From a virus: DNA of 53,010 nt. The stretch spans positions 1-53,010 of IMG/VR virus record IMGVR_UViG_3300030202_000332, one strand, 5' to 3'. The position numbers were made by a program, and so were the translations under genes. Positions 1 to 53,010 of the stretch are shown here, in pieces. Numbering within the stretch: the first letter of the stretch is position 1; every line of letters begins with the position of its first letter. The notes below the pieces were generated by a model that searched no databases, was not told where the DNA came from, and saw only the letters and a list, made by a program, of their open reading frames with translations.

Positions 1-77
1 GGTGTTCTGTCGTATCTTGCTCTTTTAGATTCTTCCCCTACACTTGCTCTTGATCTTGCCTTATCTATATTACCACT
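1..77. repeat. Left terminal identity stretch
   Basis: These 77 bases are identical to 27,879-27,955; the first mismatch is A at 78 versus G at 27,956. The window therefore begins at a point that also exists inside it. This suggests either a repeat boundary in an assembly or the junction of two tandem genomes. Confidence 0.85.
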
Positions 78-200
78 ATGTATTAGTTGGTTTTCTAAAT
101 CTATAATCTTATAGCGGTGCTTAACAAGTAGCCTCATAGCTTTATGTATCTTGTTAACCTCATCTCTATAACTTTCAAAAGTTTCGTTAAATATTACCAT
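1..200 (-). CDS. Conserved small early protein, 3' end outside window
   Basis: The ATG is at 200 and the frame stays open to the window edge (66 codons seen). It matches the complete 85-residue protein at 27,821-28,078, with a near-identical middle containing KHRYKIIDLENQLIHSG. It is basic and helical, with no domain I recognise. It overlaps the end of the upstream gene (stop at 187) by 14 nt, so the two are probably translationally coupled. Partial only because the window starts here. Confidence 0.8.
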   Translation of the reverse strand, partial: MVIFNETFESYRDEVNKIHKAMRLLVKHRYKIIDLENQLIHSGNIDKARSRASVGEESKRARYDRT

Positions 201-480
201 ATTTTTTTATTTTTTGTTTTAGTTTATCGTTTTCCTCTTCTGCTCTTCTAGCTCTTTCTATTGCTCTATTCTTACTAAGCCTATATTCTGATACAGCCTT
301 TTTATAAAGTCTTTTATTGTTAAGATTTTCTTGGAAGTAAAAGGTAATGTTAGAAATAGCCTCAGCCATCTCTTCTATTCTCTCTGTTTTTTTCTTTGTG
401 TATTGCTTTAGTATAATACTAGCTAATAGATTAATATCACCCCATATCTCCATCTCTTTGAGATTGTCTATTTTTCTCAA
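187..480 (-). CDS. Coiled-coil early protein, TTG start
   Basis: 97 residues of unknown function. The second half is rich in R, K and E (RLSKNRAIERARRAEEENDK) and looks like a long helix or coiled coil. The start codon is TTG (478-480), overlapping the TGA stop of the upstream 35-residue gene in a TTGA arrangement. Unit B keeps the same TTG start and overlap at 28,358, which supports it. A downstream ATG would remove the conserved N-terminus. Confidence 0.8.
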   Translation of the reverse strand: MRKIDNLKEMEIWGDINLLASIILKQYTKKKTERIEEMAEAISNITFYFQENLNNKRLYKKAVSEYRLSKNRAIERARRAEEENDKLKQKIKKYGNI

Positions 481-584
481 AATAAAAGATCTATAATAGA
501 TTCTAAAGATAATAGTAACACACTAAGCCCTAATAAGAATAAAGTGAATAGCCCTAGTGAGAAATAGTATTTTAGTTTTTTCAT
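477..584 (-). CDS. 35-residue single-pass membrane peptide
   Basis: Starts MKKLKYYFS and is then almost entirely hydrophobic (GLFTLFLLGLSVLLLSL), so it is a single-pass membrane peptide with a basic N-terminus. The ATG overlaps the stop of the 48-residue gene (ATGA), and its own TGA overlaps the TTG of the next gene. Unit B has an equal-length homologue at 28,355-28,462. Function unknown; the early location argues against a simple holin. Confidence 0.75.
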   Translation of the reverse strand: MKKLKYYFSLGLFTLFLLGLSVLLLSLESIIDLLF

Positions 585-727
585 TTGTTTAGTTCTTTAT
601 ATAAGTTTTCTAGCATTGTTTTAGTTTCCTGTAGAGTTTGTTTTTTAAAACCATCCTCACAATTTCTAATTAAGTATTGTAAGTTACCTTTTATTTTACC
701 GAACTCTCCTGCTTGATGTATATCCAT
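581..727 (-). CDS. 48-residue conserved early protein
   Basis: Soluble, starts MDIHQAGEFGKIKG and ends NLYKELNK. Unit B encodes a 48-residue homologue at 28,466-28,612 with the AGEFGK/AAKFGK core and the KEL(Y)NK end kept while the middle diverges, so selection is on the protein. It is the first gene downstream of the promoter-like element at 743-775. Function unknown. Confidence 0.75.
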   Translation of the reverse strand: MDIHQAGEFGKIKGNLQYLIRNCEDGFKKQTLQETKTMLENLYKELNK

Positions 728-742
728 AATTATTAATTTTTA

Positions 743-775
743 TGCTAATATACAAAACAAAACAATATAAACAAA
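743..775 (-). promoter_or_regulatory. Early promoter-like element P1 (TTTG-N21-TATTAGCA)
   Basis: On the minus strand TTAACATTTGTTTA is followed, 21 nt after TTTG, by TATTAGCA. The same TTAACATTTGTTTA block with the same spacing occurs at 28,628-28,660 (TATTAGCT) and at P2 (4,297-4,329). The Bacteroidota host promoter is TTG-N17-23-TAnnTTTG; here the -33 box fits well and the -7 box only partly. The predicted transcript would start 16-20 nt upstream of the ATG at 727. Confidence 0.5.
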
Positions 776-791
776 TGTTAATTACTTTTTT

Positions 792-932
792 TTATTTTTT
801 ATCGAAAATAGTAGAACAAATAGCTATTCTTTGGTTTGCATCTTTGTATTCATTAACCATAGTAGGATTACTAATACATCTTTGCATAAAGTCTTTTCTA
901 GATTCGTTTGATTTTGGTTTAGGTAGTGGCAT
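792..932 (-). CDS. 46-residue ESRxDFMQRC-type small phage protein
   Basis: Starts MPLPKPKSNESRKDFMQRC and has a second half NEYKDANQRIAICST. I know this pattern (KPKxxESRxxFxxRC...xxxxQRxAxC) as a short segment widespread in phage proteins, often at the N-terminus of structural proteins; its role is not known to me. The two conserved Cys could form a disulfide or bind metal. It overlaps the upstream nuclease gene by 14 nt. The unit B homologue is at 28,667-28,807. Confidence 0.75.
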   Translation of the reverse strand: MPLPKPKSNESRKDFMQRCISNPTMVNEYKDANQRIAICSTIFDKK

Positions 933-1335
933 AATTAATATGTATTTTGTGAGCGTTTTTCTCATCCAGTAGATAACACTCTTTATTATTTCGTTTCTTA
1001 GTCCATAAAGTAGTATCTGGACAATACAGCTCTACAGTTTCTTGTTTAGCTAAATCATTTAGCCAAAATATATAATGCCCTTTAGGATCAGCTACAAAGT
1101 ACAAAGCCTGTGCATCCTCAGCTAAAAGTTTATCAAATTTATATTTTTCTATCATTTTCTTTTCATAATACTTTTTTCTCCACTTAATCTCCATTACAAC
1201 CTGATTACCTTTTGGAGAAGTACCAATACAGTCAAAATGTTCATAGCCACCCCCACACCACTCTAGATTCCACCCATCTTGATTTAATAGGCTTACTATG
1301 GTTTGCTCGAATTGATGTACTTTATTTAGATTCAT
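919..1335 (-). CDS. PD-(D/E)XK-like nuclease (138 aa)
   Basis: Contains FDCIGTSPKGNQVVMEIKW, which fits the D...ExK core of a PD-(D/E)XK nuclease fold on two adjacent strands, followed by a basic helix (KKYYEKKMIEKYKFDKLLAE) and a YFVADPKGHYIFWL strand pair. I start at MNLNKVH (1,335) because the unit B homologue starts at the equivalent position and this gives the same 14-nt overlap with the upstream stop; an in-frame ATG at 1,344 is possible. Likely role in phage DNA processing or recombination; substrate unknown. Confidence 0.65.
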   Translation of the reverse strand: MNLNKVHQFEQTIVSLLNQDGWNLEWCGGGYEHFDCIGTSPKGNQVVMEIKWRKKYYEKKMIEKYKFDKLLAEDAQALYFVADPKGHYIFWLNDLAKQETVELYCPDTTLWTKKRNNKECYLLDEKNAHKIHINYATT

Positions 1336-1522
1336 ATATCTCATTTATATCCTCTATCCAACTTCTATACAACCTACCATTACAGGTGCAGGGCTCATCG
1401 TATTTATGTGAATATAGTTCCGAGTGCAGCCTAGCTACTAACTTGATCTGTGTTTTATTAAGCTCGTTTTGTTTTTTTCTATTTAAAAACTTTTCCCAAA
1501 GTATCCTATCTTCTTTTACCAT
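1322..1522 (-). CDS. 66-residue conserved protein with CTC motif
   Basis: Basic helical N-terminal part, then EPCTCNGRLYRSWIEDIN. The CxC-N-G motif and the tryptophan are kept in unit B (29,197-29,397). The Cys pair may bind metal, but there is no full zinc finger. It sits between the 43-residue GDDCGCDKR protein, with which it overlaps 7 nt, and the nuclease gene. Function unknown. Confidence 0.7.
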   Translation of the reverse strand: MVKEDRILWEKFLNRKKQNELNKTQIKLVARLHSELYSHKYDEPCTCNGRLYRSWIEDINEIYESK

Positions 1523-1647
1523 AACTTTACTTTATTTGCTTTATCTTTTCGTTTGTCGCACCCACAATCATCTCCCCATATCTTTTTTACGATCCATTTT
1601 ATTGCTGTATAGGTTGTAATCTTTTCTATTAAATCTCCTAGCCTCAT
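1516..1647 (-). CDS. 43-residue LGDLIEKIT...GDDCGCDKR protein
   Basis: Starts MRLGDLIEKITTYTAIKW and ends with WGDDCGCDKRKDKANKVKLW. The near-invariant DDCGCDKR segment is a hallmark I associate with short proteins in phages of Bacteroidota; its function is not known to me. The ATG overlaps the TGA of the upstream nuclease (ATGA). Unit B's homologue (29,391-29,522) is almost identical from residue 20 on. Confidence 0.75.
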   Translation of the reverse strand: MRLGDLIEKITTYTAIKWIVKKIWGDDCGCDKRKDKANKVKLW

Positions 1648-2078
1648 AAGTGTTTTTTTTCTGTATATTTTGATATTAAAAATTGTTTTATCAAATATGC
1701 TTGTTTTGTTTTAGTATCTCCTTTACATACAAACTTTCTTTCTTTACAATTATGATTAGAGATACATTTTCTAATATTATCTGTTAGTATCCAATTATAT
1801 TGCATACCATCATATATAACCCAATATTTAGCTTTAGTTGTACTTATACCTGATGGCTTCTCATTAGAGGCGGTTTCTATTATGATATTACCTGTTTTTA
1901 AACTTCTGTTATCAAACTTAACCTCTACACCAAAATTTAACTCTGGTATAAAAATATCATACTCTTTAAAGTAGCCATCTACTATGTAGGCGTTTTTGTA
2001 TTTCTCTTGTATCTTATTTAATACATATATTTCGTGAAACTTACCTCTTTCTAAATCTGCTTTAAAATCTTCTACCAT
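1644..2078 (-). CDS. PD-(D/E)XK-like nuclease (144 aa)
   Basis: Has an N-terminal helix with a conserved Glu (LERGKFHEIYVLNKI), then EYDIFIPELNFGVEVKFD, a classic D...ExK arrangement, then TGNIIIETAS and KPSGISTTKAKYWVIYDG. The order E, D-x(n)-E-x-K plus the SGISTTKA segment matches phage Holliday-junction-resolvase or recombination nucleases of the PD-(D/E)XK clan. It overlaps the sigma-like gene by 7 nt. It probably acts on branched or replicating phage DNA, beside the NinG-like and exonuclease genes. Confidence 0.7.
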   Translation of the reverse strand: MVEDFKADLERGKFHEIYVLNKIQEKYKNAYIVDGYFKEYDIFIPELNFGVEVKFDNRSLKTGNIIIETASNEKPSGISTTKAKYWVIYDGMQYNWILTDNIRKCISNHNCKERKFVCKGDTKTKQAYLIKQFLISKYTEKKHL

Positions 2079-2563
2079 TCTATATTTTTTATTATTAGCA
2101 TCTTAGTATTCTTATAAGTATTGTAAAGACTATAGTAGCTTATTCCTGTTTGCTTAGATAATTCAGCTATTGACATTCCATCAGAAATTAAATCAAAGAT
2201 TTTGCGATCATACCAATACATTTTATCTAAAAGAGTATTTAGCTCTATCATTTTACCTGTAATGTCTTTATGTTTTGTGTTTACTTCAGGCTGTATATAT
2301 TTTTCTAAGTAATCTACATTGACTTTTTGTATCTTAGATTCTTTTCTACATAAATCTAAAAACAAAGATTTTAAAGTACGATACATATAAAAATAGTTGA
2401 TATCATCATCATAAGTTATATCTAACCCTTTATCGAGCAAAATAGAAATTTTTAGGTAAGCCTCTTGTACCACATCCTCACATAGGTATCCTTTACACCC
2501 AAAACTTCTTACAGTTCTTATCCAGGTTTGATGTTTACTCGCAAGTTTCTCAAGAGTTGTCAA
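2072..2563 (-). CDS. Small sigma-70/ECF-like RNA polymerase sigma factor
   Basis: 163 residues. The N-terminal half has a region-2-like pattern (CEDVVQEAYLKI, then INYFYMYRTLKSLFLDLCRKES). The C-terminal half has a region-4-like helix-turn-helix (FDLISDGMSIAELSKQTGISYYSLYNTYKNTKMLI). Length and the two-domain layout fit ECF-type sigma factors; phage versions redirect host polymerase. It is translated as a 14-nt overlap with the upstream ATPase gene. Inference: it may recognise the ACAAAW-N12-nCGTTATA late elements found in this genome. A DNA-binding regulator with sigma ancestry but no polymerase contact is the alternative. Confidence 0.7.
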   Translation of the reverse strand: MTTLEKLASKHQTWIRTVRSFGCKGYLCEDVVQEAYLKISILLDKGLDITYDDDINYFYMYRTLKSLFLDLCRKESKIQKVNVDYLEKYIQPEVNTKHKDITGKMIELNTLLDKMYWYDRKIFDLISDGMSIAELSKQTGISYYSLYNTYKNTKMLIIKNIEW

Positions 2564-3458
2564 TGTTTAATTGTTTTTTAGTTCTATATTTTATTAAATT
2601 TTTACCACCTATTTCAAAACCTACATTGTTCAATATTGACTTAAACATTATTGGGGCTTCGTGACTTGTAGGTTTATAGCCCAAAGAAATTTCCTTCACT
2701 TTTGCGACAAAAAGTCTAGTATACATCCAAGAATCTGGACTTGCAATATATCTATGAACTATTAAAAAATCATCACATCTATTGCCATTTACAGCACCCC
2801 CCTCACTATCTCCTATAGTAGGCGGAGGAGTCATACCAGATTGAGGATGATTAGGAGAATGTTTACGGCGTAGGCTCTCAGTCACGGCGTGCGCACATAT
2901 CCAAGTTGATACATTATATTTTTTGCAAAATAACCGAATCTCAGTCAAGCACTCATAGCTGTATTCATAACCATTTGTGTTTCTTAAATCTTTTCTTAAA
3001 GAGTTTATAGGATCAATTAATAATCCGTCATAATCCCAAGCATCTTTTACTTTTTCAGCTAAGTCTAATAATTCTTTGTAAGTGTATTGCCTGTTTATGT
3101 CAACAAACTTAAAATGATTATACACAAAGTCTCTAGACTTTTCGTAGTCTTTCTCTTCTATTTTGTTTATAGGTTTGCCTTCTAAGAATTCAATAAGTTT
3201 TTTTATGAGTTGTACAGCGTCATTTTCTGACGAAAATACTAGCCATTTAATTTTATGTTTTATTGAATAAAGTAACATAAGATAAAACGTGAAGTGTGTT
3301 TTACCTACGTTATTATGCCCCAAAATAAAATTCATATTTCCAGCAACAAAGCGGAATGAAGCGTCTAGCTCTTTATTACCTAGCTTTAATGCCTCTTTGA
3401 CTTTACCTTTTCTAAAGTCGTTTAGTTTGTTAATATGTTCATCGTAGTTTATAAGCAT
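2550..3458 (-). CDS. RecA-fold/DnaB-like replicative ATPase
   Basis: 302 residues. Walker A GHNNVGKT at residues 47-54, an FSSEN segment after the second strand, and Walker B DGLLIDPINSL near 145. An HAVT segment near 190 resembles the glutamine/His switch of RecA/DnaB-type (AAA_25) ATPases. There is no primase domain. With the ssDNA-binding candidates upstream it is the likely replication helicase or recombination ATPase. The ATG directly follows the T-tract of an intrinsic terminator (3,459-3,482), so expression may depend on read-through. Confidence 0.75.
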   Translation of the reverse strand: MLINYDEHINKLNDFRKGKVKEALKLGNKELDASFRFVAGNMNFILGHNNVGKTHFTFYLMLLYSIKHKIKWLVFSSENDAVQLIKKLIEFLEGKPINKIEEKDYEKSRDFVYNHFKFVDINRQYTYKELLDLAEKVKDAWDYDGLLIDPINSLRKDLRNTNGYEYSYECLTEIRLFCKKYNVSTWICAHAVTESLRRKHSPNHPQSGMTPPPTIGDSEGGAVNGNRCDDFLIVHRYIASPDSWMYTRLFVAKVKEISLGYKPTSHEAPIMFKSILNNVGFEIGGKNLIKYRTKKQLNIDNS

Positions 3459-3482
3459 AAAAAAAGGGGGTAGTTAGCCCCC
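3459..3482 (-). terminator. Intrinsic terminator abutting the ATPase ATG
   Basis: Minus strand: GGGGG, loop CTAACTA, CCCCC, then seven T, then ATG of the ATPase gene with no spacer. The same structure is at 31,337-31,360. A five-GC stem plus T7 is a good rho-independent terminator. Its position between the SSB-like gene and the ATPase gene suggests attenuation. Confidence 0.8.
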
Positions 3483-3499
3483 TATATTAAAATAGTTTA

Positions 3500-3841
3500 T
3501 TAGAATGGTAGATCATCTTCTCTGTCTGGAGACTGAGCCTCCACAGCTACTTCCTCACGATACTCTCTAACTCTCCATCCTTGTAAGCTAGTGAAGTAAA
3601 GAGTTTTGCCCTCTCTGTTTTCCCAAGCTCTACCTCTAACATTGTAAAATACCTCTACGTTGTTACCTACTTTACAAACAGGATCTTCTAAAAGTCCTAC
3701 ATTGTTTTGTGTGAAATCGAGAGCTACTACCTGTGGATATTTATCCATAGTTTCTATAACTAGCTTTCTTACTCTGAAATTACCTTTTTCTTCTAATTCT
3801 GTGATTTGTTTTACTTTTCCTTTAATTGACATTTGATTCAT
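3500..3841 (-). CDS. DUF3127-like single-strand DNA-binding protein
   Basis: 113 residues. The pattern IKGKVKQITE...FRVRKLVIET...YPQVVALDFTQNNV...VGNNVEVFYNVRGRAWENREGKTLYFTSLQGWRV is that of the DUF3127 family, OB-fold proteins common in Bacteroidota and their phages and thought to bind ssDNA. The acidic tail ends DREDDLPF, the typical SSB C-terminal tip that recruits replication partners. It lies between the second OB-fold candidate and the terminator in front of the ATPase. Confidence 0.8.
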   Translation of the reverse strand: MNQMSIKGKVKQITELEEKGNFRVRKLVIETMDKYPQVVALDFTQNNVGLLEDPVCKVGNNVEVFYNVRGRAWENREGKTLYFTSLQGWRVREYREEVAVEAQSPDREDDLPF

Positions 3842-3844
3842 TTT

Positions 3845-4198
3845 TTATTTATTTACGAAATTTATTAGTATTTGTGCATCTGCGATAACAGTATGTATAT
3901 CAGCTTGAGGGTTACCTCTATTGAAGTCTACTGCTGCCTTAACCATTGATTGTCTTATAATCAACTGATCTTTATTGTTGTTTACTGTAGGTTGAGGATT
4001 GTACTCTAGCTTAGCTGTTTTGTATTCCTCATTGGTAATTTTAAATTCAATTAAATCTCCCACAGATTTTTTGAAGCTTCCCTTTGCCAAAAATTGGTAT
4101 TCTTTACCATCATCAAAGGTTACTTGATACTTGTTAAAAGTTCCTGAAGCGTTTGTATATTCGCCTCTAGGACTGATGTACTTGATTTTTCCTTTCAT
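3845..4198 (-). CDS. OB-fold-like DNA-binding protein with RQSMVKAAV motif
   Basis: 117 residues. The first 65 or so are beta-rich (KGKIKYISPRGEYTN, KYQVTFDDGKEYQF), consistent with an OB fold. The C-terminal helix QLIIRQSMVKAAVDFNRG carries the RQxxxKAAV pattern seen near the C-terminus of several phage replication and ssDNA-binding proteins. The start overlaps the 41-residue ORF upstream. It is 3 nt from the DUF3127-like gene, so both are likely co-expressed from P2. Confidence 0.6.
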   Translation of the reverse strand: MKGKIKYISPRGEYTNASGTFNKYQVTFDDGKEYQFLAKGSFKKSVGDLIEFKITNEEYKTAKLEYNPQPTVNNNKDQLIIRQSMVKAAVDFNRGNPQADIHTVIADAQILINFVNK

Positions 4199-4292
4199 TT
4201 TGTAATTTATTAATTTTTTGTGTTAATGATTGTATCCTAAGATTTAGAAAGTGTATTTGCTCATCTTTTGGATCTTTGTAATTATATTTCAT
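4167..4292 (-). CDS. 41-residue helical microprotein, first gene after P2
   Basis: Starts MKYNYKDPKDEQ, then a helix ending NKLQNERKN. Unit B has a 41-residue homologue at the same place (32,045-32,170) sharing PKDE, KIN and ERKN while the rest differs, so I consider it real. Its 3' end overlaps the next gene by 32 nt in another frame. The ATG is only 4 nt past the -7-like TAACTTTA, so the mRNA would be nearly leaderless. Confidence 0.65.
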   Translation of the reverse strand: MKYNYKDPKDEQIHFLNLRIQSLTQKINKLQNERKNQVHQS

Positions 4293-4296
4293 ATTA

Positions 4297-4329
4297 TAAA
4301 GTTAAGTAAAAAAAATTGATTTAAACAAA
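4297..4329 (-). promoter_or_regulatory. Early promoter-like element P2 (TTTG-N21-TAACTTTA)
   Basis: Minus strand: TTAACATTTGTTTA followed 21 nt after TTTG by TAACTTTA, close to the Bacteroidota consensus TTG-N17-23-TAnnTTTG. It lies directly downstream of the terminator at 4,338-4,369. The unit B equivalent (32,185-32,217) keeps the spacing and the TAACTTTA exactly. Confidence 0.6.
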
Positions 4330-4337
4330 TGTTAATT

Positions 4338-4369
4338 AAAAAAAAAGAGGCTTACAGATGTAAACCCCT
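4338..4369 (-). terminator. Intrinsic terminator after the NinG-like gene
   Basis: Minus strand 10-bp stem (AGGGGTTTAC / GTAAGCCTCT, with two G-T wobbles), tetraloop ATCT, then nine T. In unit B the same stem (32,236-32,267) carries a TTCG tetraloop, and the stem changes are compensated. It ends the NinG-like transcript before P2 starts the next one. Confidence 0.8.
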
Positions 4370-4389
4370 CTCAAAACAAAGGAAAAAAA

Positions 4390-4788
4390 TTATAAATTAG
4401 TTACTTTTTGTTTATATTCATTTATTAAATCTACTAAATCTTGATCAGTTTGTTTTATTATTTTCTTACTTTCTATTAACAATTCCTCTGCTATATTATA
4501 TCCATACTCTTTATTTAGATTCATAGCAAAGATATACTGTCTACCATAAAAGTGGCAATTACAACTATAACACTGGCTTCTGCAATTCCGTTCATCCCAT
4601 CTAAGTATTCTAGATTTCCTAGAAATAAAATGTCCGTTCTGCATACCCTCACCTTTCCAATATGCTTTTTTGTTACAGGTATAACATTTTACTATTCCGT
4701 TTTTATCTGCATATTTACGCCTTATGTATTCGCTAAATACAGCATCTAACTTTTTAATTAAATTTTTTCTAGAAATTTTACGTGGCAT
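4390..4788 (-). CDS. ninG: NinG/Rap-like recombination endonuclease
   Basis: 132 residues. Cys-rich core: C35-x2-C38 (KCYTCNKKAYWKGEGMQ), NGHFISRK at 51-58, and NCRSQCYSCNCHFYG from residue 68. This is the pattern of lambda NinG (Rap), a structure-specific nuclease acting on Holliday junctions and recombination intermediates; the Cys bind zinc around an HNH-like NGH. It is slightly shorter than lambda NinG. It is flanked by AT-rich noncoding DNA upstream and a terminator downstream, so probably its own unit. Identity with unit B in the core is very high. Confidence 0.85.
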   Translation of the reverse strand: MPRKISRKNLIKKLDAVFSEYIRRKYADKNGIVKCYTCNKKAYWKGEGMQNGHFISRKSRILRWDERNCRSQCYSCNCHFYGRQYIFAMNLNKEYGYNIAEELLIESKKIIKQTDQDLVDLINEYKQKVTNL

Positions 4789-4899
4789 ATTGTAATTTAC
4801 AAAAAAAAAGTATAACTTTGCCTATATATATATATATAATATATACACTTCCCTTAAACAACTTACTCTGTAAATAATATATATTAATTATATATACCG
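4789..4899. other. Conserved AT-rich noncoding region between holin and ninG
   Basis: 111 bases without an ORF. It holds two AT alternating tracts (about 4,824-4,848 and 4,877-4,897) that could pair, a conserved centre CACTTCCCTTAAACAAC, and on the plus strand TTG-N20-TAACTTTG (4,790-4,820), an exact Bacteroidota promoter match pointing away from every gene. Unit B keeps the layout (32,685-32,799). Candidates: origin, small RNA, or ninG promoter region. Confidence 0.5.
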
Positions 4900-5349
4900 C
4901 TATTTTTTGTTTATTGATTTAAACACTTTCTCAATACCTCTACTACCAAAATAAAAAATAGTCATAGTAGAAAACAAAGAAGTAATACTTGGTATGTATT
5001 GCTCTCGTATTTGAAACTCTCCTAAGTTACCATCAAAGAAAATACAGCTCATATATAATAAAAACATAGCACCATAAGAAATAGGGCGTACTAATCTAGT
5101 AATATTGTGCTCATTGTCAGATTGTAGCCTTTTAGTTACCTCTTGCATCTCTATTTCGTCTTGTTTTAAGAGTTCTAAGGCTATTTCTCTATCTTTCTCT
5201 GACATAGTATCATCTTTGTCTAAAATGTTCTTTACAAGTCCTAATACACCATTGTCTGGTAAAGCTGTACCTACCAAATTTACAATATCACTACCCTTAG
5301 ACAATAAGAATTTGCCTACTTTAGTTTCGTTAAATTTCTTTTTACTCAT
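4900..5349 (-). CDS. Holin-like membrane protein
   Basis: 149 residues. Long N-terminal amphipathic part (KVGKFLLSKGSDIVNLVG, then acidic EKDREIALELLKQDEIEMQEV), followed by RLVRPISYGAMFLLYMSCIFF and a second hydrophobic segment (SLFSTMTIFYFGSRGIEK). The VRP-hydrophobic...YFGSRGxEK arrangement is typical of the 3TM/GTA-type holin superfamily. It would permeabilise the inner membrane to release the M15 peptidase encoded two genes upstream. Unit B carries a clearly diverged relative at 32,800. Confidence 0.7.
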   Translation of the reverse strand: MSKKKFNETKVGKFLLSKGSDIVNLVGTALPDNGVLGLVKNILDKDDTMSEKDREIALELLKQDEIEMQEVTKRLQSDNEHNITRLVRPISYGAMFLLYMSCIFFDGNLGEFQIREQYIPSITSLFSTMTIFYFGSRGIEKVFKSINKK

Positions 5350-5488
5350 AATAAAATCTCCATTTTAATTGTATAATTACTAAGTATATGTTTAGCTCCT
5401 CATAGTTGTATTCTTCAGGCTCAGCAGGAAAATAATTAAATCCTAAATTAAGTCCATTAGGTAACAAAAGTATAATTTGAAAGTCCAT
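5342..5488 (-). CDS. 48-residue conserved lysis-cassette protein
   Basis: Starts MDFQIILLLPNG and includes GFNYFPAEPEEYNYEELNIY before ending QLKWRFYYE. Short, hydrophobic and aromatic, with a PxGxxxGFNYF...ELNIYL...KWRF pattern familiar from phages of Bacteroidota. Overlaps on both sides: TAATG with the peptidase, 8 nt with the holin. Unit B's version (33,242-33,388) is very similar although the genes on both sides are strongly diverged. Function unknown. Confidence 0.75.
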   Translation of the reverse strand: MDFQIILLLPNGLNLGFNYFPAEPEEYNYEELNIYLVIIQLKWRFYYE

Positions 5489-5856
5489 TAGTAAGTCCAG
5501 ATTAAGTGTGATGGTTTGTCTTTGTCTATATCAACGTGTATAAACGTATTTGCTATTCCTATTCTGTTAAATCCTACATCTAAAAGAATATCTACTAGCT
5601 CAAATCGATCCTTAGAGTTATTACAGTGTATATCTACTGCAAGTCCTTTAAGGTGGCTAGAGTTTGGTGATGCTTTATAGCCTCTTGCTTTTAGATCCTC
5701 GTTATACTCTTTTGTTCTATAACCGCTTGTTATTTTTATAGGTTTATCAAACTTTTCTCTAGCTAAGTCTAACATCTCTAATATTTCAGAATTCATATTT
5801 TTACCTGATCCTAACTCATCAGGGCTATCAAATTCTGTATAATTAAAATATCTCAT
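5488..5856 (-). CDS. Peptidase M15A family endolysin
   Basis: 122 residues. Zinc-peptidase motifs of M15A (D-Ala-D-Ala carboxypeptidase-like): KITSGYRTKEYN, SSHLKGLAVDIH with H68 and D75, and FIHVDID with H107. Length matches the minimal catalytic domain, with no wall-binding domain. It would cleave peptidoglycan cross-links at lysis. No signal peptide, so it needs the holin. Unit B has a different M15A enzyme at the same place (152 aa). Confidence 0.85.
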   Translation of the reverse strand: MRYFNYTEFDSPDELGSGKNMNSEILEMLDLAREKFDKPIKITSGYRTKEYNEDLKARGYKASPNSSHLKGLAVDIHCNNSKDRFELVDILLDVGFNRIGIANTFIHVDIDKDKPSHLIWTY

Positions 5857-6950
5857 AATTTATAATTTAGTCCAACTTTAATTTCTTTTAGGTTTCTATC
5901 CCAATATCTCTGCAAGGTTACTTCTGTAAATACACCTAATTTACCCCATCTAAATCCAAATACAGATCCTGCAGAATAGTCTAACCAATCTCCATCTACA
6001 AAGTTATTATAAGAATATCTTTCATCTCCACTCATTAGCTTATGTTTAGTTAGTATGTTACCGTATAAATGTAGCCAGAAGTTCTTTTTATAGTGGTAAA
6101 AGTCTAAACCTGCAACTACTGCTAAATCCGCAAAGCTACCTATCTTAGATAGTTCCTCAGCATTGTAACGATTAACTACGTTTTGAAATATACCATTACG
6201 ATAATCTGCATCACTTGCTGCTATTAAGTTTCCTTGTTGATTAAACCATAAATAGTCATAGCCTAAACTTTCTCCTGTAAATGGATCTATCATCTCGTAT
6301 AATTGATCTGTATGGTATTCGTAGGCAAGTTCCCACCAAGCATTTTGCTCTAAGTATTTTTGAATAGGATTATGCCCATAGGCTTTTGAATAACCTCTAT
6401 AGATTGAACCGACACTTAAACTTAATTTCTTACCGATAGGCAATCTAAACCTAAGCTCTGCACTTTTATAGTCTATATCAATTAATTCGTTCTTTTGATA
6501 TTCGCCTTTTGCTAACCAATACTTAGCTAAATATCTTACAAATACTTCTTGATTTTCAAACTCTCTAGAAGCTTGTCTACCTCTTGAATATTCATATAAA
6601 TACTCTAAGCCTTTATAAGCACCTATATTAGATTTTACAGATTGATTCTTTTCCGTACCATCATAGAACTTATTTCTATCTTCATATTGAAAAAAGGCTA
6701 GTTTTCTAATACCATAAGTAGCCATCATATCAGATGGGTGTTTACGAGTAGTCTCTATTAGCTCATTATCTTGAGTAACTACAAATGTTTGTGGAGCTTG
6801 TATCGAGTTAGTTTGCGAGTAAGCACCATATATAGTAGAATACTTAAATACCTTTTTAAATATGTTATCCTTTTTTTCTTGACTGTTTGCGTTTATACTT
6901 ACGATAAGAGCGCACAATATCATTATTAATTTGTTTATGTTTTTTTTCAT
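5853..6950 (-). CDS. Exported beta-rich protein, outer-membrane barrel candidate
   Basis: 365 residues. N-terminal signal peptide MKKNINKLIMILCALIVSINANSQ, typical of Bacteroidota. The mature part is rich in aromatic and alternating segments (SAELRFRLPIGKKLSLSVGS, AGSVFGFRWGKLGVFTEVTLQ) and ends KEIKVGLNYKL, a plausible C-terminal beta strand. This suggests an outer-membrane barrel or lipid-facing beta protein, but I recognise no named family. It lies directly upstream of the endolysin. Roles could be outer-membrane disruption, superinfection exclusion or receptor masking. It starts inside the 3' end of the DUF2279-like gene (86-nt overlap). Confidence 0.6.
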   Translation of the reverse strand: MKKNINKLIMILCALIVSINANSQEKKDNIFKKVFKYSTIYGAYSQTNSIQAPQTFVVTQDNELIETTRKHPSDMMATYGIRKLAFFQYEDRNKFYDGTEKNQSVKSNIGAYKGLEYLYEYSRGRQASREFENQEVFVRYLAKYWLAKGEYQKNELIDIDYKSAELRFRLPIGKKLSLSVGSIYRGYSKAYGHNPIQKYLEQNAWWELAYEYHTDQLYEMIDPFTGESLGYDYLWFNQQGNLIAASDADYRNGIFQNVVNRYNAEELSKIGSFADLAVVAGLDFYHYKKNFWLHLYGNILTKHKLMSGDERYSYNNFVDGDWLDYSAGSVFGFRWGKLGVFTEVTLQRYWDRNLKEIKVGLNYKL

Positions 6951-7380
6951 AATAATAACCTCCTTTTTGTTTATCTAGTTTTCGTTTTTTGTTTTTAGGG
7001 TTTTTTAAAATATTAATAGTTATCCCTGCTGATACACCCCCTAATACAGCTGAAAATAAATCGTTTTTATCTATCGGTGAATTTCTTACAGCTGCATCTA
7101 TAGTCTCTTTTACAATACCCATACCAATAGAAGCTGATACGCCATTCCAAAAAGCTTTTTTCTTATTAGCAGTTTTTCGATATGTAAAGTCATAAGCCAT
7201 AGCACTTGCTGTAGCTCCTACTAGAAAATGTAACCTATGTTCTGGGCTTAGTTTTTTATCGTAACTTTGAAAGGGAATATCATTAGGCGCATTGTTTTGA
7301 GATAATGTAAAAAATGTAACTAACCCTAGAAGCGTTGTGATAATAATTCTTCTATATGTTTGTTTAATTCTTCTCTCCAA
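6865..7380 (-). CDS. DUF2279/YfiM-like membrane protein
   Basis: 171 residues. N-terminal hydrophobic segment (RRIIITTLLGLVTFFTLSQ), then SPEHRLHFLVGATASAMAYDFTY, KKAFWNGVSASIGMGIVKE and NDLFSAVLGGVSAGITIN. The H-x-x-x-GA...GxxKExxD...D-L-xxxxGG pattern fits the DUF2279/YfiM lipoprotein-like family. The tail is extremely basic and is encoded in the region overlapping the next gene. Absent from unit B. Location suggests a lysis or envelope function, perhaps spanin-like; unproven. Confidence 0.6.
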   Translation of the reverse strand: MERRIKQTYRRIIITTLLGLVTFFTLSQNNAPNDIPFQSYDKKLSPEHRLHFLVGATASAMAYDFTYRKTANKKKAFWNGVSASIGMGIVKETIDAAVRNSPIDKNDLFSAVLGGVSAGITINILKNPKNKKRKLDKQKGGYYYEKKHKQINNDIVRSYRKYKRKQSRKKG

Positions 7381-7649
7381 TTTTCAGGTAGTTTTAATGT
7401 TATACCGCTTTCTATTCTTAACTCCTCCTCACCATCATTATATAAAACAATAGTAGGTAGGTATTTAATCTCTTTAAATCGTTTTGGTGCTTTAGACATA
7501 TATAAAGTTTCTATATTGTAATCCTTATAATTATCTAAAGATACCTGCTCTGCAAATTCTGCTGTATACTGAACTATCGAAATAGATTCAGTTTGTGCAA
7601 AATTAACAACCCATACAAAAAGGGCAATTCCCGTTACATTCCATTTCAT
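7326..7649 (-). CDS. Exported thioredoxin-like protein without CxxC
   Basis: 107 residues. Signal peptide MKWNVTGIALFVWVVNFAQ. The body has FxExVSLDNYKDYN, then LPTIVLYNDGEEELRIESGI, i.e. the cis-Pro strand and following beta hairpin of a thioredoxin fold. There is no CxxC, so no redox activity is expected. The unit B homologue (35,278-35,604) has near-identical N-terminal residues. It is part of the lysis/envelope cassette; role unknown. Confidence 0.65.
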   Translation of the reverse strand: MKWNVTGIALFVWVVNFAQTESISIVQYTAEFAEQVSLDNYKDYNIETLYMSKAPKRFKEIKYLPTIVLYNDGEEELRIESGITLKLPENWREELNKHIEELLSQRF

Positions 7650-7948
7650 CTATTTTTACTTATTTGATACAATCTTTCATCAATCTTATTAAGTTGTTCT
7701 TTAATTTCTCCGACTGATTTTTCTAAACCCTCTACCTTTTCATTAGTGTTAGATATTTCTGATCGAACCAATTCATCTTTATAACTCCACTCAATTTTAG
7801 AGACTTCAGGTTTAGGTAATTCTTTTGCTACAGCTATATCAGACTTTAAAGCAAAATACATACTTGCTAAACTAATAGCACCACCTACTATAATACCTAT
7901 AGTTTTAAGATCTAAAGTTACATTGGTATTCTCACCTATCTTAGTCAT
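7646..7948 (-). CDS. Membrane-anchored coiled-coil protein
   Basis: 100 residues. One hydrophobic segment near residues 17-35 (IGIIVGGAISLASMYFALK), then a proline-rich link and a coiled coil (VEGLEKSVGEIKEQLNKIDERLYQI). N-in topology with a soluble coiled coil is reminiscent of spanin or holin-accessory proteins. It overlaps both neighbours (4 and 8 nt). Well conserved in unit B (35,601-35,903). Confidence 0.65.
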   Translation of the reverse strand: MTKIGENTNVTLDLKTIGIIVGGAISLASMYFALKSDIAVAKELPKPEVSKIEWSYKDELVRSEISNTNEKVEGLEKSVGEIKEQLNKIDERLYQISKNR

Positions 7949-8120
7949 CTTTTTTTAGCTTTTTATATTTAGCTTTATATTCACTCCATCCATCAGGAGC
8001 TTTACCTTTCCATTCTATAATAGCATTATTCCCATCTAACTGTATTTTATGTGAGTGGGGGGTAGGTATGCTATTAATTTTATGTATTAATTCTTTTCTA
8101 GATTTAAAATTATATTTCAT
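7941..8120 (-). CDS. 59-residue conserved protein (IPTPHxH...APDGWSEY)
   Basis: Starts MKYNFKSRKELIHKINSIPTP and contains LDGNNAIIEWKGKAPDGWSEYKA. Unit B (35,896-36,075) is also 59 residues and conserves IPTPHxH, LDGN, AIIEW and APDGWSEY. The block of His and Trp looks like a binding site, but I know no function. The ATG overlaps the upstream gene's end; the stop overlaps the next ATG by 8 nt. Confidence 0.7.
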   Translation of the reverse strand: MKYNFKSRKELIHKINSIPTPHSHKIQLDGNNAIIEWKGKAPDGWSEYKAKYKKLKKDD

Positions 8121-8247
8121 CTTGATCCTCTTTATTTATACTTTCGTTAATTATACTTACAATTTTTTGAGCTTGAGGTAATAGCGCTATAGGCATAGTA
8201 CCAATAACCTCATTAATTCTTTTTATTTGATCTTCTGTTATTTCCAT
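8110..8247 (-). CDS. 45-residue helical protein
   Basis: Starts MEITEDQIKRINEVIGTMPIAL, then PQAQKIVSIINESIN. Two predicted helices. The unit B homologue (36,065-36,208, 47 aa) keeps the TEEQ..R.N.VI.T.PIA...QAQ.IV.I.NES pattern. Starts 2 nt before the preceding gene's stop region. Function unknown. Confidence 0.7.
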   Translation of the reverse strand: MEITEDQIKRINEVIGTMPIALLPQAQKIVSIINESINKEDQDEI

Positions 8248-8248
8248 A

Positions 8249-8500
8249 TTAATCTATATAATCATCTTGATAATTTTCAGGTAAATAGCTTTCCATTTCT
8301 GCTATCTGCTCTGCTGTTAATTCGTTTTTATAAAAATCATTAGCTAACACAAACTTAAAGTGTTCTTTAACAACTTCAACTTGTTCTTCACTTGTATTGT
8401 TATCAGCTATTTCTAAAAGTTGGTTAGGTAGTTGAAATTTAATATTATCTATATCAGACTGCCCATAACCTTTTTCTGTTGTTATTATATTTCTTTTCAT
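8249..8500 (-). CDS. Hypothetical protein following the tail fibre (possible fibre accessory)
   Basis: 83 residues from MKRNIITTEKGYGQSD; an in-frame ATG three codons upstream (8,509) is possible, but 8,500 follows the fibre stop directly (TAATTATG). Acidic, ends LPENYQDDYID. Unit B has an unrelated DUF7936-type protein here, so the slot probably encodes a fibre-specific partner or chaperone. No family recognised. Confidence 0.55.
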   Translation of the reverse strand: MKRNIITTEKGYGQSDIDNIKFQLPNQLLEIADNNTSEEQVEVVKEHFKFVLANDFYKNELTAEQIAEMESYLPENYQDDYID

Positions 8501-8502
8501 AA

Positions 8503-10203
8503 TTAGCATTTACAATTATTACACTCTTTTATTTCTTTTATTTCACTCTTTAGCTCCTGTATAGCTTTTACTAAAACAGGTACTAATCTACCATAACTAG
8601 CTTCTAATTTATCAGGATTTTCAGAGTAAACTAATTTTAAATAGTCATTATCTACCTCTTGTAAATCTTGTGCAATAAATCCTAAATCTTTTTGTCCTAC
8701 TTTACCACCATCTCTCATATCCCAATCAAAAGTAACAGGCTTTAGTTTTTCAATTATATCTAAACCATAATTAGAATCCTCTATATTTGTTTTATCTCTT
8801 TTATCTGATAAAGCTGTAATACTCGTTACTTGGCATCTTAAAGTAGTTATAGATGCATTTCCTAAAGTTATTGTATTACTAACTGAGGTTGATGATGGCT
8901 CTGAATCATAACCTATAATAGTATTATTACTCCCTGTTATATGATCCGATCCTGCAAAATAACCTATAGCTGTATTTCTAATCCCTGTAGTTACATCAGT
9001 TAAAGCATAATTACCAACTCCTACATTAAATCCACCTGTACTACTCCCTGAAACGCCTTTTAAAACACCTTTACCTACAGCTGTAATTCCTCCACCTGTA
9101 TTAAAATATCCTGCCTCATCCCCTACACAAGTTCTTTCGCCATTTGTAGTATTAGAATAACCTGCATTATAACCTATATTAGTATTATCATTCCCTGATG
9201 TTTGTGAAAATCCTGCTTGATAACCAATACTATGATGATAACTTGAAGTGTTCAATCTTGCCGCCCTATAACCTACAACAACCACACCTGTACCACCTGC
9301 ACCACCATCCTTAGCTTGATAACCAAGAATAGTACCATTTGAGCCAGTATGATTTTCGCCTGCCTCATAACCCATTATAGTATTAGAGCTTGAGGTAGTT
9401 AGAGTTTCTCCTGCCATAACTCCTACTATTGTATTACTGCCACCTGTAGTAATATCTTTTCCTGCTTGATAACCTATAGCAATATTTCTATCTCCACCAT
9501 TTAAATCTTCTAATGCTTCATAACCTATTGCTACACATTGGTAAGAGTTGCTACCTCCTGAATTACCTTTACCTGCAAAAGCACCGATAAAAACATTTCC
9601 ATAATTATTAATGCTTGGATCAACATATCTTCCCGCTTCAGTTCCCATACATACATTGTAATTAGAATCTGTTATACCTGCTCCTGCAAACTCTCCAATA
9701 CAAAGATTATCTATTCCTGAAGTTAAATTATCTGCCGCACTTGCACCCATTACAAAATTTCCTGAAGGTGTTCCTGATAAACTTGATGGGATATTAATAA
9801 AATATGCTGAATCTGAATCTACTGATACATCACTTAAATCATTTAAAGCTGATGCTCCACCTCCACCACCTGATCCGTTGGCTGCTGCTGTTATTCTACC
9901 CTGTGCATCTACTGTAATATCTGCTGAGGTATAACTACCCGCTGACACAGCTGTATCATCTAAAGCTAGTGTAATGGTATCAGATGCACCATCAACTGTA
10001 GAGGTAAGAGCAGTTCCTCCTGCTATATCTAAAGTATCTCCTGTACTTAACACTCTAGTTCCGCCTACATCCCCTGTTATATTAAAGTCTGTAAGGTTAG
10101 ATGGGCTAATTCTTACGTTATCTGTACCATCATAACCTACAACAAAATCTACATTTGCGGTACTTGTTTTTAAATCAAATTGTGAAAATTTTTTATTTGC
10201 CAT
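8503..10203 (-). CDS. Tail fibre with GYxAG repeats and S74 intramolecular chaperone
   Basis: 566 residues. N-terminal attachment domain (MANKKFSQF...VVGYDGTDNVRISPSNL, shared with the unit B fibre). After a Gly-rich linker comes a run of about 15 repeats of the type (T/N)xIGYxAG roughly every 25 residues, a trimeric beta-roll like the YadA-head repeats. The C-terminal about 100 residues form a Peptidase_S74 chaperone: LSDKRDKTNIED (Ser/Lys dyad), PVTFDW, GFIAQDLQEV, then a coiled coil. S74 domains help the trimer fold and then cut themselves off. Likely host-receptor binding. Confidence 0.85.
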   Translation of the reverse strand: MANKKFSQFDLKTSTANVDFVVGYDGTDNVRISPSNLTDFNITGDVGGTRVLSTGDTLDIAGGTALTSTVDGASDTITLALDDTAVSAGSYTSADITVDAQGRITAAANGSGGGGGASALNDLSDVSVDSDSAYFINIPSSLSGTPSGNFVMGASAADNLTSGIDNLCIGEFAGAGITDSNYNVCMGTEAGRYVDPSINNYGNVFIGAFAGKGNSGGSNSYQCVAIGYEALEDLNGGDRNIAIGYQAGKDITTGGSNTIVGVMAGETLTTSSSNTIMGYEAGENHTGSNGTILGYQAKDGGAGGTGVVVVGYRAARLNTSSYHHSIGYQAGFSQTSGNDNTNIGYNAGYSNTTNGERTCVGDEAGYFNTGGGITAVGKGVLKGVSGSSTGGFNVGVGNYALTDVTTGIRNTAIGYFAGSDHITGSNNTIIGYDSEPSSTSVSNTITLGNASITTLRCQVTSITALSDKRDKTNIEDSNYGLDIIEKLKPVTFDWDMRDGGKVGQKDLGFIAQDLQEVDNDYLKLVYSENPDKLEASYGRLVPVLVKAIQELKSEIKEIKECNNCKC

Positions 10204-10214
10204 TTTATTTTATT

Positions 10215-10379
10215 TTATTCTCTTGTTATATATGCACCTAATTCAGTAATTATATAATCACCTAGCTCAGTTAGTATCTCAAAAAACCTTGTAGGATCTA
10301 CATACTGCTCATATATATTTCCCCAAGTATCAGACACAAATCCCCAGTCTGTAGTTTCGTATATCTTACCCCACGCCAT
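10215..10379 (-). CDS. 54-residue WGxIY-motif protein
   Basis: MAWGKIYETTDWG...DTWGNIYEQY, then FFEILTELGDYIITELG. Two copies of the WG(K/N)IY pentapeptide about 15 residues apart. I use the ATG at 10,379; a longer reading back to 10,463 exists in frame but its upstream part is only the shadow of the 29-residue gene at 10,381. Homologous to 37,483-37,671 in unit B. Position between connector and fibre suggests a tail-tip or fibre attachment factor; unproven. Confidence 0.65.
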   Translation of the reverse strand: MAWGKIYETTDWGFVSDTWGNIYEQYVDPTRFFEILTELGDYIITELGAYITRE

Positions 10380-10380
10380 T

Positions 10381-10470
10381 TTAAGTAGTATATTCATAGT
10401 AGATGTCTCCCCATCCATCCTCTTCAGGAAGCCCCCACCAAGTTGTGTTATATATATTTCCAAATGCCAT
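10381..10470 (-). CDS. 29-residue WGxIY-motif microprotein
   Basis: MAFGNIYNTTWWGLPEEDGW, then GDIYYEYTT. It repeats the (F/W)GxIY...WG...WGxIY layout of the next gene, so the two look like a tandem duplication. In unit B one 62-residue protein carries an N-terminus like this gene (IYESTWWG) and a C-terminus like its neighbour. The TAA of the preceding gene overlaps its ATG (TAATG). Confidence 0.6.
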   Translation of the reverse strand: MAFGNIYNTTWWGLPEEDGWGDIYYEYTT

Positions 10471-10583
10471 TATTTATTAGTTTTATAAGTTGTTGTTATG
10501 TTTTGTGTATTATTGCTATACCAATTCATATTTAAATACTTTTTTAATTTTACTATATTTTTGTTTTTTGGTTTGTATCTCAC
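10470..10583 (-). CDS. 37-residue basic peptide, GTG start
   Basis: GTG start inside the upstream stop (GTGA), then RYKPKNKNIVKLKKYLNMNW, ending TYKTNK. Unit B keeps the GTG, the overlap, the length and the KPKxKNIVKLKK(Y/F)LNMNW core (37,671-37,784). Too short and basic to assign; conserved position between connector and WGxIY proteins. Confidence 0.65.
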   Translation of the reverse strand: MRYKPKNKNIVKLKKYLNMNWYSNNTQNITTTYKTNK

Positions 10584-11080
10584 AGTACCCATCCATTAAA
10601 GGTTGCATCAGTATCTGGGTAAACATCACTACCGCTATTCTGATTATACTCAGGAAATAAACCACTATTTTCACAAATATAATCTAGGAATCTGTTTGTA
10701 TAATACTCTGCGGTATTTCTAGCTTTTTGTACTAAGAAATCTACCTCTACTTTACTTACAGTTTCAGCGTTCTCGCTTGTATGTTTAAATACACCACCAT
10801 TCTTAATTTGATAAGCAGCGTAAGGTATATACTCAGCTTGAGCGTACCATATTAACATTGGTTGTAAATATTCGTTTACTAGTGTTAGATAGTTTCCTGC
10901 TAAACCTGCACCAGAAATATCAGCACCTATCTTATCATATAACTTAGTTCCTAAATAATTTTGTATCTCTATCTCTTGAGCTACTTTAATAAATTGTATA
11001 AATTTATCTGTATCTACATTACCATCTATTATAGAGTTTTTTACTAGATCTGTTCTTGTTATGAATAATACTGTAGCCAT
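10580..11080 (-). CDS. Head-tail connector, DUF6712-like
   Basis: 166 residues: ITRTDLVKNSIIDGNVDTDKF, then AQEIEIQNYLGTKLYDKI, WYAQAEYIPYAAYQIKNGGVF and a helical C-terminus (ARNTAEYYTNRFLDYI). This all-helical layout matches the DUF6712/gp6-like connector proteins of phages of Bacteroidota, which form the ring under the portal. It directly follows the portal gene. Over 90 percent identical to unit B by eye. Confidence 0.75.
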   Translation of the reverse strand: MATVLFITRTDLVKNSIIDGNVDTDKFIQFIKVAQEIEIQNYLGTKLYDKIGADISGAGLAGNYLTLVNEYLQPMLIWYAQAEYIPYAAYQIKNGGVFKHTSENAETVSKVEVDFLVQKARNTAEYYTNRFLDYICENSGLFPEYNQNSGSDVYPDTDATFNGWVL

Positions 11081-11083
11081 CTT

Positions 11084-13018
11084 TTATCTTTTTAAATTAT
11101 CATAAGTGAATCCCATCTTATTCCAATAAGCAGCGGTATAACCCTCATACTGCATATTTCTAGGTGCTATAGCTACCTTTTTAGCATTAGTCTTAGGTTT
11201 AAAACCATCACTTATAGCTTTATTTGTGCTTACTGTATTACCTAAACTTCTATCACCATCTTTTCTAGCGTATATCTTTCTAGTGAAGCGATGAAAACAT
11301 CGAGCCCCGCCTTTGTACAGCCAGATCGAATATGTTGCTGCACCACCTTCTCCAAAGCCTGGATTAACTGCTTTATCAGTCATAGCTATAATATCCTCTT
11401 TACGATAAACTTTATTAGCTGCCATCATTTTCTTACAAAACTCTCTAGATGAATCAGCTTTACCAGGTGCTTTAGTGTACATATATCTTACTAAGTATGT
11501 AACATCATCTTTCTTTTTACTTTTCCCATCTTGCTCACTCTCTTTGTATGGAGTTGCTTTACCTACTCTAGCTAATTTTACTTCGTTGTTTAGTTGCTCA
11601 ATATTTGCATCTAATTCATCTTCTAAGTCATAGTCAACCTCGTGCTCATCTATTAAATCATACTCTTTTAATAAGTCATCTTCGTTTTCTCCTAAATCTA
11701 TGAACTTATCTAATTCAGAAAGATTTGTAACCTCTGAGTGATCTTTACAAGGCATATACCAAACCATATCACCCTCTTTGTGTTCGTGGTAACCCTCGCA
11801 TCCCATTTCTTTAGCTTTCTCTATAGCCTTTTCTTTAGTATCATAAACCTCTTGCCCATCTATCTTTTTTAGCTTAACACCTGTCTCCTCTTCTCTAGTT
11901 TCTGCATCCATTACATTAGTTAAGTCTGTAAATTCAAGTGGCTGAAGCGTTTTAAAGTATAAATGAAGCGAGATATCATTGTAGCCTAGTATTTTATCAA
12001 AAGCATTAATTAAAAGCGTTTGAAAAGGGCGTATAACCATATTATCCATTAATATGCTAGCGGTTTTTAGCTCATCAGCATTACTACCAAAGCCTGTGTT
12101 ATCTTTTACACCAAGTAGCATAGGGCTTACAACTCTATGTGCTACCATAATCTTTTTAGAACTTTCATCACTTAAAAACTGGTACTGATTGTGAGCATCA
12201 CTTAATTGAATTGGCTCGATTGTTGCAGCTGTACTCGGATCATCATTAAAAGCTAATATAAACTTACCAGCATTACTAGAGCCTGAAAATTTCTCATAGA
12301 TACGCCTTTCTATCATCTCTCTTTCTTCGGGTGATGGAGTACCATTATTCATATTAATTAACATACTAGGTGCTAAACCTTGCAAAATATTATTTAGGTG
12401 ATAATTAGATATTTCCTGTTCCAACTCGGCATATTGTGTACCTCCCTCATAATCTGGTGGTGAGTAGTATTTGTATCCTGATCTATAAGGCTTAACATAA
12501 AGTATTTCTAAGCCCTCATTAGACATACCAAAAGCAGGTATTCTTTTTAAATCATTGCCTCTACGATATTTAGCCCAGTCATTAAAGTAAAAATAAGCAG
12601 GTATCTCACCTTTCTCGTTACACTTTTCAGCCCTTAGAGTTTCTACAGGTATGTGTTCTAGTTTTACGATTCTACTTCTATCTTTAGAATAAATCACCTG
12701 TATTGCACATTGTCCCATTAATTTAAGATCAGAGCTTAATCTTCTTACTACCTCATCTTGAAATAAAGACTTCATTTGAGCGTATTCATTAGGCTTTCTA
12801 CTAGAATCAGTAGCATCTAAACCTTTTCCGTAGATCATCTCTGAAATACCATTAATAATAGCCATATTAGTAGGTGAGCCATTATACCTATCTATTAAGT
12901 ATTGAAAATAGTTATTATCTGATCCAAATTCTACCCAGTCACTTCCAGCTTTCTCCTTTACTTGAGGAGAGGTGTAAGTGCTTAAGTTAACAATACTTAA
13001 TTGTGTTTTATTTTTCAT
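11084..13018 (-). CDS. Portal protein with C-terminal Cys/His and head-morphogenesis-like extension
   Basis: 644 residues. Residues about 1-370 form a portal body: PTNMAIINGISEMIYGKGLDA, LMGQCAIQVIYSKD, HVPVETLRAEK-like and SDESSKKIMVAHRVVSPMLLG. Then a linker segment with CEGYHEHKEGDMVWYMPCKDH, a C-H-H-C-H set that could bind zinc. The last about 170 residues (SREFCKKMM...GGARCFHRFTRKIY) resemble the small C-terminal module found on phage head-morphogenesis proteins. About 150-200 residues longer than a minimal portal, so probably a portal/minor-head fusion. Forms the DNA entry vertex. Confidence 0.8.
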   Translation of the reverse strand: MKNKTQLSIVNLSTYTSPQVKEKAGSDWVEFGSDNNYFQYLIDRYNGSPTNMAIINGISEMIYGKGLDATDSSRKPNEYAQMKSLFQDEVVRRLSSDLKLMGQCAIQVIYSKDRSRIVKLEHIPVETLRAEKCNEKGEIPAYFYFNDWAKYRRGNDLKRIPAFGMSNEGLEILYVKPYRSGYKYYSPPDYEGGTQYAELEQEISNYHLNNILQGLAPSMLINMNNGTPSPEEREMIERRIYEKFSGSSNAGKFILAFNDDPSTAATIEPIQLSDAHNQYQFLSDESSKKIMVAHRVVSPMLLGVKDNTGFGSNADELKTASILMDNMVIRPFQTLLINAFDKILGYNDISLHLYFKTLQPLEFTDLTNVMDAETREEETGVKLKKIDGQEVYDTKEKAIEKAKEMGCEGYHEHKEGDMVWYMPCKDHSEVTNLSELDKFIDLGENEDDLLKEYDLIDEHEVDYDLEDELDANIEQLNNEVKLARVGKATPYKESEQDGKSKKKDDVTYLVRYMYTKAPGKADSSREFCKKMMAANKVYRKEDIIAMTDKAVNPGFGEGGAATYSIWLYKGGARCFHRFTRKIYARKDGDRSLGNTVSTNKAISDGFKPKTNAKKVAIAPRNMQYEGYTAAYWNKMGFTYDNLKR

Positions 13019-13380
13019 ATTATAATATAATCATTATCGTAAGCATCTGTGCCAGTTGGAACTGTATATGATCCATCATTAACTGAGTAGTAATCGTTGT
13101 TAGACTGATTAATAGTTTGATCTGTACAGAAAATCTTATCCTTATAAATGATACTTGCGCCATCTTTTACAGTCAAATCATAAAACCTACCCTCTACTAA
13201 TACAGGGCTTAATACTTTAGATATTACTAAATAATTCTTATTTGTTGTTGTACTTATTGATGAGTATGTAGTTGAGGTATTCGTTGAATCATCTCTTAAT
13301 ATCATACTAACAGTACCTGCATAACTTCTAGGAATTATATTTAGAGTTTGTGATGATGCTGATGTTGTTAAGTGTATCAT
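13015..13380 (-). CDS. Beta-rich virion protein upstream of portal
   Basis: 121 residues, Ser/Thr-rich, beta-sandwich-like (TVSMILRDDSTNTSTTY, YDLTVKDGASIIYKDKIFC), acidic end. It has a 4-nt overlap with the portal gene and is headed by the late element at 13,386-13,411 exactly 5 nt before the ATG. Likely a head or neck decoration protein; family unknown. Unit B equivalent 40,212-40,577. Confidence 0.65.
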   Translation of the reverse strand: MIHLTTSASSQTLNIIPRSYAGTVSMILRDDSTNTSTTYSSISTTTNKNYLVISKVLSPVLVEGRFYDLTVKDGASIIYKDKIFCTDQTINQSNNDYYSVNDGSYTVPTGTDAYDNDYIII

Positions 13381-13385
13381 ACCTA

Positions 13386-13411
13386 TATAACGTACTTTCT
13401 TTAGATTTTGT
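13386..13411 (-). promoter_or_regulatory. Late element: ACAAAA-N12-ACGTTATA, 5 nt before ATG
   Basis: Minus strand ACAAAA (13,406-13,411), 12 nt, ACGTTATA (13,386-13,393), then TAGGT and the ATG. It lies 4 nt after the T-run of the terminator at 13,416. One of ten instances of this geometry in the window. Confidence 0.7.
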
Positions 13412-13415
13412 ACAT

Positions 13416-13448
13416 AAAAAAAGAGAGGCGTATTACTACAACCTCCCT
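13416..13448 (-). terminator. Intrinsic terminator 1 of 3
   Basis: Minus strand stem AGGGAGG/CCTCTCT (one G-T), 13-nt loop, then a T-run. Nearest of three terminators between the tail-tube candidate and the late element of the portal unit. Confidence 0.65.
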
Positions 13449-13477
13449 CTTATTACATTCAATCTACTACAATATAC

Positions 13478-13505
13478 AAAAAAAAAGGGAAGTACAAAAC
13501 TTCCC
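13478..13505 (-). terminator. Intrinsic terminator 2 of 3
   Basis: Minus strand perfect 7-bp stem GGGAAGT/ACTTCCC, loop TTTGT, then nine T. Unit B has no counterpart. Confidence 0.75.
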
Positions 13506-13559
13506 CTCTAACAAAAACTAATATTTATGAAAACTTAAATTAAGTCTAAGTAAAGATAT

Positions 13560-13588
13560 AAAAAAAAGGGATACGATTTACATACCCC
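13560..13588 (-). terminator. Intrinsic terminator 3 of 3
   Basis: Minus strand 8-bp stem GGGGTATG/CGTATCCC (two G-T), loop TAAAT, then eight T. Conserved base for base in unit B (40,687-40,715). It is the first terminator met after the tail-tube candidate gene. Confidence 0.8.
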
Positions 13589-13617
13589 TTTAATTTTTCT
13601 GATTTTAATTATTCCTA

Positions 13618-14142
13618 TTAGTTAGGAGTAATTTGTGATCCCTGATTAGCTCCTGTAACTACACTCGCTTGAGTGAAGTCTGGTGCTGCTTTCTCTGTAG
13701 CTATAAATGTTAAAGAGTAACCACTCTTATCTCCCATAGCTGCTCCTGTTCCAAAAGTACCTGTAGTTAATTCAGCTCCGTTCTCTTTACCTAGTAAGAA
13801 GTAGTTTCCATTGTAATCCTCTACCCAAATATGTGGGCGAGCTATTGCAAGAAGTCTTAATTCATCCTGAGTATCTTTATCTAAGAAAGTAAAGTTAAGA
13901 GTAAGGGTGCTTTCATAAAAAGTAGTACCATTGTCTCTAGAGCTTGTTACAGTAGTTTCTAAAGATGAATCACCTTTTAAATCAAACTGATATACGGTAG
14001 GAGTACCAGAAATAGCTGTAATCTCAAAAGAAGTGATTGTAATAGTGCCTAATCCACCAAAGTCAGTGAAATAAACACTTTTTAAACCACCTACTGCTGA
14101 TTTACAGGGTACTGTTCTACCATTAGTTAATAAACAAGCCAT
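13618..14142 (-). CDS. Major tail tube protein candidate
   Basis: 174 residues. Starts MACLLTNGRTVPCKSAVGGLKSVYF and continues beta-rich with FDLKGDSSLETTVTSSRDNGTTFYE, LTLNFTFLDK and an HIWVEDYNGNYFLLG hairpin. The G-R-x-x-P-C-K...GGLKxVYF opening and single-domain length match tail tube proteins of flavobacterial siphoviruses. Highly expressed position between capsid and a triple terminator. A head decoration protein is the alternative. Confidence 0.65.
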   Translation of the reverse strand: MACLLTNGRTVPCKSAVGGLKSVYFTDFGGLGTITITSFEITAISGTPTVYQFDLKGDSSLETTVTSSRDNGTTFYESTLTLNFTFLDKDTQDELRLLAIARPHIWVEDYNGNYFLLGKENGAELTTGTFGTGAAMGDKSGYSLTFIATEKAAPDFTQASVVTGANQGSQITPN

Positions 14143-14159
14143 ATTCTAAAGTTATTATA

Positions 14160-14182
14160 AAAAGGGTAGCCTAAACCACCCC
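14160..14182 (-). terminator. Weak intrinsic terminator after capsid gene
   Basis: Minus strand stem GGGTGG/CTACCC (one G-T), 6-nt loop, then five T. In unit B (41,342-41,364) the stem is GGGTAG/CTACCC, fully paired. Likely partial termination that sets the capsid to tail-tube ratio. Confidence 0.6.
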
Positions 14183-14196
14183 TCTTAGATTAGTTA

Positions 14197-15126
14197 TTAT
14201 GAATAGTAAACAATATCTGCTCCTACTCCAATTTGACATCCTGCTGTATATCTCATAATTACTCTAACATTCTGAGATCCATCTTTGTCAGCCATATCAA
14301 TAAATCGAACTTCATTAATATCTGAGACTAAGCCCGTGCCAAAGAAAAGGTTGCTTTTGTAAGTAAGAAGCATTTTGTTGTTACCCATTCCGTTACAAAC
14401 AAATACTGGAATACCTTCAAAAGTTAATTGTGCTCCATTAGAATACCAAGATGTACCTTGATTGTCGATACCAGCTGCACCTAAACCTGCTGTTCCAAAA
14501 CCTCCTAAAGCTCTAATATAAGCTCTAGCTACATTTGTTGATACATAAAGAGTTAAGTCTGATTTCTGTAATGTTTGCTTATTAGCAGCATCTACTACAG
14601 CTCCCATTTGTGCAATTACATTAGCTGAATCAACAGCTACTGCTGCTACATCTACTACAGTTGCATCAGCTAAAGCTAAGTTTTGAAAACCATCAAAGTC
14701 ATCAGCACCTGCTGCACCTGCCCAGATAGAAGTTTCTAAAGCATCTGCTACTTGAGCAGCTACTCTTGAGATTACATAATCCTCAAAAGAAGCAGGAATA
14801 TCAGCATAAGCTGAAAAACCCAGCTCAATCGCTTGCCATTCATCTCTAAGCTCTTTTTTACATAACTGAGCGTTAGCTTGAAGTTCTTTAGTTTCTAAAA
14901 CTTTCTCTGTTAAAGTAAGCGTTGTTGTTGTTGCATCAAAGTCACACGATGCACCTTTTACTACGTTTGCCCAAGCACCTACCTGAATTACAGATTTGTA
15001 CTTTACATTAGGCATAATTGTCACTGCTCCTGCATCTAAAGTTGATGCACTAAGCAACGCACTGCCTATAATTTTACCACTAAATTCACCTGCGTAAGTT
15101 CCAGCGGTATAAGTTGGATTTGCCAT
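14197..15126 (-). CDS. Major capsid protein, HK97 fold
   Basis: 309 residues. Opening MANPTYTAGTYAGEFSGKII, then KELQANAQLCKKELRDEWQAIELG (spine helix region), VADALETSIWAGAAGADDFDG, LYVSTNVARAYIRALGG and a beta-rich P-domain end (VRVIMRYTAGCQIGVGADIVYYS). Length and all-alpha/beta layout fit an HK97-type coat protein with the delta domain supplied separately by the scaffold just upstream. Over 90 percent identical to unit B. Two conserved Cys per subunit side. Follows the scaffold by 12 nt. Confidence 0.85.
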   Translation of the reverse strand: MANPTYTAGTYAGEFSGKIIGSALLSASTLDAGAVTIMPNVKYKSVIQVGAWANVVKGASCDFDATTTTLTLTEKVLETKELQANAQLCKKELRDEWQAIELGFSAYADIPASFEDYVISRVAAQVADALETSIWAGAAGADDFDGFQNLALADATVVDVAAVAVDSANVIAQMGAVVDAANKQTLQKSDLTLYVSTNVARAYIRALGGFGTAGLGAAGIDNQGTSWYSNGAQLTFEGIPVFVCNGMGNNKMLLTYKSNLFFGTGLVSDINEVRFIDMADKDGSQNVRVIMRYTAGCQIGVGADIVYYS

Positions 15127-15138
15127 TTTTAATTAATT

Positions 15139-15759
15139 TTAATTATTATACATTTTACTTAATACACGATCTAAAGAAGTCTGCGCTCTTTTTTGTGCAT
15201 ACTTTAGATTGATCTTTTTGTTATCCACTTCTGGATTATGAGAAATAGCTTCAGCAGCTGGAGTTTCTGATAACTCTTGCTTAACTTGCTCCTCAACTTT
15301 TTCAAAATCTTCTTTTTCTCCCATCTTAGATTTTAAATCTGCAATAGCATCTTCAAGATTTTTAATTCTTTTTTCCATACCTTCCCAATCATATACAGCA
15401 GCCTCTTTGCCATCATCTTCTAATTCCTCTTCTTTCATCTCATCTTCTTTTTGTGGTACATCATCTGATACAACTCTGTAATCAGCAATAATACCCTCTT
15501 CTTCAACTACTAAAAGTTTACCATCTTCCATTACATACTCTCCGATTGGCATAGCTACTTTCTCATCATCAGTTACGATAAATATTTCATCACCTTTTTC
15601 AAATGAGCTAGATTCAACGATTGTTCCGTTTTCAAGTTTAGCCTGAGCTAACTCTACTTTAACCTCTTCTTGAGTTTCTTTTAACTCAACAGGGTTTTTT
15701 TCTATCTCCTCTTCCCCAAGGAAAGTCTTGATATTGTTTAAAATTTCTGTTGCTTTCAT
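15139..15759 (-). CDS. Head scaffold-like protein
   Basis: 206 residues, very acidic. N-terminal MKATEILNNIKTFLGEE, a beta segment (VAMPIGEYVMEDGKLLVVEE), then a long coiled coil (GMEKRIKNLEDAIADLKSKMG) and a basic C-terminal helix (INLKYAQKRAQTSLDRVLSKM). Acidic, coiled-coil, basic capsid-binding tail, directly between protease and capsid: the expected scaffold layout. Headed by a late element exactly 5 nt before ATG. Confidence 0.75.
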   Translation of the reverse strand: MKATEILNNIKTFLGEEEIEKNPVELKETQEEVKVELAQAKLENGTIVESSSFEKGDEIFIVTDDEKVAMPIGEYVMEDGKLLVVEEEGIIADYRVVSDDVPQKEDEMKEEELEDDGKEAAVYDWEGMEKRIKNLEDAIADLKSKMGEKEDFEKVEEQVKQELSETPAAEAISHNPEVDNKKINLKYAQKRAQTSLDRVLSKMYNN

Positions 15760-15764
15760 ATTAC

Positions 15765-15790
15765 TATAACGTGTTTAAATTTATATTTGT
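15765..15790 (-). promoter_or_regulatory. Late element: ACAAAT-N12-ACGTTATA, 5 nt before ATG
   Basis: Minus strand ACAAAT (15,785-15,790), 12 nt, ACGTTATA (15,765-15,772), GTAAT, ATG of the scaffold gene. Same geometry at 42,915-42,940. Confidence 0.7.
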
Positions 15791-15798
15791 ATTTTTGA

Positions 15799-15942
15799 TT
15801 AAGTTGTTTTAGTTATGTTCCCAATACCTTGCGCTCTTATGCTACCATCACAGCACTTTACATTGTAAGTGTTGTCCTCACACAAACAACCTCTTCTGCC
15901 TCCTCTAGGGCTTGATTTACCTGGTATAAATACTTTTCTCAT
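15799..15942 (-). CDS. 47-residue Cys-rich protein (RRGCLC...KCC)
   Basis: Starts MRKVFIPGKSSPRGGRRGCL; second half YNVKCCDGSIRAQGIGN. The four Cys (CxC and CC) could bind one zinc. The same RRGCLC...(K/E)CC...QGIGNITKTT frame is in unit B (42,949-43,095). I have seen this type next to scaffold genes in phages of Bacteroidota; function unknown. ATGA overlap with the upstream gene. Confidence 0.7.
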   Translation of the reverse strand: MRKVFIPGKSSPRGGRRGCLCEDNTYNVKCCDGSIRAQGIGNITKTT

Positions 15943-16058
15943 CTACCTTGTCCTTTATATATTTTTTTGTATCCTGTTTGTCCTACACTCGCATTCTTAC
16001 TATGCGGATGTGATTTTCTTTTTGGTTTTATATATCCTCTAACTATATTTCTAGCCAT
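15939..16058 (-). CDS. 39-residue basic protein (KPKRKSHPHSKN)
   Basis: Extremely basic: IKPKRKSHPHSKNAS, then GQTGYKKIYKGQGR. Near-identical C-terminal 30 residues in unit B (43,092-43,211). The TAA of the protease overlaps its ATG. May bind nucleic acid or the acidic scaffold; function unknown. Confidence 0.7.
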   Translation of the reverse strand: MARNIVRGYIKPKRKSHPHSKNASVGQTGYKKIYKGQGR

Positions 16059-17077
16059 TATTTAATAGGAATACAATTAGGTACTAACTTTCCATTTTTC
16101 ATTTTCATTCCGTACTGCTCGTATCCTGCTGTGCAAGGTTTCTTAAGATCTATTAAGTCTAATTCTTTTAACTTTGCAAAGCTCCATCTCTTAGCAGCTA
16201 AACCACCCCAAAGTAAATAAGATATAGTACCACACGCCTCTTTATCTGACTCATCATAATACTCCTCAGCTCTACTTAGATAGGAGTACATTCTTTTTAT
16301 AGTTTCTATGCTTATTGCTTTGCCTTGAGCAAGTTGTTTAGCTCGTATCTTGCCAACTTGAGTAGCACACTTGTTATTTATTTTTTCGTTTAGCTTTATG
16401 CCTCTTTTTGCATTGTTTTTTACCGCATCTGGGTAATCAGTATAAGATTCTAACTCTCTTCTCTTACCACCCTTTACTCTACCATCATCTTTTACGATAG
16501 ATCTAATTACTGATAGCATCTCTGCTGCCTCTTCCTCTTCAAAGTCATTTACAGGCTCTTGAGGGCGTTCAGCTTTATCTGCAAAGTAACCCTCGATACT
16601 AAATCCTTTTACTTTTCCTGTTTTTACATATTCATCCCATACCTCATCAGAGTTAACCTTAACTGCACCCATCCAAGTACCTACAGGTACATCTAATCCA
16701 TACTTTCTAGATTTATCGTGTACATCATCTTCTACTAACCAAGATTCTACTAAAGTCAATCCTTGCAAACTATGCTGATGCTCTAGTGTAGTATTGTTTT
16801 GTTTACCATTCATTAAATACAACTGAGATGCTTTCTCTATTGTTTTTTTTGAGAAATAGATATAATACTCTTCCTCTCCACTCTTTCTGTATATTGGTTT
16901 ATTAGGTACTAGTAATGCACCCATTAAGATTCGCTTCTCGTTTGATACTTCTGCTAATTTAACCTCCTGTGATTTAAGGGCTATAAAATCTTCCTCTATA
17001 GCTGGTGATTCCACTAAAGAAATAGCTTCTATCCCTGAAAATACATTGTCACCTAAAATAAGTTCTATAATCTTCAT
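16058..17077 (-). CDS. Prohead protease (XkdF/S78_2-like) with C-terminal extension
   Basis: 339 residues. N-terminal about 180 match XkdF-like serine proteases: LVESPAIEEDFIAL, GALLVPNKPIYR, TTLEHQHSLQGLTLVESW with the catalytic His region, and KTGKVKGFSIEGYF with the catalytic Ser. The C-terminal part (CATQVGKIRAKQLAQGK, RMYSYLSRAEEYY, ACGTISYLLWGG) is a second domain often attached in this group. The last about 25 residues (TAGYEQYGMKMKNGKLVPNC) are missing in unit B. Processes scaffold and capsid during maturation. Late element 5 nt before ATG. Confidence 0.8.
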   Translation of the reverse strand: MKIIELILGDNVFSGIEAISLVESPAIEEDFIALKSQEVKLAEVSNEKRILMGALLVPNKPIYRKSGEEEYYIYFSKKTIEKASQLYLMNGKQNNTTLEHQHSLQGLTLVESWLVEDDVHDKSRKYGLDVPVGTWMGAVKVNSDEVWDEYVKTGKVKGFSIEGYFADKAERPQEPVNDFEEEEAAEMLSVIRSIVKDDGRVKGGKRRELESYTDYPDAVKNNAKRGIKLNEKINNKCATQVGKIRAKQLAQGKAISIETIKRMYSYLSRAEEYYDESDKEACGTISYLLWGGLAAKRWSFAKLKELDLIDLKKPCTAGYEQYGMKMKNGKLVPNCIPIK

Positions 17078-17082
17078 ATTAT

Positions 17083-17108
17083 TATAACGTTTAATTTATT
17101 TTTTTTGT
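17083..17108 (-). promoter_or_regulatory. Late element: ACAAAA-N12-ACGTTATA, 5 nt before ATG
   Basis: Minus strand ACAAAA (17,103-17,108), 12 nt, ACGTTATA (17,083-17,090), ATAAT, ATG of the protease gene. It begins one base after the tape-measure stop. Same geometry at 44,136-44,161. Confidence 0.7.
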
Positions 17109-18797
17109 TTATCCTAAAGTTGCTCCTGTTATTATATTCCTTTCTAACTCTTGAGCTGTTGATACATCTCCACTAACTACAAAGGCTTGTATTGGTGCTT
17201 GTTGTTGTTCTCCTAAAGCTGAAGCTAGTGCATTAGCTCCTCCTCCACCTGCTAAGTTAAATTGTGGAGGTATTGATTCTGCTACAGATGGACTTGAAAT
17301 TGATGGCGCTGATATACTAACACTACCACCTGCACTACCTGCACCTGCTGAAGCCATAGATGCAGCTTGTTTAGTTTTACCAATAGCTTGTTTTACTGCT
17401 GATATAATTCCAACCGCCTGAGCTGCATAAGCTATTAATAAAGGTATGTTTTGTGGAAAACCTACTTTAGCGGTTTCTGCGCTACCTGCTGCTACTGCAC
17501 TACCTGCTTTAGCTCCATCTACTGTAGCTTCTACTGCAGCTTGTTGAGCTTTAATTAAAGTTTTCTTAACCTCTAATATGTTTTCCCTAGCTGCTAATAA
17601 TGTTTTAGCTACTAAGATAGCTTTACCTAATCTACTTTCTTCTCCTGCTAATCTAACTGCTGTATTAAATGTATGTTCTCTAATTGCTATCTTTTGTGCC
17701 TCTATTTCTTTTTCTCTTTGTAATCTAGCCAATTGATCTGCCGCTGCCTGAGCATCAGCTTCTTTTTGCTTTTTAATTTCCTCATCTTGCCTAGCTTTTA
17801 ATGTCTCAAAAGTTTCTCTATTCACAAAACCAACACCTGGTATAAAGAAATTATTTTCAGCAAACTCTTTCTCTGCTGCTCTTTGCTGATCTAATAAAGC
17901 TTTTCTCGCTGCGGCTTCCTCTGCTGTAAATGCAATTATTTGCCCTGTTACTTCTTTTTGTTTTGTTAGTCTAGCTTGTTCTAGTCTAATTAATTCTGCT
18001 TTTAAATTTGCCTCCTCATCTAAATCCTCTTTAGTTGATCCACTTAGTTCATTCTCAGCTTGTTTAGCTTGTAGTCTTAATTTAGCAGCCTCTATTTCTT
18101 TGTTTGTAATATCTTGCTCTACTTTACCTGCTTCTTTAAGAAACTCAATTCTTTCTTGTACTGTAAATTTTTCTTTGTTTACAGATTGCTCTAAAAGTTC
18201 AGCTCTCTTTCTATCAGCCTCTGCTCTTTCTACTATTAACTCTCTTTGTTGTTTATCAGCCTTAGCTCTAAGATCTGAAAGCTCACCTGCTATTGCTATT
18301 TCTTTACGAGTTTCTTCTCCAAAGTTTTTAATACCCTCTGTTACATCATTTAATGCCTCGCCTGCTGCTTTAAAGTTACCTGTGAAGACATTAAACATTA
18401 CATTACCAAAATCACTAATAATGTCAATTACGTTTCCTGTAACAACGCCTATTTGAGTCATTAGTTTAGCAAATCTATTTTGTCCCTCTTCTGAGTTTTT
18501 AAACATTGCAACAAGTGATCCTATAGCTAAAACTAAAGCTCCAACACCTGTAGCTAATATTGCTACTCTTAAATTCTTAAAGCTTTTTACTACATTACCT
18601 ATAGTACCTCTTAGACTTTTAAATTTAGTAATAGCTCCACCTGTAGTGCTATCTAATATATTCCCTAATTCCTCTTGAGATTCTGTAGTTTTATCTACTT
18701 GCTTTTCTAACTTAGAATACTCTTTCTGCATTTCATCTAAGTTAGCTACAGCCTCTTTGTATCTTAACTCAAAATCTATATAGACTTTCTTTGCCAT
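17109..18797 (-). CDS. Tail tape measure protein
   Basis: 562 residues, mostly helical. Coiled coil at 10-60, a hydrophobic block near 80-105 (VAILATGVGALVLAIGSLVAMF), long charged coiled coils to about 380, then a Gly/Ala/Ser-rich C-terminus. The hydrophobic block in a coiled-coil protein is typical of tape measures, which line the tail lumen and set its length. A short tape measure implies a tail under about 100 nm. Upstream gene order (chaperone, neck, tail proteins) supports this. The C-terminal 100 residues match unit B; the N-terminus does not. Confidence 0.75.
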   Translation of the reverse strand: MAKKVYIDFELRYKEAVANLDEMQKEYSKLEKQVDKTTESQEELGNILDSTTGGAITKFKSLRGTIGNVVKSFKNLRVAILATGVGALVLAIGSLVAMFKNSEEGQNRFAKLMTQIGVVTGNVIDIISDFGNVMFNVFTGNFKAAGEALNDVTEGIKNFGEETRKEIAIAGELSDLRAKADKQQRELIVERAEADRKRAELLEQSVNKEKFTVQERIEFLKEAGKVEQDITNKEIEAAKLRLQAKQAENELSGSTKEDLDEEANLKAELIRLEQARLTKQKEVTGQIIAFTAEEAAARKALLDQQRAAEKEFAENNFFIPGVGFVNRETFETLKARQDEEIKKQKEADAQAAADQLARLQREKEIEAQKIAIREHTFNTAVRLAGEESRLGKAILVAKTLLAARENILEVKKTLIKAQQAAVEATVDGAKAGSAVAAGSAETAKVGFPQNIPLLIAYAAQAVGIISAVKQAIGKTKQAASMASAGAGSAGGSVSISAPSISSPSVAESIPPQFNLAGGGGANALASALGEQQQAPIQAFVVSGDVSTAQELERNIITGATLG

Positions 18798-18925
18798 AAC
18801 TGTTCTTTTATTTGTTTATATCCCTCTTTTAATGTTTGTGGTATTTTATATTTACCTTTTGCTATTTTTATATTTTCCGTTTCAGCCTTTGCATAAGGCA
18901 ATAACTCTATTATATTTCTTATCAT
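18776..18925 (-). CDS. 49-residue protein before the tape measure
   Basis: Starts MIRNIIELLPYAKAETENIK, then IAKGKYKIPQTLKEGYKQ. The unit B homologue (45,880-46,026) is about 80 percent identical. Its ATG overlaps the upstream TAA and its end overlaps the tape-measure start by 22 nt. Perhaps a small tail-assembly factor. Confidence 0.7.
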   Translation of the reverse strand: MIRNIIELLPYAKAETENIKIAKGKYKIPQTLKEGYKQIKEQLWQRKSI

Positions 18926-21126
18926 TACGTTAATACACTTTCTGTATAAGTTGCTGTTTTAACAATTAGCTCTAATTCTGATTTACCTGTTGTTAAATTC
19001 ATTCTTATACTATTTATATAATATTCTTCTGTACCTATAGTTATAATGTCATTTAGCTTATAGTTTAACATAAAGCTAATAGGTAATTGTGCTTTCACTT
19101 TTACTATTCTGTTTTTCTTATCAAATGTTTGGACTATATATTGCTGATAAAACCTATTAAATAAATTATTAGTATTTACGTTTAGCTTATAAACATCATA
19201 CTCATTATCGAAGCTTAAAGAATGATCCCCAGTACCAATAATAGTTTCGTTTGGTGAAATGTTAGATGGTGCATTATAGGTGCTAAAAGTACCACCACCA
19301 ACAATAGGATTACTTGCTGTTAAAAATCTATTAAAGAAAATATAAGGTTTACCTAAAGCCGGTTTGCTATCTGCATCTACCCACCAACCCATAATGTTAC
19401 CTGAACCTGTTAATGTAGAAGTAGTTGTATTTTGTATATCAAACAAGGGGCTTCTTTGAAAAGGTAGTTTTTGTTCAAATGATTCTCCATCGTATTTTTC
19501 AGGAGCTGAATAACTTAAATCAGCAAACGCTTTACTAAATTTATCTACATATTCTAAACCAGTTTTAGTAACAGGATCAGAGTATTTAAAATCTATCCTA
19601 CTATATGGTATTGATCTATCTATTGTAGAATCATTAATATCTATGTATTTAGTTATATCCCTTGTAGTACCTGCTGTCATAAAGTTATCAAAAGTCTCTA
19701 CATATATTGTACTGCTATCCAGTTTAGTGTAAGCTACCAAATTAAACATCTTAAAAAGTCCTGTAAGAAAATCTATAATTTTCATTTTAGGTAAGTAATC
19801 TTGTATAAATATACTATAACCCAAAGTGAAACCTGCATTACTATAATCGTGGTTTGAAGCTGCTCCGTTTACTGTTTTAATAATTCTCATAGCTTCTGAT
19901 GGAGGAGTTAAAGGTGAGAAAACTTGTACGTTTTGATCTTCGATTAAAAATTGTATATCATATGTTCTTTGATCTAAAGTGCCACTAGTTAGATTTGTAA
20001 GTGTAACAGTTGTAGTAACTGCTGGATTAAGTGTTACGTTATCTCTATAAAACAATAGCTCGTTTGTTGTTATATCTATAACTTTTATTTTACCAAAAAA
20101 AGATGTTATACTAGGATCTAACCTTAACCTAATACCATAAGTTTCACCTGCATTTACAACTAACTTACCACCTGTTAAAACATCTCCTGAGCCTGAAACA
20201 TATGTAAAATCCGCTAAGGTTAGTTTTTTATTTCTAGTGCTAAAGTCAATACCACTATAAGATTCATTGGCACCAGCCTTACTTGTTTTCTCTCTATGCA
20301 ACCACATATAAAGTCCATCAAACATATCACTACCAAAAAAAGATTTAGTAGTTACTGTAGCACTTTCTAATACAACAAAATCATCATTAACCTCTGTAAT
20401 TACATTATCACTATTTTCTGCTAATACAAAGTCATCAGTAACCTCATCTGACATATTAAAAGTAATACCATATTGTGTTTGTATAGCTTCTATTATTAGC
20501 TTTAGCTTTATAGCAGGTTTTAACTCTTTTTTAAGATTAGCAAAAGTTACATCATATATATTAGGATCTGAGGTAGTTGCGGTGTTATATATATAATAGT
20601 TTTGTAATGTTATTAATGGCAGAACTATATTTCTATTTGAGTCGGATGTCGATACCACACCTGTAGTTTGTAATCCTGTTTGAAAAGAATCAAACAAATC
20701 ATTGTTATTATAACTAATATCGTATGTACTTAAAGGGTTTAATGAGCTTAAATCCTCATTACCAAATAAGTCATTAAGGTTACTAGGCTTTCCAAAAAAT
20801 ACTACTTTATAAGAATAAGGTAAATTGTTTTTCATTCCTACCCCATCTAACCTTATCTTACCTTTTTTAAATGGTACTTGATTTATCTCGATTCTTGCCT
20901 CTACTTGAAACCTAGCATCAAATCCACCTGTAATATTGTAGTTATAATAATGCTGAAATAGCTTGTTGTTAGTTGCTGAGGCAGGTAGATTAAAGGTTTG
21001 TGAGAAAGGCGTAAATATCTTACTTATATCTAAGATGTTTTGTAAAGAGTCAGTAATATTGATGGATTCATCTTTAAATAAATCAACTCTTGTATCTGCA
21101 ATAAATAATTGTACCTCACGTTTCAT
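18925..21126 (-). CDS. Large tail structural protein (tail tip/hub candidate)
   Basis: 733 residues. N-terminal MKREVQLFIADTRVDLFKDESINITDSLQNI...FTPFSQTFNLPAS and KGKIRLDGV, a beta-rich domain like distal-tail proteins. The central region is Thr/Asn-rich beta. The C-terminal part is IDFLTGLFKMFNLVAYTKLD, YIDINDSTIDRSIPYSRIDF and ISFMLNYKLNDIITIGTEEYYIN, hub-like. It contains a degenerate 15-residue tandem duplication (VTDDFVLAENSDNVIT / EVNDDFVVLESATVTT, about 225-255) absent from unit B. It probably forms the tail tip or baseplate hub. Confidence 0.65.
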   Translation of the reverse strand: MKREVQLFIADTRVDLFKDESINITDSLQNILDISKIFTPFSQTFNLPASATNNKLFQHYYNYNITGGFDARFQVEARIEINQVPFKKGKIRLDGVGMKNNLPYSYKVVFFGKPSNLNDLFGNEDLSSLNPLSTYDISYNNNDLFDSFQTGLQTTGVVSTSDSNRNIVLPLITLQNYYIYNTATTSDPNIYDVTFANLKKELKPAIKLKLIIEAIQTQYGITFNMSDEVTDDFVLAENSDNVITEVNDDFVVLESATVTTKSFFGSDMFDGLYMWLHREKTSKAGANESYSGIDFSTRNKKLTLADFTYVSGSGDVLTGGKLVVNAGETYGIRLRLDPSITSFFGKIKVIDITTNELLFYRDNVTLNPAVTTTVTLTNLTSGTLDQRTYDIQFLIEDQNVQVFSPLTPPSEAMRIIKTVNGAASNHDYSNAGFTLGYSIFIQDYLPKMKIIDFLTGLFKMFNLVAYTKLDSSTIYVETFDNFMTAGTTRDITKYIDINDSTIDRSIPYSRIDFKYSDPVTKTGLEYVDKFSKAFADLSYSAPEKYDGESFEQKLPFQRSPLFDIQNTTTSTLTGSGNIMGWWVDADSKPALGKPYIFFNRFLTASNPIVGGGTFSTYNAPSNISPNETIIGTGDHSLSFDNEYDVYKLNVNTNNLFNRFYQQYIVQTFDKKNRIVKVKAQLPISFMLNYKLNDIITIGTEEYYINSIRMNLTTGKSELELIVKTATYTESVLT

Positions 21127-22088
21127 TAAATAATGTTATTAATAATATCGTTAGCATCTTCTACATCTAGTGTATATTGTACTAGTTTATCGTTTACAGA
21201 TGTTTTCTTTGTTAGTGAATTAGTAACTACTGTAACAGGGTGCCATTGTTTAGTGATAAAAGCATCTCCACTTGGAGTGTCGTAGTATATCCATACATAC
21301 TCACTTAACATTATATCTTGTATTACATCATTGTAAGCAGTTAATAAATAGTTGGTGTTTAGAGTAAAGCGTTTCCTACCATTTTTGTTAAATGTTAATA
21401 TTTGATGATCCTTTTTGTCATAAGAGCTAGAGGATTGTGTAAATATATTTCTTTTAAACGTATCACTTTTTGTAGTTATACTTTCTACATTCTTTAAGAA
21501 AAAATAAAAGTCCTGTGGAATACCTGCTTTATTAATAAACCTCATCTGTATTGCATCATACTTTGGATTGCATATTCTATCAATAGTCCAAGTATTATTA
21601 GTACCAACAACTGTTGTAGCTGAGGTGCTTATGGTGTTTTTTGTTAAAGTTCCTCCTGCCCATTCATAAGCAAATGAAGCTGTGTTATCTGGTAAATAAA
21701 TCGTTTCTGTACCGCCTGTATTTGTTACTGCTTCATCAGTCGTATCAACCTCTGAATAACCATCCCAAAAACTATTGTATCCATAATAGCCAGTATGTGT
21801 TACTGTTGCTGTAGCTAATTGTGTACCTCCACCATCTACCGCATCATAAGCATACCAAGTGCCACTTATTGATACTGTATCTATATCATCTCCTGTTGCT
21901 CCACCATAATTAGCTACATAGTAATCTTTTGCTAAAGTAGATAGTTCAAATACTGTTCTATTATTTGTAGCATTTTTTACTATCGTGTATCTTAGTGTGC
22001 TATCAATAGTCAACTCTAACTTTGCTGATAAGTGTGTAGCTGTTGTTACATTTAAAAAAAAGGGAGTTCTTAGTAATATCGTTGCCAT
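21126..22088 (-). CDS. Tail structural protein, 320 aa
   Basis: Beta-rich, starts MATILLRTPFFLNVTTATHLSA and contains TIDSTLRYTIVKNATNNRTVFELSTLAKDYY, later FKRNIFTQSSSSYDKKDHQI and LLTAYNDVIQDIMLSEYVWIY. N- and C-terminal thirds are conserved with unit B while the middle is variable. One-base overlap (ATGA-like) with the next gene. Likely a tail or baseplate component; no named family. Confidence 0.6.
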   Translation of the reverse strand: MATILLRTPFFLNVTTATHLSAKLELTIDSTLRYTIVKNATNNRTVFELSTLAKDYYVANYGGATGDDIDTVSISGTWYAYDAVDGGGTQLATATVTHTGYYGYNSFWDGYSEVDTTDEAVTNTGGTETIYLPDNTASFAYEWAGGTLTKNTISTSATTVVGTNNTWTIDRICNPKYDAIQMRFINKAGIPQDFYFFLKNVESITTKSDTFKRNIFTQSSSSYDKKDHQILTFNKNGRKRFTLNTNYLLTAYNDVIQDIMLSEYVWIYYDTPSGDAFITKQWHPVTVVTNSLTKKTSVNDKLVQYTLDVEDANDIINNII

Positions 22089-22090
22089 AA

Positions 22091-22609
22091 TTAGTTTTTA
22101 TTCATATTCTCAGGGAAAAATCTTTTATCTTGTTCTATATCAAAGACAAATGCCTCAGCTAATTCATCTGGTATATATTTAAAGGCTCTTTGAAAAGGTT
22201 TAGTAAAAAAGTAACTAGGTTTTATTCCGTGTAAAAATATACTTCTAGCTACTGCATATTGTAAAGACTTTCTCTTAACAAATTTACCTGACTCATCTCT
22301 AGTACCCTCTAATCCTTTTCTTACTACCCATTGACTAAATGCTGAGGGTGGTGGCATCTTGTTTGTGTATTTATAAGGCGTGTTATATTTTGTCTTAGTA
22401 CCACTTACCCCTAAATCTTGAAAAGCACCATAGTCATCCATACTAAATAAAAGATCTATAGAATCTTTATACTCATTAATTCTGTACTCTAAGCTATCAT
22501 ATAGGTTTTTAGTAACATTCTTTTTTTCTCTTGTAAGATTAGTTCTAGCCTGTTGTATAACATACTTAGCAAACTTGTTTAATATTTCTTTGGTATCTTT
22601 TAGTCGCAT
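22091..22609 (-). CDS. HK97 gp10-like head-tail joining/tail completion protein
   Basis: 172 residues. VIQQARTNLTREKKNVTKNLYDSLEYRI followed by SMDDYGAFQDLGVSGTK and MPPPSAFSQWVVRKGLEG. The helix-then-YxxFQDxGVxG pattern fits gp10/neck-type tail-completion proteins. It overlaps the upstream gene by 10 nt. Conserved core in unit B (49,030-49,542). Confidence 0.7.
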   Translation of the reverse strand: MRLKDTKEILNKFAKYVIQQARTNLTREKKNVTKNLYDSLEYRINEYKDSIDLLFSMDDYGAFQDLGVSGTKTKYNTPYKYTNKMPPPSAFSQWVVRKGLEGTRDESGKFVKRKSLQYAVARSIFLHGIKPSYFFTKPFQRAFKYIPDELAEAFVFDIEQDKRFFPENMNKN

Positions 22610-23073
22610 AAGTTTATATCGTTTTGTACAAACACATCAAAAGTACAAGTCACACCTGCCATCTCATTTTCAAATCTTTCATAAAAGAATTCACAACTAG
22701 CATCCCCTGTTAATTGGTATTTATTAAAATGTATTGTGCCTTGCCTTAATGCTCCTACTAATCTGTTTACTACTGCTAATTGTGTATTGATTACATCCTG
22801 CTCATTATTGTTACCTCTAAATATATCAGTAGTTTCTTCTTTGCTGAGGTTTACTAAGTCCATAGCTAATACACTTATATTAAATTGTAACACCTCTTCT
22901 GTTATTGTAACACTATTTATTATAATATGAGATAAAGGAAAGATTGTTTGTTTAGATAAGTCTATTTCTGTTATATCCCCTGTTGTTACAGTATTAACAT
23001 TATTATCAGCTAATAACTGATCCTTTATAGTTTGTGTTATTTGATAATATCCTCTTACCCCTTGATTACTCAT
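22600..23073 (-). CDS. Tail terminator/neck protein candidate
   Basis: 157 residues: GVRGYYQITQTIKDQLLAD, VNTVTTGDITEIDLSKQTIFPLSHIIINS, LQFNISVLAMDLVN and CEFFYERFENEMAGVTCTFDVF. Alpha-beta-beta layout with a final strand matches tail-terminator (gpU-like) proteins. About 90 percent identical to unit B. In A its start overlaps the 43-residue membrane gene; in B it overlaps the frameshift product directly. Confidence 0.65.
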   Translation of the reverse strand: MSNQGVRGYYQITQTIKDQLLADNNVNTVTTGDITEIDLSKQTIFPLSHIIINSVTITEEVLQFNISVLAMDLVNLSKEETTDIFRGNNNEQDVINTQLAVVNRLVGALRQGTIHFNKYQLTGDASCEFFYERFENEMAGVTCTFDVFVQNDINLCD

Positions 23074-23197
23074 TTATATTTCTTTTTTTTCTTATTGTTA
23101 TATACAGCATAGGAAGTGCTGCTAATATGATAAATGTAAATAGATTTAGATGTGGCTCTCCACAAAGTCCTAATAAGTGTTTAATAGTTTCTATCAT
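23066..23197 (-). CDS. 43-residue membrane peptide METIKHLLGLCGEPHLNL
   Basis: MIETIKHLLGLCGEPHLNLF, then a hydrophobic helix (FIILAALPMLYITI) and a basic end. Its ATG overlaps the stop of the frameshifted chaperone (ATGA), and its TAA lies inside the next gene's start (8-nt overlap). Unit B has no such gene here, but the same N-terminal peptide (METIKHILGICGESHLNL) starts the 447-residue exported protein at 35,275. A type of small phage membrane protein seen in Bacteroidota; possibly lysis-related. Confidence 0.7.
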   Translation of the reverse strand: MIETIKHLLGLCGEPHLNLFTFIILAALPMLYITIRKKRNINE

Positions 23198-23930
23198 TTT
23201 TTCATTTTCTTTTTAATTTGATTAGCCTCATAGTCTGCCTTATCTTTCATATAGCTTAATGCATATAAACATTCGTGCATACTTAGCTTAGTGATATCTT
23301 TAAATCTTCTAATATCTCCTTGAGCGAGTCCGTGAATTGATTGATACCACCCCCATTTTCTTCCAAAATTAGCCTCTGAGCTGAGTTCATCTCCTCCTCC
23401 TGTAAATAGCTCAGCATAGTTTTCGATAAGTCCATCCCTAAATGATAAAAAAAAACAATAGAGCCTAATACTGCATCCATCGGCATATCTTTCATTAAAT
23501 CAGACTTATCACCTTTGTATTCCTCTATTAAATACTTATTGCTGTATCTTTGAATAATAGGGCGGTATAAAACACCCATAGCCTTTTCAATATTATCAAA
23601 GTCTCCTATATAAGTATCTAAATCTACATACTCACCAAAAGTCATTTCTTCAATATTTGGTATAAACCCATACTCTACTCCATTAATAGTAAACTCTTTT
23701 ACCAGTGGAGGCGTTTCTTTAAACATCTCTGATAATACGTTAGTAATATCTCGTATGCTAGTAGCCCTCATCTTTAGAATTAAATCTGATCTAATACCAC
23801 AAAATATTTCAATCATTTTGATAGCTAGAAAAGATTCATCATCATTATTATCTTGTATCTTTAAAAACTTTTGATACTGAGCTAAAGTTATCTCGTTAAG
23901 AGAATTAGGTACTATTACTTCTTTTCTCAT
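23194..23930 (-). CDS. Tail assembly chaperone, -1 frameshift fusion (GT-like)
   Basis: If ribosomes slip back one base on the U9 run, 161 zero-frame residues continue into 84 residues of the -1 frame (245 aa). The extension reads LSFRDGLIENYAELF, then FGRKWGWYQSIHGLAQGDIR and MHECLYALSYMKDKA, a pattern common to T-domain extensions. Unit B gives a 245-residue product with the same motifs in the same frame. Stop TGA overlaps the next ATG. Confidence 0.8.
23283..23930 (-). CDS. Tail assembly chaperone, zero-frame product (G-like)
   Basis: 215 residues: PNSLNEITLAQYQKFLKIQD, IEIFCGIRSDLILKM, then YGFIPNIEEMTFGEYVDLDTYIG and GSIVFFYHLGMDLSKTM. Helical protein upstream of tail genes. At codons 159-161 the mRNA has a run of nine U; the downstream -1 frame stays open and conserved, so this is the short form of a G/GT-type chaperone pair that loads the tape measure. 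Late element 5 nt before ATG. Confidence 0.8.
   Translation of the reverse strand: MRKEVIVPNSLNEITLAQYQKFLKIQDNNDDESFLAIKMIEIFCGIRSDLILKMRATSIRDITNVLSEMFKETPPLVKEFTINGVEYGFIPNIEEMTFGEYVDLDTYIGDFDNIEKAMGVLYRPIIQRYSNKYLIEEYKGDKSDLMKDMPMDAVLGSIVFFYHLGMDLSKTMLSYLQEEEMNSAQRLILEENGGGINQFTDSLKEILEDLKISLS
23447..23455 (-). promoter_or_regulatory. Programmed -1 frameshift slippery site (U9)
   Basis: Minus strand GTT TTT TTT TAT: nine T, containing the X XXY YYZ-type heptamer T TTT TTT. Conserved at 50,256-50,264 including the following ATCATTTAGGGATGGA, although flanking codons differ. Confidence 0.8.
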
Positions 23931-23935
23931 ACTTA

Positions 23936-23961
23936 TATAACGTAAAAAATAAAAGTTTTAG
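23936..23961 (-). promoter_or_regulatory. Late element: CTAAAA-N12-ACGTTATA, 5 nt before ATG
   Basis: Minus strand CTAAAA (23,956-23,961), 12 nt, ACGTTATA (23,936-23,943), TAAGT, ATG of the tail chaperone. It begins 3 nt after the terminase stop. Identical boxes at 50,745-50,770. Confidence 0.7.
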
Positions 23962-23964
23962 AAA

Positions 23965-25170
23965 CTAACTTATAGTGTACTTACCTCTACTAGGGTTTTT
24001 AAGTTGGAAACTTACAGCGTATCTTACTGCATCTATTAAATGGTTAAATTTGTCTATAGGTGTGTTAGACTTTCTTTCTAACCAAGAGTAGTTGTTTAGT
24101 TCTTTGATGAGGTTAATACTATCCTCGCTTATCACTAAATCATAATCCTGTAATAACGATATACCATATGTTACACTACCTTGCCCTTTTACACTAGGCT
24201 TTACATTACATCCTTTTGATCGTATCTCACTAATTAGTCTAGGCTCAGCACTATCAGCTACTATTAAGCCATCTTTAGCGTGTTGTTGATTTAAGCGTGT
24301 TATTTCGCTTGTAGTTAAGCTAGGTAAGTAAAAACACTCTTTAAGGTATATTCGTTTATTAGAAGTGTCTATATTGGTTTCTATTAGCGTTGTAGGATCA
24401 TTACTAAATCCATAATCTTGCCCCCATACGCTTACACCTACTTTCTTAAACTCACCAATACTCCAATTACTAAATATTACGCCCTCTGCTTTATCTAACC
24501 ATCCACCCATTATAGCGTGTTTGTATTTTAGTGGGCGTCTTACTTTTAATTCGTTTATTTGCTTTAAAAATGATTCTGATAGGTTTTCTAGATTGTCTTG
24601 GTAGGTAGTGTGTATGTAAGTACAATTATCTTTGGTGTTATTGCTACCCTCTTGTACTCCTTTATCCTCAAAGAATCTTTGATATATCCAATGCTCTTTA
24701 GTAGTAGGGTTAAGTATTAATATTATCCTGTTTTGGTTTTTAGTTTCTCGTATTGTTAAATCTATCTTATCAAACGTACCCTCATCTGTTAATTCCTCAG
24801 CCTCATCTAATACCCAAGTAGTAACACCTGTAATAGATTTAAGATTTGCTGTTTGATCTCCTGATGATGTTTTAATACCCTTAAATACTATCTTACTTCC
24901 TGATCTTATATTTATTATTTCATCTTTGGTTATGTGAAAGTCGTCAAACTTATCTAAGAGTTCTATCTTCTCTATAAATTCAGGTATAATAGAAACATAT
25001 GCTGAGGTTAGTGTATATCTAGTGAATAGTATTGTGTGGTTTGCCTCGTATGTTAGCAGCACTAGCATTAAGTTAACAGAAAATGATTTACCAGAAGCTC
25101 TACCTCCTGTTATTACATAATATCTAGTATCATTACCAATAGCTTGGTATTTAGTGTTTATATCAATCAC
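23965..25170 (-). CDS. terL: Terminase large subunit (Terminase_3 type)
   Basis: 401 residues. ATPase: Walker A GGRASGKS at 22-29, Walker B TTWVLDEAEEL near 120, and a coupling NPTTKEHW. RNase-H-like nuclease: VWGQDYGFSNDPTTLIE (first Asp), VADSAEPRLISE (second Asp), FNHLIDAVRYAV (third Asp). Full-length packaging motor that cuts and pumps DNA into proheads. Only the very end (KNPSRGKYTIS) closely resembles the unit B enzyme; the two are different Terminase_3 lineages. 4-nt overlap with terS. Confidence 0.9.
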   Translation of the reverse strand: MIDINTKYQAIGNDTRYYVITGGRASGKSFSVNLMLVLLTYEANHTILFTRYTLTSAYVSIIPEFIEKIELLDKFDDFHITKDEIINIRSGSKIVFKGIKTSSGDQTANLKSITGVTTWVLDEAEELTDEGTFDKIDLTIRETKNQNRIILILNPTTKEHWIYQRFFEDKGVQEGSNNTKDNCTYIHTTYQDNLENLSESFLKQINELKVRRPLKYKHAIMGGWLDKAEGVIFSNWSIGEFKKVGVSVWGQDYGFSNDPTTLIETNIDTSNKRIYLKECFYLPSLTTSEITRLNQQHAKDGLIVADSAEPRLISEIRSKGCNVKPSVKGQGSVTYGISLLQDYDLVISEDSINLIKELNNYSWLERKSNTPIDKFNHLIDAVRYAVSFQLKNPSRGKYTIS

Positions 25171-25433
25171 TTAAACTTGATTAGATCCTTAAAGCTGATA
25201 CTAAAGCCCTCTGAGCTGCTAATATCTATCTTTTCTTTTGGTTTACCATATCTGTAATTAAAATACATTTGTATTGCTCTTATATCACCTTTAGCTATTA
25301 GTTCTCCTAGTTTCTTTAGTGCAATATCACTATCAATAATATTATCTAACCTTTCTACTAATTTATATTCATCAGCTTTAGGTTTTCTACCTGCTCCTAA
25401 TCTACTACCTCCTCTATTTTCTAGTTTGTACAT
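25167..25433 (-). CDS. terS: Terminase small subunit-like protein
   Basis: 88 residues. N-terminal GGSRLGAGRKPKADEYKLVER, the GGxRxGAGRKP signature of many small terminases, then a short helical oligomerisation region (MYFNYRYGKPKEK). Short for a TerS. It recognises the packaging site together with TerL. It starts 26 nt after the late element at 25,460, so unlike the others it would have a short leader. Confidence 0.75.
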   Translation of the reverse strand: MYKLENRGGSRLGAGRKPKADEYKLVERLDNIIDSDIALKKLGELIAKGDIRAIQMYFNYRYGKPKEKIDISSSEGFSISFKDLIKFK

Positions 25434-25459
25434 TTTGAAAAACTTTGATTAATCAAATA

Positions 25460-25485
25460 TATAACGTTAGTTTTCAAGATTTTGT
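25460..25485 (-). promoter_or_regulatory. Late element: ACAAAA-N12-ACGTTATA, upstream of terS
   Basis: Minus strand ACAAAA (25,480-25,485), 12 nt, ACGTTATA (25,460-25,467). It overlaps the last codons and TAA of the upstream TTG-start gene and lies 26 nt from the terS ATG. The variable distance to ATG here argues for a promoter rather than a ribosome-binding element. Confidence 0.7.
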
Positions 25486-25610
25486 TCTGGTAGTCTTTTT
25501 TTAATCTCTAGTATCTCTCTAGATAACTTATCTACCATTATATAAAGATTAGCTGTTATTCTTTCTATCTGTGCTATCTTTTGTTTTTGTGTCCATTTCT
25601 TATCTTTCAA
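25467..25610 (-). CDS. 47-residue helical protein, TTG start
   Basis: TTG start in the TTGA overlap with the methyltransferase stop, then KDKKWTQKQKIAQIERITAN, LYIMVDKLSREI. Nucleotide sequence of the first 80 bases is essentially identical to unit B (52,230-52,373), which also keeps the TTG. Helical, basic; function unknown, possibly a packaging or regulatory accessory before terS. Confidence 0.7.
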   Translation of the reverse strand: MKDKKWTQKQKIAQIERITANLYIMVDKLSREILEIKKRLPEQNLEN

Positions 25611-26230
25611 AATAATCTTGTTTGTTGTTTATGTTGTTCTATTCGTTTGTTTGCTGCTTCAAAGTATTCTTTGTCTATTTCGTATGCTGTTAGCTCAAAG
25701 CCTAAATTATGACAAGCTATAGCTATTGAGCCACTACCTAAATGTGTGTCAAGTATTGTATCTCCCTCTTTAGCATAATTCATAAGCAACCACTCATATA
25801 ACTGTATAGGTTTTTGTGTAGGGTGTATGCTTCCACCCTCCCACATTATTTGATGCTGAATTTGCTTTCCTGTGTCAAATACTTTACCATTGATGTTATA
25901 AGAAGTCCATAATAATTCAGCTTGTGCAAAATTAGGTGCAGGATTGTTTTTTACCCAACAAATAAAAGATTTGGTGGAGTATAAATGCTCCATAAAATAA
26001 TTAGCTCCACAAATAATTTGATTTTGACTTACTCTAAATAATTCTTTGAAATAATATTTATTTGGAGTTGCATCATCCCAATTTTTGTTTTTCGCTTCAT
26101 ACTTTTTTCTTGAATGTAAACCCACACCTTGAGCAGCACCAATACCATAAGGAGGATCAACAATAGCTAAGTCAAACTGATTGTCTGACATCTCTTTCAT
26201 TGCCTCCATACAGTCTTGATTGTATATCAT
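25607..26230 (-). CDS. DNA methyltransferase, beta class (N6-adenine or N4-cytosine)
   Basis: 207 residues. Motif IV DPPYGIG from residue 25 comes before the SAM-binding motif I (DTHLGSGS, near 170), the order of beta-class amino-methyltransferases. HPTQKPIQLYEWLL is the typical segment before motif I. About the minimal catalytic size with almost no target-recognition domain. It would modify phage DNA against host restriction. In unit B an in-frame 513-bp deletion leaves only residues 1-19 and 191-207. Confidence 0.85.
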   Translation of the reverse strand: MIYNQDCMEAMKEMSDNQFDLAIVDPPYGIGAAQGVGLHSRKKYEAKNKNWDDATPNKYYFKELFRVSQNQIICGANYFMEHLYSTKSFICWVKNNPAPNFAQAELLWTSYNINGKVFDTGKQIQHQIMWEGGSIHPTQKPIQLYEWLLMNYAKEGDTILDTHLGSGSIAIACHNLGFELTAYEIDKEYFEAANKRIEQHKQQTRLF

Positions 26231-26589
26231 TCTGTTCCTGATATTATTTGATCGTGTGGTATTCTGTAAGTTCCAAACTGTTCATCATAACCATCATTAA
26301 ACTTATCTCCCTCGATCTCTTTTTGGAGATGGGCAAGGCTGCGCCAAGCAATCTTTGCTGAGTGGCGTACCCCATCAATATCATACATACCATTTTCCAT
26401 TAAGTGTCGCATAAGTGCATCTAAGTCATCACTACTCTTTTCTCTGTCCCAATGTATATCTTCGTCTGGGTGATGTTGTTTACTTCCTATGTAGCTAACT
26501 CTTGCTACTTCGCATAAAGCGTCAGGAAAGTATTTTATTAGCCCTCTATACAAGGGTGTCTCTTTTCTCTTTTGTTTGTTCTTTTCCAT
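26227..26589 (-). CDS. DUF5664 (dATP/dGTP diphosphohydrolase N-terminal domain-like)
   Basis: 120 residues: YRGLIKYFPDALCEVARVSYIGSKQHHPDEDIHW, then SSDDLDALMRHLMENG and HSAKIAWRSLAHLQKEIE. The PDAL.EVARVS..G..QH...I.W pattern and paired helices match DUF5664, the N-terminal domain of phage dNTP diphosphohydrolases; alone it is common in phages of many hosts. It may alter the nucleotide pool. 4-nt overlap with the methyltransferase and 44 nt with the upstream gene. Confidence 0.75.
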   Translation of the reverse strand: MEKNKQKRKETPLYRGLIKYFPDALCEVARVSYIGSKQHHPDEDIHWDREKSSDDLDALMRHLMENGMYDIDGVRHSAKIAWRSLAHLQKEIEGDKFNDGYDEQFGTYRIPHDQIISGTE

Positions 26590-26986
26590 CTATTTCTTTT
26601 AAGGGTAATGTATCAACTATCATCAAAAGTTTCTTTAAGTCCTTTGATTTTGTGTAGTCTACTATGTGGTTTATTAATGCTTTTCTTAATTTTGATTTGT
26701 TTCTTAGTCTAAGTAAGATAATATCAAAATACTTATCTAATAAAGGATTATATCTTCTATGCGTTTCAAACGCCTTTAAACTATATATAGCTGTGGAGTG
26801 ATCATAACTCTTTCCTTTAGATATATAAAAATCTTTTATTTCCATAAACTTCATTCTACAATGATGTCTTAACATAAACGTAAGTAAACTTCTTATCTCT
26901 ACAAATTCTCTTTTCCTAGAGTTTTTAAATACATCTATTCCTGATACATCTATTATATGTCTTGCTATTTTATTTGCCTCTTTCAT
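26546..26986 (-). CDS. DnaA domain IV-like DNA-binding protein
   Basis: 146 residues. EFVEIRSLLTFMLRHHCRMKFMEIKDFYISKGKSYDHSTAIYSLKAFE follows the DnaA C-terminal pattern: R at the start of an HTH helix and a (R/Y)DHSTxxxS(L/H) signature loop. There is no ATPase domain. DnaA domain IV binds origin boxes; a free phage copy could bind the phage origin or titrate host DnaA. The last 15 codons overlap the DUF5664 gene in another frame. Confidence 0.7.
   Translation of the reverse strand: MKEANKIARHIIDVSGIDVFKNSRKREFVEIRSLLTFMLRHHCRMKFMEIKDFYISKGKSYDHSTAIYSLKAFETHRRYNPLLDKYFDIILLRLRNKSKLRKALINHIVDYTKSKDLKKLLMIVDTLPLKEIDGKEQTKEKRDTLV
26663..26760. repeat. Internal copy of the right terminal 98 bases
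   Basis: Identical to 52,913-53,010, the last 98 bases of the window. The first mismatch lies at 26,662/52,912. It is inside the DnaA-IV-like gene. Confidence 0.85.
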
Positions 26987-27756
26987 AATGTTCCTTTTAT
27001 GCAGTAACTGTCTAAGTCTGCTCCGTTAATAAAAAATGTTTCAAATGTTTCTAATGCTCTGGTTACTTTTTCCTTTCCTGAATTATAAAACTCCTCACTC
27101 ACATCATATATGCCAATGTCTAGTGAGCCTTTGTCTATAGCTGCAAATTGAAACTGATCATATGTTTTGTTAAATAATTCACAATATAAATAGACTTGTA
27201 CATCATAACCGTACTTTTTTGCAGCATAGGGAAATGCTTTTAAATCGCTTGTTGTTTTTAAATCGCATAGTCTGTAAGAATCTAAGACATCTGCCTTGCC
27301 TCTAAACGGATAGCCTTGAATCATTCCTATTGCAGGGACTTCAAACTCGCAGTCAGTAATAAGTTTTAAAGCGTGTTCGTTTCTTAAAAACGCATCGGCT
27401 AATCTTTCTGCATCATTCTTTTGTTTCATTGTAAATACCTTTCCGTGTTCTTCTTTGGCTAACTTATAAGCCTTAGTGTTCTTAGATTGTACATCTACAA
27501 AGATTTGCTCCTGAAAAATATTAGGCTCAAGAATACAGGTATGAAAAAGCCAACCTGCATCTAAAGCATTTGATTCTTGTGATCCGTATTCCGTGACGTA
27601 TTTGTATTTCTTAGGACTATCTAAGAGTAGTTTGATTGATGAGGAGCTTAATGCTGCTTTGCCTAAGTATCCATAATAGAACTCATCATCTTTCATAAGT
27701 TCTAATATCTCATCGTGTTTAAATATTTCTCCGTTTAAGAGTTCAATAGTATCCAT
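26983..27756 (-). CDS. PD-(D/E)XK exonuclease (RecE/DUF3799-like)
   Basis: 257 residues. ALSSSSIKLLLDSPKKYKY and a conserved ALDAGWLFHTCILEP His motif lead to PFRGKADVLDSYRLCDLKTTSDLKAF (D...D-x-K) and YDVQVYLYCELF (QxxxY). These are the RecB/Cas4-type motifs of phage 5'-3' exonucleases in the PDDEXK_1/DUF3799 group. Likely partners are the ssDNA-binding candidates in recombination-dependent replication. 4-nt overlap with the DnaA-IV-like gene. Its unit B copy falls outside the window. Confidence 0.8.
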   Translation of the reverse strand: MDTIELLNGEIFKHDEILELMKDDEFYYGYLGKAALSSSSIKLLLDSPKKYKYVTEYGSQESNALDAGWLFHTCILEPNIFQEQIFVDVQSKNTKAYKLAKEEHGKVFTMKQKNDAERLADAFLRNEHALKLITDCEFEVPAIGMIQGYPFRGKADVLDSYRLCDLKTTSDLKAFPYAAKKYGYDVQVYLYCELFNKTYDQFQFAAIDKGSLDIGIYDVSEEFYNSGKEKVTRALETFETFFINGADLDSYCIKGTL

Positions 27757-27824
27757 AGTAAAGTAAGTATTATGCCTAAGTAACTAAAGGCTACGGCTTT
27801 GATTTTGTTTTCGTATTTTTTCAA
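27735..27824 (-). CDS. 29-residue membrane peptide, TTG start
   Basis: TTG in a TTGA overlap with the stop of the 85-residue gene, then KKYENKIKAVAFSYLGIILT and a short hydrophobic end LLWILLNS. Single-pass membrane peptide overlapping the exonuclease start by 22 nt. Supported by the TTGA pattern of other genes here; there is no second copy in the window. Confidence 0.5.
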   Translation of the reverse strand: MKKYENKIKAVAFSYLGIILTLLWILLNS

Positions 27825-28078
27825 TTTGTTTTTATGTTAGTTTCTTCATTAGTGCTAAGATATACTCTTGAGTATTTTGGTGTTCTGTCGTATCTTGCTC
27901 TTTTAGATTCTTCCCCTACACTTGCTCTTGATCTTGCCTTATCTATATTACCACTGTGTATTAGCTGATTTTCTAAATCTATAATCTTATAGCGGTGCTT
28001 AACAAGTAGCCTCATAGCTTTATGAATTTTTTCTACTTCTTCTCTATAGGTGTCAAATATTTCGTTATAAATTGGCAT
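27821..28078 (-). CDS. Conserved small early protein
   Basis: 85 residues, complete copy of the gene cut at the window's left edge: MPIYNEIFDTYREEVEKIHKA, KHRYKIIDLENQLIHSG, then a basic SRASVGEESKRARYDRTPKY and an acidic-polar end. Helical then disordered; function unknown. It spans the inferred junction between the two genomes (27,878/27,879) without interruption. Confidence 0.8.
   Translation of the reverse strand: MPIYNEIFDTYREEVEKIHKAMRLLVKHRYKIIDLENQLIHSGNIDKARSRASVGEESKRARYDRTPKYSRVYLSTNEETNIKTN
27879..27955. repeat. Internal copy of the left terminal 77 bases
   Basis: Identical to 1-77. It marks the first base of unit B in register with the first base of the window. Confidence 0.85.
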
Positions 28079-28358
28079 ATTTTTTTAGTTTAAGTTTAAG
28101 TTTTTCGTTTTCTGCTTCTGCCTTTCTTGCTCTCTCTATAGCTCTGTTTTTTGATAGCCTGTATTCTGACAAAGCTTTTTTATAAAGTCTCTTATTGTTT
28201 AAATTTTCTTGAAAATAAAAAGTAAGTCTAGAAATAGCATCAGCCATCTCCTCTATGTTGCTTGTTTTTTTCTTATTGTATTGTTTTAGGATAATTCCAG
28301 ACAAAAGGCTAATGTCTCCCCAAATCTCCATCTCTTTTAAATTGTCTATCTTTCTCAA
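28065..28358 (-). CDS. Coiled-coil early protein, TTG start (unit B)
   Basis: 97 residues, homologue of 187-480 at about 80 percent identity. Same TTG start in TTGA overlap with the 35-residue membrane gene. The changed positions are mostly conservative, which supports the reading frame and start. Confidence 0.8.
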   Translation of the reverse strand: MRKIDNLKEMEIWGDISLLSGIILKQYNKKKTSNIEEMADAISRLTFYFQENLNNKRLYKKALSEYRLSKNRAIERARKAEAENEKLKLKLKKYANL

Positions 28359-28462
28359 AATAATAGATCAATTAAAGATTCTAAAGATAAAAGTAACACA
28401 CTACACATAAATAATAATAATGTAAATAGTGCTATAGAAAAATAGTATTTTAGTTTTTTCAT
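28355..28462 (-). CDS. 35-residue membrane peptide (unit B)
   Basis: MKKLKYYFSIALFTLLLFMC, then SVLLLSLESLIDLLF. Same length and topology as 477-584. Here there are 3 nt between the upstream stop and its ATG instead of an overlap. Confidence 0.75.
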   Translation of the reverse strand: MKKLKYYFSIALFTLLLFMCSVLLLSLESLIDLLF

Positions 28463-28465
28463 TGT

Positions 28466-28612
28466 TTATTTGTTATATTCTTTATATAGTTCCTCAGCGT
28501 AATTATACGCTTCTCGAGCAGAGCTTTGTATTTTTAAATCTTTAGTATTGCGTATAATAAATTTAAGCAATCCTTGTACTTTGCCGAATTTTGCTGCTTG
28601 ATTTGCATTCAT
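28466..28612 (-). CDS. 48-residue conserved early protein (unit B)
   Basis: MNANQAAKFGKVQGLLKFII...EELYKEYNK. Same length as 581-727 but only about 45 percent identical, so the gene is evolving fast under protein-level constraint. First gene after the P1-like element. Confidence 0.75.
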   Translation of the reverse strand: MNANQAAKFGKVQGLLKFIIRNTKDLKIQSSAREAYNYAEELYKEYNK

Positions 28613-28627
28613 AATTGTATAATTTTA

Positions 28628-28660
28628 AGCTAATATACAAAAAAGAATAATATAAACAAA
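28628..28660 (-). promoter_or_regulatory. Early promoter-like element P1 (unit B)
   Basis: Minus strand TTAACATTTGTTTA, 21 nt after TTTG, then TATTAGCT. Box sequences and spacing match 743-775 while the spacer has changed. Confidence 0.5.
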
Positions 28661-28666
28661 TGTTAA

Positions 28667-28807
28667 TTACTTATTTTTAAATTGTGTAGAACAAACTGCA
28701 ATTCTTTGATTTGCGTCTTTGTATTCTGAAATCATTACATTGTTATTCATACATCTTTGCATAAAGTCTTTTCTTGATTCGTTTACTTTTGGTTTAGGTA
28801 GTGGCAT
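28667..28807 (-). CDS. 46-residue ESRxDFMQRC-type protein (unit B)
   Basis: MPLPKPKVNESRKDFMQRCM, then EYKDANQRIAVCSTQFKNK. Homologue of 792-932; both Cys and the ESRKDFMQRC/DANQRIA blocks are kept while the segment between them differs. Confidence 0.75.
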   Translation of the reverse strand: MPLPKPKVNESRKDFMQRCMNNNVMISEYKDANQRIAVCSTQFKNK

Positions 28808-29210
28808 AATTAATATGTATTTTGTGAGCATCTTTCTCGTCCAGTAGATAACACTCTTTATTATTTCGTTTCTTAGTCCAAAGAGTAGTATCTGGACAAT
28901 ACAGCTCTACTGTTTCTTGTTTTACTAAATCATTTAACCAAAAAATATAATGTCCTTTAGGATCAGATACAAAGTATAAAGCATCTGTTTCCTCAGCTAA
29001 AAGTTTATCAAACTTATATTTCTCAATCATTTTCTTTTCATAGTATTTTTTTCGATGTTTAATTTCCAGTATAACCTCTTTACCTTTTGGAGATACACCT
29101 ATTGCGTCAAAGTGTTCAAAGCCTCCTCCACACCATTCAAGCTCCCAACCCTCATTGTTTAATAAAGAAACTATTGTTTGTTCAAACAGATGAACTTTAC
29201 TTAGACTCAT
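28794..29210 (-). CDS. PD-(D/E)XK-like nuclease, 138 aa (unit B)
   Basis: MSLSKVHLFEQTIV, then FDAIGVSPKGKEVILEIKHR, which keeps the D...ExK core of the unit A protein (919-1335). The C-terminal 40 residues are nearly identical. This start defines the equivalent start in unit A. Confidence 0.65.
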   Translation of the reverse strand: MSLSKVHLFEQTIVSLLNNEGWELEWCGGGFEHFDAIGVSPKGKEVILEIKHRKKYYEKKMIEKYKFDKLLAEETDALYFVSDPKGHYIFWLNDLVKQETVELYCPDTTLWTKKRNNKECYLLDEKDAHKIHINYATT

Positions 29211-29397
29211 ATTTTTTATTTATTTGTTCTATCCAAGATTTATAAATTCTACCATTGCAGGTGCAAGGCTCTGAATACTTAACATTATAAAGCTCTGAGT
29301 ATAATCTTGCTACTAGCTTTATTTCTGTTCTATTAAGTTCACTTTGATTTTTTCTATTAAGAAACTTCTTCCATTCTTTTCTGTCTTTTTCTACCAT
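29197..29397 (-). CDS. 66-residue protein with CTC motif (unit B)
   Basis: Starts MVEKDRKEWKKFLNRKNQSE and has EPCTCNGRIYKSWIEQIN. I use the ATG at 29,397, matching unit A; an in-frame ATG at 29,442 would add 15 residues that only overlap the upstream gene. Confidence 0.7.
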   Translation of the reverse strand: MVEKDRKEWKKFLNRKNQSELNRTEIKLVARLYSELYNVKYSEPCTCNGRIYKSWIEQINKKYESK

Positions 29398-29522
29398 AGC
29401 TTTACTTTGTTTGCTTTGTCTTTTCGTTTGTCGCATCCACAATCATCACCCCATATTTTTTTCACAATCCACCTAATGCCTGTGATTTTTGTAATCTTTT
29501 CTATTAAATCTCCTAATCTCAT
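29391..29522 (-). CDS. 43-residue GDDCGCDKR protein (unit B)
   Basis: MRLGDLIEKITKITGIRWIV, then KKIWGDDCGCDKRKDKANKV. Homologue of 1516-1647, differing at four or five positions. TAATG overlap with the upstream nuclease. Confidence 0.75.
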   Translation of the reverse strand: MRLGDLIEKITKITGIRWIVKKIWGDDCGCDKRKDKANKVKLW

Positions 29523-29956
29523 TATGAATGTATTTTATCTTTGTATTTAAATAATAAATTATTTTTAATCAAATATGCTTTTTTAGTTTTAGTATCTCCT
29601 TTACAAACAAACTTATATTCTTTTAATAAATTTTCTTTAACACATTTTTGCAAGTTCTTAGTTAAAAACCAATTATAATGCCTTCCATCATATATAACCC
29701 AGTATTTAGCTTTTGTTGTACTTATGCCTGAAGGTTTGTCATTTGATTCTGTTTCTATTATAATGTTGCCTGTTTGTTTTGATCTTTCATCAAACTTAAC
29801 TTCTATGCCAAAATTTAACTCTGGGATATAAATATCATACTCTTTAAAATAACCGTCCACAATATATGCCTGTTTATATTTCTTTTGTATTTTATTTAAA
29901 AGATATATTTCGTGATATTTACCTCTTTCTAAATCTCTTTTAAAGTCCTCTACCAT
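29522..29956 (-). CDS. PD-(D/E)XK-like nuclease, 144 aa (unit B)
   Basis: Equal length to 1644-2078; LERGKYHEIY, EYDIYIPELNFGIEVKFDER and KPSGISTTKAKYWVIYDG keep all putative catalytic residues. Divergence is concentrated near residues 100-120. Confidence 0.7.
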   Translation of the reverse strand: MVEDFKRDLERGKYHEIYLLNKIQKKYKQAYIVDGYFKEYDIYIPELNFGIEVKFDERSKQTGNIIIETESNDKPSGISTTKAKYWVIYDGRHYNWFLTKNLQKCVKENLLKEYKFVCKGDTKTKKAYLIKNNLLFKYKDKIHS

Positions 29957-30441
29957 TCTATATTTTTTCTAATTAGCATCTTAGTATTTTTATAAGTGTT
30001 GTACAGACTATAATAACTAATGCCTGACTGTCTAGATAATTCTTTTATTGACATTCCTCCAGAAATTAAATCGAAGACTTTCTGATCATACCAAAACATT
30101 TTATCTAATAGGGTGTTTAGTTCTATCATTTTTCCTGTTATGTCTTTATGATTTGTTTCTTGCTCTGGTTGTATGTATTTTTCTAAATGATCTACATTGA
30201 CTTTTTGAATCTTAGATTCCTTTCTGCATAAGTCTAAAAACAAACTTTTAAGACATTTGTACATATAGAAATAATTAATATCGTCTTCATAATTTATATT
30301 AAGTCCTCTATTGATTAAAGTATGTATTTTTATATAAGACTCCTGAACAATGTCTTCACATAAGCTGCCATTGCAACCAAATGATTTTACCACTCGAATC
30401 CAAGTTTCGTGCTTACTAGCTAATTTCTCAAGAGTTGTCAA
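29950..30441 (-). CDS. Small sigma-like factor (unit B)
   Basis: 163 residues. Region-2-like CEDIVQESYIKIHTL and FYMYKCLKSLFLDLCRKES; region-4-like SGGMSIKELSRQSGISYYSL, then YNTYKNTKMLI. The putative DNA-recognition helix (SYYSLYNTYKNTKMLI) is identical to unit A, consistent with both genomes sharing the same late element. Confidence 0.7.
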   Translation of the reverse strand: MTTLEKLASKHETWIRVVKSFGCNGSLCEDIVQESYIKIHTLINRGLNINYEDDINYFYMYKCLKSLFLDLCRKESKIQKVNVDHLEKYIQPEQETNHKDITGKMIELNTLLDKMFWYDQKVFDLISGGMSIKELSRQSGISYYSLYNTYKNTKMLIRKNIEW

Positions 30442-31336
30442 TCTTTAATTGTTTTTTAGTTCTATACTTAATTAAATTTTTACCACCTATTTCAAATCCT
30501 ACATTGTTTAATATTGATTTAAACATTATTGGTGATTCGTGGCTTGTTGGTTTATATCCTAATGACATTTCTTTAACTTTAGCTACATACATTCTCGTAT
30601 ACATCCAAGAATCTGGACTTGCGATCATTCTATGAATAATTAAAAAGTCATCACACCTATTACCATTGACAGCACCACCCTCAGCATCTCCAATAGTAGG
30701 AGGCATTATCTGCCCAGCAAATTCGTGATTAGCACTATATCTAGTTCTTAATGCGTTTGTAACTGCGTGGCAACATATCCAAGTTGATACATTATATTTT
30801 TTACAGAAAAGCCTTATCTCGGTTAAGCATTCATAGCTGTATTCATAACCGTTTGTATTTCTTAAATCTTTTCTTAGTGAGTTTATAGGATCAATTAATA
30901 ATCCGTCATAATCCCAAGCATCCTTAACTTTTTCAGCTAAGTCTAATAATTCTTTGTAAGTGTATTGTCGATTGATGTCAACAAACTTAAAATGATTATA
31001 TATTAACTCTTTTGATTTCTCGTAATCTTTTTCTTCTATTTTGTTTATTGGTTTGCCCTCTAAGAATTCAATTAATTTTTTTATGAGTTGTACTGGATCG
31101 TTTTCAGAACTAAATACTAACCACCTAATGTTATGCTTAATTGTATATAGTAACATTAAATAAAATGTGAAGTGTGTCTTTCCGACATTGTTATGTCCCA
31201 GAATAAAATTCATATTTCCAGCAACAAAGCGGAATGAAGCGTCTAGCTCTTTATTACCTAGCTTTAATGCCTCTTTGACTTTACCATTACGAAAGTCGTT
31301 TAATTTGTCTATATGTTCATCGTAGTTTATTAGCAT
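30428..31336 (-). CDS. RecA-fold/DnaB-like ATPase (unit B)
   Basis: 302 residues, about 90 percent identical to 2550-3458, with the same Walker A GHNNVGKT. One short block after HAVT (TNALRTRYSANHEFAGQIM here) is clearly different from unit A. The ATG again abuts the terminator T-tract. Confidence 0.75.
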   Translation of the reverse strand: MLINYDEHIDKLNDFRNGKVKEALKLGNKELDASFRFVAGNMNFILGHNNVGKTHFTFYLMLLYTIKHNIRWLVFSSENDPVQLIKKLIEFLEGKPINKIEEKDYEKSKELIYNHFKFVDINRQYTYKELLDLAEKVKDAWDYDGLLIDPINSLRKDLRNTNGYEYSYECLTEIRLFCKKYNVSTWICCHAVTNALRTRYSANHEFAGQIMPPTIGDAEGGAVNGNRCDDFLIIHRMIASPDSWMYTRMYVAKVKEMSLGYKPTSHESPIMFKSILNNVGFEIGGKNLIKYRTKKQLKIDNS

Positions 31337-31360
31337 AAAAAAAGGGGGTAGTTAGCCCCC
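31337..31360 (-). terminator. Intrinsic terminator abutting the ATPase ATG (unit B)
   Basis: GGGGG, CTAACTA, CCCCC, T7, ATG on the minus strand; identical to 3,459-3,482 although flanking sequence has drifted. Confidence 0.8.
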
Positions 31361-31377
31361 TATATTTAAATAGTTAA

Positions 31378-31716
31378 TTAGAATGGTAAGTCATCTCTGT
31401 CTGGAGACTGAGCATCTACCGCTACTTCCTCTCTGTACTCTCTTACTCTCCATCCTTGTAAACTAGTAAACCAAAGTGTTTTACCCTCTCTGTTTTCCCA
31501 AGCTCTACCTCTTACATTGTAAAAGACTTCTACGCTGTTACCTACTTTGCAAACAGAGTCATCTAATAATCCAACATTGTTCTGTGTGAAATCTAAAGCT
31601 ACAACTTGAGGATATTTCTCAAATGTTTCTATTACTAGTTTTCTAACTCTAAAATTTCCTTTTTCTTCTATTTCTGTTATTTGTTTTACTTTTCCTTTAA
31701 TTGACATTTGACTCAT
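31378..31716 (-). CDS. DUF3127-like ssDNA-binding protein (unit B)
   Basis: 112 residues, about 90 percent identical to 3500-3841, including the GKTLWFTSLQGWRVREY core and the acidic DRDDLPF tip. Confidence 0.8.
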   Translation of the reverse strand: MSQMSIKGKVKQITEIEEKGNFRVRKLVIETFEKYPQVVALDFTQNNVGLLDDSVCKVGNSVEVFYNVRGRAWENREGKTLWFTSLQGWRVREYREEVAVDAQSPDRDDLPF

Positions 31717-31719
31717 TTT

Positions 31720-32076
31720 TTATTTGTTTATAAAATCTATTAATATTTGACTATCCGCTAAAACTGTGTGGATGTCTGATTGTGGACGACTGCTGTGAAA
31801 TTCACAAGCTGCCTTTACCATTGATTGACGAATAATAAGTTGATCTTTACTATTGTTGTTTACTGTAGGCTGAGGGTTATACTCTAACTTGGCTGTTTTG
31901 TATTCAGAATTGGTAATAGTATATAAAACCTCATCTCCGACAGACTTCTTAAAATCTCCTTTGGCCAAGAACTGAAATTCTTTACCGTCATCAAACCTGA
32001 CTTGATACTTGTTAAATACTCCTGAAGCGTTTGTATATTCGCCTCTAGGAACTATGTGGGTTATTTTTCCTTTCAT
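31720..32076 (-). CDS. OB-fold-like protein with RQSMVKAA motif (unit B)
   Basis: 118 residues. MKGKITHIVPRGEYTNASGV, FDDGKEFQFLAKGDFKKSVGD, then QLIIRQSMVKAACEFHSSRP. Homologue of 3845-4198, one residue longer in the linker. Confidence 0.6.
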   Translation of the reverse strand: MKGKITHIVPRGEYTNASGVFNKYQVRFDDGKEFQFLAKGDFKKSVGDEVLYTITNSEYKTAKLEYNPQPTVNNNSKDQLIIRQSMVKAACEFHSSRPQSDIHTVLADSQILIDFINK

Positions 32077-32170
32077 AATTTAATTGTTGTGTTAATTGAT
32101 TAATTTTTGATTCCATAGCTTGTAATCTTCTATAATACAATTCTATAAGTTCATCTTTTGGTGTTTCCAT
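32045..32170 (-). CDS. 41-residue helical microprotein (unit B)
   Basis: METPKDELIELYYRRLQAME, then SKINQLTQQLNYERKN. Equal in length to 4167-4292, with PKDE, KIN and ERKN kept. Overlaps the next gene by 32 nt. Its ATG lies 14 nt past the -7-like box. Confidence 0.65.
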   Translation of the reverse strand: METPKDELIELYYRRLQAMESKINQLTQQLNYERKNNPHSS

Positions 32171-32184
32171 AAGTTTTGTTTTCC

Positions 32185-32217
32185 TAAAGTTATAAAAAAA
32201 TATTTAATATAAACTAA
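32185..32217 (-). promoter_or_regulatory. Early promoter-like element P2 (unit B)
   Basis: Minus strand TTAACATTAGTTTA, 21 nt, TAACTTTA. The -33 box has one change (TTAG for TTTG); -7 box and spacing equal 4,297-4,329. Confidence 0.55.
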
Positions 32218-32235
32218 TGTTAATAAAAAAAATAT

Positions 32236-32267
32236 AAAAAAAAAGAGCCTTACCGAAGTAAAGCCCT
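32236..32267 (-). terminator. Intrinsic terminator with TTCG tetraloop (unit B)
   Basis: Minus strand stem closing on C-TTCG-G, an exceptionally stable tetraloop, 10 pairs with two wobbles, then nine T. Pairing is kept relative to 4,338-4,369 despite base changes. Confidence 0.85.
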
Positions 32268-32288
32268 CTAAAAACAAAGGAAAAAAAA

Positions 32289-32684
32289 TTATAACAAACT
32301 TACTTTTTCTTTATACTGTTCAATCAAATCTAATAAATCTTGATCAGATTGTTTAATTATTTTTTTACTTTCTATTAACAATTCCTCAGCTATGTTATAG
32401 CCATATTCTTTATTAAGATTCATAGCAAAAATATACTGTCTGCCATAAAAATGGCAATTACAACTATAACACTGGCTTCTGCAATTCCGTTCATCCCATC
32501 TAAGTATTCTCGATTTCCTAGAAATAAAATGTCCGTTTTGCATCCCCTCACCCTTCCAATATGCTTTTTTGTTACAAGTATAGCATTTAACAAAGCCGTT
32601 TTTGTCTGCGTATTTACGCCTTATATATTCACTAAATATTGCGTCTAGTTTTTTGACAAGAGTTTTTCTTTTTACTTTTCTCAA
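32289..32684 (-). CDS. ninG: NinG/Rap-like endonuclease, TTG start (unit B)
   Basis: 131 residues. The Cys/His core is identical to unit A (KCYTCNKKAYWKGEGMQNGH, CRSQCYSCNCHFYG). The first codon is TTG (32,682-32,684) giving RKVKRKTLVKKL, which aligns with the ATG-started unit A protein; no ATG is available upstream of the conserved LDAIFSEYIRRK. Confidence 0.8.
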   Translation of the reverse strand: MRKVKRKTLVKKLDAIFSEYIRRKYADKNGFVKCYTCNKKAYWKGEGMQNGHFISRKSRILRWDERNCRSQCYSCNCHFYGRQYIFAMNLNKEYGYNIAEELLIESKKIIKQSDQDLLDLIEQYKEKVSLL

Positions 32685-32799
32685 AGTTTTATTTTTAAGT
32701 TACAAAATTTTAATATAACTTTGCTATATATATAAATAATATATACACTTCCATTAAACAACCTATCCTGTGAATCATATATATGAATTATATATAGGG
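32685..32799. other. Conserved AT-rich noncoding region (unit B)
   Basis: 115 bases, no ORF. Same layout as 4,789-4,899: plus-strand TAACTTTG (32,716-32,723), alternating AT tract, conserved CACTTCC(A)TTAAACAAC block, a second AT tract and a CTATTTTTT end. The -33 TTG seen in unit A is not present here. Confidence 0.45.
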
Positions 32800-33249
32800 C
32801 TATTTTTTAAATAAACTTGTAGCTTTTTCTGTCGTCCTGCCACCAAAATAGGCTAAAACAGTAGCCATCATAACTTTTTCAAAAGTGTCATTCCAAGTTT
32901 CGTTAATGTGAAAAGGTATAGTTTCTACGCTATCTAAAATACCTGCAAAAGAAAATATAATAATACACCACACCAATACTAAAGGGCGTACATTTTTACT
33001 TAACCAAGAATCAGACATACTATCAGCTTTCCATCTTGAAGTTATAGACTCTATCTCTTTATTTTGTTGATCGTAAATAAGCTGTTGTAACTTGATTTTA
33101 TCCTCTTGAGATGCATCAGCCTTAGTTATCTCTGCAATCGCTTCCTGTGGGCTTGTAACACCCTTTAGAACGTTTCCTAGCGTAGGGTTTATCATACTTG
33201 CAGCTCCAAGCAATACCTGTCCTACTTTTGTATCTTTAAATTTAGTCAT
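32800..33249 (-). CDS. Holin-like membrane protein (unit B)
   Basis: 149 residues. FKDTKVGQVLLGAASMINPTLG, a charged middle (ASQEDKIKLQQLIYDQQNKE), then NVRPLVLVWCIIIFSFAGIL and MMATVLAYFGGRTTEKATSLF. The VRP-TM...YFGGRxTEK layout shows the same 3TM/GTA holin superfamily as 4900-5349, but overall identity is low. Confidence 0.7.
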   Translation of the reverse strand: MTKFKDTKVGQVLLGAASMINPTLGNVLKGVTSPQEAIAEITKADASQEDKIKLQQLIYDQQNKEIESITSRWKADSMSDSWLSKNVRPLVLVWCIIIFSFAGILDSVETIPFHINETWNDTFEKVMMATVLAYFGGRTTEKATSLFKK

Positions 33250-33388
33250 AATAAAATCTCCATTTAAGTTGAACGATTAATAAATAAATGTTTAGTTCTT
33301 CGTAGTTGAACTCTTGTGGCTCAGCAGGAAAATAATTAAATCCTATATTGATTCCGTTTGGTAATAAAAGTATAATTGAAAAGTCCAT
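33242..33388 (-). CDS. 48-residue lysis-cassette protein (unit B)
   Basis: MDFSIILLLPNGINIGFNYF, then PAEPQEFNYEELNIYLLIVQ. Much closer to its unit A homologue than the holin and endolysin on either side are. Confidence 0.75.
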   Translation of the reverse strand: MDFSIILLLPNGINIGFNYFPAEPQEFNYEELNIYLLIVQLKWRFYYD

Positions 33389-33847
33389 TTAGTATATTTC
33401 GTATCTTGTTTTTCCGTTTTCTCTTATTGCTCTTAAAACTCTGTTTCTGTTTTCTTTTTTACTTACATAAGAAACGTGTACCCAGTTAGGATTGTCATTA
33501 CTACCAAATTCCCAAATTAACTGATCAAAGTCTAAATTTTCTCTAATATATTCAAACATCTCTGCATTTGTTTTGTGTCCAAATACATCATCAATATCTA
33601 TTGCTTGCCCTTTACAATGTTGGCTTTTACCACTACCACCTACTGCTTTATTAACTTCTTTACTACGATAGAAAGAATTAATCTTTATAGCACCCCCTAC
33701 AAACAATCTAAGAGGCTCAAATATAAATTCGGCTACATTGTTCATTGCATATAATTGCTCTTCGTTAGGAGTGTTATTTAAATGTAAGCGTTTAGCAGTT
33801 GCGCTATATACACCCTCATTATAAGAAATATGTTTACTTATTCGCAT
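33389..33847 (-). CDS. Peptidase M15A family endolysin (unit B)
   Basis: 152 residues. INSFYRSKEVNKAVGGSGKSQHCKGQAIDID carries the His...Asp zinc ligands, and NWVHVSYV the third His. Same family as 5488-5856 but a different subgroup with a longer N-terminal helix (YNEGVYSATAKRLHLNNTP). No signal peptide. Confidence 0.85.
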   Translation of the reverse strand: MRISKHISYNEGVYSATAKRLHLNNTPNEEQLYAMNNVAEFIFEPLRLFVGGAIKINSFYRSKEVNKAVGGSGKSQHCKGQAIDIDDVFGHKTNAEMFEYIRENLDFDQLIWEFGSNDNPNWVHVSYVSKKENRNRVLRAIRENGKTRYEIY

Positions 33848-33935
33848 TTTTCTTTCTTGGTTTTCTTTTTTTCTTTGGCTTGCTTCTTAGCTTGCTCCAA
33901 CAATTCTTAAAATAATCTTTTATTTTTTGTATCAT
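33834..33935 (-). CDS. 33-residue Lys-rich peptide (unit B only)
   Basis: MIQKIKDYFKNCWSKLRSKP, then KKKRKPRKKNANK. ATGA overlap with the upstream exported protein and 14 nt overlap with the endolysin. Highly cationic amphipathic start, so it could act on membranes. No unit A counterpart. Confidence 0.55.
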   Translation of the reverse strand: MIQKIKDYFKNCWSKLRSKPKKKRKPRKKNANK

Positions 33936-35275
33936 AATCTAAAATTTATACCTGCTGAGGTGTTAAATATTTCACTATCCCAGAACTTTGTATATTCCCC
34001 CTCAACAAAAAAACCTAAAGTTCTACTTAATTTCCAACCCATAATAAATCCTGCTTGATAATCGCTCCATTGCTCTGGCGATGAATCTTCTTTTAATCCA
34101 CCTAATCCCCAATTATTACGATTTAAATAGTTAAAGTCTGAATCTCCTTTAAAATATGTATGATAAGGTAAAATCCAATTTACATAAGAGTGCAACCAAA
34201 ATTTATTTCCTTTTTGATGGTAAAAATCAAATCCGACAATAGGAGCATACTCTGCATAAGGATCAAGCGTATCCCATATTTCATTATTATATCTATTCAT
34301 CAATCCACCAAATATTTCATCTCTAAATTGTAAATCTGTATAAGCAACGGTTTCACCTTGAGGATTAATCCAATACCAGTCAGACATTTCATTTCCGTTT
34401 TGATCAGTAGAAGTGTAGTATATATCATCATAACCATACATAAAACCTAAGCTATACCAAGGATTTACAGGATACTCAAAAACATTACCCTGAGAGTCTG
34501 TATATGAATCAGTTTCATTTAACCAAATTTCAATAGGATTATAACCATACGCTTTTTGATGAGTTCTTGCAATAATTCCCCCAGAGATACTAAACTTTTT
34601 ACCAATAGGTAATCGTAACCTTGCCTCTGCTGACTGATATTTGAAACCTACGTTTCCCTGTTCTCTTTGTTCTAATTTTAAAATGTGGTTTTTTCCTGTA
34701 TGTCTTATAAAATATCTAGAGTTTGTAAATGTTTCTCCTCTACGTCTTTCTTTTTCAAAGTGTAATAAATACTCAAATCCTTTAACTGCGGCAGTTGGAG
34801 CTGATAATGATTTATTATTTTCTGTTCCGTCATAATAATGCTTGGCTTTTATTTCATAATCGAATCTTGCTAGTTTTCTAAAACCAAAACCTATTCTATA
34901 ATCAAAAGGGTGATATATTGTTTGATCTATTACTTGAGGTACGTCATAAAGGTTTTCTGGATTTGTTCTTACAAAGTAATCTTTTCTTTGTTGTTCGTAA
35001 GAGTTACTAGCATCTCCTGCTAGATATAAAGTTCCATATTTAAAAAACTCTTTATATATATTATTAAAGAATGTTCTCTTTTTTTTTAATCTCTCTTGTG
35101 TTATTACTTGTGCAGATGCTCCAACAAATACAAACATAAAAAGTAAAGCAATAAGTTTTTTTTGTTTTTTGATAAGTTTAAAAGTAAAATACAAAACACT
35201 TAAAATAAATGCTATGTGAATTAAATTTAAATGACTTTCTCCGCATATTCCTAAGATGTGCTTTATTGTTTCCAT
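33932..35275 (-). CDS. Exported beta-rich protein fused to a small membrane peptide (unit B)
   Basis: 447 residues. Residues 1-40 (METIKHILGICGESHLNL plus a hydrophobic helix and KLIKKQKK) match the separate 43-residue membrane gene of unit A at 23,066. A second hydrophobic stretch KKLIALLFMFVFVGASAQ is a signal peptide like that of the unit A barrel candidate. The body shares SAEARLRLPIGKKFSISGGI, GFDFYHQKGNKFWLH and a terminal strand SAGINFRL with 5853-6950. If an internal start at the MFVFVG Met were used, the signal would be incomplete. Confidence 0.6.
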   Translation of the reverse strand: METIKHILGICGESHLNLIHIAFILSVLYFTFKLIKKQKKLIALLFMFVFVGASAQVITQERLKKKRTFFNNIYKEFFKYGTLYLAGDASNSYEQQRKDYFVRTNPENLYDVPQVIDQTIYHPFDYRIGFGFRKLARFDYEIKAKHYYDGTENNKSLSAPTAAVKGFEYLLHFEKERRRGETFTNSRYFIRHTGKNHILKLEQREQGNVGFKYQSAEARLRLPIGKKFSISGGIIARTHQKAYGYNPIEIWLNETDSYTDSQGNVFEYPVNPWYSLGFMYGYDDIYYTSTDQNGNEMSDWYWINPQGETVAYTDLQFRDEIFGGLMNRYNNEIWDTLDPYAEYAPIVGFDFYHQKGNKFWLHSYVNWILPYHTYFKGDSDFNYLNRNNWGLGGLKEDSSPEQWSDYQAGFIMGWKLSRTLGFFVEGEYTKFWDSEIFNTSAGINFRL

Positions 35276-35277
35276 AA

Positions 35278-35604
35278 TTAAAATTTGCTTTCTATTATTT
35301 CTTCTATTTGTTCTTGTATTAGTTGTATCGTGTTTTCTGGTAGTTTAAGAGATATGCCAGACTCCAATCTAAATACTTCTTCCCCATTATTAAAAAGAAT
35401 AATTGTAGGAATATATTCAACTTTATTTTGGGCAAAGAGCTTGCTTGCTTTAGACATATACAAAGTGTTTGTATCATAGCTTCTAAAACTGTTTAATGAT
35501 ATTTCGTTGTCTTTTACAAACTCTGCACTATATTGAATAACTTCAATTTGAGCAGAACTAGCAACCCATACAAAAAGGGCAATTACCGTTACATTCCATT
35601 TCAT
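35278..35604 (-). CDS. Exported thioredoxin-like protein (unit B)
   Basis: 108 residues. Signal peptide MKWNVTVIALFVWVASSAQ; YIPTIILFNNGEEVFRLESG is the cis-Pro strand pair. No CxxC. Homologue of 7326-7649. The DUF2279-like gene that follows it in unit A is missing here. Confidence 0.65.
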   Translation of the reverse strand: MKWNVTVIALFVWVASSAQIEVIQYSAEFVKDNEISLNSFRSYDTNTLYMSKASKLFAQNKVEYIPTIILFNNGEEVFRLESGISLKLPENTIQLIQEQIEEIIESKF

Positions 35605-35903
35605 CTATTTTTACTTATCTGATACAATCTCTCATCCATCTTTTGTAAACTTTCTTTAATTTCGTTTACATCCTCTTTTACAGTACTCACGTCTGACTCT
35701 ATCTTTTCTATTGTACTCCTGACTAATTTATCTTTGTACTCGAATTCTACTTTTTGTATCTCTGGCTTTGGCTCTTCCATTGCTCTCGCTATGTCAGCTT
35801 TTAAAACAAAATACATTGATGAAATAGAAATCGTAAATCCTACTATCATTGATATTGTTTTTAAGTCCAAAGTTACATTGGTATCCTCACTAATCTTAGC
35901 CAT
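35601..35903 (-). CDS. Membrane-anchored coiled-coil protein (unit B)
   Basis: 100 residues from MAKISEDTNVTLDLKTISMI, matching unit A's length. A longer in-frame reading to 35,963 exists but lies over the preceding 59-residue gene. One membrane helix, then VKEDVNEIKESLQKMDERLYQ. Confidence 0.65.
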   Translation of the reverse strand: MAKISEDTNVTLDLKTISMIVGFTISISSMYFVLKADIARAMEEPKPEIQKVEFEYKDKLVRSTIEKIESDVSTVKEDVNEIKESLQKMDERLYQISKNR

Positions 35904-36075
35904 CTTTCTTAGATTTCTTTTGTTCAGCTTCGTACTCACTCCAGCCATCAGGAGCATTTCCATCCCATTCTATAATAGCACAATTTCCGTCTAATACAAT
36001 GCCGTGTGCGTGAGGTGTAGGAATGCTGTTTAACATTTCTACTAAATCTTCTCTATTTTTAAATTTATACTTCAT
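35896..36075 (-). CDS. 59-residue IPTPHxH...APDGWSEY protein (unit B)
   Basis: MKYKFKNREDLVEMLNSIPT, then PHAHGIVLDGNCAIIEWDGN and APDGWSEYEA. Same length and motif set as 7941-8120. Confidence 0.7.
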   Translation of the reverse strand: MKYKFKNREDLVEMLNSIPTPHAHGIVLDGNCAIIEWDGNAPDGWSEYEAEQKKSKKDG

Positions 36076-36208
36076 CTTTTTCTTTTTTTGCTTCTTCTAC
36101 GCTTTCATTTAAAATCTTTACAATGTCTTGTGCTTGTTTTAAAAAAGCAATAGGTAAAGTATTAATAACTTGATTTACTCTGTTTACTTGTTCTTCTGTG
36201 ATTTTCAT
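36065..36208 (-). CDS. 47-residue helical protein (unit B)
   Basis: MKITEEQVNRVNQVINTLPI, then AFLKQAQDIVKILNESVEEA. Homologue of 8110-8247, two residues longer at the C-terminus. Confidence 0.7.
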   Translation of the reverse strand: MKITEEQVNRVNQVINTLPIAFLKQAQDIVKILNESVEEAKKEKDEV

Positions 36209-36245
36209 TTTATATATTTTAAGGTTTATATAAATTTACAAAAAA

Positions 36246-36602
36246 TTATTCAGAAACAGGAACGCCAATAGTTAACTGAATAGAAGGAGGATTTATTTGC
36301 TGATCTAACTTGTTGTCTAAACTAGCTTTTAATTCTGCTACCTTCTCTACTCCCATTGCTGACTCTGTCCAAGCCTGTACCTCAGCCTCCGTTAAATCGT
36401 TAAAAGGTATAAAGTTTTTTATATCACTTACGTCTAAGCTTTGAGTCCCTATGTTAGTTGCTGAATAAGGGTTTCCCTCTGGATTTAATTTATCTGAGTT
36501 TGCAGTTAAGCTCCAATGTATGTTATATACTACATCAGCATAACCTTGATTTTGAGGGTATGCATCTACGATTTTACAATCCCATTTATAAGTTGTTGCC
36601 AT
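36246..36602 (-). CDS. DUF7936-like fibre-associated protein (unit B)
   Basis: 118 residues: MATTYKWDCKIVDAYPQNQG, DVVYNIHWSLTA, then FIPFNDLTEAEVQAWTESAM and VEKVAELKASLD. This matches small proteins common beside fibre genes in marine phages (DUF7936 as I recall it). Replaces the unrelated 83-residue gene of unit A, as expected for a fibre-specific partner. Confidence 0.75.
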   Translation of the reverse strand: MATTYKWDCKIVDAYPQNQGYADVVYNIHWSLTANSDKLNPEGNPYSATNIGTQSLDVSDIKNFIPFNDLTEAEVQAWTESAMGVEKVAELKASLDNKLDQQINPPSIQLTIGVPVSE

Positions 36603-36620
36603 TTTTTATTTATTTATTTA

Positions 36621-37472
36621 TTAGTGTACTACTTTTAGTAAATCTCCAGTTCTGTAAAACGCTCCTGCTGTTAAGCCTGCGGTTGTTGCTGCGGAATTAT
36701 CTGCGTGTTCTGCTAATCCTACTACTTGTAATTTAGCTGTAGGTGCAGTAGTTCCGATTCCTACATTTCCTGCTGAAAAATATGAGTGTGTTGTGCTACC
36801 ATCTAAAGTCAAATATGCAGTTTCTCCACCTGATCCATCATCTGTTTGAAAGATAATGTCTTTATCCGCAGTTGTGTTTTTTATAACCAAATTATTACTA
36901 TCATTGGATAATCTACCAAATTCAGCAGCACTTGCGCCCCTTAACACAATATCATTACCACCTGATGTTAATCTTAAATCATCCACAGTAGAAATATCAA
37001 AATCTCCACTTCCACTTTCTGTTAAGGTTGTAGCATTTGAGCCATCTCCTGTAATAGATATTGATCCTGTTACACTAACACCTGCGCTTGTAGTTTCAAA
37101 CTTTTTACTTCCATTATGATATATAGAAACAGAACCACCTGAAAGAGCTTGTAAAAAAGTGCTACTCCCATCTCCAGTTTTTAACCTTAAATTAGTTCCT
37201 TGCAGTTTTAAATCTCCTGTTCCTGTATCTGCAACGTAAGAATCACTACCATCGTGATATATTTGTAAGTCGCTTCCTGTTCCGTATAAAGATTTTACAT
37301 TGTCTCCGTGAATAGTGTTACCTGACATTGTACCTCCTGCCAAAGGAAGGTATGCACCTAATAAATTGCTTGGAGAAATCCTAACATTATCTGATCCATC
37401 ATATCCTACTACGAAACTTACATCTGATGGACTGGTTTTGGATGTAAAATCACTAAATTTTTTATTTGCCAT
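36621..37472 (-). CDS. Tail fibre, short form without S74 domain (unit B)
   Basis: 283 residues. N-terminal MANKKFSDFTSKTSPSDVSF, VVGYDGSDNVRISPSNL is shared with the unit A fibre; the rest is a different beta-helical shaft (LQIYHDGSDSYVADTGTGDL, VSIYHNGSKKF, NVGIGTTAPTAKLQV) ending GLTAGAFYRTGDLLKVVH. No GYxAG repeats and no chaperone domain. Receptor-binding module exchange with the attachment domain kept. Confidence 0.8.
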   Translation of the reverse strand: MANKKFSDFTSKTSPSDVSFVVGYDGSDNVRISPSNLLGAYLPLAGGTMSGNTIHGDNVKSLYGTGSDLQIYHDGSDSYVADTGTGDLKLQGTNLRLKTGDGSSTFLQALSGGSVSIYHNGSKKFETTSAGVSVTGSISITGDGSNATTLTESGSGDFDISTVDDLRLTSGGNDIVLRGASAAEFGRLSNDSNNLVIKNTTADKDIIFQTDDGSGGETAYLTLDGSTTHSYFSAGNVGIGTTAPTAKLQVVGLAEHADNSAATTAGLTAGAFYRTGDLLKVVH

Positions 37473-37482
37473 TTTTTTTGTT

Positions 37483-37671
37483 TTATTCTGTTACTATAAA
37501 TGTTAGTGTTGCGCTTTCAGTAATTAAATAATCGCCATTCTCTGCTAATATTTCAAACAATGGAGTAGGTGTACAATCAACTAGAGCTTTATATATTTGC
37601 CCCCAATCAATATCATTATCACAAACGCCATCACCCCACCAAGTACTCTCATATATTTTCCCCCAGCTCAT
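37483..37671 (-). CDS. 62-residue WGxIY-motif protein (unit B)
   Basis: MSWGKIYESTWWGDGVCDND, then IDWGQIYKAL and PLFEILAENGDYLITES. It combines features of the two unit A genes at 10,381 and 10,215, suggesting duplication in A or fusion in B. TAATG overlap with the preceding gene. Confidence 0.65.
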   Translation of the reverse strand: MSWGKIYESTWWGDGVCDNDIDWGQIYKALVDCTPTPLFEILAENGDYLITESATLTFIVTE

Positions 37672-37784
37672 TACTTATTTGTTTTATATTCTACAGTTAT
37701 ATTTCCTGTATTTGTTTGTACCCAGTTCATATTTAAAAACTTTTTAAGTTTAACTATATTTTTACTTTTCGGTTTGTATATCAC
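37671..37784 (-). CDS. 37-residue basic peptide, GTG start (unit B)
   Basis: GTG in a GTGA overlap, then IYKPKSKNIVKLKKFLNMNW, ending VEYKTNK. Same length, start codon and overlaps as 10,470-10,583. Confidence 0.65.
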   Translation of the reverse strand: MIYKPKSKNIVKLKKFLNMNWVQTNTGNITVEYKTNK

Positions 37785-38281
37785 AGCACCCAACCATTAA
37801 AGGTAGCATCTGAATCTGGATATACATCGCCACCTGTGTTTTGACTATATTCAGGAAACAAATTACTATTAGCTCCCATATAATCTAAAAATCTATTAGT
37901 ATAGTACTCTGCTGTATTTCTCGCTTTTTGTACTATAAAATCTACTTCAGTTTTGTTAACTGTTTCTGCATTTTCTGAAGTGTGTTTAAACATCCCTCCG
38001 TTTTTTATCTGATAAGCTGCGTAAGGTATATACTCTGCTTGAGCGTACCATATTAACATTGGTTGAACATATTCGTTTACTAATGTCAAATAGTTTCCTG
38101 CTAAACCTGAACCTGCAATATCAGCACCTATCTTATCATATAACTTAGTTCCGAGATAATTTTGTATTTCAATCTCTTGAGCTACTTTTACGAATTGAAT
38201 AAATTTATCAGTATCAACATTTCCATCTATGATAGAGTTTTTTACTAAGTCCGTTCTCGTTATAAATAATACTGTCGCCAT
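37781..38281 (-). CDS. Head-tail connector, DUF6712-like (unit B)
   Basis: 166 residues, more than 90 percent identical to 10,580-11,080. Changes cluster at the C-terminus (NSNLFPEYSQNTGGDVYPD). Confidence 0.75.
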   Translation of the reverse strand: MATVLFITRTDLVKNSIIDGNVDTDKFIQFVKVAQEIEIQNYLGTKLYDKIGADIAGSGLAGNYLTLVNEYVQPMLIWYAQAEYIPYAAYQIKNGGMFKHTSENAETVNKTEVDFIVQKARNTAEYYTNRFLDYMGANSNLFPEYSQNTGGDVYPDSDATFNGWVL

Positions 38282-38283
38282 AA

Positions 38284-40215
38284 TTACCTAATTAAATTAC
38301 CATAAGTGAAACCCATTTTATTCCAATACGCTGCAGTATATCCTTCATATTCCATATTTCTAGGAGCTATAGCAACTTTTTTAGGATTTGTTTTAGGCTT
38401 AAAACCATCGCTTATCGCTTTGTTTGTGCTTACTGTACTGCCTAAACTTCTTTCTCCATCTTTTCTAGCATATATCTTACGAGTCCAGCGATGAAAACAT
38501 CTAGCTCCACCTTTATAAAGCCAAATCGAATAAGTTGCAGCACCACCTTTTCCAAACCCTGCATTGACTGCTATCCTATCCATAGCTATAATATCTTCTT
38601 TACGATAAACTTTTTTAGCTCTCATCATTTTTACACAAAAATTTCTAGATGAACTAGCTAATCCTGGTGCTTTAGTGTACATATATCTAACTAAATATGT
38701 TATATTCTCTTTACCTTTCTTTTTACTTTTACCATCTTGCTCACTTTCTTTGTATGGTGTTGCTTTACCTACTTTTGCAAGTTTTACTTCATTATTTAGT
38801 TGATTAATGTTTTCGTTTAATTCATCGTCTAAATCATAGTCAACTTCGTGTTCATCTATTAAGTCATATTCTTTTAATATGTCCTCTTCGTTTTCTCCTA
38901 AGTTTATAAACTTGTCAAGCTCTGTAGCCTCTTTATGATCTTTACAAGGCATAAACCAAGTCATCCCATTTTCTTCGTGTTCGTGATAACCTTCACAATC
39001 TAACTCTTTAGCTTTTTCAATAGCTTCTTCTTTAGTAGAATATACTTCTTGTCCATCTATCTTTTTTAACTTGACTCCTGTTTCTTCTTCTCTTGTTTCT
39101 GCATCCATAACATTAGTTAAGTCTGTAAATTCAAGTGGCTGAAGCGTTTTAAAGTATAAATGCAAAGAGATATTGTTATAAGCAAGGATTTTATCAAAGG
39201 CATTAATTAAAAGCGTCTGAAAGGGACGTATTACCATATTGTCCATTAAGATACTTGCTGTTTTTAATTCGTCTGCATTACTGCCAAAACCTGTATTATC
39301 TTTTACTCCAAGTAACATAGGGCTGACAACTCTATGTGCAACCATAATCTTTTTAGAACTTTCATCACTTAAAAACTGATATTGATTATGAGCATCACTT
39401 AATTGAATAGGCTCTATTGTTGCAGCGGTACTAGGATCATCATTAAAACTAAGAATGAACTTACCAGCATTGCTAGTCCCTGAAAATTTCTGGTATATTC
39501 TTTGCTCTATTAACTCTCTTTCCTCTGGCGAGGGAGTTCCATTATTCATATTAATTAACATACTAGGAGCAAGTCCATTAAGAATGTTGTTTAAATGATA
39601 ATTAGATATTTCTTGTTCTAGTTCTGCGTATTGTGTACCTCCCTCATAATCTGGTGGACTATAATATTTGTATCCTGAACGATAAGGCTTGACATAAAGA
39701 ATTTCTAGTCCTTCTTTAGACATTCCGAATGCAGGTATCCTTCTTAGTTTGCTACTTCGTTTGTATTTACTCCAGTCATTAAAATAAAAATAAGCTGGTA
39801 CTTCGCCTTTGTCATTGCATTTTTCGGCTCTTAGTGTTTCAACAGGTATATGTTCTAGCTTTACAATTCTTGATCTGTCTTTAGAATAAATAACTTGTAT
39901 TGCACACTGTCCCATTAATTTTAAGTCAGAACATAATCTTCTTACTACCTCATCTTTAAATAAAGAAATCATCATAGCGTATTGATCAGGGCGTCTATGT
40001 GAATCAGTAGCATCTAAGCCTTTTCCGTAAATCATCTCTGTGATACCATTAATAATAGCCATATTTGTCGGTGAGCCATTATATCTGTCTATTAAGTATT
40101 GAAAATAATTGTTGTCAGAGCCAAACTCTACCCAATCAGTACCTGCTTTCTCTTTTACTTGCGGAGAGGTATATGTACTTAAATTAACAATGCTTAATTG
40201 TGTCTTATTTTTCAT
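38284..40215 (-). CDS. Portal protein with C-terminal extension (unit B)
   Basis: 643 residues. Portal body nearly identical to unit A. The Cys/His segment reads CEGYHEHEENGMTWFMPCKD with all C/H positions kept, and the C-terminal module ends GARCFHRWTRKIYARKDGER. Variation lies in the acidic linker between them (about 430-470). Confidence 0.8.
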   Translation of the reverse strand: MKNKTQLSIVNLSTYTSPQVKEKAGTDWVEFGSDNNYFQYLIDRYNGSPTNMAIINGITEMIYGKGLDATDSHRRPDQYAMMISLFKDEVVRRLCSDLKLMGQCAIQVIYSKDRSRIVKLEHIPVETLRAEKCNDKGEVPAYFYFNDWSKYKRSSKLRRIPAFGMSKEGLEILYVKPYRSGYKYYSPPDYEGGTQYAELEQEISNYHLNNILNGLAPSMLINMNNGTPSPEERELIEQRIYQKFSGTSNAGKFILSFNDDPSTAATIEPIQLSDAHNQYQFLSDESSKKIMVAHRVVSPMLLGVKDNTGFGSNADELKTASILMDNMVIRPFQTLLINAFDKILAYNNISLHLYFKTLQPLEFTDLTNVMDAETREEETGVKLKKIDGQEVYSTKEEAIEKAKELDCEGYHEHEENGMTWFMPCKDHKEATELDKFINLGENEEDILKEYDLIDEHEVDYDLDDELNENINQLNNEVKLAKVGKATPYKESEQDGKSKKKGKENITYLVRYMYTKAPGLASSSRNFCVKMMRAKKVYRKEDIIAMDRIAVNAGFGKGGAATYSIWLYKGGARCFHRWTRKIYARKDGERSLGSTVSTNKAISDGFKPKTNPKKVAIAPRNMEYEGYTAAYWNKMGFTYGNLIR

Positions 40216-40577
40216 ATTATAATATAATCATTATCGTAAGCATCTGTACCAGTTGGAACTGTATAAGATCCTTCGTTAACTGTGTAATAATCATTGTTTG
40301 TTTGATTAATTGTTTGATCTGTACAGAAAATCTTATCTTTATAAATAACACTTGATCCCTCTTTGACTGTTAAATCGTAAAACCTTCCCTCTACTAATAC
40401 TGGACTTAGTGCTTTAGATATTACAAGATAGTTTTTATCGGTTGTTGTTGTAATACTTGAATAAGTTGTTGATGTGTTTGTTGAATCGTCTCTTACTATC
40501 ATACTAACAGTACCGCCATAACTTCTAGGAATTATTTTCATAGTTTGTGCTGATCCTGTTGTTGTCAAGTGTATCAT
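40212..40577 (-). CDS. Beta-rich virion protein upstream of portal (unit B)
   Basis: 121 residues from MIHLTTTGSAQTMKIIPRSY. I use the ATG at 40,577, which matches unit A and sits exactly 5 nt after the late element. The frame is open upstream to 40,652, but that stretch contains the late element and a terminator. Confidence 0.65.
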   Translation of the reverse strand: MIHLTTTGSAQTMKIIPRSYGGTVSMIVRDDSTNTSTTYSSITTTTDKNYLVISKALSPVLVEGRFYDLTVKEGSSVIYKDKIFCTDQTINQTNNDYYTVNEGSYTVPTGTDAYDNDYIII

Positions 40578-40582
40578 ACTTA

Positions 40583-40608
40583 TATAACGTACTATCTTTA
40601 AATTTTGT
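40583..40608 (-). promoter_or_regulatory. Late element: ACAAAA-N12-ACGTTATA (unit B)
   Basis: ACAAAA (40,603-40,608), 12 nt, ACGTTATA (40,583-40,590), TAAGT, ATG on the minus strand. Follows a terminator by 4 nt. Confidence 0.7.
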
Positions 40609-40612
40609 ACAT

Positions 40613-40637
40613 AAAAAAAGGTGGTAATTAAACCACC
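40613..40637 (-). terminator. Intrinsic terminator (unit B)
   Basis: Minus strand GGTGGT / ACCACC with 6-nt loop, then seven T. Same place as the first of the three unit A terminators but different sequence. Confidence 0.7.
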
Positions 40638-40686
40638 CTTCTTACTAAACAAATTATGAAAACTTATAAAGTTTAAATAAAGATAT

Positions 40687-40715
40687 AAAAAAAAGGGATA
40701 CGATTTACATACCCC
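40687..40715 (-). terminator. Intrinsic terminator (unit B)
   Basis: Minus strand GGGGTATG/CGTATCCC, loop TAAAT, T8; identical to 13,560-13,588. Confidence 0.8.
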
Positions 40716-40747
40716 TTAATTTTTTTTGATAACAAAGTTAAATCCTA

Positions 40748-41284
40748 TTAGTTAGGAGTTATTTGCGAGCCTTGAGTTGCACCTGTTACAACTGTTGAAA
40801 CTGTAAAGTCTGGTGCTGCCATTTCTTGTGCAACAAAAGTTAATGAGTAACCATTTAAGTCGCCCATTGCTGCTCCATTAGAAAAAGTTCCAGTCGTTAG
40901 TTCACAACCATTAACTTTACCCATTAAATAATAAGAGCTACCTGCTTCGCCACTATAAGCCTCAACCCAAATATGTGGACGAGCAATAGCAAGAAGTCTT
41001 ATTTCTTCTTGAGTGTGTCTGTCTTGGAATGTAAAGTTTAAAGTTAATGTACTTTCATAAAATGTAGTACCATTTTCTCTAGAACTTGTTACAGTAGTTT
41101 CCATCGTAGAGTTACCTTTGAGATCAAACTGATATAAAGTAGGGCTACCTGCAATAGATGCTATTTCAAAATCTGTAATAGTGATTGCGCCTAAAGTACC
41201 GAAATCTGCAAAGTAAACTGACTTCAAGCCACCTACTCCTGATTTACAGGGTACTTTTCTACCTTTAGTTAATAAACAAGCCAT
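40748..41284 (-). CDS. Major tail tube protein candidate (unit B)
   Basis: 178 residues, about 75 percent identical to 13,618-14,142, starting MACLLTKGRKVPCKSGVGGL. Four extra residues in the WVEAYSGEAGSSYYL loop. Confidence 0.65.
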   Translation of the reverse strand: MACLLTKGRKVPCKSGVGGLKSVYFADFGTLGAITITDFEIASIAGSPTLYQFDLKGNSTMETTVTSSRENGTTFYESTLTLNFTFQDRHTQEEIRLLAIARPHIWVEAYSGEAGSSYYLMGKVNGCELTTGTFSNGAAMGDLNGYSLTFVAQEMAAPDFTVSTVVTGATQGSQITPN

Positions 41285-41341
41285 ATCGATTATATTTTTT
41301 ATTTTAACTTATTGAAAATCAACAAGTTAGGTTAATATTAT

Positions 41342-41364
41342 AAAAAGGGTAGCGTTAACTACCC
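41342..41364 (-). terminator. Intrinsic terminator after capsid gene (unit B)
   Basis: Minus strand GGGTAG, loop TTAACG, CTACCC, then five T. Confidence 0.65.
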
Positions 41365-41379
41365 CTCTTAGATTAGTTA

Positions 41380-42309
41380 TTAAGAATAGTAAACAATATC
41401 TGCTCCTACCCCAATTTGACATCCTGCCGTATAACGCATAATAACTCTCACATTATTACTGCCATCTTTGTCAGCCATATCAATAAATCGTACCTCATTT
41501 AAATCTGAAGTTAAACCAGTTCCGAAGAAAAGGTTGCTCTTATAAGTAAGAAGCATTTTGTTATTACCCATTCCGTTACAAACAAACACTGGAATACCTT
41601 CAAAAGTTAATTGCGCTCCGTTAGAATACCAAGAAGTACCTTGATTGTTGATACCCGCAGCACCTAAACCAGAAGTCCCGAAACCTCCTAAAGCTCTAAT
41701 ATAAGCTCTAGCTACATTTGTTGATACATAAAGAGTTAAGTCTGATTTCTGTAATGTTGCTTTATTAGCAGCATCTACTACAGCTCCCATTTGTGCAATT
41801 ACATTTGCAGAATCAACAGCAACTGCTGTAACATCTACTACGTCTGAGTCTGCCAAAGCAAGAGCTTGAAAACCATCAAAGTCATCAGCACCTGCAGCAC
41901 CTGCCCAGATTGAAGTTTCTAAAGCGTCTGCTACTTGAGCAGCAACTCTTGAGATTACATACTCCTCGAAAGAAGCTGGAATATCAGCATAAGCTGAGAA
42001 GCCCATCTCTATAGCTTGCCATTCGTCTCTCAATTCTTTTTTACAAAGTTGAGCATTAGCTTGTAATTCTTTTGTTGTTAATACTTTTTCTGTTAGAGTA
42101 AGTGAAGTCGTTGTTGCATCAAAGTCACACGAAGCACCTTTTACTACATTTGCCCAAGCACCTACCTGTAATACAGATTTGTACTTTACATTAGGCATAA
42201 TTGTTACCGCACCAGCATCTAAAGTTGATGCACTAAGCAACGCTGCCCCTAAGATTTTACCACTAAATTCACCTGCGTAACTTCCAGCGGTATAAGTTGG
42301 ATTTGCCAT
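41380..42309 (-). CDS. Major capsid protein, HK97 fold (unit B)
   Basis: 309 residues, about 94 percent identical to 14,197-15,126. Most differences are conservative. Interchangeable capsids would allow mixed particles in co-infection. Confidence 0.85.
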   Translation of the reverse strand: MANPTYTAGSYAGEFSGKILGAALLSASTLDAGAVTIMPNVKYKSVLQVGAWANVVKGASCDFDATTTSLTLTEKVLTTKELQANAQLCKKELRDEWQAIEMGFSAYADIPASFEEYVISRVAAQVADALETSIWAGAAGADDFDGFQALALADSDVVDVTAVAVDSANVIAQMGAVVDAANKATLQKSDLTLYVSTNVARAYIRALGGFGTSGLGAAGINNQGTSWYSNGAQLTFEGIPVFVCNGMGNNKMLLTYKSNLFFGTGLTSDLNEVRFIDMADKDGSNNVRVIMRYTAGCQIGVGADIVYYS

Positions 42310-42321
42310 TTTTAATTAATT

Positions 42322-42909
42322 TTAATTATTATACATTTTACTTAATACACGATCTAAAGAAGTTTGTTTTCTGTTTTGTGCATACTTTAGATTGATCTTT
42401 TTGTCTTCCATTTCTGGATTATGAGAAATAGGCTCTGCTGCTGGAGTTTCTGACAACTCTTGCTTTACCTGTTGCTCTACTTTTTTAAAATCTTCTTTTT
42501 CTCCCATTTTAGATTTTAAATCTGCAATAGCATCTTCAAGATTTTTAATTCTTTTTTCCATACCTGCCCAGTCATCAACTGCTGCTTCTTTTCCGTCATC
42601 TACTGACTCTTCTTCTGCTAGTTCATCTTCTTTTTGTGGTACGTCATCAGAAACAACTCTGTAATCTGCAATGATTCCTTCTTCTTCAACTACAAGAAGT
42701 TTACCATCTTCCATCACATATTCACCAACAGGCATTGCTACTTTTTCATCATCTGTAATGATAAAGATTTCATCTCCTGCTTTAAATGATTCTGATTCTA
42801 CAATTGTTCCGTTTTCAAGTTTAGCTTGTGCTAACTCTACTTGTACTTCCTCTAGAGTTTCTTCTCCTAAGAAAGTTTTGATATTTTTTAAGATTTCTGT
42901 TGCTTTCAT
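42322..42909 (-). CDS. Head scaffold-like protein (unit B)
   Basis: 195 residues. It lacks an 11-13-residue acidic block near residue 20 that unit A has. Coiled coil GMEKRIKNLEDAIADLKSKM is identical; basic end YAQNRKQTSLDRVLSKMYNN. Confidence 0.75.
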   Translation of the reverse strand: MKATEILKNIKTFLGEETLEEVQVELAQAKLENGTIVESESFKAGDEIFIITDDEKVAMPVGEYVMEDGKLLVVEEEGIIADYRVVSDDVPQKEDELAEEESVDDGKEAAVDDWAGMEKRIKNLEDAIADLKSKMGEKEDFKKVEQQVKQELSETPAAEPISHNPEMEDKKINLKYAQNRKQTSLDRVLSKMYNN

Positions 42910-42914
42910 ATTAC

Positions 42915-42940
42915 TATAACGGTTATTAATTATTATTTGT
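42915..42940 (-). promoter_or_regulatory. Late element: ACAAAT-N12-CCGTTATA (unit B)
   Basis: ACAAAT (42,935-42,940), 12 nt, CCGTTATA (42,915-42,922), GTAAT, ATG. One mismatch in the first base of the second box. Confidence 0.65.
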
Positions 42941-42948
42941 ATTTTTGA

Positions 42949-43095
42949 TTATGTTGTTTTTGTTATGTTGCCGATTCCTTGATTAATCATATCCCCTTTG
43001 CAGCACTCTACTGAGTACTCATCTCTATCTGCGCATAGACATCCTCTGCGTGATCCTTTGGGACTTGTTCTGCTTGGTGTTCTAAATTTATTCAT
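42949..43095 (-). CDS. 48-residue Cys-rich protein (unit B)
   Basis: MNKFRTPSRTSPKGSRRGCL, then YSVECCKGDMINQGIGNITK. Homologue of 15,799-15,942 with all four Cys in register. Confidence 0.7.
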   Translation of the reverse strand: MNKFRTPSRTSPKGSRRGCLCADRDEYSVECCKGDMINQGIGNITKTT

Positions 43096-43211
43096 CTACC
43101 TTGTCCTTTATATATTTTTTTATATCCTGTTTGTCCTTTACTCGCATTCTTGCTATGTGGATGCGATTTTCTTTTTGGTTTAATATATGCTTTGATTACA
43201 TTCCTAGCCAT
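43092..43211 (-). CDS. 39-residue basic protein (unit B)
   Basis: MARNVIKAYIKPKRKSHPHS, then KNASKGQTGYKKIYKGQGR. Differs from 15,939-16,058 at about four positions. 8-nt overlap with the protease. Confidence 0.7.
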   Translation of the reverse strand: MARNVIKAYIKPKRKSHPHSKNASKGQTGYKKIYKGQGR

Positions 43212-44130
43212 CTAATTCTTTAATCTTGCTTTCGCTCCATCTTAAAGCAGCTTTACCACCCCAAAGCAAATAAGAGATAGTACCGCAAGCTTCTTTGTCT
43301 GATTCATTATAATATTCATCAGCTCTGCTTAAATAAGAGTACATTCTTTTTATTGTTTCTTTTGAAACTGGTTTACCTTGTGATAGTTGTTTAGCTCGTA
43401 TCTTGCCAACTTGAGTAGCACACTTGTTGTTTACTTTCTCGTTTAATTCTATACCTCTCTTAGCGTTGTTCTTTACTGCTTGAGGGTAATCACTATATGC
43501 TTCGTATTCCCTTCTCTTACCACCTTTAATTCGTTTGTCTTGTTTTACTATTGATCTTATAGTTGATAGCATTTGTTCTGCTTCTTCTTCGTCAAAGTCG
43601 TTTATTGGCTCTTGGGGGCGTTCAGCTTTGTCAGCAAAGTAACCCTCTATTGAGAATCCTTTAACTTTTCCTGTTTTTACATATTCATCCCAAACCTCGT
43701 CAGAGTTTACCTTAACAGCACCCATCCAAGTACCTACTGGAACATTTAAACCATACTTTCTAGATTTGTCGTGTACTTCGTCCTCTACTAGCCAAGACTC
43801 AACTAGAGTTAATCCTTTTAGTTTGTGAAGGTGTTCTAGTGTTGTGTTGTTTTGATTTCCATTCATTAAATACAACTGAGATGCTTTTTCAATTGTCTTT
43901 TTAGAGAAATAGATGTAATAATCTTCTTCTTTGTTTTGTCTGTAGATTGGTTTGTTTGGAACTAACAATGCACCCATTAAGATACGCTTGTCGCTTGATA
44001 CTTCAGCTAGCTTTACCTCTTGTGATTTTAAAGCAATAAAATCTTCTTCAATTGCTGGTGATTCCACTAATGAAATAGCTTCAATCCCTGAAAATATACC
44101 ATCTCCTAAAATAAGCTCTATAATCTTCAT
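43204..44130 (-). CDS. Prohead protease (XkdF-like) (unit B)
   Basis: 308 residues. Protease domain (TTLEHLHKLKGLTLVESW, KGFSIEGYF) and second domain (RMYSYLSRADEYY, ACGTISYLLWGG) as in 16,058-17,077. It ends SKIKELDG, lacking the C-terminal about 30 residues of unit A. Confidence 0.8.
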   Translation of the reverse strand: MKIIELILGDGIFSGIEAISLVESPAIEEDFIALKSQEVKLAEVSSDKRILMGALLVPNKPIYRQNKEEDYYIYFSKKTIEKASQLYLMNGNQNNTTLEHLHKLKGLTLVESWLVEDEVHDKSRKYGLNVPVGTWMGAVKVNSDEVWDEYVKTGKVKGFSIEGYFADKAERPQEPINDFDEEEAEQMLSTIRSIVKQDKRIKGGKRREYEAYSDYPQAVKNNAKRGIELNEKVNNKCATQVGKIRAKQLSQGKPVSKETIKRMYSYLSRADEYYNESDKEACGTISYLLWGGKAALRWSESKIKELDG

Positions 44131-44135
44131 ATTAT

Positions 44136-44161
44136 TATAACGAATTAATTTATTATTTTGT
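44136..44161 (-). promoter_or_regulatory. Late element: ACAAAA-N12-TCGTTATA (unit B)
   Basis: ACAAAA (44,156-44,161), 12 nt, TCGTTATA (44,136-44,143), ATAAT, ATG of the protease. Confidence 0.65.
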
Positions 44162-45895
44162 TTATCCTATACTTGCACTAGTGATTATGTTTCTGTCTAA
44201 CTCTTGTGCAGTTGTTACATCTCCACTTACAACAAATGCTTGAACTGGTGGTTGATCACCTAATAATGATGCTATTTGATTCACACCACTTGCACCAACT
44301 GTGCTAAATTGTGGAGGTAATGACGGAGCTGAAACAGAGCTAACACTACTTGCTGTGCTTGCAGCAGTTGTATCTACTGATACTCCACCTCCTGCACCTA
44401 ATCCTGAAGCTACGTTTTTACTCTTGCCCACTGCTGAAGATATAGCACTAATAATTCCTGCTGCCTGTAAAGCATATGCAATTAACATTGGTATGTTTTG
44501 AGGAAAACCAATTTTCGCTGTTTGAGCTGTACCCTCTGCAACTGCTGCACTTGATCTTGCAGCAACTAAACTACTAAAGGTAATAGTCTTGCGAGCTTCT
44601 TCTATCATCTCTTGAGCTGATAATATTTGTTTAGCAATAAGAGCTGCCTTACCTGCTTTGGTTTCTGCACCAAATAAAGCTATAGCTCCATCAACTGCTT
44701 TTCTTTTTGCATCTAATACTCTTTGCTCAATATCTTGTTTCATTTTAGCAATTCTTTCAGCTCTAGCAACATCATCTTTATCAGCCTGTTCTTCATCTGC
44801 TCTGGCTTGATTTTGTCTAGCTGTTAATTCTTCAAAGGTTTCTTTGCTAACATATCCTACTCCAGGTATAAAGAATTGATTATCTATTAAATCTTTTTCA
44901 AATGCTTTTTGTGCTAAAGTTTTCGCTTGTACGTCCTCATTAACTGCTTTTGTTGATTTTTCAATAGACTTTGTTGTTTTATCAACTACTTCTGTTTGTT
45001 CTTTAATAGAATCGTTTAAGTTTCTTGTTACGTTTTCGGCTGCTAATGCTTCTTCGGTTAATTGCATATATTTTTCATTCAACATTCCTATAAACTCATC
45101 CTCTTCAGCAATTCGCTTATTGTATTTAACTCTTTTGGCTACTGCCTTCTCTAAAGCCTTACCAGGAGATTCTATAGCTAGCGTCTCCAACCTTTCTACT
45201 TCTTGTAAATCTCCCATTCTTTCTTTAATTTGTTTAGCTTCTTCCTCAGCTATTAAAGCAGCGAATGCGTCTGCCTTAGCTCTTTTTTGACTCGCTTCGA
45301 TGTAAGGCTGAGTCATCTCTACTACTTTTTGTAACGCACCCTCTTGATCTAATGTTACACCATTTAAACCTTTAACTGTTTCTGTTAGTTTTGTTAATGC
45401 TTCAGTTCTAGCTTTTTCATCTGCTGTTACATCTAATACAACATCTCTTAAAGTTTCTAAACCTCTTGATGCGTTTGCAGCAGCTACTTCTGCTTCGCCT
45501 ACAGTTTCAGTAAACTTTTCTAGTCTTGGATTTGTAATCCCTAAAGCATCAGTTACTTTGTCAAAATTATTAACCAGATAACCTACAGCAATTACAGCAA
45601 CACCAATACCTGTTGCAAGCAAAGCACCTTTCAACCCTTTAAGGCTTTTACCTGTAAGTCCTACTGCTTCCCCTGCGTCTTTAAAGGTTTGCGCCATACC
45701 TCCAGTAAGCTGATTAAGAATACCCATAGCACCACCATTCTCTGAAACTCTAGTTGTTAATTTTTCAGTTTGTTTTGTGGTTCCTTTCTCTTGCTTTTCT
45801 AATTTATTTAAACTTTGCGATACGTCATTTATATCTGCAACAGCTTCTTCAGCACCTACTGTTTTTAATTCTACCTCAACTACTTTCTTTGCCAT
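44162..45895 (-). CDS. Tail tape measure protein (unit B)
   Basis: 577 residues. Coiled coil, hydrophobic block LKGALLATGIGVAVIAVGYLV near 90-110, long helical middle, and an Ala/Ser-rich end (QAFVVSGDVTTAQELDRNII) that matches unit A. The N-terminal 300 residues are mostly unrelated to unit A, yet length differs by only 15 residues, as expected if tail length is conserved. Confidence 0.75.
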   Translation of the reverse strand: MAKKVVEVELKTVGAEEAVADINDVSQSLNKLEKQEKGTTKQTEKLTTRVSENGGAMGILNQLTGGMAQTFKDAGEAVGLTGKSLKGLKGALLATGIGVAVIAVGYLVNNFDKVTDALGITNPRLEKFTETVGEAEVAAANASRGLETLRDVVLDVTADEKARTEALTKLTETVKGLNGVTLDQEGALQKVVEMTQPYIEASQKRAKADAFAALIAEEEAKQIKERMGDLQEVERLETLAIESPGKALEKAVAKRVKYNKRIAEEDEFIGMLNEKYMQLTEEALAAENVTRNLNDSIKEQTEVVDKTTKSIEKSTKAVNEDVQAKTLAQKAFEKDLIDNQFFIPGVGYVSKETFEELTARQNQARADEEQADKDDVARAERIAKMKQDIEQRVLDAKRKAVDGAIALFGAETKAGKAALIAKQILSAQEMIEEARKTITFSSLVAARSSAAVAEGTAQTAKIGFPQNIPMLIAYALQAAGIISAISSAVGKSKNVASGLGAGGGVSVDTTAASTASSVSSVSAPSLPPQFSTVGASGVNQIASLLGDQPPVQAFVVSGDVTTAQELDRNIITSASIG

Positions 45896-46026
45896 TTTAT
45901 TTCGTTTTTAAATTGTTTCATACCCTCCTTAAATGTTTCAGGTATTTTATATTTACCTTTTGCTATTTTAATGTTTTCTGTTTCGCCTTTCGCATAAGGC
46001 AACATATCTATTATATTCTTTATCAT
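45880..46026 (-). CDS. 48-residue protein before tape measure (unit B)
   Basis: MIKNIIDMLPYAKGETENIK, then IAKGKYKIPETFKEGMKQFK. Homologue of 18,776-18,925; TAATG overlap upstream and 16-nt overlap downstream. Confidence 0.7.
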   Translation of the reverse strand: MIKNIIDMLPYAKGETENIKIAKGKYKIPETFKEGMKQFKNEIKWQRK

Positions 46027-48098
46027 TATGTTAATACGCTATTTGTATAAGTAGCTTTTTTGACGATTAATTCTAGTTGTGATTTGCCTGTTGCTAAATT
46101 CATATTAATACTATTTATGTAATATTCCTCTGCATTAATTACAATGATGTCATTAACAGAATAGTTTAACATAAAACTTATTGGTAAATTAGCAGAAACT
46201 TTTATGATTCTTCCATTTTGCTCAAATGTTTGCACAATGTATTGTTGATAAAACCTACTAAACAAACTATTTGTATTTACTTCTCCGTTAAATTCATCAT
46301 ACTCTGCACCAAAGTTTAGCGTGTGGTTTTGATCTGTTGATACATTTGATGGAGCATTGTAAGCTGTGATATTTGTGTTTGTTACTGGATAGCTACTAGA
46401 ATCAATGACTCTATTAAAAAATATATATGGACTACCTAGAGTAGACTTTCCTTCAGCATCTACCCACCAACCAATTACATTATTTGTGACAACACCAGCA
46501 TTATTAATTAAGTTTATTAATACACTTCTTTCAAATGGTAATTCTTGATTAAATGCTTGTCCATCATATTTTTCAGGTGCTGAATAATTTAAATCTCCAA
46601 ATACCAAACTAAATTGATTTATAAATCTTAAACTCGTTTGAGTGACTGGTGCAGAATATTTAAAGTTTACTTGATTAAATGGGACTGGACGATCAATCGT
46701 AGATGTGTTTATATCTATATATTTTGTAATGTCTCTTGAAACTCCTTTAGTCATATAATCATCAAAGGTTTCTACATATATAGTGTTATCTGCAAGTTTT
46801 GTATAAGCTACTAAATTAAACATCTTAAATAAGCCAGACAGAAAATCTATTACTTTAATTTTAGGTAAATAATCTTGTATAAATATATTTGATCCTAAAG
46901 TAAAAGCAGCACTACTATAATATGAAATGTTTGCTCCATTTTTTGCAATATTTAAAGCATCAGTAGCACTCGCAGCAAACGTAACATTCGTATTGCAATT
47001 TATTCTAAACTCTAAGTCATAAGTCCTAGTGCTTAAAGTTCCACTTGTTAAACTTGTTATTGTAATTGTTTGCGCTACACCTGACACAAAAGCAACGTTT
47101 TCTTTATAGTATAATAACTCATTTGTTAATTTATCTTTAACAATTATTTCGCCTGTGCTATTTGTAATGCTAGGATTTATAACTAGCCTAACTGTATAAG
47201 TATCTCCACTATTTACAACAAGTTTATCGGCTGTTAAATAATCTCCTCCACCACTAACATAAGTATAATCTGCAAAAGTTCTTTTAATGTTTTTTGTAGT
47301 TGTGTCTACTCCAAATGTAGGCGGATCAGTTTCAGGTGCTGATATTGGAGAGTTTTCTCGATGTAACCAAAGATATAGCTCATCAAACATATCACTGCCA
47401 AAAAAAGTCTTTATACTTCCGTCATCTGTCATATTAAAAGATATGTCATATTGTGTTTGTATAGCTTCAATAATTCTTTTAAGTTTTATTGCAGGTTTTA
47501 AATCTTTTTGTAAAACACTAAAGTTAACGTTATCTAATCTGTTTGTGCTAGGTGTATCATAAGTATAATAATTCTCTAACAATATTAAAGGGACTACTAT
47601 GTTACGATTTGCTGTACTTGTAGCATTAGAGCCTGTCGTTTGTAGTCCTGTTTTAAAAGCGTTTAAGAAATCACCACCAGAATAATCAATATCATAAGTG
47701 CTTAACCCATTTAAAGAGCTTAAATCTTCAGAACCAAATAAATCATTTAGACTGCTAGGCTCTCCAAAGAATACAACTTTATAAGCAAAAGGTTGATTAT
47801 TTTTCATTGATACTCCATCAAGTCTAATCTTTCCTGATCTAAATGGAACTTGGTTTATTTCTAATCTTGCAGTTACTTGAAACCTAGCATCAAATCCATC
47901 TTGTATATTAAAGTTATAATAGTGTTTAAATAGTTTGTTGTTTACTGAAGATGCTGGTAGATTAAAACTTTTAGAAAAAGGTGTAAAGACTTTGCTGATG
48001 TCAGATATGTTCTGAATTGAATCAGTAATACTTATTGTCTCATCTTGGAATAAGTCGACTTTTGTATCAGAAATATATAGTTGTACTTCACGCTTCAT
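46026..48098 (-). CDS. Large tail structural protein (unit B)
   Basis: 690 residues. N- and C-terminal thirds align well with 18,925-21,126 (VQLYISDTKVDLFQDETISI; FLSGLFKMFNLVAYTKLAD). The duplicated DDFV segment of unit A is absent, with MTDDGSIKTFFGSDMF running straight through. Confidence 0.65.
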   Translation of the reverse strand: MKREVQLYISDTKVDLFQDETISITDSIQNISDISKVFTPFSKSFNLPASSVNNKLFKHYYNFNIQDGFDARFQVTARLEINQVPFRSGKIRLDGVSMKNNQPFAYKVVFFGEPSSLNDLFGSEDLSSLNGLSTYDIDYSGGDFLNAFKTGLQTTGSNATSTANRNIVVPLILLENYYTYDTPSTNRLDNVNFSVLQKDLKPAIKLKRIIEAIQTQYDISFNMTDDGSIKTFFGSDMFDELYLWLHRENSPISAPETDPPTFGVDTTTKNIKRTFADYTYVSGGGDYLTADKLVVNSGDTYTVRLVINPSITNSTGEIIVKDKLTNELLYYKENVAFVSGVAQTITITSLTSGTLSTRTYDLEFRINCNTNVTFAASATDALNIAKNGANISYYSSAAFTLGSNIFIQDYLPKIKVIDFLSGLFKMFNLVAYTKLADNTIYVETFDDYMTKGVSRDITKYIDINTSTIDRPVPFNQVNFKYSAPVTQTSLRFINQFSLVFGDLNYSAPEKYDGQAFNQELPFERSVLINLINNAGVVTNNVIGWWVDAEGKSTLGSPYIFFNRVIDSSSYPVTNTNITAYNAPSNVSTDQNHTLNFGAEYDEFNGEVNTNSLFSRFYQQYIVQTFEQNGRIIKVSANLPISFMLNYSVNDIIVINAEEYYINSINMNLATGKSQLELIVKKATYTNSVLT

Positions 48099-49030
48099 TA
48101 TACTATGTTATTAATAATGTCGTTTGATTGTTCTACCTGTAGCGTGTATTGAATTAGTCTGTCGTTTAATGATGTCTTAAATGTTAAAGAACTTGATGTC
48201 ACAACAACAGGATTATAAGTTACACCTCCGTAAGTAATCCACACATACTCACTTAATAAAATATCTTCCATTACTTCATTATAAGCCTCAATCATATAGT
48301 TTGTGTTAAGTGTATATTTAATATTTCCGTTTTTATTAAATATTTGATTCTGATGGCTTGTAGTATCGTAATTACTTGAGGAATAAGTAAAGATGTTTCT
48401 TTTAAAATTATCTGATTTAGCAGTCATACTTTCAACCGACTTTAAAAAGAAGTAATGTTCTTGTTGTACTCCATTTCTATTTATAAATGTCATTAATACA
48501 GGAGTGTATTTAGCATTACATATTCTTTCTATTGTCCAAGTATAGTTTCCTGATGCTGCTGCTACGCTTGTCGCTGAGGTGCTTATCGTTGCTTTAGTTG
48601 CAGTTCCTGAATTCATATCATAAGCAAAAGAAGCTGTACTGTCTGGTAAATATATTATTTGACTACCGCCTGTATTTGTTAATTCGTAGTCATCAGGATC
48701 AATGTCTTGATTTACTCCTGCTGTGAATAATGAATATCCATAAAATCCTGTATGTGTTACTGCACCTTGAGCTGTGGCAGTTCCTCCACCATCAACAGCC
48801 GTATAAGTTGTAATGACATAAGAGATAGCTACCGTATCAAATGTTGATGCACTGTCAACCCAATAATCCTTACACAAGGTTGCTATTTCAAATACTGTTC
48901 TATTTGATGTGGCGTTTTTAAGAATTGTATATCTTAAAGTTCCATCTATAGTCAAAGCTATTTGAGCAGACAAATGTGAGCCAGTTGTTACAGTTACAAA
49001 GTATGGACTTCTTAAAAATATATTTGCCAT
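48098..49030 (-). CDS. Tail structural protein, 310 aa (unit B)
   Basis: MANIFLRSPYFVTVTTGSHL; the middle (about 85-145) differs strongly from 21,126-22,088, while SDNFKRNIFTYSSSNYDTT and DILLSEYVWITY are conserved. Confidence 0.6.
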   Translation of the reverse strand: MANIFLRSPYFVTVTTGSHLSAQIALTIDGTLRYTILKNATSNRTVFEIATLCKDYWVDSASTFDTVAISYVITTYTAVDGGGTATAQGAVTHTGFYGYSLFTAGVNQDIDPDDYELTNTGGSQIIYLPDSTASFAYDMNSGTATKATISTSATSVAAASGNYTWTIERICNAKYTPVLMTFINRNGVQQEHYFFLKSVESMTAKSDNFKRNIFTYSSSNYDTTSHQNQIFNKNGNIKYTLNTNYMIEAYNEVMEDILLSEYVWITYGGVTYNPVVVTSSSLTFKTSLNDRLIQYTLQVEQSNDIINNIV

Positions 49031-49542
49031 TATTTATTATTGTTAGGTATAATTATTGAATTGTCTAAATCATCTGCAAAAGCATTTTGTAAATCATCAG
49101 GTAATCTTTTAAATGCTGCGTTAAAAGGTTTAGTAAAAAACATACTAGGCTTTATTCCGTATTTAAATATGTTTTTAGCTACTGCATATTGTAATGATTT
49201 TCTACTTAAAAATTTGCCTGTCTTTTTATCTCTAGTTCCTTCTAAACCTTTTCTTACTACCCATTGACTAAAAGCAGATGGAGGAGGCATTTTTGTAGTA
49301 TAGCTATAAGGTGTGTTGTATTTCTTTTTAGTACCACTTACTCCTTTATCTTGAAATTTACCGTAATCATCCATTATAAAATTTATACCAATAGCATTAC
49401 TACCTTTGAACATCTTATAGTCTAAGCTATTATATAAACTTTTGCTTACATTCATTTTCCTTTTAGTTAAATTAGTTCTCGCTTGTTGGATCACATATTT
49501 ACCAAATTTATTTAAAGTCTCTTTTGTTTCTTTTAGTTGCAT
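49030..49542 (-). CDS. HK97 gp10-like tail completion protein (unit B)
   Basis: 170 residues. YVIQQARTNLTKRKMNVSKS, FIMDDYGKFQDKGVSGTKKK, PPPSAFSQWVVRKGLEGTRD. Homologue of 22,091-22,609. Confidence 0.7.
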   Translation of the reverse strand: MQLKETKETLNKFGKYVIQQARTNLTKRKMNVSKSLYNSLDYKMFKGSNAIGINFIMDDYGKFQDKGVSGTKKKYNTPYSYTTKMPPPSAFSQWVVRKGLEGTRDKKTGKFLSRKSLQYAVAKNIFKYGIKPSMFFTKPFNAAFKRLPDDLQNAFADDLDNSIIIPNNNK

Positions 49543-50006
49543 AAGTTTATATCGTTTGCTACAAATACATCAAAGGTGCAAGTTACTCCTGCCATTTCAT
49601 TCTCAAATCTTTCATAAAAGAACTCACAAGAAGCATCTCCTACTAATTGGTATAAATCTAAATGTATTGTCCCTTGCCTTAATGCTCCAATTAATTTATT
49701 AACCACAGCTAATTGAGTATTGATAACATCTTGCTCATTATTGTTTCCTCTGAATATATCTGTTGTTTCTTCTTTGCTGAGGTTTACTAAGTCCATTGCT
49801 AAAACACTTATGTTAAATTGAAGTACTTGTTCTTGTATTGTAACATTGTTTACTATAATATGGCTTAAAGGAAATATAGTTTGTTTAGATAAATCTATTT
49901 CTGTGATGTCGCCTGTTGTTACAGTATTGACATTTACATCAGCTAACAACTGTGTTTTAATTGTTTCTGTTATTTGATAAAATCCTCTTACTCCTTGATT
50001 GCTCAT
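49533..50006 (-). CDS. Tail terminator/neck protein candidate (unit B)
   Basis: 157 residues, about 90 percent identical to 22,600-23,073. Its ATG overlaps the TGA of the frameshifted chaperone directly, since the membrane peptide gene is absent here. Confidence 0.65.
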   Translation of the reverse strand: MSNQGVRGFYQITETIKTQLLADVNVNTVTTGDITEIDLSKQTIFPLSHIIVNNVTIQEQVLQFNISVLAMDLVNLSKEETTDIFRGNNNEQDVINTQLAVVNKLIGALRQGTIHLDLYQLVGDASCEFFYERFENEMAGVTCTFDVFVANDINLCN

Positions 50007-50739
50007 CTTTTTATTTTACTTTTAATTTGTTTAGCTTCTAGCTCTGCTTTCTCTTTCATAAAACTTAATGCATAAAGACAAGTATGCACATTCAATTTAG
50101 TGATATCTTCAAGTCTTGTAATGTCTGAATTAGCGAGGCTGAAAATTGATTGAAACCAACCCCATTTTTTTCCAAAGTTTCTTGTTGGGCTAAACTCATC
50201 GCCTCCCCCTCCAAATAACTCAGCATAGTTTTCGACAAGTCCATCCCTAAATGATAAAAAAAAAGTATGGAACTTAACACAGCATCCATCGGCATATCTT
50301 TCATTATATTATCTTCATCACCTTTATAATCTTCTATTAAATATTTTTCTTTATGTCTTTGCTTAATGGGACGATAAAGAACATTCATTGCTTTGTGTAG
50401 GTTTTCAAAATCCCCTATGTATGTGTCAAGATCAACATATTCTCCAAAGCTCATATCTTCTAGCATAGGAATAAAACCATATTCTATGTTATTTATTTTA
50501 AACTTCCTTACTAAAGGTGGCTTCTCATTAAACATTTCAGAAAGAACACCTGTGATGTCTTTTATGCTTTTAGCTTTCATCGCTAATATTGTATCGCCTC
50601 TTAGTCCACAGAATATCTCTATCATTTTAATAGCTAAGAAGTTTTCATCTTCGTTGTCATCTTGGATTTTTAAATACTTTTGATATTGCCCTAAAGTTAT
50701 TTCACTTAAGGTGCTAGGAATATTTACTTTTACTTTCAT
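50003..50739 (-). CDS. Tail assembly chaperone, -1 frameshift fusion (unit B)
   Basis: 245 residues after -1 slippage at codon 161, exactly the unit A length. The extension reads LSFRDGLVENYAELF, NFGKKWGWFQSIFSLANSDI and VHTCLYALSFMKEKAELEAK. Amino-acid conservation of this frame, while overlapping zero-frame codons differ, is strong evidence that it is translated. Confidence 0.8.
50092..50739 (-). CDS. Tail assembly chaperone, zero-frame product (unit B)
   Basis: 215 residues, same length as 23,283-23,930: STLSEITLGQYQKYLKIQDD, YGFIPMLEDMSFGEYVDLDT and SILFFYHLGMDLSKTM. Late element 5 nt before ATG. Confidence 0.8.
   Translation of the reverse strand: MKVKVNIPSTLSEITLGQYQKYLKIQDDNEDENFLAIKMIEIFCGLRGDTILAMKAKSIKDITGVLSEMFNEKPPLVRKFKINNIEYGFIPMLEDMSFGEYVDLDTYIGDFENLHKAMNVLYRPIKQRHKEKYLIEDYKGDEDNIMKDMPMDAVLSSILFFYHLGMDLSKTMLSYLEGEAMSLAQQETLEKNGVGFNQFSASLIQTLQDLKISLN
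50256..50264 (-). promoter_or_regulatory. Programmed -1 frameshift slippery site (unit B)
   Basis: Minus strand CTT TTT TTT TAT, nine T, at the same codon position (159-161) as in unit A. Confidence 0.8.
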
Positions 50740-50744
50740 ACATA

Positions 50745-50770
50745 TATAACGTAAAAAATAAAAGTTTTAG
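50745..50770 (-). promoter_or_regulatory. Late element: CTAAAA-N12-ACGTTATA (unit B)
   Basis: CTAAAA (50,765-50,770), 12 nt identical to unit A, ACGTTATA (50,745-50,752), TATGT, ATG. The block is conserved although the terminase gene just upstream is a different lineage. Confidence 0.7.
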
Positions 50771-50773
50771 AAA

Positions 50774-51943
50774 CTATCTTATTGCGTATTGTCCTCTATT
50801 AGGATTCTTTAGTTGCATCATTAAAGCGTATCGAGCTGCATCAATACAGTCAGGATGTAAACCTGTAGGTTTTTGTAGATTGTTACCCTCTTTGTCTCTG
50901 TCCCATACATATCCTTGAAGTTCTTTAATAAGGTTTTTAGACTTTGAGGTTACATAGATTTCATTCTGGTTAATTAGGTTAATCCCATAAACTATTGAAT
51001 CTTTACCCTTTGTAACTGGATATATTTTATGTCCATAGTTTCTTAGCTCTTGTATAGACTTAGGCTCTGCGCTATCTGCATATATGTTTTCTCGTATCTC
51101 GTTCTGTTTTATGAAGTAGCTTAAATCTCTATTTAACATTCCTTTACGATAAAGTACCTCATCAAATATATAAGCATCATTCCATTTGTATAATCTTATA
51201 ATTGTTGAGGGATCAACACTATAACCAAAGTCAAGCCCTGCGCATAATAATCTTGCTTCTTGTGGTATATTGTCAATAGGTTTCCAATCAGGAATGCAGA
51301 CGCCTTCTAAACTTCCTATCTGTCCTAATCCATATACTTTCCACCAGTTAGCCCAATAAGTAGAAGTCTTTCCTTTCTCTCTTGCTTTTTCTATTTCTTT
51401 AATTATTGACTCTGGTAAGCTATCGTTGTCTTTGTATGTTAAGGTTATAAAGTTCGCATCTTGCTGTCCTATAAGTTCTTTGTCTACCCAGAATAAATTA
51501 GCAGGGTTATAGTCAAGCCATATATTGCCTGATGTTCTAACTGCTAATTGTTGGTAAGAATCAAAGCTAACATTATTACACTCGTTTATAAATAAGTCTG
51601 TTCTTCTTGCTCCTCTTAGTTTGTCAGGCTGATCTGTACTAAAGAACTCTATATAGCTACCATTACTAAATTCGTATTTTAAGGTACTCTTATTAAACTT
51701 TCTATCATCATACCTAGCCAATCCCTTTAAGATGTTTAAGAAGTCTTTTAAAGCACCTCTACGTAAGTGTGGTATAGATTCAGCTACTATGCTTATTTCT
51801 TTTCCTTTGTTTCGGATTGCATAGTCTATGAGGATTGCTATGATTGCTATTGTCTTTCCTGCTGATGATCCTCCTCTAATTATGCGAACTCTTTTATTAA
51901 GTTCTCTTAGTTTGTTAAGTGCTGAGGTTTTTGATACTTGCAT
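50774..51943 (-). CDS. terL: Terminase large subunit, different lineage (unit B)
   Basis: 389 residues. Walker A GGSSAGKT at 24-31, Walker B TDLFINECNNV near 135, YNPANLFWVDKE motif, nuclease Asp motifs CAGLDFGYSVDPSTIIRLY, ADSAEPKSIQEL and HPDCIDAARYALMM. Terminase_3 type but largely unalignable by eye with unit A outside motifs. The last residues (LKNPNRGQYAIR) converge with unit A, so the exchange boundary is probably near the 3' end. Confidence 0.9.
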   Translation of the reverse strand: MQVSKTSALNKLRELNKRVRIIRGGSSAGKTIAIIAILIDYAIRNKGKEISIVAESIPHLRRGALKDFLNILKGLARYDDRKFNKSTLKYEFSNGSYIEFFSTDQPDKLRGARRTDLFINECNNVSFDSYQQLAVRTSGNIWLDYNPANLFWVDKELIGQQDANFITLTYKDNDSLPESIIKEIEKAREKGKTSTYWANWWKVYGLGQIGSLEGVCIPDWKPIDNIPQEARLLCAGLDFGYSVDPSTIIRLYKWNDAYIFDEVLYRKGMLNRDLSYFIKQNEIRENIYADSAEPKSIQELRNYGHKIYPVTKGKDSIVYGINLINQNEIYVTSKSKNLIKELQGYVWDRDKEGNNLQKPTGLHPDCIDAARYALMMQLKNPNRGQYAIR

Positions 51944-52191
51944 TAATCAATAAATAAAGGAACATCCTCATTAACGTGAATGTCTTTAGTTTCTCTTGGT
52001 TTACCTGCTACATAGTTGTAGTACAGTTGCACATATTTAAAGTCGCCTTTCTCTAAACCTTTTCTTAAAGCATCAAATGCTAAAGGCTCTAAAGGTGTAA
52101 GTTTCTCAATTAGTTTTACTTCTTCTGTCTTAGGTTTTCTTCCTGCAAAGCCTTTAGTTGAATGTCCTCCGTTATTCTTTCTACCGTCCAT
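51943..52191 (-). CDS. terS: Terminase small subunit-like, different lineage (unit B)
   Basis: 82 residues: GGHSTKGFAGRKPKTEEVKL, then YVQLYYNYVAGKPRETKDI. GRKP signature and short helical body as in unit A, but little other identity. It was exchanged together with terL. 1-nt overlap with terL; ATG 31 nt after the late element. Confidence 0.75.
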   Translation of the reverse strand: MDGRKNNGGHSTKGFAGRKPKTEEVKLIEKLTPLEPLAFDALRKGLEKGDFKYVQLYYNYVAGKPRETKDIHVNEDVPLFID

Positions 52192-52222
52192 AAAAGATTA
52201 ATTTAAATTAATTAATTAATTA

Positions 52223-52248
52223 TATAACGTTAGTTTTCAGGATTTTGT
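52223..52248 (-). promoter_or_regulatory. Late element: ACAAAA-N12-ACGTTATA, upstream of terS (unit B)
   Basis: ACAAAA (52,243-52,248), 12 nt, ACGTTATA (52,223-52,230), 31 nt from the terS ATG through an AATT-repeat leader. Confidence 0.7.
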
Positions 52249-52373
52249 TTAGGCAGTCTTTTTTTAATCTCTATTATTTCTTTAGATATTTTATCTACCA
52301 TAATATAAAGATTAGCTGTTATTCTTTCTATCTGTGCTATCTTTTGTTTTTGTGTCCATTTCTTATCTTTCAA
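52230..52373 (-). CDS. 47-residue helical protein, TTG start (unit B)
   Basis: TTG in TTGA overlap with the methyltransferase remnant, then KDKKWTQKQKIAQIERITAN. Homologue of 25,467-25,610; the first half is identical. Confidence 0.7.
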   Translation of the reverse strand: MKDKKWTQKQKIAQIERITANLYIMVDKISKEIIEIKKRLPKQNPEN

Positions 52374-52480
52374 AATAATCTTGTTTGTTGTTTATGTTGT
52401 TCTATTCGTTTCTTTGCTGCTTCAAACTGATTGTCTGACATTTCTTTCATAGCCTCCATACAGTCTTGGTTGTATATCAT
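52370..52480 (-). pseudogene. Methyltransferase remnant (in-frame 513-bp deletion)
   Basis: Open frame of 36 codons: MIYNQDCMEAMKEMSDNQF (residues 1-19 of the unit A enzyme) joined to EAAKKRIEQHKQQTRLF (residues 191-207). DPPY and the SAM-binding motif are gone, so it cannot be active. The junction falls in a TTTGA shared by both flanks in unit A (25,659-25,663 and 26,172-26,176). Start, stop and both overlaps with neighbours are intact, so it may persist as a translational bridge. Confidence 0.9.
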
Positions 52481-52839
52481 TCTGTTCCTGATATTATTTG
52501 ATCGTGTGGTATTCTGTAAGTTCCAAACTGTTCATCATAACCCTCCTCAAACTTATCTCCCTCGATTTCTTTTTGTAAGTGTGCTAAGGCTCTCCAAGCT
52601 ATTTTTGCTGAGTGTCTTACTCCGTCTATATCGTGCATACCATTTTCCATTAGGTGTCGCATAAGCGCATCTAAGTCATCAGAGCTTTTTTCTCTGTCCC
52701 AATGTATGTCTTCGTCTGGGTGATGTTGTTTAGATCCTATGTAGCTTACTCTTGCTACTTCGCATAAAGCGTCAGGAAAGTATTTTATTAGCCCTCTATA
52801 CAAGGGTATCTCTTTTCTCTTTTGTTTGTTCTTTTCCAT
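52477..52839 (-). CDS. DUF5664 protein (unit B)
   Basis: 120 residues, about 95 percent identical to 26,227-26,589 with the same YFPDALCEVARVSYIGSKQH core. 4-nt overlap with the methyltransferase remnant. Confidence 0.75.
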   Translation of the reverse strand: MEKNKQKRKEIPLYRGLIKYFPDALCEVARVSYIGSKQHHPDEDIHWDREKSSDDLDALMRHLMENGMHDIDGVRHSAKIAWRALAHLQKEIEGDKFEEGYDEQFGTYRIPHDQIISGTE

Positions 52840-53010
52840 CTATTTCTTTTAAGGGTAATGTATCTACTATCATCAAAAGTTTCTTTAAGTCCTTTTCTTT
52901 TGTGTAGTCTATTATGTGGTTTATTAATGCTTTTCTTAATTTTGATTTGTTTCTTAGTCTAAGTAAGATAATATCAAAATACTTATCTAATAAAGGATTA
53001 TATCTTCTAT
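52796..53010 (-). CDS. DnaA domain IV-like protein, 5' part outside window (unit B)
   Basis: The C-terminal about 71 codons of the homologue of 26,546-26,986, ending KRDTLV. Nearly identical; the part carrying the DHST motif lies beyond the right edge. Confidence 0.75.
   Translation of the reverse strand, partial: RRYNPLLDKYFDIILLRLRNKSKLRKALINHIIDYTKEKDLKKLLMIVDTLPLKEIDGKEQTKEKRDTLV
52913..53010. repeat. Right terminal identity stretch
   Basis: 98 bases identical to 26,663-26,760. The window ends inside a segment that exists internally between the two units. Confidence 0.85.

Follow-up and report, generated by a model that had tools for sequence, protein, structure and literature searches.

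Ten copies of a bipartite element, AAAWN13CGTTATA, on a 53,010-base viral record (IMG/VR IMGVR_UViG_3300030202_000332; this whole stretch is termed the window) are, with a probability of roughly 0.87, late promoters, the reader of which would be an ECF-like sigma factor encoded in each of the two related phage genomes contained therein. On balance, we also favor the wider view that the widespread group of marine Bacteroidota phages to which they belong runs its late programme by its own ECF-type sigma factor, with the promoter fused to the start codon and the late mRNAs leaderless.

The two phage genomes of the window

The two genomes are ~68-94% identical by segment. Contig 3300030061_000258 corresponds to positions 1-26,765 of the window (unit A) alone with 99.99-100% identity, while contig 3300030061_000207 matches unit B alone (99.7-99.99% over the part compared). 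The join between the units resides within a 589-base segment, which is 93.6% identical between them. The window has the appearance of two distinct phages of ~26.7 kb each, connected within a segment that both of them share. Since each genome also occurs alone and the join lies in the shared segment, the ten sites correspond to five putative promoters in each of two phages, which agrees with the original prediction of five loci in both genomes. The units contain genes for terminase, portal, head protease, tail fibre, lysis, helicase, SSB and exonuclease, the gene content of a small tailed phage. Among cultured phages, the portal protein matched only those of the Nonlabens phages P12024S and P12024L (~39% identity). 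Both units are assigned to phages of Bacteroidota, probably with marine flavobacteria as hosts.

Sequence and geometry of the element

All ten predicted sites were recovered on the minus strand (Table 1), and the pattern had no other match in the window. The genome has a GC content of ~32% and the element is AT-rich, which might favor a chance repetition. The probability of this explanation is practically nil, as it is refuted by ten copies on one strand only against a mean of 0.13 (maximum 3) in 100 dinucleotide shuffles, and by the conservation of the element across ~160 loci and, as a variant, in a cultured phage. CGTTATA alone was found 14 times in the window, compared to 5.3 expected; the four copies beyond the ten sites lacked the upstream box, and three of them were located on the plus strand.

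The upstream box was present at each of the ten sites as foreseen, and its invariant part could be narrowed to an AAA occupying positions -17 to -15 relative to the C of CGTTATA. Depending on the gene, the box takes the form ACAAAW or CTAAAA. At eight of the ten sites exactly 5 nt separate the element from an ATG, the last base before the ATG is always T (8/8) and a long ORF is opened each time; the two presumed terS copies possess the longer leaders (26 and 31 nt) that had been described for them. The assumption that the element sits just after terminators held for the site at 13,386, where hairpins were computed, and by eye for 40,583; none of the remaining loci conformed to it. Dissimilarity to the promoter of the Bacteroidota primary sigma factor was affirmed by the absence of the TAnnTTTG -7 element from the phage element. 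The host-type TANNTTTG (TAnnTTTG) was not enriched in the window (89 vs 83 expected), and a scan with the sigma-70 consensus disclosed fewer promoter-like sites than in shuffles; we claim no early promoters. In unit A, the terS leader contains the palindrome TTGATTAATCAA, which may be an operator.

Table 1. Predicted promoters and associated features of the window. Relatives: unique related sequences with CGTTATA at most 60 nt upstream of the ortholog.
Feature	Position	Strand	Remarks
Predicted promoter, unit A	13386..13411	-	ACAAAA-N13-CGTTATA; 5 nt before ATG of 121-aa gene 13015-13380, which precedes the portal gene; 3/3 relatives, also in IMG/VR pattern sample
Predicted promoter, unit A	15765..15790	-	ACAAAT-N13-CGTTATA; 5 nt before ATG of gene 15139-15759; 7/7 relatives
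Predicted promoter, unit A	17083..17108	-	ACAAAA-N13-CGTTATA; 5 nt before ATG of gene 16058-17077 (head maturation protease-like); 11/13 relatives
Predicted promoter, unit A	23936..23961	-	CTAAAA-N13-CGTTATA; 5 nt before ATG of gene 23283-23930; 57/78 relatives
Predicted promoter, unit A	25460..25485	-	ACAAAA-N13-CGTTATA; 26 nt before ATG of presumed terS 25167-25433; 42/65 relatives
Predicted promoter, unit B	40583..40608	-	counterpart of 13386
Predicted promoter, unit B	42915..42940	-	counterpart of 15765
Predicted promoter, unit B	44136..44161	-	counterpart of 17083
Predicted promoter, unit B	50745..50770	-	counterpart of 23936
Predicted promoter, unit B	52223..52248	-	counterpart of 25460; 31-nt leader before presumed terS 51943-52191
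ECF-like sigma factor, unit A	2072..2563	-	163 aa; proposed reader; PHROG, profile and fold matches
ECF-like sigma factor, unit B	29950..30441	-	163 aa; 82% identical to the sigma factor of unit A
Two terminator-like hairpins	13483..13591 (13,591-13,565 and 13,509-13,483)	-	just upstream of the 13386 promoter
Palindrome TTGATTAATCAA	25445..25456	-	within the unit A terS leader, directly following the predicted start

Conservation in related marine loci

For comparison, 160 related viral sequences (1.7 Mb) were fetched by means of the sigma factor and the large terminase; they share ancestry, hence counts across these loci are not independent trials. In this set, the distance from CGTTATA to the next ATG was exactly 5 nt in 102 cases, while each of the distances 0-4 and 6-12 was represented by 1-12 cases. 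Orthologs of the five window genes were preceded by CGTTATA at the frequencies given in Table 1. Upstream of NinG the sequence was encountered in 4 of 53 cases by the same 60-nt test, and upstream of ~30 other genes of the related loci it was not found at all. The element, its geometry and its gene specificity can be read directly from these sequences. The scan of related genomes by which the original prediction was to be checked yielded the same five orthologs and supports a promoter.

The fixed 5-nt distance would also be compatible with CGTTATA-N5-ATG being a translation-initiation signal instead of a promoter, particularly as adenines at -3 and -6 modulate initiation in flavobacteria (PMC6847099) and CGTTATA places an A at -6. 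We regard this as highly improbable because these phages have ~30 further gene families from which the element is absent, it resides 26-39 nt upstream of terS across the relatives, it requires a second box at a fixed distance, and it changes along with the sigma factor (see below).

IMG/VR was additionally scanned by the pattern ACAAAA-N13-CGTTATA-N5-ATG alone, which gave at least 86 matches in at least 80 loci. Among the matches listed, 83 open a long or truncated ORF, namely 70 orthologs of the genes at 13015 or 16058, 11 copies of a 203-aa gene of another lineage and two ORFs cut by the contig end; three are chance matches with a 4-codon ORF. A description of this promoter in Bacteroidota phages was not found in the open-access literature.

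The phage-encoded sigma factor

The proposed reader was compared with sigma factors by several approaches. It matched phrog_1740 (sigma factor) in PHROG at 3e-6, and its Pfam matches to regions 2 and 4 were below the curated cut-offs; in the sigma family, 13 of 31 members matched Pfam Sigma70_r2 at E<=0.01. A phmmer search of the PDB with the single sequence gave only weak, irrelevant top matches, so the alignment profile of the family was needed, whose best matches were ECF SigE chains (0.0028). The AlphaFold model (mean pLDDT 85.5) displays helices for region 2 (~11-76) and region 4 (~101-160), i.e., regions 2 and 4 only, connected by a low-confidence linker; its low pTM of 0.46 is as expected for two flexibly linked domains. 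With Foldseek, the top matches of the model were almost all ECF sigma factors (probability 1.00), the best being M. tuberculosis SigE, SigH and SigL, E. coli sigmaE, SigW and AlgU, with full-length TM-scores of only ~0.4 because the domain orientation differs. Judged by size, region layout and fold, the protein is predicted to be an ECF-like sigma factor that binds RNA polymerase and initiates transcription.

A tblastn search of 50,697 phage records with the window sigma factor yielded no match at E 0.01, and on this ground the protein was not assigned to the gp47/gp36 sigma family of phages 7-11 and phiEco32. A self-composed generic ECF-like query recovered unrelated phage sigma factors by tblastn and was set aside as evidence.

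The sigma gene is located in the replication block of each unit. In unit A, it is adjoined just downstream by gene 1644-2078. None of 43 sigma genes had CGTTATA upstream; therefore, expression of the sigma factor presumably sets in earlier and from a different promoter.

Co-occurrence and coordinated change of sigma factor and element

Among the element-bearing records, each of the 21 with a length of 20 kb or more had a sigma gene, as did one of 19.9 kb, whereas the three chance-match records had none; five shorter element-bearing fragments contained no sigma gene in the part covered. Upstream of the 23283 ortholog (unique regions), CGTTATA occurred in 32 of 34 cases with a group-1 (window-type) sigma factor but in none of 16 with a group-2 sigma factor. 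In the group-2 contigs, its place is taken by AAAC(G/T)A, usually together with a box resembling CTTTATA or TATTATA. This alternative promoter was found post hoc and at one gene only (further copies were sought in the group-2 genomes), and the contrast is only suggestive. The two exceptions in group 1 are phage P12024S, whose sites lie elsewhere, and the lineage L135/L148, which possesses the promoter CTAAAA-N12-GTTTATATATTA (GTTTATA clade). The sigma factor of this lineage is nested among those associated with CGTTATA, with a stem length of 1.08 changes per column, and shows an altered region-2 segment. From the sigma tree, we used only the group split and this nested clade; a count of label changes was dropped, as it was inflated by contigs not covering the promoter ('unk'). 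Where the sigma factor diverges, the promoter apparently changes, too.

A corresponding arrangement was detected in the cultured Nonlabens phage P12024S. Its homologous sigma factor P12024S_33, annotated with Sigma-70 region 2, is only ~23% identical to that of the window and matched the family profile at 1e-31, the final profile including P12024S_33 itself. The phage contains eight CGTTA-N7-ATG sites (1.2 expected), of which four show exactly the AAAW-N13 spacing of the window (0.07 expected). Six of the eight precede annotated genes, at 179, 3031, 5412, 23961, 25201 and 26802, sites of this type being found before structural-region genes. The -10 sequence is CGTTAAT or CGTTACT, in contrast to CGTTATA in the window, and the promoters are unannotated in the record. 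Cellulophaga phi10:1 (first 50 kb), Polaribacter P12002S, Croceibacter P2559S and Flavobacterium 11b revealed neither a sigma gene nor a site at the exact spacing.

These data also bear on the question of whether the element might be a promoter for an ECF sigma factor of the host, the phage sigma factor serving something else. Such a division is improbable, as the phage sigma factor accompanies the element in every one of the long records, both change together, and the four flavobacterial phages devoid of the sigma factor are devoid of the element as well.

Start points and proposed mechanism

At unique sites among the IMG/VR matches listed, the base preceding the ATG was T in 53 of 53 cases, compared to 37% at other starts. 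In the terS leaders, where the base is not dictated by a start codon, position 6 downstream of CGTTATA was a purine in 28 of 29 cases, though position 2 shows the same degree of bias and purines also abound at positions 7 and 8, so that position 6 alone is not decisive. At the other genes, the gap of 5 nt makes position 6 coincide with the A of the ATG. Taken together, the gap, the T at -1, the terS purine and the start distance of 6-9 bp in related phage sigma factors (PMC8948821) make it fairly likely that the late mRNAs are leaderless and initiated at the A of the ATG. A late promoter with leaderless output, as put forward in the original prediction, fits best, with the 5' ends and the late timing deduced from the sequence.

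For related phage sigma factors, the distance between promoter element and transcription start is 6-8 or 6-9 bp (PMC8948821), and positions 7-9 would be inside or after the ATG. Moreover, leaderless species make up 5.5% of the F. psychrophilum mRNAs (PMC9723704), and leaderless late mRNA would thus be unusual for the host. Both points speak for promoters as described that produce a short leader, by use of a later in-frame ATG or by varying starts. We consider this rather unlikely, since the 5-nt gap is kept over hundreds of sites while the sequence varies, and the invariant T at -1 is what is expected of a pyrimidine/purine initiator at T-A.

We adhere to leaderless late transcription as the working model. 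The sigma factor would be made early from other promoters, its gene lying in the replication block without the element. Host RNA polymerase carrying this ECF-like sigma factor would then recognise AAA(A/T) 13-14 bp upstream of CGTTATA as a -35/-10 pair, and five late operons with the structural genes would be switched on. At four of them, the A of the ATG would be the first base transcribed and the mRNA would be leaderless, while terS alone would have a leader. Sigma binding, late timing and the exact start sites are what we infer in this scheme. If it is true, late translation could rely on leaderless initiation, which might set it apart from the translation of the host, and the system would bear on initiation by ribosomes not using Shine-Dalgarno sequences.

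Significance and comparison with known systems

It is hereby predicted from sequence alone how a large group of marine phages, most of them uncultured, switches its transcription, with factor and promoters named. The Nonlabens phages P12024S and P12024L offer a cultured test system. Pairs of sigma factor and promoter that change together represent a natural series for ECF specificity, and the compact promoter set could serve independently of host sigma factors in Bacteroidota.

Among the systems known, an ECF-type motif of F. psychrophilum, SM6, likewise contains CGT in its -10 region, in keeping with the promoter reading, but it belongs to host genes (type IX secretion) and host sigma factors, and the host mRNAs are mostly leadered (PMC9723704). 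Closer parallels are found in phages of other hosts (PMC8948821). Salmonella phage 7-11 also uses the host polymerase with a phage-encoded sigma factor (SaPh711_gp47) and bipartite late promoters, GTAAtg-16-aCTA, present in eight copies with starts 6-9 bp from the element. It differs in the box sequences and the host phylum, and a leaderless layout is not mentioned in the passages of PMC8948821 considered. Coliphage phiEco32 encodes gp36, a sigma factor that controls middle as well as late genes, with starts 6-8 bp downstream, and that has been termed ECF (PMC7881722). Its promoter is a single element, tAATGTAtA, without a -35 box, whereas the window element is bipartite, and gp36 exhibits no homology to region 4 (PMC8948821), whereas the window sigma factor has a region-4-like helix-turn-helix. 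A phage-encoded sigma factor and promoter-like elements before structural genes, the features by which the 7-11 and phiEco32 type is recognised, were both found here. Very probably, the system works like the regulons of these two phages. It differs from them in the sigma factor, the promoter sequence and the host phylum, and its layout is probably leaderless.

Composition of the record

The 53-kb record apparently consists of two separate phage genomes of approximately 26.7 kb, which are joined at a common segment of 589 bases. As each genome was also found alone on other contigs, the record is likely an assembly chimera, though a recombinant or a concatemer is possible. A further contig, of 47.7 kb, likewise harbors two sigma copies.

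Candidate regulatory sites and genes

In the terS leaders a dyad, TTG-N6-CAA (TTGATTAATCAA, TTGAATAAACAA), was present in 45 out of 65 cases, compared to 21 of 829 other upstream regions. It was also observed in group-2 phages, despite their different -10 box. The dyad may be an operator or a packaging-related site. Upstream of the NinG-like gene, the relatives have in common a tract of AT repeats, after which come AGGCGAAGTTATA and TTTTTTTTGTAA; this region could be a promoter of early or middle genes.

Positions of features in the window
Feature	Position	Strand	Remarks
Gene overlapping 3′-end of sigma gene	1644-2078	-	144 aa; phrog_13596 (unknown-function family)
AT-repeat tract, AGGCGAAGTTATA, TTTTTTTTGTAA	about 4789-4848	-	Upstream of NinG-like gene
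TTG-N6-CAA dyad	25445-25456	-	Directly after predicted terS start; also in terS leaders of relatives
589-base segment	26172-26760, 52422-53010		Common to both units
dATP/dGTP diphosphohydrolase N-terminal domain	26227-26589	-	Early block; 2e-10
DnaA C-terminal-like match	26546-26986	-	Early block; weak (1.8e-4, below cut-off)

The position of the gene overlapping the sigma gene would fit an anti-sigma or co-factor. On the contig L036, which already carries the family sigma, a second, very divergent sigma-like ORF (8251-8850) possibly encodes a second regulator.

The promoter-like element was also detected in a distinct phage lineage (L297 and L298, on the records of L165 and L215), whose sigma factor is very divergent (E about 1e-10). 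There, ACAAAA-N13-CGTTATA-N5-ATG, the same arrangement as in the window, precedes a 203-aa gene of unknown function.

Follow-up and report, generated by a model that had tools for sequence, protein, structure and literature searches.

The expression of two protein forms through a slip in the reading frame is typical of tail chaperones, whose gene customarily, if not universally, lies directly upstream of the tape measure gene, and lambda-type tail genes use ribosomal shifting for this. Neither a stimulatory structure nor an SD-like element is obligatory for a -1 ribosomal frameshift. Two-form tail chaperones made by -1 recoding have already been described in lambda, in HK97 and in many other phages (PMC5009743; PMC3711429; PMC10885494). 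Nine A or T are also enough for bacterial RNA polymerase to slip efficiently in vivo, the hybrid within the enzyme being 9-10 bp in length (reviewed in PMC5009743).

The 53,010-bp virus record described here, which at its full length is called the window, consists of two related phage units, A and B, with all main genes on the minus strand (Table 1). In each of them, a gene located directly after terL carries a run of nine T's (the T9 gene). It is proposed that one start would give rise to two proteins, namely a 215-aa product made of the core and a short zero-frame tail, and a minority form of 245 aa, in which the frame would change to -1 at the nine T's, adding an 84-aa helical domain. Most likely, core and long form serve as tail-assembly chaperones in the manner of lambda gpG and gpGT, holding the tape measure, while the extension would recruit another tail component. 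The slip would need the homopolymer but no RNA structure. RNA polymerase slippage, with U10 transcripts that would then be translated in the -1 frame, is slightly more likely as its cause than a ribosomal slip on U_UUU_UUU, and the two may both contribute. Taken as a whole, this account of a chaperone-like, two-form slip product, with the polymerase placed slightly ahead of the ribosome at T9, is considered moderately probable.

Table 1. Features of the T9 gene and its surroundings in units A and B of the window
Feature	Position	Strand	Basis
Terminase large subunit (terL), upstream neighbour	23965..25170	-	Pfam Terminase_3/3C, PHROGs
Zero-frame ORF, 215 aa, directly after terL: core codons 1-161 and 54-codon zero-frame tail; stop 23283-23285	23283..23930	-	ORF reading
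Shared core, codons 1-161, in both predicted products	23448..23930	-	Translation, model, alignment
T9 slip site GTT.TTT.TTT.TAT, contains U_UUU_UUU	23447..23455	-	Sequence and relatives
Predicted -1 extension, 84 codons, LSFRDGL...FGRKWGWYQSI...CLYALSYMKDKA	23197..23448	-	Relatives; helical model
-1 frame stop TGA overlapping next ATG (ATGA)	23194..23196	-	Sequence
43-aa ORF with one hydrophobic segment, begins in ATGA overlap; in unit A, not in unit B	23066..23197	-	ORF reading
157-aa gene (phrog_30964, unknown); in unit B directly the next downstream gene	22600..23073	-	ORF list, PHROGs
172-aa gene, weak neck1-like / neck-tail-completion family match (phrog_5, E 0.23)	22091-22609		PHROGs
562-aa tape-measure-like protein, downstream of 157-, 172-, 320- and 733-aa genes	17109..18797	-	Weak phrog_3336 match, E 0.0012
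215-aa zero-frame ORF of the unit B homologue	50092..50739	-	ORF reading
Unit B T9 slip site CTT.TTT.TTT.TAT	50256..50264	-	Sequence
84-codon -1 extension in unit B, with a stop (50003-50005) that overlaps the ATG start of 157-aa gene 49533..50006	50006..50257	-	Sequence

The locus and its predicted products

Unit A is organized in the order terL, T9 gene, genes of 43, 157, 172, 320, 733 and 562 aa, protease and capsid-like gene, with the portal further on. Codons 159-162 of its T9 gene read GTT TTT TTT TAT, so that the run extends from the second base of codon 159 to the first base of codon 162, and the U_UUU_UUU heptamer lies within it in the correct phase. From the slip the -1 frame stays open for 84 codons, up to a TGA, and the predicted fusion therefore measures 161 + 84 = 245 aa. 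On these points the first-pass annotation, which had claimed a U9 run at codons 159-161 and an open -1 frame of 84 codons leading to a 245-residue fusion, was borne out by the coordinates. Its argument that the operon spacing fits the -1 stop also held, as the TGA overlaps the next ATG, an arrangement found in 80 of 83 loci. This ATG opens the 43-aa ORF in unit A and the 157-aa gene in unit B, where the layout is otherwise identical (T9, 84-codon -1 frame, stop overlapping the downstream start). A start similar to that of the 43-aa ORF is also present in several relatives (L004, L008, L054). Within the ORFs of the window, the two slip sites are the only coding-strand T9 runs; an A9 run is located at 35079-35087 (-) inside the unit B ORF 33932-35275.

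The core model is well folded, with pLDDT of about 90, and residues 189-215 of the zero-frame tail fall below 50. The length of this tail differs by lineage, from 16 to 88 codons past the slip, and it appears to matter less than the -1 extension. The latter keeps a FxxKWGWYxS...CLxxLxxxKxK pattern across relatives with 26-79% identity, and its model is helical, the second half reaching a pLDDT of about 80-90; against PDB structures it gave low-Z rows alone and no informative match.

With regard to the window itself, the two units lie head to tail over 1-53010 and meet near 26766; compared segment by segment, they are about 68-94% identical. At window position 26765 a separate 26.8-kb contig (L001/G001) stops, with 100% identity over 466 compared bases, and a unit-B-like contig (G002) spans 26300-28300 contiguously at 98%. 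The double-unit window is either an assembly chimera or two phages joined in a natural concatemer. Such double units, whether tandem or chimeric, are met more than once, as another contig, IMGVR_UViG_3300030061_000336 (47,685 bp; L096, L143), holds two differing copies of the T9 gene.

An invariant T run, two constrained frames and in-frame fusions

Relatives were gathered with three kinds of query, namely the zero-frame product, the extension and the core domain alone, giving 377 relatives that represent 297 unique sites. The run was T9 in 287 of these sites and T10 in the other 10, never shorter and never longer (L296, first scored 8, has a T9 run that was truncated by the limits of the scanned stretch), and none of the 297 frameshifted sites had a shorter or non-T slip site. 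All 80 loci returned by the zero-frame product query against IMG/VR had their T9 at one and the same codon, with an open -1 frame of at least 80 codons wherever the contig was long enough. A homology search of the 84-residue extension, proposed in the first-pass annotation as a check, gave T9 in 79/79 fetched loci, and a more distant extension query in 80/80. Relatives of the Nonlabens phage protein, at 25-99% identity (mostly near 30%), had T9 or T10 in 63/63, with T10 in L176. The core-only query returned T9 or T10 in 77/77, and its alignment ends four codons before the slip and is thus unable to select for it. All 377 relatives have a WGWY-type motif in an open -1 frame, and this frame is open in every untruncated one. 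One of the loci, L164 (JABDKL010000020.1, Winogradskyella sp. MAG), is a 3.15-kb contig with the end of terL, the T9 gene and next-gene homologues; its binning with a Winogradskyella genome either hints at the host or reflects a phage fragment caught in the bin.

From the slip to the zero-frame stop, dual coding would be expected to constrain both frames, with single -1 coding beyond it. By synonymous codon resampling of the zero frame in the overlap, the -1 frame would stay open by chance with P = 0.014 in unit A, 0.003 in unit B and 0.0001 in two relatives, and the reverse resampling test gave P = 0.001-0.002. Pairwise comparison of 53 dereplicated loci gave differences of 0.174/0.113/0.396 at codon positions 1/2/3 before the slip, 0.132/0.183/0.212 in the overlap and, read in -1, 0.159/0.097/0.372 past the zero-frame stop, as single, double and then single coding would predict. 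Synonymous variation drops at about codon 156-161 and remains low up to that stop.

Homopolymers are prone to errors, which would speak for an assembly or sequencing indel, or else for an accidental overlapping frame devoid of function. Such a reading is very improbable: the kept run at 297 unique sites already refutes it, an identical T9 is present in both units of the window, in the isolate genomes JQ823122 and JQ823123 and in hundreds of contigs, and both frames are under purifying selection. A chance open frame and a sequencing error were thus ruled out by the resampling, the substitution pattern and the conservation of the 297 sites. Separate initiation of the extension was also rejected, since upstream of the slip the -1 frame is open for just 3-56 codons and fused homologues argue for one protein.

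In these homologues, from cultured flavophages and a Microcystis phage, a single ORF covers both core and extension; they include the Flavobacterium phages 23T and FPSV-F7 (293 aa) and laban6-1 (301 aa), Cellulophaga phage Ingeline (301 aa), Polaribacter phage Leef (259 aa) and Microcystis phage Mea-Yong924-1 (274 aa). MAFFT alignment is continuous across the junction (VFFLSFRD versus LFFASCQHF and LFFEGCQAH) and continues into the extension (FGKKWGWFQSIFSLANSD versus RFGWYKFYVAMAGPK). Because relatives encode both parts in one in-frame ORF, core and extension form one protein in nature, and the 245-aa fusion is very probably real. The slip site, the two constrained frames and the fusion architecture are established at the level of sequence, from which we infer the expression of both forms.

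Relatives found by Foldseek against BFVD include Flavobacterium phage 6H, to whose protein the core profile aligned by hhalign with E 2e-5 over 119 columns, with common GEYVD and YR motifs. In 6H the core is a 191-aa ORF (L236:10352-10927), compared with the 293-aa ORF of 23T and FPSV-F7 (L402:1501-2382); since the DNA at the junction differs from that of 23T and FPSV-F7, 6H is frame-broken there in the deposited sequence. In three in-frame relatives (L403, L404, L406), a -1 shift at the homologous TTTTTT (LFF junction, TTTTTTG) would run into a stop after no more than 0-10 codons and so produce the short form by the mirror-image route; this may be chance, given the few cases.

The slipping step and the role of the protein

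The locus had been described as a programmed -1 frameshift; the comparative data uphold the change of frame, whereas polymerase slippage fits them as well as the ribosomal event originally assumed, and perhaps better. A pure ribosomal frameshift on U_UUU_UUU as in lambda G/GT, in which the extra T's would result from amino-acid constraint alone, is a serious contender that nevertheless falls somewhat short of an even chance. An X_XXY_YYZ heptamer is present in the correct phase in every case, always as U_UUU_UUU, which agrees with the ribosomal shifting of lambda-type tail genes, and a middle T is common to the residues that prevail at codon 159 (usually V/L/I) and at the -1 codon (L/F). In reporter tests, 6-7% shifting was reported for two fs-genes of a tail chaperone cluster (PMC3711429). 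However, the heptamer alone would permit T7 or T8, and neither was seen in any of the 297 sites, which implicates the run length itself. While the run stays at 9 or 10 across the 297 sites, codon 162 varies (TAT, TAC, TGG, TCG, TTC, TTG, TTT), and at the four sites without a middle T in codon 159 (AGT in one clade comprising L296, L372 and L393, AAT in L383) the run is still 9 or 10, with codon 162 starting with TT or TTT. Such a start was found in 4/4 of these sites versus 6/293 of the others (Fisher p 7e-7, uncorrected for descent, with about two independent events). As conserved hydrophobic residues of both frames also put T's at the flanks of the run, it is on these roughly two independent compensations that selection for run length rests. 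A downstream hairpin or pseudoknot, which could have stimulated a ribosomal shift, left no energy signal in 25 diverse sequences over three windows (mean z of about 0). The pattern expected for transcriptional slippage, a run of at least nine A or T whose length itself is kept, was found in 297/297 sites. Since the run is never shorter than nine, matching the 9-10 bp hybrid of RNA polymerase, transcriptional slippage is slightly favoured, and on the sequence pattern we infer that it is slightly more likely than a purely ribosomal shift.

The assignment to G/GT-type tail chaperones made in the first-pass annotation received moderate support, from a weak fold match to HK97 gp13 and the two predicted product forms, although neither a match to a tail assembly chaperone (TAC) family nor the position of the gene spoke for it. 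In the VIA-align comparison of the core model, the HK97 tail assembly chaperone 2ob9 came first, with Z 4.4 and rmsd 3.3 over 63 aligned residues (model residues 1-71), a match that is weak or suggestive by the guide of the tool itself; the following rows were unrelated, with Z of 2.8 and below. Foldseek of the core against the PDB gave no significant match, and in BFVD the rows named tail assembly chaperone or tail assembly protein were near threshold. Phrog_166, a 'tail protein' family, matched 8 of 24 diverse cores with a best E of 0.001 (about residues 11-75 in the two shown), and PHROG 32199, of unknown function, spans the core. Neither a TAC family nor another informative match was found in Pfam, NCBIfam or PDB sequences, and PHROGs and hhalign detected no sequence homology to the chaperones of lambda (G), HK97 (gp13), Mu (gp41) and TP901-1 or to T4 gp26. 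The TAC families are themselves mutually divergent, lambda G matching phrog_344 with just E 0.049. The trait of the G/GT type, a conserved -1 change giving a core and a C-terminally extended form, was found on comparative evidence.

Both forms could also be real and belong to another head-tail or neck assembly protein encoded between terL and the completion genes, which we regard as possible but less than likely. It would suit a gene that comes after terL, or after portal/adaptor in Ingeline, and that matches no TAC family by sequence, and its neighbour at 22091-22609 bears a weak likeness to a neck/tail-completion family. The T9 gene is indeed neither directly upstream of the tape measure nor placed between it and the tail tube, four larger genes separating it from the tape-measure-like gene. 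A 174-aa protein was picked out by eye as a candidate for the tail tube. On the other hand, two-form expression by a slip is typical of tail chaperones, the fold comparison ranks HK97 gp13 first, the BFVD rows of tail assembly chaperones and tail assembly proteins come near threshold, and in Ingeline just two genes lie between the homologue and the annotated downstream tape measure. A tail chaperone is therefore a plausible identity for the T9 gene product, and on our analysis it most likely works like gpG/gpGT.

Comparison with known systems

The closest isolates are the Nonlabens (Persicivirga) phages P12024S and P12024L, in which the same gene (genes 38-39 and 40-41, respectively) follows terL with an identical T9 and the same -1 extension, of which WSWYHTFNVIAASNGYFGLEK would be a peptide in P12024S. 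Their product has 27% identity to that of the T9 gene and a zero-frame tail of just 25 codons. Part of the extension was deposited as a separate 55-aa hypothetical gene, and the frameshift is thus not annotated in these genomes. The homologues from Duneviridae, Helgolandviridae and a Microcystis phage (23T, laban6-1, Ingeline, Leef, Mea-Yong924-1) align end to end with the T9 gene in core and extension, but consist of one in-frame ORF of 259-301 aa without the T9 site.

The outcomes of this comparison provide a likely function and correct boundaries for an unannotated structural gene of abundant marine and freshwater phages, whose long product is missed or split by standard gene calling. Such a gene represents a clean natural test case of ribosomal versus polymerase slippage, in which the in-frame relatives of the same fusion serve as an internal control for the slip site. 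To our knowledge, the T9/T10 run is among the most strictly conserved homopolymer slip sites in phages. Tentatively, RNA polymerase slippage at an invariant T run of 9-10 nt, the length of the RNA-DNA hybrid, might take the place of ribosomal frameshifting in a large clade of aquatic Bacteroidota phages as the source of a two-form tail chaperone, with the zero-frame tail retained and overlapping up to about 88 codons of the extension. No published description of this T9 site, or of a tail chaperone made by transcriptional slippage, was found in the open-access literature.

Among described cases of transcriptional slippage, Thermus thermophilus dnaX and Shigella mxiE/spa (PMC5009743) share with the T9 gene a homopolymer signal of about nine A/T and two products with different C-termini; the genes are unrelated, and at the T9 gene polymerase slippage is a candidate. 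Like the T9 gene, lambda gpG/gpGT and HK97 gp13/gp14 derive two products from one start, and HK97 gp13 is a weak fold match to core residues 1-71. Compared with these chaperones, however, the T9 gene has a T9/T10 slip run, keeps its zero frame open for 16-88 codons past the slip, follows terL without adjoining the tape measure, and presents no detected sequence similarity. Thus, in relation to known chaperone recoding, the new elements appear to be a run that is always T9 or T10, a long overlap with dual coding and a location next to terL, on its downstream side.
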